The position numbers and the translations under genes were made by a program. A stretch of 64,000 nucleotides of DNA. It comes from Primulina eburnea (taxonomy: Eukaryota > Streptophyta > Magnoliopsida > Lamiales > Gesneriaceae). How positions within the stretch are numbered: position 1 is the stretch's first letter; each line of letters opens with the position of its first letter. Below the pieces are notes generated by a model. That model was not told where the DNA came from, made no database searches, and saw nothing but the letters and a program-made list of their open reading frames with translations. The stretch spans positions 62,001 through 126,000 of the forward strand of contig NW_027331299.1 in NCBI RefSeq assembly GCF_022965805.1, written 5' to 3'. Shown piece after piece: positions 1-64,000 of the stretch.

Positions 1-1478
1 GAACAAAGCCATGTGTTCAAACCATGCAGAATATATATATAAGTTGGCCTCGATTTCTTCATTTCAGCAAAAGGAATCGAGATTTCAGAGAGGAAAAGCT
101 TCATTCTTATACCTTTACTTGTGCTTTTGTAAGATTAGAATATTCAAATCAAATCCGACTGCGGTTTTGAGCTCCTCGCGTTACTTGCTACAAACTGATG
201 TCTAGTTTTATGTAATTTCAAAGGTTTCAAAATTCAGATGTTTGAGGGAAATTAGAATATTTGGGGGGATAGTGATATTGTGTTCTTGACGTATTGCAGC
301 ATGATATATTGTAAACGGATCAAAGAAATGAGATCATATGCATTCCTATGAATTTCAAGTATGGTTTTATGAATTATTGGGGCGAATTATGTGGTGGGAT
401 GGGATATTGTATGGTAGAATGAGAATGATTAGAATGAGATAGTGGTGAGATCTGTTAAAATTGGATTGACCGGTATCGAGATAATTTGCCTGGTCGTTAT
501 GCCGTTAAATGGTATCGAGATCACGTAGGACTTGGATATGTGTTAAATTCGATCGAGATTGATAGATTGTATATCAACATTTCCATTTCAGATTTCAGTT
601 TGACCACCGTGACAGCGATGTGACGACCGAAAAGGTATAGGCCATGTTTGTTTGGGGACTTGCGACTCAATGAGATCACATTGGTTTCCAACCAAAATCA
701 CATACTTGTTTTATTGTTCATTACCTTGATATGATTATGATTGTTAAATTGGTGTATAGAACTTGTATGCGAAATCTTGCTATGCTATGTTTACAGATGT
801 GTAGCATTGCATTATGTTGTTGCAGATTGGCATTCAATGCATTAAGATAGGACAGTCGGAGATCAGGCAGACTACTAGTGTTCGGCGATATCTCAGCTTG
901 GGAAGATCACCGCCCCCTTTGTAGGAAGTGGATACCAGATAGGCCGAAGTCTAGATAAGACGGACAGACCTCGATAGGGAGGGTAGGGAAGACGTGCCGT
1001 CTTATTCACAACGGGATCCCTAGGAGTTCTAGTCGAGTCGATTCTAGACATGATTAGACTCGCCTTGCATGATTAATAGCAGGTCATTCTATTAGCATGT
1101 GGCATGTTTTAGATGTTTTACTGAAGTATACATGTTTATACTGGGATTTGTTCTCACCGGTTTCGGCTGTTGTTATGTCATATGTGTGCATAACAACAGG
1201 TGGGGCAGGATCTGAGTCGAGACAGAGATGATAGATGTTAGCGTGGAGATCACGGCATAGCAGATGGACCAGTAGTTGTCTTTATTATTTACTGTCTTTT
1301 AATACTGGTTAGTGAGGAAACAGAATAAGACAGTTTTGTGTTTGTATGTTGTAAATTTAATAAAGAACTTTGCTTGTTTAATTACATTGGAGTAAATGTA
1401 AAAGCGAAAAATTTGACCCACTTTTAGAATAACGATCCATTTAATCAAGTAAAAAGCATTAGAGCCCGGGTCCCCACA
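1..1478 (+). repeat. LTR of element F, 5' end outside the window
   Basis: The LTR ends with the gtccccaca terminus shared by elements A, C and D. An AT-rich TATA-like run (atatatatataag) at 31-43 suggests that the window begins in U3 and that most of this stretch is the long transcribed R/U5 part. A poly(A)-signal-like aataaa lies near 1358, before the LTR end. No protein-coding sequence was recognised in this stretch. Confidence 0.75.
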
Positions 1479-1483
1479 ACAGG

Positions 1484-1495
1484 TGGGATCAGAGG
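1484..1495 (+). promoter_or_regulatory. Decayed primer binding site (initiator Met-tRNA type) of element F
   Basis: Six bases after the LTR end the sequence reads tgggatcagagg, against tggtatcagagc in the intact elements A, C and D. The position is right, but two mismatches suggest the site no longer primes well. Confidence 0.6.
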
Positions 1496-1717
1496 CTATA
1501 GTTCCTTTAAAGTAAGATAGATAGAATGAGCGGTAGAGCGAGTCTTCTTCCTTGCTTTGAGTGCTAGCATGTTTATGCTTCCTATTACATGTTGTTGTTA
1601 TTTGAGCGATTATACATGTGTTAAACTGATCAGAACTGATTTTCTAGATCAGAGGAACTGACTAATGGATGGCTGAGACAGTTTAGATTTGTATACTAAT
1701 CCTTTGGATTATTAGAT

Positions 1718-1875
1718 ATGCACCTAGAAGAGCAGCAGTACCTCTACGACCCACAGGCACCAGAACAGGGAGCCACATCCGGAGTCCTATGATGTTACGG
1801 CGACCCCTATGGAGACGTGGCTGAGCGATTCCAATCCTTCGACCTTCCCACATTAAAAGGTACCGAGAATGCCAT
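1718..1875 (+). pseudogene. Start of gag of element F, frameshifted and truncated
   Basis: The bases from the atg at 1718 align with the first ~50 codons of the element C gag (24350 onward): shared runs include gaagagcagcagt, cagaacaggg and cgacccctatggagacg. Several single-base losses close to the start put it out of frame, and the similarity ends around the codons for TLKGTEN, where the satellite starts. It can make no Gag protein. The identification rests on nucleotide similarity to the neighbouring element, which I can see directly. Confidence 0.75.
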
Positions 1876-1877
1876 AA

Positions 1878-4800
1878 ATAGAATCCCTCCCTTCTAGCCT
1901 AGGCAACCCAAAATAAAGTCATAGAATGTCAATCAAGTTCTAGCACCAAAGTTTCCAAAGACAACTTACGTGCACGTTACAACTTATGTGCAAGTTAGCC
2001 CTAAGTAATCTAATGAATCCCTCCCTTCTTTCCTAGGCAACCCAAAATAAACCAAAGAATGTCTATTAAGAATACAAACTATTTACAACTTCAGTTTGTC
2101 CATCCGTTTGAGGATGACAAGTAGTAGATTACAACTTTATTGTGCAAAGTTTAGCCCATAAAGTAATCCATAAATAGAATCCCTCCCCTTCTTAGTCCTA
2201 GGCAACCCCAAAATAAAGTCCATAGAAATGTCAATCCAAGTTCTTTTAAGAATAGCACGCAAAAGTGTTCCCAAAGTTCTATTGACAACTTCAGTTTGTC
2301 CATCTGTTTGAGGATGACAAGTAGTATATTACAACAATTATTGAGCAAAGTTTAGCCCATAAAGTAATCTAAAATAGAATCCCTCTCCTTCTTAGTTCTA
2401 GGCAACGCCAAAATAAAGTCCATAGAAATGTCAATCCAAGTTCCTTTTAAGAATAGCACGCAAAAGTATTCCCAAAGTTCTATTTACAACTTCAGTTTGT
2501 CCATCCGTTTGAGGATGACAAGTAGTAGATTACAACTTTATTGTGCAAAGTTTAGCCCATAAAGGAATCCATAAATAGAATCCCTCCCCTTCTTCGTCCT
2601 AAGCAACCCCAAAATAAAGTCCATAGAAATGTCAATTCAAGTTCTTTTAAGAATAGCACGCAAAAGTGTTCCCAAAGTTCTATTTACAACTTCAGTTTGT
2701 CCATCCGTTTGAGGATGACAAGTAGTAGATTACAACTTTATTGTGCAAAGTTTAGCCCATAAAGTAATCCATAAATAGAATCCCTCACCTTCTTAGTCTT
2801 AGGCAACCCCAAAATAAAGTCCATAGATATGTCAATCCAAGTTCTTTTAAGAATAGCACGCAAACGTGTTCTCAAAGTTCTATTTACAACTTCAGTTTGT
2901 CCATCCGATTGAGGATGACAAGTAGTAGATTACAACTTTATTGTGCAAAGTTTAGCCCATAAAAAAATCCATAAATAGAATCCCTCCCCTTCTTAGTCCT
3001 AGGCAACCCCAAAATAAAGTCAATAGAAATGTCAATCCAAGTTCTTTTAAGAATAGCACGCAAAAGTGTTCCCAAAGTTCTATTTAAAACTTTAGTTTGT
3101 CCATCCGTTTGAGGATGACAAGTAGTAGATTACAACTTTATTGTGCAAAGTTTAGCCCATAAAGTAATCCATAAATAGAATCCCTCCCCTTCTTAGTCCT
3201 AGCCAACCCCAAAATAAAGTCCATAGAAATGTCAATCCAAGTTCTTTTAAGAATAGCACGAAAAAGTGTTCCCAAAGTTCTATTCGCAACTTCAGTTTGT
3301 CCATCCGTTTGAGGATGACAAGTAGTAGATTACAACTTTATTGTGCAAAGTTTAGCCCATAAAGTAATCCATAAATAGAATCCCTCCCCTTCTTAGTCCT
3401 AGGCAACCCCAAAATAAATCCATAGAAATGTCAATCCAAGTTCTTTTAATAATAGCACGCAAAAGTGTTCCCAAAGTTCTATTTACAACTTCAGTTTGTC
3501 CATCCGTTTGAGGATGACAAGTAGTAGATTACAACTTTATTGTGCAAAGTTTAGCCCATAAAGTAATCCATAAATAGAATCCCTCCCCTTCTTAGTCCTA
3601 GGCAACCCCAAAATAAAGTCCATAGAAATGTCAATTCAAGTTCTTTTAAGAATAGCACGCAAAAGTGTTCCCAAAGTTCTATTTACAACTTCTGTTTGTC
3701 CATCCGTTTGAGGATGACAAGTAGTAGATTACAAATTTATTGTGCAAAGTTTAGTCCATAAAGTAATCCATAAATAGAACCCATCCCCTTCTTAGTCATA
3801 GGCAACACCAAAATAAAGTTCATAGAAATGTCAATCCAAGTTCTTTTAAGAATAGCACGCAAAAGTGTTCCCAAAGTTCTATTTACAACTTCAGTTTGTC
3901 CATCCGTTTGAGGATGACAAGTAGTAGATTACAACTTTATTGTGCAAAGTTTAGCCCATAAAGTAATCCATAAATAGAATCCCTCCCCTTCTTAGTCCTA
4001 GGCAACCCCAAAATAAGTCCATAGAAATGTCAATCCAAGTTCTTTTAAGAATAGCACGCAAATGTGTTCTCAAAGTTCTATTTGCAACTTCGGTTTGTCC
4101 ATCCGTTTGAGGATGACAAGTAGTAGATTACAACTTTATTGTGCAAAGTTTAGCCCATAAAGTAATCCATAAATAGAATCCCTCCCCTTCTTAGTCCTAG
4201 GCAACCCCAAAATAAAGTCCATAGAAATGTCAATCCAAGTTCTTTTAAGAATAGCACGCAAACGTGTTCTCAAAGTTCTATTTACAACTTCAGTTTGTCC
4301 ATCCGTTTGAGGATAACAAGTAGTAGATTACAACTTTATTGTGCAAAGTTTAGCCCATAAAGTAATCCATAAATAGAATCTCTCCCCTTCTTAGTCCTAG
4401 GCAACCCCAAAATAAAGTCCATAGAAATGTCAATCCAAGTTCTTTTAAGAATAGCACGCAAAAGTGTTCCCAAAGTTCTATGTACAACTTCAGTTTGTCC
4501 ATCCGTTTGAGGATGACAAGTAGTAGATTACAACTTTATTGTGCAAAGTTTAGCCCATAAAGTAATCCATAAATAGAATCCCTCCCCTTCTTAGTCCTAG
4601 GCAACCCCAAAATAAAGTCCATAGAAATGTCAATCCAAGTTCTTTTTAAGAATAGCACGCAAAAGTGTTCCCAAAGTTCTATTGACAACTTCAGTTTGTC
4701 CATCTGTTTGAGGATGACAAGTAGTATATTACAACAATATTGAGCAAAGTTTAGCCCATAAAGTAATCTAAAAATAGAATCCCTCCCCTTCTTAGTTCTA

Positions 4801-5867
4801 GGCAACGCCAAAATAAAGTCCATAGAAATGTCAATCCAAGTTCCTTTTAAGAATAGCACGCAAAAGTATTCCCAAAGTTCTATTTACAACTTCAGTTTGT
4901 CCATCCGTTTGAGGATGACAAGTAGTAGATTACAACTTTATTGTGCAAAGTTTAGCCCATAAAGTAATCCATAAATAGAATCCATCCCCTTCTTAGTCCT
5001 AGGCAACCCCAAAATAAAGTCCATAGAAATGTCAATCCAAGTTCTTTTAAGAATAGCACGCAAACGTGTTCTCAAAGTTCTATTTACAACTTCAGTTTGT
5101 CCATCCGTTTGAGGATGACAAGTAGTAGATTACAACTTTATTGTACAAAGTTTAGCCAATAAAGTAATCCATAAATAGAATCCCTCCCCTTCTTAGTCCT
5201 AGGCAACCCCAAAATAAAGTCCATAGAAATGTCAATTCAAGTTCTTTTAAGAATAGCACGCAAAAGTGTTCCCAAAGTTCTATTTACAACTTCTGTTTGT
5301 CCATCTGTTTGAGGATGACAAGTAGTAAATTACAACTTTATTGTGCAAAGTTTAGCCCATAAAGGAATCCATAAATAGAATCCCTCCCCTTCTTCGTCCT
5401 AAGCAACCCCAAAATAAAGTCCATAGAAATGTCAATTCAAGTTCTTTTAAGAATAGCACGCAAAAGTGTTCCCAAAGTTCTATTTACAACTTCAGTTTGT
5501 CCATCCGTTTGAGGATGACAAGTAGTAGATTACAACTTTATTGTGCAAAGTTTAGCCCATAAAGTAATCCATAAATAGAATCCCTCACCTTCTTAGTCTT
5601 AGGCAACCCCAAAATAAAGTCCATAGATATGTCAATCCAAGTTCTTTTAAGAATAGCACGCAAACGTGTTCTCAAAGTTCTATTTACAACTTCAGTTTGT
5701 CCATCCGATTGAGGATGACAAGTAGTAGATTACAACTTTATTGTGCAAAGTTTAGCCCATAAAAAAATCCATAAATAGAATCCCTCCCCTTCTTAGTCCT
5801 AGGCAACCCCAAAATAAAGTCCATAGAAATGTCAATCCAAGTTCTTTTAAGAATAGCACGCAAAAGT
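1878..5867 (-). repeat. Satellite array, part 1: ~20 copies of a 200-bp integrase-derived monomer
   Basis: The block ccatccgttt recurs at 2501, 2701, 2901, 3101 and 3301, giving a period of 200 bp; some monomers are 199 or 201 bp. The first two units (1878-2100) are degenerate and shortened. Read on the minus strand, one frame in each monomer encodes gypsy integrase pieces: [15 protein letters not shown], then a short link, then [19 protein letters not shown]. Because 200 is not a multiple of three, the frame cannot stay open from one unit to the next. Many repeats start with alternate variants (gcaaaagtgttccc or gcaaacgtgttctc). The array stops at the aaagt target site of element A and resumes at 13068. 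Confidence 0.95.
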
Positions 5868-6966
5868 TGTAAGGCCCGAGATTATATCACTTTAATCCGA
5901 GATTATTTAATTTACGAATTTTGGAATGAGGAATTAATTCCACGATTTTTGTAATTAAGTTTGATTGAAATTGAATTAAAAAGAGTTATTGGGGCCGAAT
6001 TGCAATTAGTGTAAAGTTGAGGGACTAAAAGGCAATTAAGGGAATTGAGTGGGACACTTGTCACCACCATATAACTTGATACTTATATCACAATCTCCAA
6101 TTTCACATTCCAGAGAAGGAAATGAGCGAGAAACTCCGTAGAAGTTTAAGTTTCAATTTTGCTTAGAAATTTGATTGTACAAGATTCGGTTATCAGATTT
6201 TGAATCCGGACATAGTACTGTACTCCTCTCGTCGACAGCTTCAACTGGACGTAAGTTTTATTGATTTCTGGTATCATTTGAAAAGATGATGTTGTAGGAA
6301 TTTGATATAATTCATATATGATGTTCTTGACATGTTAGACATCGTAGAATCGAAGTCAGATCAGAAAACGGATTGATTCTGGAATTGTTATGATTTTCTG
6401 ATTATATTGATTGAGAATTAAATAGATTTGGATTATAGACTGATTACAAATTGTATCGAATATGGGTTATGATTTGTAATTAATATCTGGTGATGTGGTA
6501 TTGACGGGGATACTGAGTTTGTACCGTTATGCCGATGATTTGAATTAAATCCAGGTTAATCAGTTTCAGTGTTGAATTGAGATTGGAATATTAATATTAG
6601 TATTCTCGATATGTCGTTTCAGATTTACAGAGACAGTCTTGAGTTCAGAACTGATATTTCTGCAGATCGAGACTACTAACGAAAGAAAGGTATAAATTAA
6701 TGTTGAGTTGGGATTGCACAACTCGAGGGAGGTTTGACTCGAGTTTCCCTAAATCACATACTTTACCTTATTGCATTGATATTTGCATTAAGTTGATTGA
6801 TGTACTTGCTCTCTTGATATTAGATGACAGGTATTAGACGTGTTATCTTGTGACAGAAGTGCCGGATAGTGGTGGTATCGCCACGGCACATTGCACGATG
6901 TCTCAAGATAGGATATTAGCAATAGAGTTACAGTTCATGACGGATAGGTCCGGACACTGGATGTTT

Positions 6967-7150
6967 GGTTATATCGAGTAATGGAATCTATTACGGAATT
7001 CGATATAGGAACACCATATTTGGTTATATCGAGTAAAGGGTATTGGAATTCTTCGATTACGGAATTCGATATAGGAATACCAGGGCCATGGTTATATCGA
7101 GTAATAGAAATTATGGTTCCATCCTTTACGGAATTCGATATAGGAATACC
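6967..7150 (+). repeat. Three tandem tatatcgag stem-loop units in the LTR of A
   Basis: Each ~60-bp unit starts ggttatatcgag and ends ttacggaattcgatatagg, so tatatcga at the left pairs with tcgatata at the right. The three units also create a short open frame with a repeated TEFDIG motif, which I regard as incidental. The same block occurs in the other LTR of A (12126-12309) and in the LTRs of D and E. Confidence 0.8.
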
Positions 7151-7255
7151 ACATCTGGAAACCGGGATCCCTAGACTAGGATTGAGTCTAGTCTAAAACG
7201 TAGAGTCACTAGCCTGAGTGACAGCTAGATTGAATGGTATTGAGTAATACTGATT

Positions 7256-7475
7256 TATGTTCCTGATATTGGTACATGTCTAGAATAGGAATTATTCTTG
7301 AGATTGATTATGTTCCTGATATTTGGTACATGTTTAGAATAGGAATTATTCTTGATATTGAATTATGTTCCTGATATTTGGTACATGTCTAGAATAGGAA
7401 TTATTCTTGATATTGAATTATGTTCCTGATTAGGGTACATGTTTAGAATATGATTTATTCTTGTAATTGATTTAT
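7256..7475 (+). repeat. Four tandem 53-55-bp units in the LTR of A
   Basis: The block gttcctgat recurs at 7259, 7312, 7367 and 7422, each followed by a ggtacatgt...agaata...attattcttg pattern. The other LTR carries the same array near 12415-12634. The element D LTR lacks this expansion and is shorter there. Confidence 0.85.
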
Positions 7476-7575
7476 GTCATGATGTTGATATAGGATATGA
7501 TTGTCTGTTATATGCTTTTATATTGTTTATATGATTGCATGTATACATGATTTATACTGGGATATTTGTATCTCA

Positions 7576-7623
7576 CCGGAGTTATCCGGCTGTTGTCTTG
7601 TCTGTATGTGTGCATGGCAACAG
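7576..7623 (+). other. Conserved paired stem-loops near the end of the A LTR
   Basis: ccgg-agttat-ccgg (7576-7589) is followed directly by ctgttgtc (7590-7597), a 18-nt loop with tgtatgtgtg, and ggcaacag (7616-7623). The outer six pairs are Watson-Crick, then one T-G, then C-G. The same structure with different pairs occurs in C, D, E and F. Confidence 0.65.
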
Positions 7624-7913
7624 GTGGGCTAGGATCAGGGTCAAGAAGAGAACGAGGCTGGACTAGATAGCGTGGAGGTCCGGACTTTGAAGCAACTTAG
7701 GGTTCAGCACTGACTTATAGTTGAACCTAGTCGGATTATTGTAGATCATACAATAATTATACGTTATGTTTAATATGTAATTTGAATTTAATTACATTAT
7801 GTTTCCGCTGTGTAATTTAAAAAGAAAAATTTTTAGACCCTGTTTATTATGAATGATTAAATATTCCTAAAGACGATTAAGGAATGGATTAGCGTCCGGG
7901 TCCCCACAACAGG

Positions 7914-7925
7914 TGGTATCAGAGC
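7914..7925 (+). promoter_or_regulatory. Primer binding site of element A (initiator Met-tRNA)
   Basis: The sequence tggtatcagagc lies five bases after the 5' LTR end and is complementary to the 3' end of plant initiator methionine tRNA. It primes minus-strand DNA synthesis in most plant Ty3/gypsy elements. Confidence 0.9.
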
Positions 7926-8235
7926 TGTAGGTCCTTGAACTGTAGGTTTCTTAGCACTGAGATAGAAAAGAGGGAGCGGGGTAGATTGAGTTTTCTTTCC
8001 TGCTTTTGATTGCTAGCATGTGATATAGTATTATGTTGATTTACATTGAGTATGCTAGCATGCCAGCATGGTTTATTGCATTTAAATGTATGTTACCTGA
8101 ATATCTGAATTGATTTGGTAATATATCTGATTTGAAAATGAATCAGAACCAACCCATTTTGATCAGAAGGTAAGCTGATCAGAAAGGGATTGAGATTGAT
8201 TATCTCTTGTGATTACTGATTCCTGTGATCATCAG

Positions 8236-10925
8236 ATATACCTCGTAGAATAATTTCAGAAAGGGGTAGTACTTCGTCTGATCAGATAGATGTATCAGAA
8301 ATTCAGATGGAAATTAAATTGAAAGAGTTTCAGTTATTTCAGCCGCCGAAGACTTCTGAAGATTGGGAGAACTGATTTGAGGTCATAGAAATACTGTTCG
8401 ATTTACTTAATTGTACAGATGAACAGAGAGGTAAACTGGTATTCCCTCAGTTATAAGAATCTGCCAGAAGTTGGTGGATTACAACCAAAGGAGTACTAGA
8501 ACTAAGAGGTTCCCGAGGATTTCAGGGAGCTAGATCATCTGGATATGGTGATCAAGGAACAGACCCAGGACACACTTGATGATATAGTGGCAGGTATTGT
8601 TCCTCTATGATTATGATGCATATGTATTGATATATACTAATGCAATCATTATGATTATCCTTGATTGGGTGGCACGGATATATGCTTTACCTGTTGGTTC
8701 AGTATCTACTGTGGTATTGGTTCTTTACCTTTTTGGGAAAAGAATTGATATGAGTGATATTCTGTGATATATCATATACTGCAGTAAGTTGAGAATGAGA
8801 TTGAATTAGACTAGCTTGTACTTGTAGTGTCTGATGATGACTGCCTGATTGATATTGATATATCGAACAAGTACAGATTTATTATAGAGTCTTGCCAGGA
8901 GATGGTAAGATTCGGACCTGAAATGGCCAAGGAATGAATGATATACAGTAAGGGATTTAGATTTTGAATTCCTTGATATCTGTATTGTTCATGATTCGAT
9001 GATTATCGAAAGGAATGGAATAATTCCTTATGTATTCCGTTGATGACTGAAGTTGAGTCTATCAGGGATTGATTTACTAATAGCAGGAAGTTTGCTATAG
9101 TCTTTCAGATGAGATTTCAGGTTGTCCTGTATCCGGAAGAGTGATTTCAGCCCTGATTTGATTCCAGGTATTGGTTTCATTTTAGAAGTTCTTATAGACT
9201 GATACTGATTGAACTGAAGGAATTGAGATATCAGTTGAAAGAATTATTGTCTAAGAGTTAGAGTTACATTTGAATATATGTTTCTCTGGAAAATACTTCA
9301 GTTCCAATGATGGATTGATAAATCATGTGTTCAGCAATATTCTGAAGACATTATGCTCGTTGTATCTATGACATTTTGATATATTCGCAGCATATGATTG
9401 AATTGAATATTCTGGGAACTGAAATTGTGGTATACAGAATTGTTCGGATATGAATCTCGATTGTGACAGATTGTATTCAGAGTCTATGATATCTGAAGAT
9501 AGTATACTGACTGAATTATAGTCCTGTTGAGACAGTGATCAGTGACTGAGAATGACATTGAATATGGTAGAATTTCCGAGATGTCAGAAATGTCAGAGAT
9601 TGTGTCTTATACAGTTCAGTCGAGTTAGAACTGGTTTTGAAGATTAAAGCAGTTCAGAAGTTTGATCAGACTGTTCAGAACTTAATTTTGATAGTTAGAA
9701 CAGTGTGTCAGAGCCGATTACCAGGTAGGTAATGTTTTATTTTATATTATTAGCTGATTTGTTTGTGTCAGATATTCGGATTTGAATGGCTGGTATTGTC
9801 AGATGCCCACAGTAGTAGATTCAGTACTGTTCTGGTAACAGGAAATGGGTGATAATTCGAATGGACAGTTTTGATATAAATAGATGGAATCAGTTATGTC
9901 AGAATTTATATTGAAATGTCTAAATCGTTGACTGATGAAGACAGGAAGATAGGAACCAGGAGATTGGTTATATCGATTATTGATTCTTAAATAGAAATGG
10001 GAGTACATTTCTATGGATCTGGTGATGGAATCACCGAAAGTTTGCCAACATTGTATCAGTAGGTGGTTATGATTGAACGATTGTTCAAATCTGCCTATGT
10101 CATATGGTACAGGATGACGTACTAATATGACCAGACGACTGAAAGGTATGTCAGAAACGGGGTTCAGATTGTATTAGATGCCAAAGTTGATTTTATCAGA
10201 CTATGATATTCGTTTGATATTATACTTTTGGCTGAGTGTACAGCATGATTGTTCATCTATGATTTATAGATGGAAGGATAGTCAGAGTGAACTATCCTGA
10301 TACTGGAGGATATCCAGGAAATGTAGTGCTTGATTATAGCACTAGTTGACATGATTTATTGTCGCTTGTGGATTATTGTACAATAATAGCTATTAGATGA
10401 GTATCGAAATAGCTCTAGTCAAGGTATTGTACAGTGAGAACTGCTATTTTCCTTCGTATGGGAATGATATTGCAGTAATGCTTGAGAGCAGATTTGATAA
10501 GATCGGAGATCTGATAAAGAAAATGAAACTGATTCCGAAGAAATGAGGATAGCTCAGAATACATAAACTAATAAGCCAATGTCGGACGATGACTGTTGGT
10601 ATTTAAAACCGAAGGTTGAATATATCCTTGGATATGATTAATAGATGAGGATATTGATTTGCTTTAGAATTGTTGATTGGTATATACGGATGTAGTATAG
10701 CCAATAGTGGTGATTGATTCTATCACAAGTTATTCCGAATAGGATTAGCATATTATACTCCTTGAATGATTATTCCTGTCTGGAATCAGAGATCCGTAAA
10801 AGAAAAATATTTCAGAACGAAGATTATTCTGTTGTTGATAACACAGTAAGGGTGTCAGTAGGTCAATGAGACTATCTGAAAGACAGAATCTGATATGAGA
10901 TTGAAATTTCAGATTGATTCATTGA
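8236..10925 (+). pseudogene. Decayed and shortened gag-pol of element A
   Basis: No reading frame longer than about 70 codons survives, but nucleotide similarity to the gag-pol of element D runs in order. The gag start is at 8236. The linker and protease region (gatgatatagtggcaggt) is near 8576, with the protease C-terminal part at 8880-8935. The pre-RT segment is at 9150-9260. The integrase region is around 10280-10420, including decayed counterparts of the HPQTDGQ and NNSYQTSIE segments. The interior is 3.1 kb against roughly 4.8 kb in C and D, so sizeable stretches of RT and RNase H are deleted or unrecognisable. It encodes nothing functional. Assignment is by visible alignment with D; exact ends are approximate. 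Confidence 0.8.
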
Positions 10926-11011
10926 GATAAAATTTTCTGATTTACCTCTTGTATACGTTTCGTGTTGATATCTGACTTGATTACCTGTGATTTCGAGGAC
11001 GAAATCGTATC

Positions 11012-11026
11012 TTAGAGGGGGAGAAT
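11012..11026 (+). promoter_or_regulatory. Polypurine tract of element A
   Basis: The purine run agagggggagaa directly precedes the 3' LTR and marks the start of plus-strand DNA synthesis. Upstream lies the cgaggacgaa block shared with elements C and D. Confidence 0.85.
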
Positions 11027-13067
11027 TGTAAGGCCCGAGATTATATCACTTTAATCCGAGATTATTTAATTTACGAATTTTGGAATGAGGAATTAATTCC
11101 ACGATTTTTGTAATTAAGTTGGATTGAAATTGAATTAAAAAGAGTTATTGGGGCCGAATTGCAATTAGTGTAAAGTTAAGGGACTAAAAGGCAATTAAGG
11201 GAATTGAGTGGGACACTTGTCACCACCATATAACTTGATACTTATATCACAATCTCCAATTTCACATTCCAGAGAAGGAAATGAGCGAGAAACTCCGTAG
11301 AAGTTTAAGTTTCAATTTTGCTTAGAAATTTGATTGTACAAGATTCGGTTATCAGATTTTGAATCCGGACATAGTACTGTACTCCTCTCGTCGACAGCTT
11401 CAACTGGACGTAAGTTTTATTGATTTCTGGTATCATTTGAAAAGATGATGTTGTAGGAATTTGATATAATTCATATATGATGTTCTTGACATGTTAGACA
11501 TCGTAGAATCGAAGTCAGATCAGAAAACGGATTGATTCTGGAATTGTTATGATTTTCTGATTATATTGATTGAGAATTAAATAGATTTGGATTATAGACT
11601 GATTACAAATTGTATCGAATATGGGTTATGATTTGTAATTAATATCTGGTGATGTGGTATTGACGGGGATACTGAGTTTGTACCGTTATGCCGATGATTT
11701 GAATTAAATCCAGGTTAATCAGTTTCAGTGTTGAATTGAGATTGGAATATTAATATTAGTATTCTCGATATGTCGTTTCAGATTTACAGAGACAGTCTTG
11801 AGTTCAGAACTGATATTTCTGCAGATCGAGACTACTAACGAAAGAAAGGTATAAATTAATGTTGAGTTGGGATTGCACAACTCGAGGGAGGTTTGACTCG
11901 AGTTTCCCTAAATCACATACTTTACCTTATTGCATTGATATTTGCATTAAGTTGATTGATGTACTTGCTCTCTTGATATTAGATGACAGGTATTAGACGT
12001 GTTATCTTGTGACAGAAGTGCCGGATAGTGGTGGTATCGCCACGGCACATTGCACGATGTCTCAAGATAGGATATTAGCAATAGAGTTACAGTTCATGAC
12101 AGATAGGTCAGGACACTGGATGTTTGGTTATATCGAGTAATGGAATCTATTACGGAATTCGATATAGGAACACCATATTTGGTTATATCGAGTAAAGGGT
12201 ATTGGAATTCTTCGATTACGGAATTCGATATAGGAATACCAGGGCCATGGTTATATCGAGTAATAGAAATTATGGTTCCATCCTTTACGGAATTCGATAT
12301 AGGAATACCACATCTGGAAACCGGGATCCCTAGACTAGGATTGAGTCTAGTCTAAAACGTAGAGTCACTAGCCTGAGTGACAGCTAGATTGAATGGTATT
12401 GAGTAATACTGATTTATGTTCCTGATATTGGTACATGTCTAGAATAGGAATTATTCTTGAGATTGATTATGTTCCTGATATTTGGTACATGTTTAGAATA
12501 GGAATTATTCTTGATATTGAATTATGTTCCTGATATTTGGTACATGTCTAGAATAGGAATTATTCTTGATATTGAATTATGTTCCTGATTAGGGTACATG
12601 TTTAGAATATGATTTATTCTTGTAATTGATTTATGTCATGATGTTGATATAGGATATGATTGTCTGTTATATGCTTTTATATTGTTTATATGATTGCATG
12701 TATACATGATTTATACTGGGATATTTGTATCTCACCGGAGTTATCCGGCTGTTGTCTTGTCTGTATGTGTGCATGGCAACAGGTGGGCTAGGATCAGGGT
12801 CAAGAAGAGAACGAGGCTGGACTAGATAGCGTGGAGGTCCGGACTTTGAAGCAACTTAGGGTTCAGCACTGACTTATAGTTGAACCTAGTCGGATTATTG
12901 TAGATCATACAATAATTATACGTTATGTTTAATATGTAATTTGAATTTAATTACATTATGTTTCCGCTGTGTAATTTAAAAAGAAAAATTTTTAGACCCT
13001 ATTTATTATGAATGATTAAATATTCCTAAAGACGATTAAGGAATGGATTAGCGTCCGGGTCCCCACA
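11027..13067 (+). repeat. 3' LTR of element A
   Basis: It is 2,041 bp, the same length as the 5' LTR. About five substitutions were seen by eye, for example tttgattg/ttggattg near 11118, gttgaggg/gttaaggg near 11176, and ccctgttt/ccctattt near 13005. It ends gtccccaca and is followed by the TSD aaagt. Confidence 0.93.
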
Positions 13068-16000
13068 AAAGTGTTCCCAAAGTTCTATTTAAAACTTCAG
13101 TTTGTCCATCCGTTTGAGGATGACAAGTAGTAGATTACAACTTTATTGTGCAAAGTTTAGCCCATAAAGTAATCCATAAATAGAATCCCTCCCCTTCTTA
13201 GTCCTAGCCAACCCCAAAATAAAGTCCATAGAAATGTCAATCCAAGCTCTTTTAAGAATAGCACGAAAAAGTGTTCCCAAAGTTCTATTTGCAACTTCAG
13301 TTTGTCCATCCGTTTGAGGATGACAAGTAGTAGATTACAACTTTATTGTGCAAAGTTTAGCCCATAAAGTAATCCATAAATAGAATCCCTCCCCTTCTTA
13401 GTCCTAGGCAACCCCAAAATAAATCCATAGAAATGTCAATCCAAGTTCTTTTAATAATAGCACACAAAAGTGTTCCCAAAGTTCTATTTACAACTTCAGT
13501 TTGTCCATCCGTTTGAGGATGACAAGTAGTAGATTACAACTTTATTGTGCAAAGTTTAGCCCATAAAGTAATCCATAAATAGAATCCCTCCCCTTCTTAG
13601 TCCTAGGCAACCCCAAAATAAAGTCCATAGAAATGTCAATTCAAGTTCTTTTAAGAATAGCACGCAAAAGTGTTCCCAAAGTTCTATTTACAACTTCTGT
13701 TTGTCCATCCGTTTGAGGATGACAAGTAGTAGATTACAACTTTATTGTGCAAAGTTTAGTCCATAAAGTAATCCATAAATAGAACCCATCCCCTTCTTAG
13801 TCATAGGCAACACCAAAATAAAGTTCATAGAAATGTCAATCCAAGTTCTTTTAAGAATAGCACGCAAAAGTGTTCCCAAAGTTCTATTTACAACTTCAGT
13901 TTGTCCATCCGTTTGAGGATGACAAGTAGTAGATTACAACTTTATTGTGCAAAGTTTAGCCCATAAAGTAATCCAAAAATAGAATCCCTCCCCTTCTTAG
14001 AACTAGGCAACCGCAAAATAAAGTCCATAGAAATGTCAATCCAAGTTCTTTTAAGAATAGCACGCAAACGTGTTCTCAAAGTTCTATTTACAACTTCAGT
14101 TTGTCCATCCGTTTGAGGATGACAAGTAGTAGATTACAACTTTATTGTGCATAGTTTAGCCCATAAAAAAATCCATAAATAGATTCCCTCCCCTTCTTAG
14201 TCCTAGGAACCCCAAAATAAAGTCTATAGAAATGTCAATCCAAGTTCTTTTAAGAATAGCACGCAAAAGTGTTCTCAAAGTTCTATTTACAACTTCAGTT
14301 TGTCCATCCGTTTGAGGATGACAAGTAGTAGATTACAACTTTATTGTGCAAAGTTTAGCCCATAAAGTAATCCATAAATAGAATCCCTCCCCTTCTTAGT
14401 CCTAGACAACCCCAAAATAAGTCCATAGAAATGTCAATCCAAGTTCTTTTAAGAATAGCACGCAAATGTGTTCTCAAAGTTCTATTTGCAACTTCGGTTT
14501 GTCCATCCGTTTGAGGATGACAAGTAGTAGATTACAACTTTATTGTGCAAAGTTTAGCCCATAAAGTAATCTATAAATAGAATCCCTCCCCTTCTTAGTC
14601 CTAGGCAACCCCAAAATAAAGTCCATAGAAATGTCAATCCAAGTTCTTTTAAGAATAGCACGCAAACGTGTTCTCAAAGTTCTATTTACAACTTCAGTTT
14701 GTCCATCCGTTTGAGGATAACAAGTAGTAGATTACAACTTTATTGTGCAAAGTTTAGCCCATAAAGTAATCCATAAATAGAATCTCTCCCCTTCTTAGTC
14801 CTAGGCAACCCCAAAATAAAGTCCATAGAAATGTCAATCCAAGTTCTTTTAAGAATAGCACGCAAAAGTGTTCCCAAAGTTCTATGTACATCTTCAGTTT
14901 GTCCATCCGTTTGAGGATGACAAGTAGTAGATTACAACTTTATTGTGCAAAGTTTAGCCCATAAAGTAATCCATAAATAGAATCCCTCCCCTTCTTAGTC
15001 CTAGGCAACCCCAAAATAAATTCCATAGAAATGTCAATCCAAGTTCTTTTTAAGAATAGCACGCAAAAGTGTTCCCAAAGTTCTATTGACAACTTCAGTT
15101 TGTCCATCCGTTTGAGGATGACAAGTAGTATATTACAACAATATTGAGCAAAGTTTAGCCCATAAAGTAATCCAAAAATAGAATCCCTCCCCTTCTTAGT
15201 CCTAGGCAACCCCAAAATAAACTCCATAGAAATGTCAATCCAAGTTCCTTTTAAGAATAGCACGCAAAAGTGTTCCCAAAGTTCTATTTACAACTTCAGT
15301 TTGTCCATCCGTTTGAGGATGACAAGTAGTAGATTACAACTTTATTGTGCAAAGTTTAGCCCATAAAGTAATCCATAAATAGAATCCATCCCCTTCGTAG
15401 TCCTAAGCAACCCCAAAATAAAGTCCATAGAAATGTCAATCCAAGTTCTTTTAAGAATAGCACGCAAAAGTGTTCCCAAAGTTCTATTTACAATTTCAGT
15501 TTGTCCATCCGTTTGAGGATGACAAGTAGTAGATTACAACTTTATTGTGCAAAGTTTAGCCCATAAAGTAATCCATAAATAGAATCCCTCCCCTTCTTAG
15601 TCCTAGGCAACCCCAAAATAAACTCCATAGAATGGTCAATCCAAGTTCCTTTTAAGAATAGCACGCAAAAGTGTTCCCAAAGTTCTATTTAAAACTTCAG
15701 TTTGTCCATCCGTTTGAGGATGACAAGTAGTAGATTACAACTTTATTGTGCAAAGTTTAGCCCATAAAGTAATCCATAAATAGAATCCCTCCCCTTCTTA
15801 GTCCTAGCCAACCCCAAAATAAAGTCCATAGAAATGTCAATCCAAGTTCTTTTAAGAATAGCACGCAAAAGTGTTCCCAAAGTTCTATTTACAACTTCAG
15901 TTTGTCCAACCGTTTGAGGATGACAAGTAGTAGATTACAACTTTATTGTGCAAAGTTTAGCCCATAAAGTAATCCATAAATAGAATCCCTCTCCTTCTTA

Positions 16001-18144
16001 GTCCTAGGCAACCCCAAAATAAATCCATAGAAATGTCAATCCAAGTTCTTTTAATAATAGCACGCAAAAGTGTTCCCAAAGTTCTATTTACAACTTCAGT
16101 TTGTCCATCCGTTTGAGGATGACAAGTAGTAGATTACAACTTTATTGTGCAAAGTTTAGCCCATAAAGTAATCCATAAATAGAATCCCTCCCCTTCTTAG
16201 TCCTAGGCAACCCCAAAATAAAGTCCATAGAAATGTCAATCCAAGTTCTTTTAAGAATAGCACGCAAAAGTGTTCTCAAAGTTCTATTTACAACTTCAGT
16301 TTGTCCATCCGTTTGAGGATGACAAGTAGTAGATTACAACTTTATTGTGCAAAGTTTAGCCCATAAAGTAATCCATAAATAGAATCCCTTCCCTTCTTAG
16401 TCCTAGGCAACCCCAAAATAAGTCCATAGAAATGTCAATCCAAGTTCTTTTAAGAATAGCACGCAAATGTGTTCTCAAAGTTCTATTTACAACTTCGGTT
16501 TGTCCATCCGTTTGAGGATGACAAGTAGTAGATTACAACTTTATTGTGCAAAGTTTAGCCCATAAAGTAATCCATAAATAGAATCCCTCCCCTTCTTAGT
16601 CCTAGGCAACCCCAAAATAAAGTTCATAGAAATGTCAATCCAAGTTCTTTTAAGAATAGCACGCAAACGTGTTCTCAAAGTTCTATTTACAACTTCAGTT
16701 TGTCCATCCGTTTGAGGATAACAAGTAGTAGATTACAACTTTATTGTGCAAAGTTTAGCCCATAAAGTAATCCATAAATAGAATCTCTCCCCTTCTTAGT
16801 CCTAGGCAACCCCAAAATAAAGTCCATAGAAATGTCAATCCAAGTTCTTTTAAGAATAGCACGCAAAAGTGTTCCCAAAGTTCTATGTACATCTTCAGTT
16901 TGTCCATCCGTTTGAGGATGACAAGTAGTAGATTACAACTTTATTGTGCAAAGTTTAGCCCATAAAGTAATCCATAAATAGAATACCTCCCCTTCTTAGT
17001 CCTAGGCAACCCCAAAATAAAGTCCATAGAAATGTCAATCCAAGTTCTTTTTAAAAATAGCACGCAAAAGTGTTCCCAAAGTTCTATTGACAACTTCAGT
17101 TTGTCCATCCGTTTGAGGATGACAAGTAGTATATTACAACAATATTGAGCAAAGTTTAGCCCATAAAGTAATCCAAAAATAGAATCCCTCCCCTTCTTAG
17201 TCCTAGGCAACCCCAAAATAAACTCCACAGAAATGTCAATCCAAGTTCCTTTTAAGAATAGCACGCAAAAGTGTTCCCAAAGTTCTATTTACAACTTCAG
17301 TTTGTCCATCCGTTTGAGGATGACAAGTAGTAGATTACAACTTTATTGTGCAAAGTTTAGCCCATAAAGTAATCCATAAATAGAATCCATCCCCTTCGTA
17401 GTCCTAGGCAACCCCAAAATAAAGTCCATTGAAATGTCAATCCAAGTTCTTTTAAGAATAGCACGCAAAAGTGTTCCCAAAGTTCTATTTACAATTTCAG
17501 TTTGTCCATCCGTTTGAGGATGACAAGTAGTAGATTACAACTTTATTGTGCAAAGTTTAGCCCATAAAGTAATCCATAAATAGAATCCCTCCCCTTCTTA
17601 GTCCTAGGCAACCCCAAAATAAAGTCTATAGAATTTCAATCCAAGTTCTTTTAAGAATAGCACGCAAACGTGTTCTCAAAATTCTATTTACAACTTCAGT
17701 TTGTCCATCCGTTTGAGGATGACAAGTAGTAGATTACAACTTTATTGTGCAAAGTTTAGTCCATAAAAAAATCCATAAATAGAATCCCTCCCCTTCTTAG
17801 TCCTATGCAACCCCAAAATAAAGTCTATAGAAATGTCAATCCAAGTTCTTTTAAGAATAGCACGCAAAAGTGTTCCCAAAGTTCTATTTACAACTTCAGT
17901 TTGTCCATCCGTTTGAGGATTACAAGTAGTATATTACAACAATATTGAGCAAAGTTTAGCCCATAAAGTAATCCAAAAATAGAATCCCTCCCCTTCTTAG
18001 TCCTAGGCAACCCCAAAATAAAGTCAATAGAAATGTCAATCCAAGTTCCTTTTAAGAATAACACGCAAAAGTGTTCCCAAAGTTCTATTTACAACTTCAG
18101 TTTGTCCATCCGTTTGAGGATGACAAGTAGTAGATTACAACTTT
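13068..18144 (-). repeat. Satellite array, part 2: ~25 copies of the 200-bp monomer
   Basis: Continues part 1 in phase after the aaagt duplication. Minus-strand integrase frames are visible, for example at 14940-15263 and 16941-17264, where a monomer with one extra T links two units into a 107-codon frame. Those two places are 2,001 bp apart and share rare variants (tgtacatcttcag, caatttcag, ccttcgtag), which points to a ten-monomer duplication. The array stops at 18144 at the acttt target of the Cassandra element. Confidence 0.95.
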
Positions 18145-18197
18145 TGTGAGGCCCGGGGCCGAAGAGGGCGGGGGGTGAACGCCGGTGCCATCAGTTG
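18145..18197 (+). repeat. First 53 bp of the Cassandra 5' LTR
   Basis: This stretch matches the start of the second Cassandra LTR (44422 onward) with one difference (cccgggg against cccaggg) and ends in agttg, the target duplicated by element B. It continues at 44008. Confidence 0.92.
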
Positions 18198-19427
18198 TGT
18201 CACACCCTTACTCTATACTTAGCATGATTACCATAATCAAAATAAGGTTTGAATGATGTAACTATAGTATGAAGCAAATCAAACAAGAGGCATCACTTTG
18301 ATGGTTTATAAAAATTTTGGCATGATGTCCCTATATTTTGTATACACCAAAACTCAAGCAATACTATTCATATATACATAAAAACATATTTCATATACAA
18401 ACGTACATTGTACCATCACATATATCATAGAACTTGTTTCAAACCCTTACATTAGTTTCATTATAATACATATGCGGAAGCTATACAATAAGAAGCCCGG
18501 TTCTTGTCGAGGTGAGACACGTCACAACCATCCCTTGGTGAACCGGCATCCTATGCATCTTCACTACCTGATCCTGTAATACATGAGCTACGTGAGTTTA
18601 TAAAACTCAATAAGTTGGCACTTATATGTATCAATATGCATCGAAGGAACATATATATCAAGTCGTGACAACAATGAAACTTTAAACCATGTCATATCAT
18701 AGCATATATTCATGTTCATGTTTGTACTTGAGCCTCATTAGTTGACCTGTACTACCGTGCTTGCTTTATTATATAGCTACTACTGTGTTGGACGTCAGGG
18801 AGCAACCTTTGGCAACCCCACGCCCCATGAACATATATTGGCCAATAGCTTTGGTGGACTTAAAACCACCCATGATGTCAACAAGCTCTATATCATGTAA
18901 AATCAATCATTTTTCCTTTCAATGTTCTTGTTCTTGGTCATGACATAGCACCCAACATCAATATTCATGAGTTCCTTACATATTTAATACATAACAATGG
19001 CATATGGTGCTATGTTTCATCAATAAACATACTAACAATGTACATATATCAATAAACAATGCAAAGCATTTGAAATCCATAATATTACTCATGTATTACT
19101 TCAAGAACATGCCAACTTACAGTCCAAGCTTAAGAACACTGGTTTGAGACGGTGTTTCTCGCTCCTATGCTGTCAAACATAACAATAATTCAATCACTAT
19201 ATCTATACTAGGTGAAGTTTGCTCCTCTACCTTTATAATAAACAAAAGAGATGAAAACTTACACCTTTAGGAAGCTCTTGGGATGAAGAACAAAGTTCTA
19301 ACTTCAATTCTATGAAAGGAATGAAGAAGAAAGCATTTGGAAGAAATTCTCTAAGTTTTGTTTCGAGTTTATGCTGTTAGAGAGGTTGAGGATGGTGGAA
19401 AGTGCTTAGAAAACCCGATACTTATCT

Positions 19428-19434
19428 CTTTATA
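19428..19434 (-). promoter_or_regulatory. Putative TATA box of the B LTR
   Basis: On the minus strand the sequence reads tataaag, immediately downstream of the three GC-rich units. The same motif is at 43217-43223 in the other LTR. Promoter use is inferred from position only. Confidence 0.5.
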
Positions 19435-19437
19435 CAG

Positions 19438-19625
19438 CAGGTTCGCTAGGGCGGACGCTTTTTACCGCTAGGGCAAGTAAATCTCGGTCCTACATATTTT
19501 ATTTCTGCACAGGTTCGCTAGGGCGGACATTTTTGACCGCTAGGGCGAGCAAGTTTCGGCCCTATACATTTTATTCCTGCACAGGCTCGCTAGGGCGGAC
19601 ATTTTTGACCGCTAGGGCGAGCCAG
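19438..19625 (-). repeat. Three tandem 72-bp units with cgctagggcgg / ccgctagggcg blocks
   Basis: Starts of gctagggcgg recur about every 72 bp (near 19445, 19517 and 19589). Within each unit, two GC-rich blocks surround an AT-rich spacer (acatttttga). The layout mimics the GC-rich inverted repeats of the C and D LTRs, and here too they sit directly upstream of the TATA-like motif. The second copy lies at 43227-43415. Confidence 0.8.
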
Positions 19626-20213
19626 TTTCGGCTCTGCACACTGATTCATCAGAAATCGCTCCAGAAACGGCTCTTTCCTTCATAATCTGGAAAAGTTGTA
19701 AACTACAAAGTTGTAGCCCTATGTCTTGGCGTTAAGCTCTCCAAATTTCAGGTCATTTGGAGGTCTGAGTAAAAAGTTATGCCCATTCTCCTAACATGTG
19801 TCAGTGAAGGAATGACGGTATACACGACACACTTCGGGGCACTTTTGGCTTGTCTTCCACAATGATTTGGACAAAACTCAAAACGTCAAAGTTGTAGCAT
19901 TATATCTTAGCTTTCTAACGGTTAAGGCCTCACACAATTTGGATCAATATTCAAATCATTATGCTAAAACCCGTAAAAACTACCATATCTACACCTCATT
20001 TCCTACCAACTTCATAACACTATTTCTATGTACACATCTTACCATCACTATTTTGACATTTATTCATTCTCAATGCACCATAACAATATAAAAGTCATGT
20101 TCAATCTCAATATTTATACTTCAATCATCACGTGAAATCTAATAAGGTAATTAACTACAAAATAAACGACATAAACGTGTTATAATCCTTTGTACGAGTA
20201 ACCGGGCATTACA

Positions 20214-20227
20214 ATTCTCCCCTCCTT
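20214..20227 (-). promoter_or_regulatory. Polypurine tract of element B
   Basis: On the minus strand aaggaggggagaat abuts the 3' LTR, the correct place for plus-strand priming. Confidence 0.85.
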
Positions 20228-22303
20228 CAAAGAATTTCGTCCTCGAAATTTGACGTACCATATAGTTCGGGATATCTCTGTTGAATCTCGTCTTCTCGCT
20301 CCCAAGTTGCTTCTTCGATTGCATGATTTCGCCATAACAGTTTCACCAAGGGTATTTCCTTGCCTCGTAATACTTTTGATTTCCTATCGAGGATTTGGAC
20401 TGGTCGTTCTTCATACGAGAGATTCGATGCAAGCTCCAATGGTTCGTAATGAAGAACGTGAGAAGGATTGGCCAAATACTTTCGTAGCAAGGAAACATGA
20501 AAAACGTTATGAACATTGGATAAGTTCGGTGGTAAAGCAACTCGGTAGGCCCTGTCTCCTATCCTTTCCAAGATTTCAAATGGACCGATATATCTTGGAC
20601 TCAATTTTCCCTTCTTACCAAAACGCAAAATGCCCTTCAGTGGTGATATCTTTACAAATACATGGTCACCAACCTGAAATTCCAATCGACAACGTCGCAC
20701 ATCAGCATAGCTTTTCTGTCGACTCTGAGCAGTGTGCATTCTTTCTCTGATCTTGGTTACCAATTCAGCTGTTTGTTGTACCAATTCAGGGCCTATTAAC
20801 TTTCGTTCTCCTACTTCATCCCAATGAACTGGAGATCGACATTTTCTACCATATAATGCAGTGTATGGTGCCATTCCAATGCTTGACTGATAGCTATTGT
20901 TATATGTAAACTCAGCCAACGGTAGTTTACTGTCCCAACTACCCGGGAAGTCAATAGTACATGCCCTCAACATATCTTCTAAGATCTGATTCACTCGTTC
21001 TGATTGTCCATCAGTTTGAGGGTGGAATGCTGTGCTGAATGACAATCGAGTTCCCATAGCATGATGCAAGCTTTTCCAAAATGCAGATGTAAATTTGGGA
21101 TCTCTATCAGATACAATGGACACTGGGATGCCATGAAGCCTCACTATCTCCTTGATGTATTCTTCGGCATATTGATTCATCGTGTATGTGGTCTTCACCG
21201 GAAGAAAGTGAGCTGATTTTGTAAGTCGATCGACAATAACCCATATAGCATTGAATCCTCTTTGTGTTCTTGGCAAACCAAGGATGAAATCCATTGTGAT
21301 ATGTTCCCATTTCCACTCAGGAATGGGTAGCGGTTTCAGAAGTTCTGCTGGTCTTTGATGTTCAATCTTGACCTGTTGACAAGTTAGACATTGTGCAACA
21401 AATTGAGCAATGTCCTTTTTCATACCTGGCCACCAAAATAATGGTTTCAAATCCTTGTACATTTTCGTGCCTCCTGGATGGATCGAATAGGGAGTAGCAT
21501 GAGCATCAATCAGAATTTCGTTCCTGATCGTTCCTTGTTTTGGGACACACAATCTACCCTGATATGTCCATATTCCTGCCCCATTCAACTCAAAGTTCGA
21601 ATGTCCTTTATCCTCATCTCGCTGTCTCAATTGCTGGAATTCATTATCTGTATTTTGTTCGACCTTGATCCTGTCTGCAAGCGTTGGTCGAATCATGAGA
21701 GATGATAATTTGATTGCAGATCCCTTTGGAATAACATCAAGCTTCAAGTTCTGCAAATCCCATAAAATTTGTTCTTGTACTTGCATTGCAGCAATAGAAC
21801 TGGACTTTCGACTTAACGCATCTGCAACAACATTGGCTTTGCCTGGATGATAATTAATAACACAATCGTAATCCTTCACTAATTCCAACCAACGTCGTTG
21901 TCTCATATTCAGTTCTTTTTGCGTGAATAAATATTTCAGACTCTTGTGATCCGTATATATTTCACACCGTTCGCCATACAGATAATGTCGCCATATTTTC
22001 AACGCAAATACCACTGCTGCCAGTTCTAAGTCATGTGTGGGATAGTTCTTTTCATATTCATTTAATTGTCTTGAGGCATAAGCAATCACCTTCCCGTGCT
22101 GCATTAAAACTGCTCCTAAACCTTGTTTCGAAGCATCACTGTATACCACAAAATCTCCTGGTCCTTCTGGTATAGCAAGGACTGGTGCTGAAGTCAATTT
22201 TGCCTTTAACTCTTGAAAACTGCGATCACATGCTTAGTCCCATACAAATTTCACATTCTTTCGGGTTAAAGCAGTCAAAGGCAATGCTATCTTAGAAAAT
22301 CCT
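20227..22303 (-). pseudogene. Element B pol, second half: RNase H, integrase, chromodomain-like C-terminus
   Basis: A 656-codon open frame (22197 to 20227) carries RNase H at residues ~15-130 (acidic residues D21, E58, D83, D126), the integrase zinc finger (H233, H240, C270, C273), and the integrase core with D303, D364 and E400. A GPF-type motif lies near 539 and a chromodomain-like end at ~597-645 (VQILDRK...WRNH...EEATWE). These are the parts that remove tRNA/RNA primers, insert the cDNA and may steer it to chromatin. Between 22303 and 22198 the frame continues from the element C insertion point, but it contains an in-frame stop at 22234-22236, in a WD-stop-ACD context. B is therefore broken twice in pol: by this stop and by element C. 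The end of the frame overlaps the polypurine tract. Confidence 0.92.
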
Positions 22304-22437
22304 TGTAATGCCCGAGAATTTGATTATCGTAATTTGCTATAAGATTAGTGAAGTAAATAGATATAATTGTAAACGGGCCATTACGAGACTAGATTGGACA
22401 AAGAATATAAATTTCACCAGTACCGGGCAGAACTAGT

Positions 22438-22650
22438 GGCGCCCGAGCGGTAGAAAGTGACCGCCCGAGCGCCAATGCTCAAGAGATGAACGTTCGGGCA
22501 GAATGTGTGGCGCCCGGGCGGTAAGTTATGACCGCCCGAGCGCCAGAGTCTCACACCTCGCGGCAGAACGTTCCGCGCCCGGGCGGTAGAACTCGACCGC
22601 CCGAGCGCCGAGCTCGCGCCCGGGCGGTAAGTTTCAACCGCCCGAGCGCC
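22438..22650 (+). promoter_or_regulatory. Four GC-rich inverted repeats in U3 of the C LTR
   Basis: Units at 22438-22473, 22509-22544, 22574-22610 and 22614-22650 each have the form gcgcccgggcgg - AT-rich 10-12 bp - ccgcccgagcgc, pairing with one mismatch. They lie about 50-270 bp upstream of the TATA box. They could form DNA cruciforms or bind a factor; CG sites make them likely methylation targets. Function is inferred. Confidence 0.75.
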
Positions 22651-22701
22651 AGCGAAGATTTGCAAGAACGAGCCACGTTTCATTGGCATGCAAGGGAGAT
22701 A

Positions 22702-22710
22702 TATATAAAA
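22702..22710 (+). promoter_or_regulatory. Putative TATA box of the C LTR
   Basis: tatataaaa lies just after the GC-rich inverted repeats and about 395 bp into the LTR, a suitable place for the U3/R promoter. The 3' LTR carries the same motif at 29431-29439. Confidence 0.6.
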
Positions 22711-23760
22711 CGAAAATCCCTCAGAATTCTTATCAGAATAGAAAAGGGAAAAGCTCCGTGAAGCTTTTGCGATTCTTGCGCCGGTAGTTTTCAATCCGTC
22801 CGTCTGAATTGAAATCCGACTTCGGTACCGTGTTCCTAGCGTTGTAGGCTACGCGTGGACGTAAGTTTTACGATGTTTTGGCATGTCTTGAAATTATGAT
22901 ATTGCAGGAATCAGATATGATTCATATATGTTGTTTCTGACATATTAGACATCGTATAATTCCAAACGGATTTAAGAACGGACACCGTATCGAATTGTTA
23001 TGAATTTTAGAGTTGAATTGACTGGGTGTTGGTACCAGATTTATACCATTATCAGTTAGAAATTGGGGGAATTGATATAGAATGTTTAATAGATAGATAG
23101 GTGCTGATTTGGATTAGTAATTGCTAAATTGTGTATCAATATTTCCATTTCAGATTCGTATTGGTGTCAACCGTGACAGCAACAGTGCGACGAAAGGTAT
23201 AAGTCATGTTTTGTTTGGGGAGATGCAACTCAAATAAGATATTATTTGAGTTTTCCAACCAAAATCACATACGAGTATTATTAGATATATGGTAACATGT
23301 TATGAATTGTGTATAGCATTATATTCATTCTTTTAACATGTTTATGCTTTGATTTCAGAATTGTATTCAAGCATGTATGATCAGTATGATATTCAGATAT
23401 GAATGTGATTATACGTTGTTTACATATGGATATTCATTGCATATGAGATAGGAGAGTCTTTGACAGGTATTGTCAGCTAGACGTTTCGGTGTATCTCAGA
23501 ATAGGAGTAGGCATTACTCTTATTGCTGCCGTTGATACAGCTCAGACCGAAGTCTAGGAATGAGACATACATTACCCCGATTGGAGGGTAGGTAGTGACG
23601 TCTTGTTCACCCGGGATCCCTAGAGTTCTAGTCGAGTCGAGTCCAGACATGATTTGATTCGCATTGCATTGCATGTGCATATGGTGTCATTCATGATAGC
23701 ATGTTTCATGTTTAATTGATTATATGCATTTATACATGTTTATACTGGGATTTGTTCTCA

Positions 23761-23806
23761 CCGGTTTTCCGGCTGTTGTTATGTCTGTATGTGTGCATAA
23801 CAACAG
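23761..23806 (+). other. Conserved paired stem-loops near the end of the C LTR
   Basis: ccgg-tttt-ccgg (23761-23772) abuts an 11-bp perfect stem, ctgttgttatg (23773-23783) with cataacaacag (23796-23806), around the loop tctgtatgtgtg. Second copy at 30490-30535. Probably in the transcribed R/U5 region, so it may act as RNA (inference). Confidence 0.7.
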
Positions 23807-24102
23807 GTGGGGCAGGATCTGGGTCACGCAGAGGATGAGAGACGGACATAGCGTGGTGATCACGGGCATAGCAGATGGCTAGTAGTTGTACCTTGTTATG
23901 TACTGTAGTTGAACACTGGATTATTGAGTACGTACCAGACAGGATATGTATATTATGTGTTCATGTTGTAATTAAATAAAAATATGATGCTTGTTTATAT
24001 GCATTAGAGTGAATGTTTAAAAGTAAAAATTTGACCCACTTTTTATTTAACGATCCATTTTATCCCAAAGAAAAGAGTTAGAGCCCGGGTCCCCACAACA
24101 GG

Positions 24103-24115
24103 TGGTATCAGAGCC
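24103..24115 (+). promoter_or_regulatory. Primer binding site of element C (initiator Met-tRNA)
   Basis: tggtatcagagcc lies five bases after the 5' LTR end. The untranslated leader of about 250 bp between here and the gag start at 24350 holds no other recognisable feature. Confidence 0.9.
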
Positions 24116-24349
24116 ATAGGTTCTGTAGACTGAGATAAGATAGAATGAGCGGGGTAGATTGAGTCTTCTTCCTTGCTTGTGCTGTGCTAGCATGTTTATT
24201 ACTTTCTTTATTACATGTTGTTTGGTATTTGATTTATTACAGCATGTAATAAACTGAATCAGAACCGATTCTAGATCAGAGGTAACTGACTAGAGAAGGG
24301 CTGAGACAGTTGTATATCTTGTATTCTAATCAGTTGGATTATTAGATAC

Positions 24350-26743
24350 ATGCCTCCTCGAAGAGCAGCAGTGCCTCTACGACCATTAGCACCAGAACAG
24401 GGGAGTACATCCGGAGATCCTATGGATGTTACAGCGACCCCTATGGAGACGTTGCTGAAGCGATTCCAGTCATTCCGACCACCGACCTTAAAGGGTACAG
24501 AAAATGCAATTGAATGCGAAAGCTGGTTGGAGGATATCGAGATGTTATTCGAGTCTCTAGGGTACAGTGATGAGAAGAGAGTGAAGCTCATTGGCCATCA
24601 ACTGCAAGACATTGCTAAACATTGGTGGTTGAATACTAAAAGAGCACTAGAACAGCGTGGCACTGAGATTACATGGAAAGTGTTCAAGACCGAGTTTTAT
24701 CAGCGATTCTTTCCTATATCCTACCGTAAAGATAAGGGCGCTGAATTTGCAAACCTGAAGCAAGGGCAATTGAACATCGAAGAGTACGTTGCTAAATTTT
24801 CTTCTTTGCTTCGCTTTGCACCTCACGTTTCAGGTAATGATGAGGCCATGGCGGATCAGTTTATAAATGGCCTGAATCCAGATATCTTTACGTTGGTTAA
24901 TACTGGGAGACCCGATAATTTCTCGGATGCGTTGAACCGTGCCAAAGGAGCAGAGGCAGGATTGCTTAGGCAACGGAGTGTGCCGTTTGTGGCTCCGAGT
25001 CCGAGACCGCCACTACCTCCAGCACAACATCCTCCTCGATTCGAAAGTGGTGGTAGCAATAGTGGACGCAAGGATCAGTTGAAAGCAAAGGGTAAACAGT
25101 TTAAGAGAGCAGGGAGTAGTTCTTCGAGCTCCAGCGGGTCAAGACAGAGAGGTTTTGGCCAGAGTCTAGAGGTAGCAAGCGGATATTGCAGTACTTGTGG
25201 AGGTAAGCATGCCACAGAACAATGTCAAGGTGTAGTGGGCAGGTGTAACGTATGCAAGCAACCAGGGCATTATGCCAAGGTCTGTCCTCAGAGAAGTGGT
25301 GCATCGAGATTCCAGGCTGCAGGGTCGTCTGCTTCCGTGACTCAGCCTGAGAGGCAAGCTTCATCTGTTCACTCGTTTCAGCCGCCACTTGCACAGACCC
25401 AGCCTCGAGCCAGAGGTGGCCAGCCAGGAAGTCAGCCTCAAAGACAACAGGCTCAAGTGTTTGCCTTGACTGAAGAGCAAGCACAGGATGCCCCAGATGA
25501 TGTCATAGCAGGTAACTGTTCCCTTTGTGGTTACCCTGCTTATATATTGATAGATACGGGTGCATCGCATACATTCATATCAGAACGATTTGCATTATTG
25601 CATTCTCTGCCTGTTGAGTCTTTATTAGATGTCGTGTCTATTACTTCTCCGATGGGAAGTGGTTTGATAGCTGTGACCACGGTTAGACATTGCATCTTAC
25701 GGTTTGAGGGTCATGAAATTGATCTAGATTGCATAGTACTCGGGTTAGATGATTTTGATTGTATAGTCGGTATTGACATGCTAACAAAGTACAGAGCTAC
25801 CGTGGACTGTTTCTACAAGATTGTCAGATTCAGACCCGAAATGACAGACGAGTGGAAATTCTACGGGAAGGGTTCCAGATCTCGGATTCCCTTGATTTCG
25901 GCTTTGGCTATGAATAAGTTGTTACAGAAAGGAGCAGATGGGTTCCTTGTGTATGCTGTAGATGTCCAGAAAGCTAGCCCGGCATTGGCAGATCTGCCAG
26001 TAGTACGGGAATTTCCAGATATTTTTCCAGAGGAGATTCCAGGGTTACCTCCAGTTCGAGAGGTAGATTTTAGTATCGATCTTATTCCAGGTACCACTCC
26101 TATTTCAAGAGCTCCATATAGGATGGCACCCATCGAACTCAAAGAACTGAAAGCACAGTTAGAAGATCTTCTAGCCAAGGGATATATCAGGCCTAGTGTA
26201 TCTCCTTGGGGCGCTCCAGTGCTGTTTGTGCGAAAGAAAGACGGATCGATGCGGTTGTGTATCGATTACAGGCAACTGAATAAGGCAACAATCAAAAATA
26301 AATATCCTTTGCCTAGGATTGATGATCTGTTTGATCAGTTGCAGGGATCCTCCGTCTATTCCAAGATTGATTTACGATCCGGATATCATCAGCTTCGAGT
26401 TCGAGATGTAGACATACCGAAGACAGCATTTCGAACCAGGTATGGGCATTACGAATTCATTGTTATGCCTTTTGGTTTGACAAATGCTCCGGCGGTATTC
26501 ATGGGCTTGATGAATCAAATCTTTCAGAGGTATTTGGATGATTTTGTTATTGTCTTTATCGATGATATTCTGGTGTATTCTAAGAACAGGAATGAGCATG
26601 CAGAACATCTCAGAATTGTGTTGCAAACACTAAGAAATGAGAGATTGTATGCCAAATTGTCAAAGTGCGAATTTTGGTTGAACCGAGTTGTCTTTTTGGG
26701 ACATATCATATCGGGAGATGGTATCTCCGTAGATCCGATGTAA
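24350..26743 (+). pseudogene. Element C gag-pol, first part: Gag, zinc knuckles, protease, RT (797 codons, stopped by a frameshift)
   Basis: Start MPPRRA at 24350 is the conserved gag start of this family. A retrotransposon Gag domain spans residues ~60-210 (HWW at 91-93, FANLKQGQ near 133-140). It is followed by a Ser-rich basic linker and two zinc knuckles (C280/C283/H287/C292 and C299/C302/H307/C312). The aspartic protease has DTG at 402-404. Reverse transcriptase spans ~570-790, with catalytic D674 ([10 protein letters not shown]) and FIDD at 736-739. Gag packages the RNA; protease cuts the polyprotein; RT copies RNA to DNA. The frame runs into a stop just after the SVDP motif, because one base has been inserted near 26738-26742 compared with element D. 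Pol continues in other frames at 26745. Confidence 0.94.
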
Positions 26744-26744
26744 A

Positions 26745-27161
26745 GTGGAAGCTGTGATTAGTTGGCCGAGACCGGCTTCTGTACCTGAAATACGCAGTTT
26801 CATGGGTCTCGCGGGATACTATAGACGATTCATCCAAGATTTCTCTCGTATTGCGAAGCCAATTACGCAATTGACACAGAAGAATGCACCATTCTTATGG
26901 TCTGAAGAATGTGAGTCTAGCTTTTTGGAATTGAAGAAGAGGCTGACCAGCGCACCTGTCCTGATGATTCCTTCAGGTACGGGTAATTTTGTTGTATATT
27001 GCGATGCCTCTCACAGAGGTTTGGGATGTATTCTTATGCAGCGAGGGCATGTGGTTGCATATGCCTCGAGACAATTGAAGACTCACGAGACGCGATACCC
27101 CATTCATGACCTTGAATTGGCGGCTATTGTATTTGCACTGAAGATCTGGCGTCATTATTGA
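26745..27161 (+). pseudogene. Element C pol, middle part: RT connection and first half of RNase H
   Basis: This 138-codon segment resumes the polyprotein after the frameshift. It has the conserved connection region ([13 protein letters not shown]) and the RNase H start (VVYCDAS, then [16 protein letters not shown]). It ends in a stop created by the 46-bp tandem duplication 27113-27204, which repeats the codons for the LELAAIV...WRHY stretch out of frame. It has no function on its own. Confidence 0.9.
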
Positions 27162-27204
27162 ATTGGCGGCTATTGTATTTGCACTGAAGATCTGGCGTCA
27201 TTAT
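27113..27204 (+). repeat. 46-bp tandem duplication inside the pol of element C
   Basis: 27113-27158 and 27159-27204 are identical (tgaattggcggc...cgtcattat). Elements B and D have one copy. 46 is not a multiple of three, so the duplication shifts the frame. It looks like replication or reverse-transcription slippage. Confidence 0.95.
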
Positions 27205-28929
27205 CTTTATGGCGAGAAATTCGAGATCTTTTCAGACCATAAAAGCTTAAAGTATTTGTTTTCTCAGTCGGAGTTGAATATGCGACAACGTAGATGGCTT
27301 GATCTGTTAAAAGACTTTGATTGCGAGATCAAATACTATCCAGGAAAGTCGAATGCAGCAGCTGATGCCTTAAGTCGAAAGGTATGTGCCTTATCCTTAT
27401 CGACGATAGGTGTTACGAAACTCGTTGAGAATTGCTGTTTCTCTGGATTAGACTTTGACACAGACATGAAGCCACTACGACTTGCTACTATTCAAGTCGA
27501 GCCAAACTTGATCAGAAGAATAAAAGAAGCACAAAGAACAGATCAGAATGTGCAAAGATCGATTCAGATGGTCAGAACAGGACACGTATCAGAATATCGG
27601 GTGCGTGAGAATGTGTTGTATGTAAATAACCGTCTAGTTGTGCCGGATGTTTCAGATTTGAGACATCAGATTATGTCTGAAGCACATTGTAGTCGGTTTA
27701 GTATTCATCCTGGTGGCCGAAAGATGTACAATGATCTGAAGACACAGTTCTGGTGGAAGCAAATGAAGTCAGACATTGCCGACTTTGTGTCTAAATGCTT
27801 AAATTGCCAACAGGTGAAGGCCGAGAGGAAGAAACCCGGAGGATTACTTCAGAGTTTGTCGATTCCTGAATGGAAATGGGACCACATTTCCATGGATTTT
27901 GTGACGAAGTTACCCCGATCTTCTCGAGGCTGTGATTCGATTTGGGTCGTGATCGACAGACTGACCAAATCAGCTTGTTTCATCCCGTACCGAATGACTT
28001 ATCGACATGATCAAATGGCGGAGATATATATTCGAGAGGTAGTCAGATTACATGGTGTGCCAAAGTCAATTGTATCAGATCGTGATCCACGATTCACTTC
28101 ACACTTCTGGCACAGTTTACAGCAAGCCTTAGGTACGACATTACACCTGAGTACTGCTTACCATCCTCAGACCGACGGACAGTCAGAGCGGACTATCCAG
28201 ATACTAGAGGATATGTTGAGAGCTGTAGTACTAGACTTTGGTACTAGTTGGCAAGATTCCCTACCTCTTTGTGAATTCTCCTACAATAATAGCTATCAAA
28301 CGAGTATTGAGATGGCACCGTTTGAAGCTTTATATGGCAAGAAGTGCAGATCTCCGCTATACTGGGATGACGTGTCAGAGGTACCAGAACTTGGGCCAGA
28401 TATGATTCGTGACATGACTGAGAAGGTGAAAGTCATTCAGAAGAGAATGAAGACGGCACAAGATAGACAAGCTAAATACGCCAATATCAGACGTAGACCG
28501 TTAGTATTCGAGGCAGGAGATAGAGTATTCTTAAAGATTTCTCCATTCAGAGGCGTTGTAAGATTTGGCAAACGCGGGAAACTATCTCCTCGATACATTG
28601 GTCCTTACGAGATTCTTGAGAAAATTGGCGATCGAGCTTATCGACTTGCACTTCCTCCTTCTCTATCCGGAATACATGACGTGTTTCATGTATCCATGTT
28701 GCGGAAATATATGCCAGATATTTCTCATGTCATTCAACCTGACGAAGCTGAACTTGATCAGACGTTGAGCTATGTGGAACAACCGATACAGATTCTTGAT
28801 CGGAAAAACAAGCAACTCAGAACGAAGAATATTCCACTTGTGAAAGTTCAGTGGAGTCGTCATGGCATCGAAGAAGCGACATGGGAGACAGAAGCAAGTA
28901 TGCGACAGAAACACCCCGAATTATTCTGA
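27163..28929 (+). pseudogene. Element C pol, last part: RNase H end, integrase, chromodomain-like C-terminus
   Basis: A 588-codon frame begins inside the second duplicate copy. It holds the end of RNase H ([17 protein letters not shown] near 68-73), the integrase zinc finger (H175, H182, C212, C215), the integrase core with D245, D306 and E342, the GPY motif near 480, and a chromodomain-like end at ~541-585 (IQILDRK...WSRHG...EATWE). The catalytic residues are intact, so the integrase part alone still looks functional. In this copy, however, it is cut off from gag and RT by frameshifts. The true reading frame continues from upstream; the nominal first codon is not a real start. Confidence 0.93.
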
Positions 28930-29018
28930 TGATGTAAGTATTAATCTAGCTTTGATGTCATTACTTTGATGCTTACATTGATAGAATGATGCGTGAGTTC
29001 GAGGACGAACTTTTATCT

Positions 29019-29032
29019 AAGAGGGGGAGAAA
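29019..29032 (+). promoter_or_regulatory. Polypurine tract of element C
   Basis: aagagggggagaaa immediately precedes the 3' LTR. The ~90 bp between the pol stop at 28929 and this tract holds only the gttcgaggacgaac block shared by the family. Confidence 0.88.
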
Positions 29033-30826
29033 TGTAATGCCCGAGAATTTGATTATCGTAATTTGCTATAAGATTAGTGAAGTAAATAGATATAATTGTA
29101 AACGGGCCATTACGAGACTAGATTGGACAAAGAATATAAATTTCACCAGTACCGGGCAGAACTAGTGGCGCCCGAGCGGTAGAAAGTGACCGCCCGAGCG
29201 CCAATGCTCAAGAGATGAACGTTCGGGCAGAATGTGTGGCGCCCGGGCGGTAAGTTATGACCGCCCGAGCGCCAGAGTCTCACACCTCGCGGCAGAACGT
29301 TCCGCGCCCGGGCGGTAGAACTCGACCGCCCGAGCGCCGAGCTCGCGCCCGGGCGGTAAGTTTCAACCGCCCGAGCGCCAGCGAAGATTTGCAAGAACGA
29401 GCCACGTTTCATTGGCATGCAAGGGAGATATATATAAAACGAAAATCCCTCAGAATTCTTATCAGAATAGAAAAGGGAAAAGCTCCGTGAAGCTTTTGCG
29501 ATTCTTGCGCCGGTAGTTTTCAATCCGTCCGTCTGAATTGAAATCCGACTTCGGTACCGTGTTCCTAGCGTTGTAGGCTACGCGTGGACGTAAGTTTTAT
29601 GATGTTTTGGCATGTCTTGAAATTATGATATTGCAGGAATCAGATATGATTCATATATGTTGTTTCTGACATATTAGACATCGTATAATTCCAAACGGAT
29701 TTAAGAACGGACACCGTATCGAATTGTTATGAATTTTAGAGTTGAATTGACTGGGTGTTGGTACCAGATTTATACCATTATCAGTTAGAAATTGGGGGAA
29801 TTGATATAGAATGTTTAATAGATAGATAGGTGCTGATTTGGATTAGTAATTGCTAAATTGTGTATCAATATTTCCATTTCAGATTCGTATTGGTGTCAAC
29901 CGTGACAGCAACAGTGCGACGAAAGGTATAAGTCATGTTTTGTTTGGGGAGATGCAACTCAAATAAGATATTATTTGAGTTTTCCAACCAAAATCACATA
30001 CGAGTATTATTAGATATATGGTAACATGTTATGAATTGTGTATAGCATTATATTCATTCTTTTAACATGTTTATGCTTTGATTTCAGAATTGTATTCAAG
30101 CATGTATGATCAGTATGATATTCAGATATGAATGTGATTATACGTTGTTTACATATGGATATTCATTGCATATGAGATAGGAGAGTCTTTGACAGGTATT
30201 GTCAGCTAGACGTTTCGGTGTATCTCAGAATAGGAGTAGGCATTACTCTTATTGCTGCCGTTGATACAGCTCAGACCGAAGTCTAGGAATGAGACATACA
30301 TTACCCCGATTGGAGGGTAGGTAGTGACGTCTTGTTCACCCGGGATCCCTAGAGTTCTAGTCGAGTCGAGTCCAGACATGATTTGATTCGCATTGCATTG
30401 CATGTGCATATGGTGTCATTCATGATAGCATGTTTCATGTTTAATTGATTATATGCATTTATACATGTTTATACTGGGATTTGTTCTCACCGGTTTTCCG
30501 GCTGTTGTTATGTCTGTATGTGTGCATAACAACAGGTGGGGCAGGATCTGGGTCACGCAGAGGATGAGAGACGGACATAGCGTGGTGATCACGGGCATAG
30601 CAGATGGCTAGTAGTTGTACCTTGTTATGTACTGTAGTTGAACACTGGATTATTGAGTACGTACCAGACAGGATATGTATATTATGTGTTCATGTTGTAA
30701 TTAAATAAAAATATGATGCTTGTTTATATGCATTAGAGTGAATGTTTAAAAGTAAAAATTTGACCCACTTTTTATTTAACGATCCATTTTATCCCAAAGA
30801 AAAGAGTTAGAGCCCGGGTCCCCACA
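29033..30826 (+). repeat. 3' LTR of element C
   Basis: 1,794 bp; I see a single difference from the 5' LTR, at about 29599. It carries the same GC-rich inverted repeats (29167-29379), TATA box and stem-loops (30490-30535). Confidence 0.94.
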
Positions 30827-33227
30827 ATCCTGCTATAAATCGATGGTAATAACCAGCTAGCCCAAGGAAACTACGTACCTCGGTCACAGTGGTAGGTCGT
30901 AGCCAGTTATTAACAGCTTCAATCTTGCTTGGATCCACTGATATGCCTTCTTTTGAGATAATATGGCCTAAGAATGATACTTGTTCAAGCCAAAATTCAC
31001 ATTTCTTCCATTTGGCATACAAATGTTTATCTTTCAAAGTTTGCAAAACTAATTGCAAATGTTCTCGATGCTCCTCTACAGTTCGTGAGTAGATGAGAAT
31101 ATCATCTATAAACACAATCACGAACTTGTCTAGAAATGGCTTGAAAATTCTGTTCATTAAATCCATGAAAGCAGCTGGTGCATTTGTTAGTCCAAATGGC
31201 ATTACAAGAAATTCATAATGCCCATACCTGGTTCGGAAGGCAGTCTTAGAAATATCATCTGACTTCACTTTTAATTGATGATAGCCTGATCGTAAATCAA
31301 TCTTCGAAAAGATAGCAGCTCCTTGTAGTTGATCAAACAAATCATCAATTCTAGGGAGTGGATACTTATTTTTGATTGTCACTTTGTTCAACTCCCGATA
31401 ATCAATGCATAGACGAAGGGTACCGTCTTTCTTTTTCACAAACAAAACAGGTGCACCCCACGGTGAAAAGCTCGGTCTAATAAACCCTTTATCAAGTAAC
31501 TCTTGTAACTGATCTTTCAGTTCTTTCATTTCTGTAGGAGCTAATCGATAAGGAGCTTTGGAGATCGGATGAGTTCCTGTCACAACATCAATTACAAATT
31601 CGATCTCTCTATCTGGGGGTAAGCCTGTTACATCATCAGGAAATACTTCTGGAAATTCACAAACGACATCTGTATCTTTTAGTTCACGAACCGGTGGATC
31701 AATAACTAAAACAGATGCTAAATATCCTTGACACCCCTTCTGTAATAATTTACAAGCCTTCATACAAGAGATTATCTGAGGAGGTAAGGATATACCTGCA
31801 CTTGCTACTGTGAATGGTTCAGCTCCTACTGGTGCAAACTTGATCATTTTCAGGCCACAGTCAATATTAACTATGTACTTCGAGAGCCAATCCATTCCCA
31901 ATATCACATCAAAATCGTTCATTTTCAAAACAATCAATTCAGCATACATCTGATGGCACTGGACATATATTGGACATCCTCGCACAATCTGATCTGTCTG
32001 TAATTCTTGCCCGGAAGGTAAGGCTATGGCGAGTTGTGTCTCTAGTGTACTTGCTGTAATGCCCAGTCTCTTTACAAATGATTCCGAAATAAAGGAATGC
32101 GTGGCTCCTGAATCTAGTAAAACAATAGCAGTAATACCAGAAATCAAGAACATACCGGTGATCATCGATGTATCCGCATCCACTTCTTCTTTGGTCATGG
32201 AGAAAAGGCGTCCCTGTACTTTCTCAGAACTTCCTGGACAATTCTTGGCTAGATGTCCTGGCTTTTTGCAACGATAACAAACATTAGAACCTTGCATACA
32301 CTCCCCGCCATGGAGTTTGCCACATTTAGGACAAGGTGGCATGTCCTGTTCTTTACGTGGAGGGGGACCCTTGCCACGAGGTTCCTCTGGTCGGGTACCT
32401 TTGCTATCGGTCTTCTTGCCTTGTCCTGTTGCTTGGCTCCTTTGGAAGTATTGCTGCCTTCGTTGTTGCCTGTCTATGTCAATGTCATGTTCATCCTGCT
32501 CCGCCATAAGTGCTCTTTCCACTATCTCTCCATACGTAGCAACTTTGGACATTCGTACATCTCTTTTAATTTCAGAGCGAAGTCCCCGCATGAAGTGTTC
32601 GCCCTTACTTGTATCATCTCGTGCAATATATGGTACGTATTGGACCCCAGCTTCAAATTGTTGTATGTATTCTGTCATTGCCATAGTTCCTTGCTTCAGG
32701 TTAAGGAAGTCGCTGGCTTTCTTAGCTCGTACGTCATTACTGAAATACTTGTTGTAAAACACAGTTTTAAAAGTTCCCCATGTCAATGGTTCAACCGGTA
32801 ATGCAACTCTTGCACTCTCCCACCATATTCTTGCATGCTTCGTTAACAAAAAGGTGGCACAAGTGACTTTATCAGCATCTTCCATATGAAGGTAGGAGAA
32901 GATGGACTCCAACGACTTAATCCACTCTTCTGCTACCGCTGGATCAGTGCTTCCCATGAACTCAGGAGGATTCAGACGTCGAAAACGATCATACACATCG
33001 GTTTGAACAGGCCCATGTCGGTGTACTATGGCTTGTGCTTGTGCCTGCTCATGTGTAGTCCGTTGCATCTCCAGTAGCTGCTGTATTTGTTCACCATGGA
33101 CTTTGGCTTGTTGTTGGAGTAATTGAGCGAAGTCATCAAAAGGTCGTGGCGCACTACCTTCACCTTCGACTGCTGGGGCCTTGCCCTTAGATGACTCTCC
33201 TTCCTGTACTTTACGTTTCGGTGGCAT
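30827..33227 (-). pseudogene. Element B gag-pol, first half: Gag, zinc knuckles, protease, RT; cut by element C
   Basis: The minus-strand frame starts at 33227 ([10 protein letters not shown]) and is open for ~800 codons until element C interrupts it at 30831. Gag domain lies at residues ~95-245 (IWWESA at 134-139, FLNLKQGT 174-181). Two zinc knuckles follow (C299/C302/H306/C310 and C317/C320/H325/C330), then protease (DSG at 372-374). RT has catalytic D644 ([10 protein letters not shown]) and FIDD at 706-709. The connection region [10 protein letters not shown] at 789-798 is the last B-encoded part. The Gag N-terminus differs clearly from C and D (Gln-rich, residues 36-70), so B is a separate family. 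The rest of pol continues at 22303 on the other side of C. Confidence 0.93.
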
Positions 33228-33361
33228 CGTCGCCTATCTTAACCTACAAGTAGGATACATAGACACATAACTTAGCATAAACTATGGGATACAAAGATAC
33301 TTACTTGCCGAGTTCCCCATGTGTAGATGAAGTGAAGTGTCTTTCCTGTCGAAGAACCGTG

Positions 33362-33374
33362 GGCTCTGATACCA
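33362..33374 (-). promoter_or_regulatory. Primer binding site of element B (initiator Met-tRNA)
   Basis: ggctctgatacca on the plus strand reads tggtatcagagcc on the minus strand, six bases from the LTR end at 33381. The ~130-bp leader to the gag start at 33227 has no other recognisable feature. Confidence 0.9.
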
Positions 33375-33380
33375 TTTAAA

Positions 33381-34307
33381 TGTCACACCCTTACTCTATA
33401 CTTAGCATGATTACCATAATCAAAATAAGGTTTGAATGATGTAACTATAGTATGAAGCAAATCAAACAAGAGGCATCACTTTGATGGTTTATAAAAATTT
33501 TGGCATGATGTCCCTATATTTTGTATACACCAAAACTCAAGCAATACTATTCATATATACATAAAAACATATTTCATATACAAACGTACATTGTACCATC
33601 ACATATATCATAGAACTTGTTTCAAACCCTGACATTAGTTTCATTATAATACATATGCGGAAGCTATACAATAAGAAGCCCGGTTCTTGTCGAGGTGAGA
33701 CACGTCACAACCATCCCTTGGTGAACCGGAATCCTATGCATCTTCACTACCTGATCCTGTAATACATGAGCTACGTGAGTTTATAAAACTCAATAAGTTG
33801 GCACTTATATGTATCAATATGCATCGAAGGAACATATATATCAAGTCGTGACAACAATGAAACTTTAAACCATGTCATATCATAGCATATATTCATGTTC
33901 ATGTTTGTACTTGAGCCTCATTAGTTGACCTGTACTACCGTGCTTGCTTTATTATATAGCTACTACTGTGTTGGACGTCAGGGAGCAACCTTTGGCAACC
34001 CCACGCCCCATGAACATATATTGGCCAATAGCTTTGGTGGACTTAAAACCACCCATGATGTCAACAAGCTCTATATAATGTAAAATCAATCATTTTTCCT
34101 TTCAATGTTCTTGTTCTTGGTCATGACATAGCACCCAACATCAATATTCATGAGTTCCTTACATATTTAATACATAACAATGGCATATGGTGCTATGTTT
34201 CATCAATAAACATACTAACAATGTACATATATCAATAAACCATGCAAAGCATTTGAAATCCATAATATTACTCATGTATTACTTCAAGAACATGCCAACT
34301 TACAGTC
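33381..34307 (-). repeat. 5' LTR of element B, first piece (interrupted by element D)
   Basis: 927 bp matching 18198-19124 with scattered substitutions. It ends with cagtc, the target duplicated by D, and continues at 42914. Confidence 0.92.
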
Positions 34308-34438
34308 TGTAATGCCCGAGATTTTATATCATGTTAATCTAAATTTGTTGAGTATGAATTAAGATGATAATAGTCGGGCCATTCCGAGACCACACGGGAC
34401 AAAGTGTATGAAATACACAAATTTGGGCCGAAGGGTTT

Positions 34439-34603
34439 GCGCCCGGGCGGAAGTATTGGACCGCCCGAGCGCCATTGAGTGAAGCAAGAAACCCGAGCGC
34501 CTCGCGCCCGGGCGGTAACTTATGTCCGCCCGAGCGCGAGTGAACAGAACGTCAGGGCCGAGAGTTTCGCGCCCGGGCGGAACTTTATTTCCGCCCGAGC
34601 GCG
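34439..34603 (+). promoter_or_regulatory. Three GC-rich inverted repeats in U3 of the D LTR
   Basis: Units at 34439-34473, 34503-34540 and 34568-34603 have the form gcgcccgggcgg - ~10 bp - ccgcccgagcgc, with the spacer sequence different in each. They precede the TATA run at 34653. The other LTR has the same block about 6,715 bp downstream (41154-41318). Confidence 0.75.
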
Positions 34604-34620
34604 AGACGTGGGGTGGAAAG

Positions 34621-34677
34621 ATTAAGCCAGTTGGCTTAATGCATGTGCGAGGTATATATGTATATATACTCACATGC
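34621..34677 (+). promoter_or_regulatory. Core promoter of the D LTR: TATA run inside inverted repeats
   Basis: A 9-bp perfect inverted repeat (34621-34640) is followed by gcatgtg, the run tatatatgtatatata (34653-34668), and cacatgc (34671-34677), so the TATA region lies within the loop of a second inverted repeat. Element E keeps the same arrangement. Promoter function is inferred. Confidence 0.55.
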
Positions 34678-35513
34678 AATTCATTTCCCTGAAACAAGAA
34701 ACGAGAGGTCCGAGGGAATTTCCATTCAATTCAATCGTGCGATCAATCCGTCCGTCTGATTTTGATTCTGACTTCGGTACCGAGTTCCTAGCAACGTAGG
34801 CTACAACTGGACGTAAGTTTTGCTACGTTTTGACATGATTTGAAATTATGCTATTGTCAGAATTGAATGGAACTCATATATGTTGTTCTTGACATAGTAG
34901 ACATCATAGAATCGAAGTCAGATTAAGAAATAGACTGATTATGGAATTGTTATGATTTTCTGATTATAATCAGTTGATACCGGACAGATTTGGATTATGG
35001 ATTGAATATAGATTGTATTGGATATGGGTTATGGATTGTAACTGTTATCAGGTGATATGGTATTGACGGGAATATGGAGATTGTACCGTTATGCCGTTGA
35101 TTTTGAATTAAATCGAGAATTATCAGATTATTATCGATTTGAGTGGTATATTGATATGAGATTATTCATATTGTCATTACCAGACAGACTGTGAATTCAG
35201 GACTTCGACTGAGCAGGAAACCGAGACTGCAACGAAAGGTATAAGTCAATGTGGTATTGGGAGATGGACTTAAGTCGGTTTAGACTTGGGTTTCCCTAAA
35301 TCACATACTTTATTTTATTGCATGGATATTTGCATTACCTTGATTAATGTACTTGTCCTCTTGGAATTAGATGACAGGTATTAGGCTAGTTATCTTGTGA
35401 CAGAAGTGCCGGATAGTGGTGGTATCGCCACGGCACATTGCACGATGTCTCAGGATAGGATATTAGCGATAGAACTACAGTCCATGACGGATAGGTCAGG
35501 ACACTGGATGTAT

Positions 35514-35697
35514 GGTTATATCGAGTAATGGAATCCATTACGGAATTCGATATAGGAACACCATATTTGGTTATATCGAGTAAAGGGGTTGGAATTCTTC
35601 TATTACGGAATTCGATATAGGAATACCGGGGCACTGGTTATATCAAGTAATAGAAATTATGGTTCCATCCTTTACGGAATTCGATATAGGAATACCA
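35514..35697 (+). repeat. Three tandem tatatcgag stem-loop units in the D LTR
   Basis: Same kind of unit as in element A: ggttatatcgag at the left arm and aattcgatatagg at the right arm, three times. The third unit has tatatcaag in this LTR and tatatcgag in the 3' LTR. Confidence 0.78.
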
Positions 35698-35870
35698 CAT
35701 CTGGAAACCGGGATCCCTAGACTAGGATTGAGTCTAGTCTTAAATGATGTAGCTACGAGTATTGTTTATGTTTCGGATTATGATACATATTCATGTTACC
35801 TGATTACATGCTTTATATTTGTTTATATGATTGCATGTTTCATTGATTTATACTGGGAGTATATTCTCAC

Positions 35871-35916
35871 CGGTTTATCCGGCTGTTGTCTTGTCTGTAT
35901 GTGTACTTGACAACAG
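35871..35916 (+). other. Conserved paired stem-loops near the end of the D LTR
   Basis: A ccgg-tttat-ccgg mini stem is followed by ctgttgtc (35883-35890) pairing with gacaacag (35909-35916), eight perfect pairs around a tctgtatgtgt loop. The eighth pair is C-G here and T-A in element C. Confidence 0.7.
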
Positions 35917-36198
35917 GTGGGACAGGATCAGGGTCCAGGAGATGAGAGAGATCGTGATTAGCGTGGAGGCTCCGGACTTGGACTAGAGATAGGGTTGAAC
36001 ACTTGACTTTAGTTTTAAACCCTAGTTTGAATAAATGTTTGTGATACAGGATTTGTATTTTATATACTGATATGTATATATGTTTTGATGTCACTACGTT
36101 CCGCATTTTAAAAAAAAAATTTAGACCCTGTTTTTAATTGATTAATTAGTCCCAATTATAATTAAGAACTTGATTAGCGTCCGGGTCCCCACAACAGG

Positions 36199-36211
36199 TG
36201 GTATCAGAGCC
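36199..36211 (+). promoter_or_regulatory. Primer binding site of element D (initiator Met-tRNA)
   Basis: tggtatcagagcc lies five bases after the 5' LTR end. A ~220-bp leader follows before the gag start, with no other feature seen. Confidence 0.9.
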
Positions 36212-36433
36212 ATAGATCCCTTAGATTGAGATAGCAGCTAGTGAGCGGGGTAGAATGAGATTTTCTTTCCTTGCTTTTGATTGCTAGCATGTTTACTGCT
36301 TTAATACATGTTACCTGACTTATCTGCTATTGATATGGTATTGTGTATTATTGGAATGGATCAGCTGTAAGATGATCCAGGGAGGCTTGAAACAGGATTA
36401 TTGTTGGGATTGCTAACCCTTTTGAATTCAGAT

Positions 36434-38419
36434 ATGCCTCCGAGGAGAATGCCAGAACAGGGGAGTACCTCGAATCCTCCCATGGATGTGACACCTACAG
36501 CAATGGAAAAATTGCTGAAACGGTTTCAGTCATTTCATCCACCGACTTTGAAAGGTACGGAGAACTCCGTGGAATGTGAAAGTTGGTTGGACGACATTGA
36601 ATCACTGTTTGACTCGTTGGAGTATACGGAGGAAAAGAGGGCAAAACTAGTAATACACCAGTTGCATGACGTTGCTAAACACTGGTGGATCACGACGAAA
36701 CGGGCATTGGAACAGCGAGGTACGGCCATTACCTGGAATGTGTTTAAGACTGAATTTTATCTGCGGTTCTTTCCAGTTTCATATAGGAAGGACAAGGGAG
36801 CCGAATTTGCAAACTTGAAACAGGGCCAGTTAAATATTGAGGACTATGTGGCTAAGTTCTCGACACTACTTCGATTCGCTCCCCATGTCGCTGAGCATGA
36901 TGAGGCCGTTGCGGACCAGTTCATAAATGGCCTAAATCCTGAGATTTTTACTTTGGTGAATACTGGGAGGCCCAACAACTTCACCGATGCCCTCAACAGA
37001 GCCAAGGGAGCTGAGGCAGGCCTGATGAGGCAGAGAGAGGCTTCGTTTGTGCCTTCAGTACCGAGTGCACCGATGCCTCCACCATTTCCTCGACTAGAAA
37101 GCGGCAGTGGAAGTGGGAAGAAAGACTTCTTGAAAGCGAAAGGGAAGAAATTCAAGAAAGCTGGAACTAGCTCGTCCAGTTCGAGTGGCTCTAGACAGAC
37201 TGGTCAGGGCCAGAGCTATACAGGACCTTACTGTGGTACTTGTGGAGGGAGGCATTCCACAGATCAGTGCCGAGGAGTGACTGGCAACTGTCGTATTTGT
37301 GGACAGCAAGGACACTTTGCTCGAGTGTGTCCCCAGAGGAGTGCCCAGGGATCACAGGCAGCTGAGTCATCGGGATCAGTGGCTCAGACCGGTAGACGAC
37401 CATCTGCCGTTCATTCCTTTCAGCCAGTACCGTCTACCCTGTCACAGCAGAGGCCAGGAGGGGGCCAGACCGCGAGCCAGCCTCCTAGACAGCAGGCCCG
37501 ATTGTTTGCTTTGACTGAGGAGCAAGCACAGGATGCACCTGACGATGTAGTTGCAGGTAACTGTTTTATTTCTGGTTATCCTGCATATGTTCTGATTGAT
37601 ACTGGTGCATCGCACACTTTTATTTCTGAGAGGTTTGCATTGAGTCGTGCATTACCTATTGAGTCATTGTCTGCGGTAGTGTCGATATCCTCTCCGTTAG
37701 GAACAGGTTTGATATCAGTGAAATCTGTGAAACCTTGTATACTGCAGTACGATGGACATACGATTGAGCTAGACTGTATTGTGCTTGGTTTATCTGATTT
37801 TGATTGCATTATCGGTATCGATATGTTGGCCAAGTACCGAGCTACAGTCGATTGTTTCCACAAGATTGTTCGATTCAGACCTGAAATGGCCGAGGAGTGG
37901 AAATTTTATGGTAAGGGTTCTCGTGCTAGAATTCCTTTGATATCTGCAATGAATATGACTCGATTATTGCAGAAGGGAGCGGATGGATTCCTGGTATATT
38001 CAGTTGACTTACTGAAAACGAGCCCAACATTGGCGGATTTGCCAGAGGTGTGTGAGTTTGCTGATGTCTTTCCAGACGAGATTCCTGGATTGCCTCCGAT
38101 TCGAGAAATAGACTTCAGCATTGAACTGATGCCAGGAACAGTTCCGATTTCGAGAGCTCCTTACAGGATGGCACCAATCGAGTTGAAAGAATTGAAAGAA
38201 CAGTTGGAGGATTTACTGGCCAAGGGATATATCAGACCGAGTGTATCTCCTTGGGGTACTCCAGTACTGTTCGTGAGAAAGAAGGATGGGTCGATGAGAC
38301 TTTGTATCGACTATAGGCAACTGAACAAGGCAACGGTAAAGAATAAATACCCTTGCCTCGTATTGATGATCTGTTTGATCAGTTGCAAGGTTCATCAGTG
38401 TATTCCACGATCGATCTGA
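36434..38419 (+). pseudogene. Element D gag-pol, first part: Gag, zinc knuckles, protease, start of RT
   Basis: The conserved start MPPRRM is at 36434; an upstream in-frame atg at 36401 lies in the leader and is unlikely to be used. The segment holds the Gag domain ([11 protein letters not shown]), a Ser-rich basic linker, and two zinc knuckles ([13 protein letters not shown] and [14 protein letters not shown]). It also holds the protease with DTG near codon 392 from the start, and the RT N-terminal part up to the [11 protein letters not shown] motif. A one-base deletion near 38350-38355 (ataccc-ttgcctcg against atatcctttgcctag in C) shifts the frame. The last ~20 codons up to the stop at 38419 are out of frame and meaningless. 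Confidence 0.93.
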
Positions 38420-39657
38420 GATCGGGATACCATCAGCTGAGAGTCAAGGACTCTGATATCTCAAAGACTGCATTTAGAACCAGGTATGGACACTATGAGT
38501 TTATTGTCATGCCTTTTGGTTTGACGAATGCACCGGCGGTATTTATGGGATTGATGAACCGCGTCTTTCAAAAATATTTAGATGATTTTGTGATCATATT
38601 CATTGATGATATATTGATTTATTCAAAGAATATGATGGAACATGCTAATCATCTGAGGACTGTGTTAAGAATTTTGAGGGCGGAGAAGCTGTATGCTAAA
38701 TTGTCGAAATGCGAGTTCTGGTTGAAACAGGTGATATTTTTGGGTCACATTATATCAGGAGATGGTATATCAGTTGATCCCAGTAAGGTTGAAGCCGTGA
38801 TTTCTTGGCCAAGACCAACATCGGTGCCGGAAATTCGTAGTTTTATGGGTTTGGCAGGATATTATCGACGATTTATTAAAGATTTCTCGAGTATTGCCAA
38901 ACCGATTACGCAGTTGACTCAGAAGAATGCTCCGTTTAATTGGTCTGAAGAATGTGAGACCAGTTTTCATGAGTTAAAGAAGAGATTGACCAGTGCTCCT
39001 GTGTTGACGATTCCTTCCAGCACTGGTGGATTTGTTGTTTACTGCGATGCATCTCACCGAGGATTGGGTTGTGTATTGATGCAGCAGGGGCATGTGGTTG
39101 CTTATGCCTCAAGACAGCTGAAACCCCATGAATCTCGTTACCCAATTCATGATCTTGAATTGGCAGCCATAGTCTTTGCACTGAAGATATGGCGACATTA
39201 TTTGTACGGTGAGAAATTCGAGATTTATTCTGATCATAAAAGCTTGAAATATCTGTTTTCCCAATCAGAGTTGAATATGAGACAGCGGAGATGGCTGGAT
39301 TTACTGAAAGACTTTGATTGTGAAATCAAGTATTATCCAAGGAAGTCCAATGCAGCAGCTGATGCACTGAGTCGAAAGGTATGTGCACTATCCTTATCGA
39401 CGATAGGTGTTTCGAATTTGATTGAAGACTGCTGTTTGTCTGGATTAGTATTTGAAACAGATCAGATACCAATGAGATTACATACTATTCAAGCGGAACC
39501 AGAGCTGATTTTGGAAATTAAAGCGGCTCAAAGAGTTGATCAGAATGTACAGAAGTCGATCGCTTTGGTCAAAGCTGGACATCGGTCAGAATACCAGGTT
39601 AAAAATGATATTTTGTATGTGATAATCGTCTTGTTGTGCCAAATGTTTCGGAGTTGA
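38353..39657 (+). pseudogene. Element D pol, middle part: RT palm, RNase H, spacer to integrase
   Basis: This 434-codon segment continues pol after the first frameshift. RT catalytic D21 ([10 protein letters not shown]) and FIDD (83-86) are followed by the connection region ([10 protein letters not shown]). RNase H has [26 protein letters not shown] with a single copy of the stretch duplicated in [11 protein letters not shown] and ADALSRK. A second one-base deletion near 39620 (tgtgataatc against tgtaaataacc in C) ends the frame before the integrase zinc finger. The nominal first codon is internal to RT. Confidence 0.92.
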
Positions 39658-40928
39658 GACAGCGAATACTGACAGAAGAGCACAACAGTCGGTTTAGCAT
39701 TCATCCTGGTGGCAGGAAAATGTATAATGATCTGAAGACACAATACTGGTGGAAACAAATGAAAGCGGACATTGCTACATTTGTTTCAAAGTGTCTGAAT
39801 TGCCAACAGGTGAAGGCAGAAAGAAAGAAACCTGGAGGATTGTTACAGAGTTTGTCCATTCCTGAATGGAAATGGGATCACATCTCCATGGATTTTGTGA
39901 CACAGTTACCGAGATCCTCCCGAGGTTATGATGCGATTTGGGTTGTGATTGATCGATTGACCAAATCTGCATGCTTTATTCCATACAAGATGACCTACAG
40001 ATACGATCAGATGGCCGATATCTACGTTAAAGAAGTTGTTAGATTGCACGGAGTGCCAAAGTCGATTGTTTCAGACCGTGATCCTCGGTTTACTTCGCAC
40101 TTCTGGCAGAGTTTGCAGCAAGCTCTCGGTACGAAGTTGTATTTGAGTACCGCATATCATCCACAGACTGATGGACAATCAGAACGTACGATCCAGACAT
40201 TGGAAGATATGCTGAGAGCTGTAGTGCTTGATTTCAGTACTAACTGGCAAGATGCATTGCCACTTTGTGAATTTTCGTACAACAACAGCTATCAGACGAG
40301 TATTGAGATGGCACCATTTGAAGCGTTGTACGGAAAGAAATGCAGATCCCCACTTTATTGGGATGATATCTCTGAAGTTCCTGAGACTGGACCTGACATG
40401 ATCAGAGATATGAATGAAAAAGTAAAGTTGATTCAGAAGAAAATGAAGGCAGCTCAGGACCGACAAGCCAAATATGCCAACCTCAGACGACGACCGTTGG
40501 TATTTGAGGTAGGAGACCGAGTATTCCTGAAGATTTCACCTTTCAGAGGAGTTGTCAGATTTGGAAAGAAAGGGAAATTGTCTCCACGATATGTAGGTCC
40601 TTATGAAATTCTAGAAAAGATAGGAGATCGTGCCTATCGACTAGCATTACCGCCTTCATTATCTGGAATACATGATGTTTTTCATGTATCAATGCTGCGG
40701 AAATATCTCCCTGATGATTCCCATGTTATTCAACCAGACGAGACTGAGCTGGATGAGACATTGAGTTATGTCGAGAAACCGATTCGGATTATCGATCGTA
40801 AAGAAAAACAGCTCAGAACAAAGACGATTTCTCTTGTGAAAGTTCAATGGACTCGTCATGGTGTTGAAGAAGCCACTTGGGAGACTGAATCGGATATGAG
40901 ACAAGAATTCCCAGCATTGTTTCACTGA
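39636..40928 (+). pseudogene. Element D pol, last part: integrase and chromodomain-like C-terminus
   Basis: This 430-codon segment contains the integrase zinc finger (H16, H23, C53, C56), the core with D86, D147 and E183, the GPY motif, and a chromodomain-like end (IRIIDRK...WTRHG...EATWE). All catalytic residues are kept. It is separated from RT/RNase H by the 1-nt deletion near 39620. The C-terminal 200 residues are almost identical to the two integrase-end fragments of element E, which shows D and E belong to one family. Confidence 0.93.
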
Positions 40929-41007
40929 TGTAAATTGTATACAGTTTGTATATATACTCCTTGTTGATACGAATAAATGCTTGTGATTTCGAGGACGAAA
41001 TCGTATC

Positions 41008-41022
41008 TTAGGGGGGGAGAAA
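41008..41022 (+). promoter_or_regulatory. Polypurine tract of element D
   Basis: The run taggggggggagaaa-like block (seven G residues flanked by A) abuts the 3' LTR. The 80 bp from the pol stop to here contain the tttcgaggacgaaatcg block shared with A. Confidence 0.87.
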
Positions 41023-42908
41023 TGTAATGCCCGAGATTTTATATCATGTTAATCTAAATTTGTTGAGTATGAATTAAGATGATAATAGTCGGGCCATTCC
41101 GAGACCACACGGGACAAATTGTATGAAATACACAAATTTGGGCCGAAGGGTTTGCGCCCGGGCGGAAGTATTGGACCGCCCGAGCGCCATTGAGTGAAGC
41201 AAGAAACCCGAGCGCCTCGCGCCCGGGCGGTAACTTATGTCCGCCCGAGCGCGAGTGAACAGAACGTCAGGGCCGAGAGTTTCGCGCCCGGGCGGAACTT
41301 TATTTCCGCCCGAGCGCGAGACATGGGGTGGAAAGATTAAGCCAGTTGGCTTAATGCATGTGCGAGGTATATATGTATATATACACACATGCAATTCATT
41401 TCCCTGAAACAAGAAACGAGAGGTCCGAGGGAATTTCCATTCAATTCAATCGTGCGATCAATCCGTCCGTCTGATTTTGATTCTGACTTCGGTACCGAGT
41501 TCCTAGCAACGTAGGCTACAACTGGACGTAAGTTTTGCTACGTTTTGACATGATTTGAAATTATGCTATTGTCAGAATTGAATGGAACTCATATATGTTG
41601 TTCTTGACATAGTAGACATCATAGAATCGAAGTCAGATTAAGAAATAGACTGATTATGGAATTGTTATGATTTTCTGATTATAATCAGTTGATACCGGAC
41701 AGATTTGGATTATGGATTGAATATAGATTGTATTGGATATGGGTTATGGATTGTAACTGTTATCTGGTGATATGGTATTGACGGGAATATGGAGATTGTA
41801 CCGTTATGCCGTTGATTTTGAATTAAATCGAGAATTATCAGATTATTATCGATTTGAGTGGTATATTGATATGAGATTATTCATATTGTCATTACCAGAC
41901 AGACTGTGAATTCAGGACTTCGACTGAGCAGGAAACCGAGACTGCAACGAAAGGTATAAGTCAATGTGGTATTGGGAGATGGACTTAAGTCGGTTTAGAC
42001 TTGGGTTTCCCTAAATCACATACTTTATTTTATTGCATGGATATTTGCATTACCTTGATTAATGTACTTGTCCTCTTGGAATTAGATGACAGGTATTAGG
42101 CTAGTTATCTTGTGACAGAAGTGCCGGATAGTGGTGGTATCGCCACGGCACATTGCACGATGTCTCAGGATAGGATATTAGCGATAGAACTACAGTCCAT
42201 GACGGATAGGTCAGGACACTGGATGTATGGTTATATCGAGTAATGGAATCCATTACGGAATTCGATATAGGAACACCATATTTGGTTATATCGAGTAAAG
42301 GGGTTGGAATTCTTCTATTACGGAATTCGATATAGGAATACCGGGGCACTGGTTATATCGAGTAATAGAAATTATGGTTCCATCCTTTACGGAATTCGAT
42401 ATAGGAATACCACATCTGGAAACCGGGATCCCTAGACTAGGATTGAGTCTAGTCTTAAATGATGTAGCTACGAGTATTGTTTATGTTTCGGATTATGATA
42501 CATATTCATGTTACCTGATTACATGCTTTATATTTATTTATATGATTGCATGTTTCATTGATTTATACTGGGAGTATATTCTCACCGGTTTATCCGGCTG
42601 TTGTCTTGTCTGTATGTGTACTTGACAACAGGTGGGACAGGATCAGGGTCCAGGAGATGAGAGAGATCGTGATTAGCGTGGAGGCTCCGGACTTGGACTA
42701 GAGATAGGGTTGAACACTTGACTTTAGTTTTAAACCCTAGTTTGAATAAATGTTTGTGATACAGGATTTGTATTTTATATACTGATATGTATATATGTTT
42801 TGATGTCACTACGTTCCGCATTTTAAAAAAAAAATTTAGACCCTGTTTTTAATTGATTAATTAGTCCCAATTATGATTAAGAACTTGATTAGCGTCCGGG
42901 TCCCCACA
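41023..42908 (+). repeat. 3' LTR of element D
   Basis: 1,886 bp, about seven differences from the 5' LTR by eye (for example acaaagtg/acaaattg, gacgtggg/gacatggg, atcaggtg/atctggtg). It holds the same GC-rich repeats, TATA run and stem-loops. Confidence 0.94.
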
Positions 42909-44002
42909 CAGTCCAAGCTTAAGAACACTGGTTTGAGACGGTGTTTCTCGCTCCTATGCTGTCAAACATAACAATAATTCAATCACTATATCTATACTAG
43001 GTGAAGTTTGCTCCTCTACCTTTATAATAAACAAAAGAGATGAAAACTTACACCTTTAGGAAGCTCTTGGGATGAAGAACAAAGTTCTAACTTCAATTCT
43101 ATGAAAGGAATGAAGAAAAAAGCATTTGGAAGAAATTCTCTAAGTTTTGTTTCGAGTTTATGCTGTTAGAGAGGTTGAGGATGGTGGAAAGTGCTTAGAA
43201 AACCCGATACTTATCTCTTTATACAGCAAGTTCGCTAGGGCGGACGCTTTTTACCGCTAGGGCGAGTAAATCTCGGTCCTACATATTTTATTTCTGCACA
43301 GGTTCGCTAGGGCGGACATTTTTGACCGCTAGGGCGAGCAAGTTTCGGCACTATACATTTTATTCCTGCACAGGCTCGCTAGGGCGGACATTTTTGACCG
43401 CTAGGGCGAGCCAGTTTCGGCTCTGCACACTGATTCATCAGAAATCGCTCCAGAAACGGCTCTTCCCTTCATAATCTGGAAAAGTTGTAAACTACAAAGT
43501 TGTAGCCCTATGTCTTGGCGTTAAGCTCTCCAAATTTCAGGTCATTTGAAGGTCTGAGTAAAAAGTTATGCCCATTCTCCTAACATTTGTCAGTGAAGGA
43601 ATGACGGTATACACGACACACTTCGGGGCACTTTTGGCTTGTCTTCCACAATGATTTGGACAAAACTCAAAACGTCAAAGTTGTAGCATTATATCTTAGC
43701 TTTCTAACGGTTAAGGCCTCACACAATTTGGATCAATATTCAAATCATTATGCTAAAACCCGTAAAAACTACCATATCTACACCTCATTTCCTACCAACT
43801 TCATAACACTATTTCTATGTACACATCTTACCATCACTATTTTGACATTTATTCATTCTCAATGCACCATAACAATATAAAAGTCATGTTCAATCTCAAT
43901 ATTTATACTTCAATCATCACGTGAAATCTAATAAGGTAATTAACTACAAAATAAACGACATAAACGTGTTATAATCCTTTGTACGAGTAACCGGGCATTA
44001 CA
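42909..44002 (-). repeat. 5' LTR of element B, second piece
   Basis: Begins with the cagtc target duplicate (42909-42913) and then matches 19125-20213. Together with 33381-34307 it gives a 2,016-bp LTR. It contains the three 72-bp GC-rich units (43227-43415) and the TATA-like motif (43217-43223). Confidence 0.92.
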
Positions 44003-44351
44003 AGTTGCACGGACAATGAGCGGCTCCTGGCAGGCTTCTAAGTGAAGGGAACATGAATGAACCGATCCACACGGGAATGAGAGGGATTCCGAGACTGGGC
44101 AATGTAATGGACTGAACAGTTGAAGAGGGCTTAAAAGATTTGATTGGTACTACTCATATCACGAAGGTGCATCTTCTTTTCGGTAGCTCATCACATAAGA
44201 ACTCCAAAGTTAAGCGTGCTTGACTTGGGGCAATTTTGGGATGGGTGACCTCCTGGGAAGTTTCCTAGGGTGCGTGTGAGTGAGGACATAAGCACGCTGG
44301 AAAGACTCGTCTTGGTACAGTGAGGACAGTCGTCAAATCTGGGGCGTTACA
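44003..44351 (+). repeat. Cassandra 5' LTR, remaining part
   Basis: Begins with the agttg duplicate left by element B and completes the 397-bp LTR begun at 18145. It ends gcgttaca. It includes a 5S-like segment with intact-looking control boxes. Confidence 0.92.
44165..44275 (+). other. 5S-rRNA-like segment in the first Cassandra LTR
   Basis: The stretch keeps the internal polymerase III promoter of plant 5S rRNA: a box A (agttaagcgtgct, 44208-44220), an intermediate element (gatggg, 44240-44245) and a box C (gggtgacctcctgggaag, 44243-44260). The outer parts are diverged from genuine 5S rRNA, so it is not a ribosomal gene. In Cassandra elements this segment is known to be transcribed and to fold like 5S RNA; here activity is inferred. 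Confidence 0.88.
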
Positions 44352-44353
44352 AG

Positions 44354-44366
44354 TGGTATCAGAGCC
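44354..44366 (+). promoter_or_regulatory. Primer binding site of the Cassandra element
   Basis: tggtatcagagcc lies two bases after the first LTR. The whole interior is 70 bp (44352-44421): this site, a short stretch of unknown role, and a G-rich end (gaagctggtgggca) that may act as the polypurine tract. Confidence 0.88.
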
Positions 44367-44421
44367 GACCTCTCTTAGTACGGTGTGGTTCGGGGACGAA
44401 CCAAGCGGAAGCTGGTGGGCA

Positions 44422-44818
44422 TGTGAGGCCCAGGGCCGAAGAGGGCGGGGGGTGAACGCCGGTGCCATCAGTTGCACGGACAATGAGCGGCTCCTGGCAG
44501 GCTTCTAGGTGAAGGGAACATGAATGAACCGATCCACACGGGAATGAGAGGGATTCCGAGACTGGGCAATGTAATGGACTGAACAGTTGAAGAGGGCTTA
44601 AAAGATTTGATTGGTACTACTCATATCACGAAGGTGCATCTTCTTTTCGGTAGCTCATCACATAAGAACTCCAAAGTTAAGCGTGCTTGACTTGGGGCAA
44701 TTTTGGGTTGGGTGACCTCCTGGGAAGTTTCCTAGGGTGCGTGTGAGTGAGGACATAAGCACGCTGGAAAGACTCGTCTTGGTACAGTGAGGACAGTCGT
44801 CAAATCTGGGGCGTTACA
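44422..44818 (+). repeat. Cassandra 3' LTR
   Basis: 397 bp, tgtgaggccc to gcgttaca, followed by the TSD acttt. It differs from the first LTR at three sites: cccaggg/cccgggg, tctaggtg/tctaagtg, and gggttggg/gggatggg. The last change falls in the intermediate element of the 5S promoter. Confidence 0.92.
44634..44748 (+). other. 5S-rRNA-like segment in the second Cassandra LTR
   Basis: Same box A and box C as in the first LTR, but the intermediate element reads gttggg because of an A-to-T change at 44708. This could weaken polymerase III initiation. The 5S genes of plants keep gatggg at this place. Confidence 0.82.
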
Positions 44819-47800
44819 ACTTTATTGTGCAAAGTTTAGCCCATAAAGTAATCCATAAATAGAATCCCTCACCTTCTTAGTCCTAGGCAACCCCAAAATA
44901 AAGTCCATAGAAATGTCAATTCAAGTTCTTTTAAGAATAGCAAGCAAAAGTGTTCCCAAAGTACTATTTACAACTTCAGTTTGTCCATCCGTTTGAGGAT
45001 GACAAGTAGTAGATTACAACTTTATTGTGCAAAGTTTAGCCCCTTATGTAATCCATAAATAGAATCCCTCCCCTTCTTAGTCCTAGGCAACTCCAAAATA
45101 AAGTCCATAGAAATGTCAATCCAAGTTCTTTTAAGAATAGCACGCAAAAGTGTTCCCAAAGTTCTATGTACAACTTCAGTTTGTCCATCCGTTTGACGAT
45201 GACAAGTAGTAGATTACAACTTTATTGTGCAAAGTTTAGCCCATAAAGTAATCCATAAATAGAATCCCTCCCCTTCTTAGTCCTAGCCAACCCCAAAATA
45301 AAGTCCATAGAAATGTCAATCCAAGTTCTTTTAAGAATAGCACGCAAAAGTGTTCCCAAAGTTCTATTTACAACTTCAGTTTGTCCATCCGTTTGAGGAT
45401 GACAAGTAGTAGATTACAACTTTATTGTGCAAAGTTTAGCCCATAAAGTAATCCATAAATAGAAACCCTCCCCTTCTTAGTCCTAGCCAACCCCAAAATA
45501 AAGTCCATAGAAATGTCAATCCAAGTTCTTTTAAGAATAGCACGCAAAAGTGTTCCCAAAGTTCTATTTACAACTTCAGTTTGTCCATCCGTTTGAGGAT
45601 GACAAGTAGTAGATTACAACTTTATTGTGCAAAGTTTAGCCCATAAAGTAATCCATAAATAGAATCCATCCCCTTCTTAGTCCTAGGCAACCCCAAAATA
45701 AAGTCCATAGAAATGTCAATCCAAGTTCTTTTAAGAATAGCACGCAAACGTGTTCTCAAAGTTCTATTTACAACTTCAGTTTGTCCATCCGTTTGAGGAT
45801 GACAAGTAGTAGATTACAACTTTATTGTGCAAAGTTTAGCCCATAAAGTAATCCATAAATAGAATCTATCCCCTTCTTAGTCCTAGTCAACCCCAAAATA
45901 AAGTCCATAGAAATGTCAATTCAAGTTCTTTTAAGAATAGCACGCAAAAGTGTTCCCAAAGTTCTATTTACAACTTCAGTTTGTCCATCCGTTTGAGGAT
46001 GACAAGTAGTAGATTACAACTTTATTGTGCAAAGTTTAGCCCATAAAGGAATCCATAAATAGAATCCCTCCCCTTCTTCGTCCTAAGCAACCCCAAAATA
46101 AAGTCCATAGAAATGTCAATTCAAGTTCTTTTAAGAATAGCACGCAAAAGTGTTCCCAAAGTTCTATTTACAACTTCAGTTTGTCCATCCGTTTGAGGAT
46201 GACAAGTAGTAGATTACAACTTTATTGTGCAAAGTTTAGCCCATAAAGTAATCCATAAATAGAATCCCTCACCTTCTTAGTCTTAGGCAACCCCAAAATA
46301 AAGTCCATGGATATGTCAATCCAAGTTCTTTTAAGAATAGCACGCAAACGTGTTCTCAAAGTTCTATTTACAACTTAAGTTTGTCCATCCGATTGAGGAT
46401 GACAAGTAGTAGATTACAACTTTGTTGTGCAAAGTTTAGCCCATAAAAAAATCCATAAATAGAATCCCTCCCCTTCTTAGTCCTAGGCAACCCCAAAATA
46501 AAGTCCATAGAAATGTCAATCCAAGTTCTTTTAAGAATAGCATGCAAAAGTGTTCCCAAAGTTCTATTTAAAACTTCAGTTTGTCCATCCGTTTGAGGAT
46601 GACAAGTAGTAGATTACAACTTTATTGTGCAAAGTTTAGCCCATAAAGTAATCCATAAATAGAATCCCTCCCCTTCTTAGTCCTAGCCAACCCCAAAATA
46701 AAGTCCATAGAAATGTCAATCCAAGTTCTTTTAAGAATAGCACGCAAAAGTGTTCCCAAAGTTCTATTTACAACTTCAGTTTGTCCATCCGTTTGAGGAT
46801 GACAAGTAGTAGATTACAACTTTATTGTGCAAAGTTTAGCCCATAAAGTAATCCATAAATAGAATCCCTCCCCTTCTTAGTCCTAGGCAACCCCAAAATA
46901 AATCCATAGAAATGTCAATCCAAGTTCTTTTAATAATAGCACGCAAAAGTGTTCCCAAAGTTCTATTTACAACTTCAGTTTGTCCATCCGTTTGAGGATG
47001 ACAAGTAGTGGATTACAACTTTATTGTGCAAAGTTTAGCCCATAAAGTAATCCATAAATAGAATCCCTCCCCTTCTTAGTCCTAGCCAACCCCAAAATAA
47101 AGTCCATAGAAATGTCAATCCAAGTTCTTTTAAGAATAGCACGCAAAAGTGTTCCCAAAGTTCTATTTACAACTTCAGTTTGTCCATCCGTTTGAGGATG
47201 ACAAGTAGTAGATTACAACTTTATTGTGCAAAGTTTAGCCCATAAAGTAATCCAAAAATAGAATCCCTCCCCTTCTTAGAACTAGGCAACCGCAAAATAA
47301 AGTCCATAGAAATGTCAATCCAAGTTCTTTTAAGAATAGCACGCAAAAGTGTTCCCAAAGTTCTATTTACAACTTCAGTTTGTCCATCCGTTTGAGGATG
47401 ACAAGTAGTAGATTACAACTTTATTGTGCAAAGTTTAGCCCATAAAGTAATCCAAAAATAGAATCCCTCCCCTTCTTAGAACTAGGCAACCGCAAAATAA
47501 AGTCCATAGAAATGTCAATCCAAGTTCTTTTAAGAATAGCACGCAAACGTGTTCTCAAAGTTCTATTTACAACTTCAGTTTGTCCATCCGTTTGAGGATG
47601 ACAAGTAGTGGATTACAACTTTATTGTGCAAAGTTTAGCCCATAAAGTAATCCATAAATAGAATCCCTCCCCTTCTTAGTCCTAGCCAACCCCAAAATAA
47701 AGTCCATAGAAATGTCAATCCAAGTTCTTTTAAGAATAGCACGCAAAAGTGTTCCCAAAGTTCTATTTACAACTTCAGTTTGTCCATCCGTTTGAGGATG

Positions 47801-49134
47801 ACAAGTAGTAGATTACAACTTTATTGTGCAAAGTTTAGCCCATAAAGTAATCCAAAAATAGAATCCCTCCCCTTCTTAGAACTAGGCAACCGCAAAATAA
47901 AGTCCATAGAAATGTCAATCCAAGTTCTTTTAAGAATAGCACGCAAACGTGTTCTCAAAGTTCTATTTACAACTTCAGTTTGTCCATCCGTTTGAGGATG
48001 ACAAGTAGTAGATTACAACTTTATTGTGCAAAGTTTAGCCCATAAAGTAATCCATAAATAGAATCCCTCACCTTCTTAGTCTTAGGCAACCCCAAAATAA
48101 AGTCCATAGATATGTCAATCCAAGTTCTTTTAAGAATAGCACGCAAACGTGTTCTCAAAGTTCTATTTACAACTTCACTTTGTCCATCCGTTTGAGGATG
48201 ACAAGTAGTAGATTACAACTTTATTGTGCAAAGTTTAGCCCATAAAGTAATCCATAAATAGAATCCCTCCCCTTCTTAGTCCTAGGCAACCCCAAAATAA
48301 GTCCATAGAAATGTCAATCCAAGTTCTTTTAAGAATAGCACGCAAATGTGTTCTCAAAGTTCTATTTACAACTTCGGTTTGTCCATCCGTTTGAGGATGA
48401 CAAGTAGTAGATTACAACTTTATTGTGCAAAGTTTAGCCCATAAAGTAATCCATAAATAGAATCCCTCCCCTTCTTAGTCCTAGGCAACCCCAAAATAAA
48501 GTCCATAGAAATGTCAATCCAAGTTCTTTTAAGAATAGCACGCAAACGTGTTCTCAAAGTTCTATTTACAACTTCAGTTTGTCCATCCGTTTGAGGATAA
48601 CAAGTAGTAGATTACAACTTTATTGTGCAAAGTTTAGCCCATAAAGTAATCCATAAATAGAATCTCTCCCCTTCTTAGTCCTAGGCAACCCCAAAATAAA
48701 GTCCATAGAAATGTCAATCCAAGTTCTTTTAAGAATAGCACGCAAAAGTGTTCCCAAAGTTCTATGTAAATCTTCAGTTTGTCCATCCGTTTGAGGATGA
48801 CAAGTAGTAGATTACAACTTTATTGTGCAAAGTTTAGCCCATAAAGTAATCCATAAATAGAATCCCTCCCCTTCTTAGTCCTAGGCAACCCCAAAATAAA
48901 GTCCATAGAAATGTCAATCCAAGTTCTTTTTAAGAATAGCACGCAAAAGTGTTCCCAAAGTTCTATTGACAACTTCAGTTTGTCCATCCGTTTGAGGATG
49001 ACAAGTAGTTTATTACAACAATATTGAGCAAAGTTTAGCCCATAAAGTAATCCAAAAATAGAATCCCTCCCCTTCTTAGTCCTAGGCAACCCCAAAATAA
49101 ACTCCATAGAAATGTCAATCCAAGTTCCTTTTAA

Positions 49135-50873
49135 GAATAGCACGCAAAAGTGTTCCCAAAGTTCTATTTACAACTTCAGTTTGTCCATCCGTTTGAGGAT
49201 GACAAGTAGTAGATTACAACTTTATTGTGCAAAGTTTAGCCCATAAAGTAATCCATAAATAGAATCCATCCCCTTCGTAGTCCTAGGCAACCCCAAAATA
49301 AAGTCCATAGAAATGTCAATCCAAGTTCTTTTAAGAATAGCACGCAAAAGTGTTCCCAAAGTTCTATTTACAATTTCAGTTTGTCCATCCGTTTGAGGAT
49401 GACAAGTAGTAGATTACAACTTTATTGTGCAAAGTTTAGCCCATAAAGTAATCCATAAATAGAATCCCTCCACCTCTTAGTCCTAGGCAACCCCAAAATA
49501 AACTCCATAGAATGGTCAATCCAAGTTCCTTTTAAGAATAGCACGCAAAAGTGTTCCCAAAGTTCTATTTAAAACTTCAGTTTGTCCATCCGTTTGAGGA
49601 TGACAAGTAGTAGATTACAACTTTATTGTGCAAAGTTTAGCCCATAAAGTAATCCATAAATAGAATCCCTCCCCTTCTTAGTCCTAGCCAACCCCAAAAT
49701 AAAGTCCATAGAAATGTCAATCCAAGTTCTTTTAAGAATAGCACGCAAAAGTGTTCCCAAAGTTCTATTTACAACTTCAGTTTGTCCATCCGTTTGAGGA
49801 TGACAAGTAGTAGATTACAACTTTATTGTGCAAAGTTTAGCCCATAAAGTAATCCATAAATAGAATCCCTCCCATTCTTAGTCCTAGGCAACCCCAAAAT
49901 AAATCCATAGAAATGTCAATCCAAGTTCTTTTAAGAATAGCACGCAAAAGTGTTCCCAAAGTTCTATTTACAACTTCAGTTTGTCCATCCGTTTGAGGAT
50001 GACAAGTAGTAGATTACAACTTTATTGTGCAAAGTTTAGCCCATAAAGTAATCCATAAATAGAATCCCTCCCCTTCTTAGTCCTAGGCAACCCCAAAATA
50101 AAGTCCATAGAAATGTCAATTCAAGTTCTTTTAAGAATAGCACGCAAAAGTGTTCCCAAAGTTCTATTGACAACTTCAGTTTGTCCATCCGTTTGAGGAT
50201 GACAAGTAGTTTATTACAACAATATTGAGCAAAGTTTAGCCCATAAAGTAATCCAAAAATAGAATCCCTCCCCTTCTTAGTCCTAGGCAACCCCAAAATA
50301 AACTCCATAGAAATGTCAATCCAAGTTCCTTTTAAGAATAGCACGCAAAAGTGTTCCCAAAGTTCTATTTACAACTTCAGTTTGTCCATCCGTTTGAGGA
50401 TGACAAGTAGTAGATTACAACTTTATTGTGCAAAGTTTAGCCCATAAAGTAATCCAAAAATAGAATCCCTCCCCTTCTTAGAACTAGGCAACCGCAAAAT
50501 AAAGTCCATAGAAATGTCAATCCAAGTTCTTTTAAGAATAGCACGCAAACGTGTTCTCAAAGTTCTATTTACAACTTCAGTTTGTCCATCCGTTTGAGGA
50601 TGACAAGTAGTAGATTACAACTTTATTGTGCATAGTTTAGCCCATAAAAAAATCCATAAATAGATTCCCTCCCCTTCTTAGTCCTAGGCAACCCCAAAAT
50701 AAAGTCCATAGAAATGTCAATCCAAGTTCTTTTAAGAATAGCACGCAAAAGTGTTCCCAAAGTTCTATTTAAAACTTCAGTTTGTCCATCCGTTTGAGGA
50801 TGACAAGTAGTAGATTACAACTTTATTGTGCAAAGTTTAGCCCATAAAGTAATCCATAAATAGAATCCCTCCC
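49135..50873 (-). repeat. 1.8-kb nine-monomer block, copy 1
   Basis: This stretch recurs 1,800 bp further on (50935-52673) with essentially one visible substitution (ttctattt at 49765 against ttctatta at 51565). All internal variants, such as aatggtcaat, ccacctcttag and ttattacaacaa, are in the same order. It is a recent tandem duplication of nine monomers within a much more divergent array. Confidence 0.88.
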
Positions 50874-50934
50874 ATTCTTAGTCCTATGCAACCCCAAAAT
50901 AAATCCATAGAAATGTCAATCCAAGTTCTTTTAA

Positions 50935-52673
50935 GAATAGCACGCAAAAGTGTTCCCAAAGTTCTATTTACAACTTCAGTTTGTCCATCCGTTTGAGGAT
51001 GACAAGTAGTAGATTACAACTTTATTGTGCAAAGTTTAGCCCATAAAGTAATCCATAAATAGAATCCATCCCCTTCGTAGTCCTAGGCAACCCCAAAATA
51101 AAGTCCATAGAAATGTCAATCCAAGTTCTTTTAAGAATAGCACGCAAAAGTGTTCCCAAAGTTCTATTTACAATTTCAGTTTGTCCATCCGTTTGAGGAT
51201 GACAAGTAGTAGATTACAACTTTATTGTGCAAAGTTTAGCCCATAAAGTAATCCATAAATAGAATCCCTCCACCTCTTAGTCCTAGGCAACCCCAAAATA
51301 AACTCCATAGAATGGTCAATCCAAGTTCCTTTTAAGAATAGCACGCAAAAGTGTTCCCAAAGTTCTATTTAAAACTTCAGTTTGTCCATCCGTTTGAGGA
51401 TGACAAGTAGTAGATTACAACTTTATTGTGCAAAGTTTAGCCCATAAAGTAATCCATAAATAGAATCCCTCCCCTTCTTAGTCCTAGCCAACCCCAAAAT
51501 AAAGTCCATAGAAATGTCAATCCAAGTTCTTTTAAGAATAGCACGCAAAAGTGTTCCCAAAGTTCTATTAACAACTTCAGTTTGTCCATCCGTTTGAGGA
51601 TGACAAGTAGTAGATTACAACTTTATTGTGCAAAGTTTAGCCCATAAAGTAATCCATAAATAGAATCCCTCCCATTCTTAGTCCTAGGCAACCCCAAAAT
51701 AAATCCATAGAAATGTCAATCCAAGTTCTTTTAAGAATAGCACGCAAAAGTGTTCCCAAAGTTCTATTTACAACTTCAGTTTGTCCATCCGTTTGAGGAT
51801 GACAAGTAGTAGATTACAACTTTATTGTGCAAAGTTTAGCCCATAAAGTAATCCATAAATAGAATCCCTCCCCTTCTTAGTCCTAGGCAACCCCAAAATA
51901 AAGTCCATAGAAATGTCAATTCAAGTTCTTTTAAGAATAGCACGCAAAAGTGTTCCCAAAGTTCTATTGACAACTTCAGTTTGTCCATCCGTTTGAGGAT
52001 GACAAGTAGTTTATTACAACAATATTGAGCAAAGTTTAGCCCATAAAGTAATCCAAAAATAGAATCCCTCCCCTTCTTAGTCCTAGGCAACCCCAAAATA
52101 AACTCCATAGAAATGTCAATCCAAGTTCCTTTTAAGAATAGCACGCAAAAGTGTTCCCAAAGTTCTATTTACAACTTCAGTTTGTCCATCCGTTTGAGGA
52201 TGACAAGTAGTAGATTACAACTTTATTGTGCAAAGTTTAGCCCATAAAGTAATCCAAAAATAGAATCCCTCCCCTTCTTAGAACTAGGCAACCGCAAAAT
52301 AAAGTCCATAGAAATGTCAATCCAAGTTCTTTTAAGAATAGCACGCAAACGTGTTCTCAAAGTTCTATTTACAACTTCAGTTTGTCCATCCGTTTGAGGA
52401 TGACAAGTAGTAGATTACAACTTTATTGTGCATAGTTTAGCCCATAAAAAAATCCATAAATAGATTCCCTCCCCTTCTTAGTCCTAGGCAACCCCAAAAT
52501 AAAGTCCATAGAAATGTCAATCCAAGTTCTTTTAAGAATAGCACGCAAAAGTGTTCCCAAAGTTCTATTTAAAACTTCAGTTTGTCCATCCGTTTGAGGA
52601 TGACAAGTAGTAGATTACAACTTTATTGTGCAAAGTTTAGCCCATAAAGTAATCCATAAATAGAATCCCTCCC
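50935..52673 (-). repeat. 1.8-kb nine-monomer block, copy 2
   Basis: Partner of 49135-50873 at an exact offset of 1,800 bp. Similarity falls back to ordinary monomer level outside these limits (tatgcaacc against taggcaacc on the left; cccattc against ccccttc on the right). Confidence 0.88.
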
Positions 52674-55425
52674 CTTCTTAGTCCTAGGCAACCCCAAAAT
52701 AAGTCCATAGAAATGTCAATCCAAGTTCTTTTAAGAATAGCACGCAAATGTGTTCTCAAAGTTCTATTTACAACTTCGGTTTGTCCATCCGTTTGAGGAT
52801 GACAAGTAGTAGATTACAACTTTATTGTGCAAAGTTTAGCCCATAAAGTAATCCATAAATAGAATCCCTCCCCTTCTTAGTCCTAGGCAACCCCAAAATA
52901 AAGTCCATAGAAATGTCAATCCAAGTTCTTTTAAGAATAGCACGCAAACGTGTTCTCAAAGTTCTATTTACAACTTCAGTTTGTCCATCCGTTTGAGGAT
53001 AACAAGTAGTAGATTACAACTTTATTGTGCAAAGTTTAGCCCATAAAGTAATCCATAAATAGAATCTCTCCCCTTCTTAGTCCTAGGCAACCCCAAAATA
53101 AAGTCCATAGAAATGTCAATCCAAGTTCTTTTAAGAATAGCACGCAAAAGTGTTCCCAAAGTTCTATGTACATCTTCAGTTTGTCCATCCGTTAGAGGAT
53201 GACAAGTAGTAGATTACAACTTTATTGTGCAAAGTTTAGCCCATAAAGTAATCCATAAATAGAATCCCTCCCCTTCTTAGTCCTAGGCAACCCCAAAATA
53301 AAGTCCATAGAAATGTCAATCCAAGTTCTTTTTAAGAATAGCACGCAAAAGTGTTCCCAAAGTTCTATTGACAACTTCAGTTTGTCCATCCGTTTGAGGA
53401 TGACAAGTAGTATATTACAACAATATTGAGCAAAGTTTAGCCCATAAAGTAATCCAAAAATAGAATCCATCCCCTTCTTAGTCCTAGGCAACCCCAAAAT
53501 AAACTCCACAGAAATGTCAATCCAAGTTCCTTTTAAGAATAGCACGCAAAAGTGTTCCCAAAGTTCTATTTACAACTTCAGTTTGTCCATCCGTTTGAGG
53601 ATGACAAGTAGTAGATTACAACTTTATTGTGCAAAGTTTAGCCCATAAAGTAATCCATAAATAGAATCCATCCCCTTCGTAGTCCTAGGCAACCCCAAAA
53701 TAAAGTCCATAGAAATGTCAATCCAAGTTCTTTTAAGAATAGCACGCAAAAGTGTTCCCAAAGTTCTATTTACAATTTCAGTTTGTCCATCCGTTTGAGG
53801 ATGACAAGTAGTAGATTACAACTTTATTGTGCAAAGTTTAGCCCATAAAGTAATCCATAAATAGAATCCCTCCCCTTCTTAGTCCTAGGCAACCCCAAAA
53901 TAAACTCCATAGAAATGTCAATCCAAGTTCCTTTTAAGAATAGCACGCAAAAGTGTTCCCAAAGTTCTATTTACAACTTCAGTTTGTCCATCCGTTTGAG
54001 GATGACAAGTAGTAGATTACAACTTTATTGTGCAAAGTTTAGCCCATAAAGTAATCCATAAATAGAATCCATCCCCTTCGTAGTCCTAGGCAACCCCAAA
54101 ATAAAGTCCATAGAAATATCAATCCAAGTTCTTTTAAGAATAGCACGCAAAAGTGTTCCCAAAGTTCTATTTACAATTTCAGTTTGTCCATCCGTTTGAG
54201 GATGACAAGTAGTAGATTACAACTTTATTGTGCAAAGTTTAGCCCATAAAGTAATCCATAAATAGAATCCCTCCCCTTCTTAGTCCTAGGCAACCCCAAA
54301 ATAAAGTCCATAGAAATTTCAATCCAAGTTCTTTTAAGAATAGCACGCAAACGTGTTCTCAAAATTCTATTTACAACTTCAGTTTGTCCATCCGTTTGAG
54401 GATGACAAGTAGTAGATTACAACTTTATTGTGCAAAGCTTAGCCCATAAAAAAATCCATAAATAGAATCCCTCCCCTTCTTAGTCCTATGCAACCCCAAA
54501 ATAAATTCTATAGAAATGTCAATCCAAGTTCTTTTAAGAATAGCACGCAAAAGTGTTCCCAAAGTTCTATTTACAACTTCAGTTTGTCCATCCGTTTGAG
54601 GATTACAAGTAGTATATTACAACAATATTGAGCAAAGTTTAGCCCATAAAGTAATCCAAAAATAGAATCCCTCCCCTTCTTAGTCCTAGGCAACCCCAAA
54701 ATAAAGTCCATAGAAATGTCAATCCAAGTTCCTTTTAAGAATAGCACGCAAAAGTGTTCCCAAAGTTCTATTTACAACTTCAGTTTGTCCATCCGTTTGA
54801 GGATGACAAGTAGTAGATTACAACTTTATTGTGCAAAGTTTAGCCCATAAAGTAATCCATAAATAGAATCCCTCCCCTTCTTAGTCCTAGGCAACCCCAA
54901 AATAAAGTCCATAGAAATGTCAATTCAAGTTCTTTTAAGAATAGCACGCAAAAGTGTTCCCAAAGTACTATTTACAACTTCAGTTTGTCCATCCGTTTGA
55001 GGATGACAAGTAGTAGATTACAACTTTATTGTGCAAAGTTTAGCCCCTTATGTAATCCATAAATAGAATCCCTCCCCTTCTTAGTCCTAGGCAACTCCAA
55101 AATAAAGTCCATAGAAATGTCAATCCAAGTTCTTTTAAGAATAGCACGCAAAAGTGTTTCCAAAGTTCTATGTACAACTTCAGTTTGTCCATCCGTTTAA
55201 GGATGACAAGTAGTAGATTACAACTTTATTGTGCAAAGTTTAGCCCATAAAGTAATCCATAAATAGAATCCCTCCCCTTCTTAGTCCTAGGCAACCCCAA
55301 AATAAAGTCCATAGAAATGTCAATCCAAGTTCCTTTTAAGAATAGCACGCAAAAGTGTTCCCAAAGTTCTATTTACAACTTCAGTTTGTCCATCCGTTTG
55401 AGGATGACAAGTAGTAGATTACAAC

Positions 55426-57552
55426 TGTGGGGACCCGGACGCTAATTCATTCCTTAATCGTCTTTAGGACTAATTAATCATTCATAATAAACAGGGTCTA
55501 AAAATTTTTCTTTTTAAATTACACAGCGGAAACATAATGTAATTAAATTCAAATTACATATTAAACATAACGTACAATTATTGTATGATCTACAATAATC
55601 CGACTAGGTTCAACTATAAGTCAGTGCTGAAACCCTAAGTTGCTTCAAAGTCCGGACCTCCACGCTATCTAGTCCAGCCTCGTTCTCTTCTTGACCCTGA
55701 TCCTAGCCCACCTGTTGCCATGCACACATACAGACAAGACAACAGCCGGATAACTCCGGTGAGATACAAATATCCCAGTATAAATCATGTATACATGCAA
55801 TCATATAAATCATATAAGAGCATATAACAAAAGTCACCTCCTATATCACCTCATGATATAAATCAATAACAAGAATAAATCATATTCTACACATGTACCC
55901 TAATCAGGGACCTAATTCAATATCTAGAATAATTCCTATTCTAAACATGTACCAAATATCAGGAACATAATCAATATCAAGAATAATTCCTATTCTAAAT
56001 ATGTACCAATATCAGGAAACATACAAGGGCATGAACCATATTCAGGAACATAAATCAATATTAATCAATACCATAAACTACAACTGTCACTCAATCCAGT
56101 GACTCTACTTTTTAGACTAGACTCAATCCTAGTCTAGGGATCCCGATTTCCAGATGTGGTATTCCTATATCGAATTCCGTAAAGGATGGAACCATAATCT
56201 CTATTACTCGATATAACCATGGCCCTGGTATTCCTATATCGAATTCCGTAACAGAAGAATTCCAATACCCTTTACTCGATATAACCAAATATGGTGTTCC
56301 TATATCGAATTCCGTAATGAATTCCATTACTCGATATAACCATACATCCAGTGTCCTGACCTAACCGTCAAGGACTGTAGCTCTAACGCTAATATCCTAT
56401 CTTGAGACATCGTGCAATGTGCCGTGGCGATACCACCACTATCCGGCACTTCTGTCACAAGATACTAGCCTAATACCTGTCATCTAATATCAAGAGAGCA
56501 AGTACATCAATCAACTTAATGCAAATATCAATGCAATAAGGTAAAGTATGTGATTTAGGGAAACTCGAGTCAAACCTCCCTCGAGTTGTGCAATCCCAAC
56601 TCAACATTAATTTATACCTTTATCTTCTCGCTCAGAAGAATAAGAAATCCCGACTCTACCTCGGTCCAGTCCCAATCTGGTAATCACAATAATGAATAAT
56701 CTCATATCAATATACCACTCAAATCGATAACAATCTGATAAATCTCGATTTAATTCAAAATCAACGGCATAACGGTACAATCTCCATATTCCCGTCAATA
56801 CCATATCACCAGATAACAGTTACAATCCATAACCCATATCCAATACAATTTATAATCAATCCATAATCCAAATCTGTCCGGTATCAACTGATTATAATCC
56901 TAAAATCATAACAATTTCATAATCAGTCTATTTCTTAATCTGACTTCGATTCTATGATGTCTACTATGTCAAGAACAACATATATGAGTTCCATTCAATT
57001 CTGACAATAGCATAATTTCAAATCATGTCAAAACGTAGCAAAACTTACGTCCAGTTGTAGCCTACGTTGCTAGGAACTCGGTACCGAAGTCGGATTTCAA
57101 ATCAGACGGACGGATTGATCGTAAAATCGAATTGAATGGAAATTCCCTCGGACCTCTCGTTTCTTGTTTCAGGGAAATGAATTGCATGTGTGTATATATA
57201 TATATATACCTCGCACATGCATTAAGCCAACTGGCTTAATCTTTCCACCCCACGTCTCGCGCTCGGGCGGAAATAAAGTTCCGCCCGGGCGCGAAACTCT
57301 CGGCCCTGACGTTCTGTTCACTCGCGCTCGGGCGGACATAAGTTACCGCCCGGGCGCGAGGCGCTCGGGTTTCTTGCTTCACTCAATGGCGCTCGGGCGG
57401 TCCAATACTTCCGCCCGGGCGCAAACCCTTCGGCCCAAATTTGTGTATTTCATACACTTTGTCCCGTGTGGTCTCGGAATGGCCCGACTATTATCATCTT
57501 AATTCATACTCAACAAACTCAGATTAATCTAATTAAAATCTCGGGCATTACA
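55426..57552 (-). repeat. Complete, chimeric 3' LTR of element E
   Basis: 2,127 bp. From 55426 to about 56620 it matches the LTR of element A best, including gagttgtgcaatcccaac and the repeated ttcctgat units. From about 56690 to 57552 it is the same as the D-type LTR in the other two blocks of E. The intervening ~70 bp match neither well. It contains the tatatcgag stem-loop units (56142-56344), the GC-rich inverted repeats (~57257-57424), and a TATA run (57194-57210). Confidence 0.85.
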
Positions 57553-57568
57553 TTTCTCCCCCCCTAAG
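57553..57568 (-). promoter_or_regulatory. Polypurine tract of element E, first copy
   Basis: tttctccccccctaag on the plus strand is the reverse complement of the D-type polypurine tract and abuts the LTR. An identical copy is at 60097-60112. Confidence 0.85.
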
Positions 57569-57646
57569 ATACGATTTCGTCCTCGAAATCACAAGCATTT
57601 ATTCGTATCAACAAGGAGTATATATACAAACTGTATACAATTTACA

Positions 57647-58249
57647 TCAGTGAAACAATGCTGGGAATTCTTGTCTCATGTCAGATTCAGTTTCCCACGT
57701 GGCTTCTTCAACCCCATGACGAGTCCATTGAACTTTCACAAGAGGAATCGTCTTTGTTCTGAGCTGTTTTTCTTTACGATCGATAATCCGAATCGGTTTC
57801 TCGACATAACTCAATGTCTCATCCAGCTCAGTCTCGTCTGGTTGAATAACATGGGAATCATCAGGGAGATATTTCCGCAGCATTGATACATGAAAAACAT
57901 CATGTATTCCAGATAATGAAGGCGGTAATGCTAGTCGATAGGCACGATCTCCTATCTTTTCTAGAATTTCATAAGGACCTACATATCTTGGAGACAATTT
58001 CCCTTTCTTGCCGAATCTGACAACACCTCTGAAAGGAGAAATCTTCAGGAATACTCGGTCTCCTACGTCAAATACCAACGGTCGTCGTCTGAGGTTGGCA
58101 TATTTGGCTTGTCGGTCCTGAGCTGCCTTCATTTTCTTCTGAATCAACTTTACTTTTTCATTCATATCTCCGATCATATCCGGTCCAGTCTCAGGAACTT
58201 CAGAGATATCATCCCAATACAACGGGGATCTGCATTTCTTTCCGTACAA
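57647..58249 (-). pseudogene. Integrase C-terminus and chromodomain-like end, copy 1 (element E)
   Basis: 200 codons on the minus strand, almost identical to the end of the element D pol. It has the GPY motif at 91-93 and the chromodomain-like part at ~152-195 (IRIIDRK...WTRHG...EATWE). The catalytic core is absent. Upstream the coding sequence continues only to about 58270, where it is joined directly to LTR sequence (agggtctaaattttt). The nominal start codon is simply the first Met-like codon left. It is a fragment without catalytic ability; if expressed, only a possible chromatin-binding piece would be made. Confidence 0.9.
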
Positions 58250-58270
58250 CGCTTCAAAAGGAGCTATCAG

Positions 58271-60096
58271 AAACCAGGGTCTAAATTTTTTTTTTTAAAA
58301 TGCGGAAGGTAGTGACATCAAAACATATATACATATCAGTATATAAAATACAAATCCTGTATCACAAACATTTATTCAAACTAGGGTTTAAAACTAAAGT
58401 CAAGTGTTCAACCCTATCTCTAGTCCAAGTCCGGAGCCTCCACGCTAATCACGATCTCTCTCATCTCCTGGACCCTGATCCTGTCCCACCTGTTGTCAAG
58501 TACACATACAGACAAGACAACAGCCGGATAAACCGGTGAGAATATACTCCCAGTATAAATCAATGAAACATGCAATTATATAAACAATATAAAGCATGTA
58601 ATCAGGTAACATGAATATGTATCATAATCCGAAACATAAACAATACTCGTAGCTACATCATTTAAGAATAGACTCAATCCTAGTCTAGGGATCCCGGTTT
58701 CCAGATGTGGTATTCCTATATCGAATTCCGTAAAGGATGGAACCATAATTTCTATTACTCGATATAACCAGTGCCCCGGTATTCCTATATCGAATTCCGT
58801 AATAGAAGAATTCCAACCCCTTTACTCGATATAACCAAATATGGTGTTCCTATATCGAATTCCGTAATGGATTCCATTACTCGATATAACCATACATCCA
58901 GTGTCCTGACCTATCCGTCATGGACTGTAGTTCTATCGCTAATATCCTATCTTGAGACATCGTGCAATGTGCCGTGGCGATACCACCACTATCCGGCACT
59001 TCTGTCACAAGATAACTAGCCTAATACCTGTCATCTAATTCCAAGAGGACAAGTACATTAATCAAGGTAATGCAAATATCCATGCAATAAAATAAAGTAT
59101 GTGATTTAGGGAAACCCAAGTCTAAACCGACTTAAGTCCATCTCCCAATACCACATTGACTTATACCTTCCGTTGCAGTCTCGGTTTCCTGCTCAGTCGA
59201 AGTCCTGAATTCACAGTCTGTCTGGTAATGACAATATGAATAATCTCATATCAATATACCACTCAAATCGATAACAATCTGATAAATCTCGATTTAATTC
59301 AAAATCAACGGCATAACGGTACAATCTCCATATTCCCGTCAATACCATATCACCAGATAACAGTTACAATCCATAACCCATATCCAATACAATTTATAAT
59401 CAATCCATAATCCAAATCTGTCCGGTATCAACTGATTATAATCCTAAAATCATAACAATTTCATAATCAGTCTATTTCTTAATCTGACTTCGATTCTATG
59501 ATGTCTACTATGTCAAGAACAACATATATGAGTTCCATTCAATTCTGACAATAGCATAATTTCAAATCATGTCAAAACGTAGCAAAACTTACGTCCAGTT
59601 GTAGCCTACGTTGCTAGGAACTCGGTACCGAAGTCGGATTTCAAATCAGACGGACGGATTGATCGTAAAATCGAATTGAATGGAAATTCCCTCGGACCTC
59701 TCGTTTCTTGTTTCAGGGAAATGAATTGCATGTGTGTATATATATATATATACCTCGCACATGCATTAAGCCAACTGGCTTAATCTTTCCACCCCACGTC
59801 TCGCGCTCGGGCGGAAATAAAGTTCCGCCCGGGCGCGAAACTCTCGGCCCTGACGTTCTGTTCACTCGCGCTCGGGCGGACATAAGTTACCGCCCGGGCG
59901 CGAGGCGCTCGGGTTTCTTGCTTCACTCAATGGCGCTCGGGCGGTCCAATACTTCCGCCCGGGCGCAAACCCTTCGGCCCAAATTTGTGTATTTCATACA
60001 CTTTGTCCCGTGTGGTCTCGGAATGGCCCGACTATTATCATCTTAATTCATACTCAACAAACTCAGATTAATCTAATTAAAATCTCGGGCATTACA
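58271..60096 (-). repeat. Middle LTR of element E (D-type, lacking its last ~75 bp)
   Basis: 1,826 bp ending internally at the T-run after aaaccagggtct, fused to the integrase fragment. Contains the conserved stem-loop (~58490-58525), tatatcgag units (58703-58894), GC-rich inverted repeats (~59801-59968) and a TATA run near 59738-59754. Confidence 0.88.
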
Positions 60097-60190
60097 TTTC
60101 TCCCCCCCTAAGATACGATTTCGTCCTCGAAATCACAAGCATTTATTCGTATCAACAAGGAGTATATATACAAACTGTATACAATTTACA

Positions 60191-60793
60191 TCAGTGAAAC
60201 AATGCTGGGAATTCTTGTCTCATGTCAGATTCAGTTTCCCACGTGGCTTCTTCAACCCCATGACGAGTCCATTGAACTTTCACAAGAGGAATCGTCTTTG
60301 TTCTGAGCTGTTTTTCTTTACGATCGATAATCCGAATCGGTTTCTCGACATAACTCAATGTCTCATCCAGCTCAGTCTCGTCTGGTTGAATAACATGGGA
60401 ATCATCAGGGAGATATTTCCGCAGCATTGATACATGAAAAACATCATGTATTCCAGATAATGAAGGCGGTAATGCTAGTCGATAGGCACGATCTCCTATC
60501 TTTTCTAGAATTTCATAAGGACCTACATATCTTGGAGACAATTTCCCTTTCTTGCCGAATCTGACAACACCTCTGAAAGGAGAAATCTTCAGGAATACTC
60601 GGTCTCCTACGTCAAATACCAACGGTCGTCGTCTGAGGTTGGCATATTTGGCTTGTCGGTCCTGAGCTGCCTTCATTTTCTTCTGAATCAACTTTACTTT
60701 TTCATTCATATCTCCGATCATATCCGGTCCAGTCTCAGGAACTTCAGAGATATCATCCCAATACAACGGGGATCTGCATTTCTTTCCGTACAA
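60191..60793 (-). pseudogene. Integrase C-terminus and chromodomain-like end, copy 2 (element E)
   Basis: Same 200-codon frame as 57647-58249, exactly 2,544 bp further, with no difference that I can see in the protein. It is joined to LTR sequence at the same deletion junction (~60814). Identity of junction and sequence shows that the deletion came first and the tandem duplication second. Confidence 0.9.
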
Positions 60794-60814
60794 CGCTTCA
60801 AAAGGAGCTATCAG

Positions 60815-62640
60815 AAACCAGGGTCTAAATTTTTTTTTTTAAAATGCGGAAGGTAGTGACATCAAAACATATATACATATCAGTATATAAAATACAAATC
60901 CTGTATCACAAACATTTATTCAAACTAGGGTTTAAAACTAAAGTCAAGTGTTCAACCCTATCTCTAGTCCAAGTCCGGAGCCTCCACGCTAATCACGATC
61001 TCTCTCATCTCCTGGACCCTGATCCTGTCCCACCTGTTGTCAAGTACACATACAGACAAGACAACAGCCGGATAAACCGGTGAGAATATACTCCCAGTAT
61101 AAATCAATGAAACATGCAATTATATAAACAATATAAAGCATGTAATCAGGTAACATGAATATGTATCATAATCCGAAACATAAACAATACTCGTAGCTAC
61201 ATCATTTAAGAATAGACTCAATCCTAGTCTAGGGATCCCGGTTTCCAGATGTGGTATTCCTATATCGAATTCCGTAAAGGATGGAACCATAATTTCTATT
61301 ACTCGATATAACCAGTGCCCCGGTATTCCTATATCGAATTCCGTAATAGAAGAATTCCAACCCCTTTACTCGATATAACCAAATATGGTGTTCCTATATC
61401 GAATTCCGTAATGGATTCCATTACTCGATATAACCATACATCCAGTGTCCTGACCTATCCGTCATGGACTGTAGTTCTATCGCTAATATCCTATCTTGAG
61501 ACATCGTGCAATGTGCCGTGGCGATACCACCACTATCCGGCACTTCTGTCACAAGATAACTAGCCTAATACCTGTCATCTAATTCCAAGAGGACAAGTAC
61601 ATTAATCAAGGTAATGCAAATATCCATGCAATAAAATAAAGTATGTGATTTAGGGAAACCCAAGTCTAAACCGACTTAAGTCCATCTCCCAATACCACAT
61701 TGACTTATACCTTCCGTTGCAGTCTCGGTTTCCTGCTCAGTCGAAGTCCTGAATTCACAGTCTGTCTGGTAATGACAATATGAATAATCTCATATCAATA
61801 TACCACTCAAATCGATAACAATCTGATAAATCTCGATTTAATTCAAAATCAACGGCATAACGGTACAATCTCCATATTCCCGTCAATACCATATCACCAG
61901 ATAACAGTTACAATCCATAACCCATATCCAATACAATTTATAATCAATCCATAATCCAAATCTGTCCGGTATCAACTGATTATAATCCTAAAATCATAAC
62001 AATTTCATAATCAGTCTATTTCTTAATCTGACTTCGATTCTATGATGTCTACTATGTCAAGAACAACATATATGAGTTCCATTCAATTCTGACAATAGCA
62101 TAATTTCAAATCATGTCAAAACGTAGCAAAACTTACGTCCAGTTGTAGCCTACGTTGCTAGGAACTCGGTACCGAAGTCGGATTTCAAATCAGACGGACG
62201 GATTGATCGTAAAATCGAATTGAATGGAAATTCCCTCGGACCTCTCGTTTCTTGTTTCAGGGAAATGAATTGCATGTGTGTATATATATATATATACCTC
62301 GCACATGCATTAAGCCAACTGGCTTAATCTTTCCACCCCACGTCTCGCGCTCGGGCGGAAATAAAGTTCCGCCCGGGCGCGAAACTCTCGGCCCTGACGT
62401 TCTGTTCACTCGCGCTCGGGCGGACATAAGTTACCGCCCGGGCGCGAGGCGCTCGGGTTTCTTGCTTCACTCAATGGCGCTCGGGCGGTCCAATACTTCC
62501 GCCCGGGCGCAAACCCTTCGGCCCAAATTTGTGTATTTCATACACTTTGTCCCGTGTGGTCTCGGAATGGCCCGACTATTATCATCTTAATTCATACTCA
62601 ACAAACTCAGATTAATCTAATTAAAATCTCGGGCATTACA
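60815..62640 (-). repeat. Outer 5' LTR of element E (D-type, lacking its last ~75 bp)
   Basis: Second copy of 58271-60096. Its outer end (gggcattaca at 62640) is followed by the TSD acaac and satellite, so it is the original 5' end of the inserted element. Confidence 0.9.
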
Positions 62641-64000
62641 ACAACTTTATTGTGCAAAGTTTAGCCCATAAAGTAATCCATAAATAGAATCCCTCCCCTT
62701 CTTAGTCCTAGGCAACCCCAAAATAAAGTCCATAGAAATGTCAATTCAAGTTCTTTTAAGAATAGCACGCAAAAGTGTTCCCAAAGTACTATTTACAACT
62801 TCAGTTTGTCCATCCGTTTGAGGATGACAAGTAGTAGATTACAACTTTATTGTGCAAAGTTTAGCCCCTTATGTAATCCATAAATAGAATCCCTCCCCTT
62901 CTTAGTCCTAGGCAACTCCAAAATAAAGTCCATAGAAATGTCAATCCAAGTTCTTTTAAGAATAGCACGCAAAAGTGTTCCCAAAGTTCTATGTACAACT
63001 TCAGTTTGTCCATCCGTTTGAGGATGACAAGTAGTAGATTACAAATTTATTGTGCAAAGTTTAGCCCATAAAGTAATCCATAAATAGAATCCCTCCCCTT
63101 CTTAGTCCTAGACAACCCCAAAATAAAGTCCATAGAAATGTCAATCCAAGTTCTTTTTAAGAATAGCACGCAAAAGTGTTCCCAAAGTTCTATTGACAAC
63201 TTCAGTTTGTCCATCCGTTTGAGGATGACAAGTAGTATATTACAACAATATTGAGCAAAGTTTAGCCCATAAAGTAATCCAAAAATAGAATCCCTCCCCT
63301 TCTTAGTTCAAGGCAACCCCAAAATAAAGTCCATAGAAATGTCAATCCAAGTTCCTTTTAAGAATAGCACGCAAAAGTGTTCCCAAAGTTCTATTTACAA
63401 CTTCAGTTTGTCCATCCGTTTGAGGATGACAAGTAGTAGATTACAACTTTATTGTGCAAAGTTTAGCCCATAAAGTAATCCATAAATAGAATCCATCCCC
63501 TTCTTAGTCCTAGGCAACCCCAAAATAAAGTCCATAGAAATGTCAATCCAAGTTCTTTTAAGAATAGCACGCAAACGTGTTCTCAAAGTTCTATTTACAA
63601 CTTCAGTTTGTCCATCCGTTTGAGAATGACAAGTAGTAGATTACAACTTTATTGTGCAAAGTTTAGCCCATAAAGTAATCCATAAATAGAATCCCTCCCC
63701 TTCTTAGTCCTAGGCAACCCCAAAATAAAGTCCATAGAAATGTCAATCCAAGTTCTTTTAAGAATAGCACGCAAACGTGTTCACAAAGTTCTATTTACAA
63801 CTTCAGTTTGTCCATCCGTTTGAGGTTGACAAGCAGTAGATTACAACTTTATTGTGCAAAGTTTAGCCCATAAAAAATCCATAAATAGAATCCCTCCCCT
63901 TCTTAGTCCTAGGCAACCCCAAAATAAAGTCCATAGAAATGTCAATCTAAGTTCTTTTAAGAATAGCACGCAAAAGTGTTCCCAAAGTTCTATTTACAAC
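62641..64000 (-). repeat. Satellite array, part 4: ~7 copies, running off the window
   Basis: Begins with the acaac duplicate and continues in the same phase. Its first units repeat variants at 54,830-55,230 (aaagtactattt, gcccctta-tgtaatcc, gcaactccaa), so a segment on either side of element E is also duplicated. The array has not ended at 64000. Confidence 0.95.

Follow-up and report, generated by a model that had tools for sequence, protein, structure and literature searches.

Probable derivation of a 200 bp satellite family of Primulina eburnea from CRM-type Ty3/gypsy integrase coding sequence

The 200 bp satellite family described here has its most probable source (probability about 0.86) in the part of a CRM-type Ty3/gypsy retrotransposon that encodes integrase. 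The origin of new satellites, above all of centromeric ones, is a long-standing question, and its traces have frequently been erased; in the present case they could still be read, as a working parent gene, breakpoints at short matches, a unit in which part of the lost integrase middle is retained, and the insertion into the array of an element from the parent family. The window (the whole 64,000-nucleotide stretch of P. eburnea DNA that was analysed) lies on a contig referred to as C769; coordinates without a prefix are those of the window.

With one real monomer as the query, blastn gave 107 rows, corresponding to 101 full 200 bp units and six partial or damaged units, in four blocks that sum to 21,040 bp. 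TRF returned a period of 200 (399 and 401 being multiples) with 95-96% matches at 2079-5867, 13066-18144, 44814-55426 and 62641-64000. The first-pass annotation had counted about 105 tandem copies, 21 kb in all, with a period of 200 bp, which agrees with these values; of the 62 kb that it had assigned to the satellite, 21 kb is satellite but 41 kb consists of later retroelement insertions. The features of the window are as follows.

1872-5867, minus strand: satellite block 1, the first ∼260 bp rich in single-base deletions (error-rich join)
5868-13067, plus strand: insertion A, an LTR element with LTRs at ∼5868-7908 and ∼11027-13067 and the target-site duplication (TSD) AAAGT in satellite
13068-18144, minus strand: satellite block 2
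18145-44818, no strand: insertion B, in which a small outer LTR element encloses a nested LTR-element cluster; TSD ACTTT
44819-55425, minus strand: satellite block 3 with 53 full units, beginning with one that adjoins insertion B
46014-46213, minus strand: example monomer used as the search query; it runs from integrase piece A through piece B into the beginning of the following piece A
55426-62640, minus strand: insertion C, LTR-element material that includes an internal tandem duplication of 2,544 bp; TSD ACAAC
62641-64000, minus strand: satellite block 4, running on beyond the end of the window

The full units were 199 bp (n = 14), 200 bp (n = 67) or 201 bp (n = 20) in length and comprised 76 distinct sequences; the partial or damaged units included a 152-bp copy at 1977-2128 with 72% identity. 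The long head-to-tail arrangement of the 101 full units, which in block 3 continues for 10.6 kb without interruption and without element sequence, and the similarity of the units (mean pairwise identity 0.960) in the absence of coding constraint (pN/pS of 1.72, see below) are the properties of a satellite. Identity by lag was nearly flat (0.945-0.973), with only weak peaks as signs of higher-order repeats. Insertions A, B and C are each flanked by a perfect 5-bp TSD and mean identity was similar between blocks (0.956-0.960) and within them (0.952-0.962); the blocks are therefore one array that was split afterwards, and the insertions are younger than the array. The LTRs of insertion A differ at 6 of 2,045 aligned sites, and LTR divergence in insertions A and B is 0.3-0.6%. 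The inner elements of insertion B encode proteins of Ty3/gypsy type that match SH3_Tf2-1 and, weakly, the chromodomain, and none of the insertions characterized in the window is CRM-like. A source of the satellite in the window's own retroelement insertions was rejected, the one integrase compared matching at 61-64%.

The array extends beyond the window in both directions, beginning at C769:11951 and still present, with insertions, at position 136000 of that contig (C769:47001-52000 was read only in part). The contig also contains an error-rich stretch at 61.3-64.1 kb and a fold-back junction at C769:16884. Satellite matches were confined to C13:12.65-12.96 Mb and nine other contigs (40 scored of 3,780 candidates), and tandem arrays were read directly on C769 and C13; the repeat is thus not restricted elsewhere to full elements, the outcome that the first-pass annotation had named as adverse. 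Mean identity between monomers from different contigs was 0.94-0.98. It is highly improbable that the array is an assembly artefact of collapsed or chimeric reads: one contig has a round size of 200 kb, and the error-rich stretch and the fold-back junction would fit such an origin, but 421 monomers from five contigs comprised 252 distinct sequences, and insertions A and B carry TSDs and slightly diverged LTRs.

The monomer is a fusion of two non-adjacent integrase pieces, B (WIDISMDF...DSI) and A (WKTLWAKL...AILK), in permuted order. Minus-strand integrase pieces had been claimed for nearly every copy, and a 15-residue integrase motif was indeed found exactly in 58 of the 101 full units and with at most two mismatches in 99; an 18-residue motif was exact in 24 and had at most three mismatches in 85. 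No occurrence of the 15-residue motif within five mismatches was obtained in 10,000 mononucleotide shuffles (200 for each of 50 monomers). In the P. eburnea protein P0245, 27 of 28 residues agree with piece A and 20 of 22 with piece B, and among the best 120 of 528 relatives the Primulina polyproteins were closest. In 117 of these 120, piece A begins 92 residues after piece B, compared with ∼36 in the satellite; ∼55 residues between the pieces, VSDRD among them, are missing from the monomer. Both pieces match real integrases, contrary to the other adverse outcome named in the first-pass annotation (no significant integrase match), and the origin in the integrase core proposed previously stands, but the source is two permuted pieces with a deletion between them and not a contiguous core. 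Pfam searches with two 63-residue monomer readings gave no match, so that the assignment rests on pairwise and phmmer matches. Eight genomic integrase loci (L001-L008, 8 scored of 150) were rejected as the source, with matches to piece A of only 44-57%.

A CRM-like DNA copy of the same integrase family as the satellite was found within the same array at C769:26488-42433 (contig coordinates apply throughout this paragraph). Two stretches of it resemble the satellite, 41000-41066 (85%) and 41275-41369 (80%), and these enclose the missing middle; pieces A and B are each present once and not in tandem. Its 914 bp 5' LTR starts with TGATG at 26488 and ends with TATCA at 27401, in keeping with the TGATG start and T/CATCA end of CRM-clade LTRs, and its 3' LTR is truncated to 545 bp. 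The sequence TGGTATCAGAG at 27404, two bases after the 5' LTR, is at the position of the primer-binding site and presumably corresponds to that for tRNA-Met. Several marks of CRM group A were observed: the frame is open to L046:8282 (C769:42282) while the 3' LTR begins at 41889, so that the polyprotein runs into the LTR; an A-run lies in the 5' UTR, near 27592-27609; and a polypurine stretch, AAGAAGGGGAGGA, precedes the TGATG of the 3' LTR. A search for a type II chromodomain in the 460-residue C-terminal part gave no PF00385 match at E values up to 10, again in agreement with group A. No TSD was visible at the flanks; the 3' LTR lacks its end, and with the element taken out monomer positions 167 and 168 are contiguous. 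No further CRM-like copy was seen in the sequence read from C769 (127 kb) and C13 (70 kb).

By the structural marks of this Primulina element family, which matches both pieces, the parent family would be CRM-like; the Ty3/gypsy source suggested previously was supported and narrowed to a lineage that had not been named. The direct parent subfamily was not found because synonymous sites are near saturation relative to the sole CRM-like DNA copy (dS ≃ 1.6). The 101 monomers differ from this copy with pS = 0.665, pN = 0.057 and pN/pS = 0.086, 23.6 of 29.8 differences falling at third codon positions, and none of 500 neutral simulations gave a value as low. Between monomers pN/pS was 1.72 (a cruder count, made on a subset, gave 1.02), indicating no constraint. 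Since the differences from the copy are mainly silent and the monomers are unconstrained, a working, long-diverged integrase has turned into non-coding satellite, and the conservation of the protein pieces predates the satellite. With so large a silent-site distance, the monomer is the fossil of an ancient CRM subfamily.

The same data bear on whether the 63-residue open frame is itself selected, the array coding for peptides or representing a domesticated integrase gene. The protein pieces appear conserved and 51 of the 101 monomers are free of stops over the first 62 codons, but 50 carry stops there, the usual reading is terminated by a stop and lacks the middle of the integrase core, and the ratio between monomers is that given above; we regard coding function as extremely unlikely. 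Hardly more probable is an internal tandem array of a retrotransposon, like those in the 3' UTRs of Tat/Ogre elements, that moves with its element and forms no independent satellite. Plant satellites frequently arise from repeats inside retroelements according to the available part of PMC7004042, but block 3 is free of element sequence, the elements sit in the array with their TSDs inside monomers, and the CRM-like copy has a single, non-tandem A and B.

Derivation from the integrase coding region may have proceeded as follows. Both joins of the monomer fall on 5-6 nt of common sequence, GAAC(C)TT and TATTT, shared with the CRM-like copy at fitting distances. A B-middle-A segment of ∼365 bp of a working CRM element would have been tandemly duplicated by recombination at GAAC(C)TT, after which a deletion of ∼160 bp at TATTT would have removed most of the middle; the predicted unit is 365 - 161 = 204 bp, compared with the observed 199-201 bp. 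The 200 bp form may then have spread by unequal exchange or replication. Since then it has been non-coding DNA, kept similar between contigs, and the array has gathered insertions, including the CRM-like element. A DNA search with that element identified a unit beside the window, C769:61346-61640, that retains part of the missing middle; it is a single case in error-rich sequence, adjoins a Tekay-like fragment and aligns poorly in its far part. A protein search for array units with an intact middle led only to the CRM-like copy and Tekay-like elements, and it missed this unit too.

Maize CRM1TR and CRM4TR are described in the available part of PMC3648361 as tandem repeats wholly from CRM-clade retrotransposons, in the centromere or pericentromere. 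They resemble the Primulina family in this origin, in islands split by LTR elements and in the illegitimate recombination at short matches proposed there too. However, they consist of LTR and UTR sequence (the CRM4TR monomer corresponding to a segment of ∼1370 nt) and have living parents with which they share up to 97-98% identity, whereas the Primulina unit joins two pieces lying wholly in integrase coding sequence in 200 bp and its parent is distant at silent sites. The 250-bp repeat of wheat and rye (Cheng and Murata 2003, as cited by later papers) is likewise a tandem repeat related to CRM-type coding sequence and is centromeric there, but is related to cereba gag (53% amino-acid similarity) and not to integrase. 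The Ogre/Tat satellites were also born from Ty3/gypsy elements, but from pre-existing 3' UTR tandem repeats (available part of PMC7004042); the Primulina unit is coding, its extant relative has no tandem repeat and the parent family has CRM marks. The 2022 review PMC9659126, as far as available, names PROsat, HinfI (LINE ORF2), CficCl-61-40 (CACTA Tnp2) and rye E3900 (gag), which share the conversion of transposable-element coding sequence into satellite but stem from genes or element classes of another kind; its main text nowhere contains the word 'integrase'. The Saccharum spontaneum repeats Ss68, Ss166 and Ss262 (available part of PMC5278356) are centromeric gag-pol repeats, the similarity of Ss262 covering only ∼136 bp; they appear there as retrotransposon-type repeats beside a satellite, in contrast to a short integrase-built tandem unit. 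Judged by titles and abstracts, none of the papers listed by the literature searches dealt with an integrase-derived satellite, and those listed for Primulina or Gesneriaceae satellites included nothing relevant. CRM-derived repeats in the examined literature, as far as its available text goes, come from LTR/UTR or gag; a satellite from a CRM element is known, and the integrase source appears to be new. The Primulina family shows that, besides LTR, UTR or gag, the part of a retrotransposon coding for the integrase core can also seed a satellite.

The monomer length, noted previously as typical of centromeric satellites, is suggestive only, and the one centromere-related piece of evidence is the single CRM-like element in the array. 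That the array binds CENH3 as the centromeric repeat of P. eburnea, on some chromosomes or on all, is possible, with the odds somewhat against it: the inserted element carries group A marks, all tested group A elements were centromeric (available part of PMC3059260) and long arrays of similar 200-bp units are present, but only one such copy was found. More tentatively still, the integrase gene of a centromere-targeting CRM retrotransposon may have supplied the present centromeric satellite of P. eburnea, with CRM elements still inserting; this would close a loop in which the gene of the integrating enzyme is the landing pad for CRM elements. There is about an even chance that the array is instead a local pericentromeric one on a single chromosome (C13 and contigs belonging to it) without centromere function. 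The confinement of the matches, the identical monomer sequences that C13 and C769 have in common, and the window insertions that are not CRM-like favour this, but only 40 of the 3,780 candidates were scored and the CRM-like element does lie in the array. A local array is compatible with the integrase origin and denies the centromere reading only.

The 200 bp tandem repeat reported in the first-pass annotation of this stretch of Primulina eburnea (Gesneriaceae) DNA was borne out by TRF and by blastn with a real monomer; it amounts to 21 040 bp in the window and occupies four blocks separated by three insertions.

Satellite blocks (TRF, blastn; integrase reading on the minus strand) and insertions, in window coordinates
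1872–5867, satellite block 1
5868–13067, insertion A, perfect 5 bp satellite duplication AAAGT at its ends
13068–18144, satellite block 2
18145–44818, insertion B, perfect 5 bp satellite duplication ACTTT at its ends
44819–55425, satellite block 3
55426–62640, insertion C, perfect 5 bp satellite duplication ACAAC at its ends
62641–64000, satellite block 4

The window contains 101 full units of 199–201 bp (76 distinct sequences, mean pairwise identity 0.960) and six partial or damaged ones. The integrase motifs ascribed to the minus strand were recovered as well: piece A (WKTLWAKL...AILK) was exact in 58 of the 101 units and within two mismatches in 99, and piece B (WIDISMDF...DSI) was exact in 24 and within three mismatches in 85; none of 10 000 shuffled sequences came within five mismatches of the piece A motif. 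Identity between blocks (mean 0.956–0.960) resembled that within blocks (0.952–0.962) and the end duplications are perfect; the blocks are therefore one original array, interrupted afterwards by insertions A, B and C. LTR divergence was K = 0.0029 for insertion A and K = 0.0057 for the outer element of insertion B (350 bp LTR part only), corresponding to about 0.1–0.4 million years at substitution rates of 1.3e-8 and 7e-9. With LTRs of about 400 bp and a tiny interior, this outer element is apparently very small, and a 26 kb nest of other elements lies within it. SH3_Tf2-1 was matched strongly by proteins within insertion B; their rve and chromodomain matches were weak and fell below the curated cut-offs. 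Motifs of this sort are those of Tekay-like elements.

The array exceeds the window (C769:62001–126000, contig numbering; assembly of 812 Mb) in both directions, from C769:11951 to at least C769:136000, and satellite made up 59.7 kb of the 127 kb read on this contig. Its left end (L041:7951, C769:11951) begins at the piece B junction motif GAACTTGG, and its orientation reverses at a fold-back (L042:2884/2885, C769:16884; ..GGACAAACTGAAG/ACTTCAGTTTGTCC..) that reflects a genuine inversion or else a chimeric junction. At window 1840–2130 and L040:9340–9640, numerous single-base deletions relative to adjacent monomers suggest unpolished sequence near a contig join. On C13, another P. eburnea contig, satellite accounted for 22.7 kb within 70 kb sampled. 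Genome-wide, 40 of 3780 first-look candidates were scored, and every match lay on C13:12.65–12.96 Mb or on nine further contigs. Among 421 monomers from five contigs, a subset of the loci, 252 were distinct and mean between-contig identity was 0.94–0.98; of these five contigs, C88 was the most diverse (within-contig identity 0.928).

An LTR element of the satellite's parent family lies within the array (C769:26488–42433) and itself contains a nested element (C769:29376–38643). It begins with TGATG and has a 914 bp 5' LTR with a TATCA end, followed by two bases and TGGTATCAGAG, a purine tract AAGAAGGGGAGGA upstream of the 3' LTR, an A-run in the leader and an open frame extending about 390 nt inside the 3' LTR; no chromodomain was listed for it by Pfam. 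According to PMC3059260 marks of this kind are CRM features, the frame extension and A-run chiefly of group A, and by structure the element is CRM-like. No TSD was seen at the element, whose 3' LTR stops short at 545 bp. Its LTR divergence (K = 0.0131 over 541 shared sites) gives an age of about 0.5–0.9 million years, so the surrounding array is probably older.

A protein search returned 528 relatives, of which the 120 listed were used for comparison. Among these 120, P. huaijiensis supplied the best by residue count (48 of 49), followed by three P. eburnea proteins (47, 46 and 46) and one further unnamed protein (46). Piece B starts 92 residues before piece A in 117 of the 120 and about 36 before it in the satellite, so about 55 residues have been lost; in protein P0245 this stretch runs from FVVVDRF through FLSYF and includes VSDRD, a motif that bears a catalytic Asp. 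The window's inserted elements were rejected as the source since the one integrase compared matched the pieces at only 61 and 64%. Two annotated proteins carry an integrase region of the same type twice in tandem, 341 residues apart in P0237 (Senna tora) and about 239 apart in P0238 (Paspalum notatum), so this may be a recurrent duplication among plants.

In the CRM-like element, ..GTGAACCTTGGGTTGAT.. marks the start of piece B and ..AAGAAGAACTTAAAG.. the end of piece A; the matching join in the satellite reads ..AAAAGAACTTGGATTGAC... The other satellite join is ..TCTATTTATGGATTACTTTATGGGC.., compared with ..TCTATATTTGTT.. and ..AGTTATTTCTGGAAAACACTGTGGGC... The joins carry short common stretches, GAAC(C)TT and TATTT. 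By the element's own distances, a unit without the deletion would span 365 bp; removing the 161 bp deletion leaves 204 bp, close to the observed 199–201 bp. Such a pattern would be expected from template switching or from illegitimate recombination. Directly left of the window, at C769:61346–61553, integrase homology to the element continues past piece A into the lost middle (166 of 216 aligned positions matching, 11 gaps); the middle portion is 80 bp at 77.5% identity (E = 3e-10, 325 kb searched). Weaker protein-level similarity extends to about C769:61637, where a Tekay-like fragment starts, and the array picks up again inside piece B at window 1867–1872. This unit is consistent with an undeleted form about 365 bp long and points to duplication before deletion, as judged from one unit in error-rich sequence; no second such unit was found in the 325 kb searched.

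Over 150 coding bases, 101 monomers differed from the element at a mean of 29.8 positions, 23.6 of them third positions (pS = 0.665, pN = 0.057); a pN/pS this low did not arise in any of 500 neutral simulations. Between monomers pN/pS was 1.72. The silent-site excess relative to the element, together with the ratio between monomers, shows that the satellite descends from a working integrase, one belonging to a CRM subfamily that parted long ago from the element copy, and that it has been free of protein-level constraint since its birth.

In PMC3648361, maize tandem repeats derived from CRM elements are of LTR/UTR origin, whereas the Primulina satellite consists of integrase coding pieces. Gag-related repeats of wheat relatives and rye are cited there and in PMC9659126, which names LTR, UTR, gag, LINE ORF2 and a CACTA transposase as satellite sources and whose main text does not contain the word integrase. 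CRM-derived tandem repeats are already known and the satellite is a variant on a known type; no integrase-derived case came up in the open-access literature searched. The reading of the array as a candidate centromere is based on one CRM-like insertion, the unit length and the array size.

Two composite variants were seen in the C13 array (L045, C13:12.960–12.967 Mb; 10 kb containing 100 N): monomer 1–149 fused to 82–200, about 270 bp, and monomer 1–125 fused to 48–200. Within insertion C, at window 56110–62640, a 2544 bp stretch comprising an LTR-like part and a 200-residue integrase C-terminal frame is repeated in tandem at 97.9% identity, and is another retroelement fragment turned tandem.
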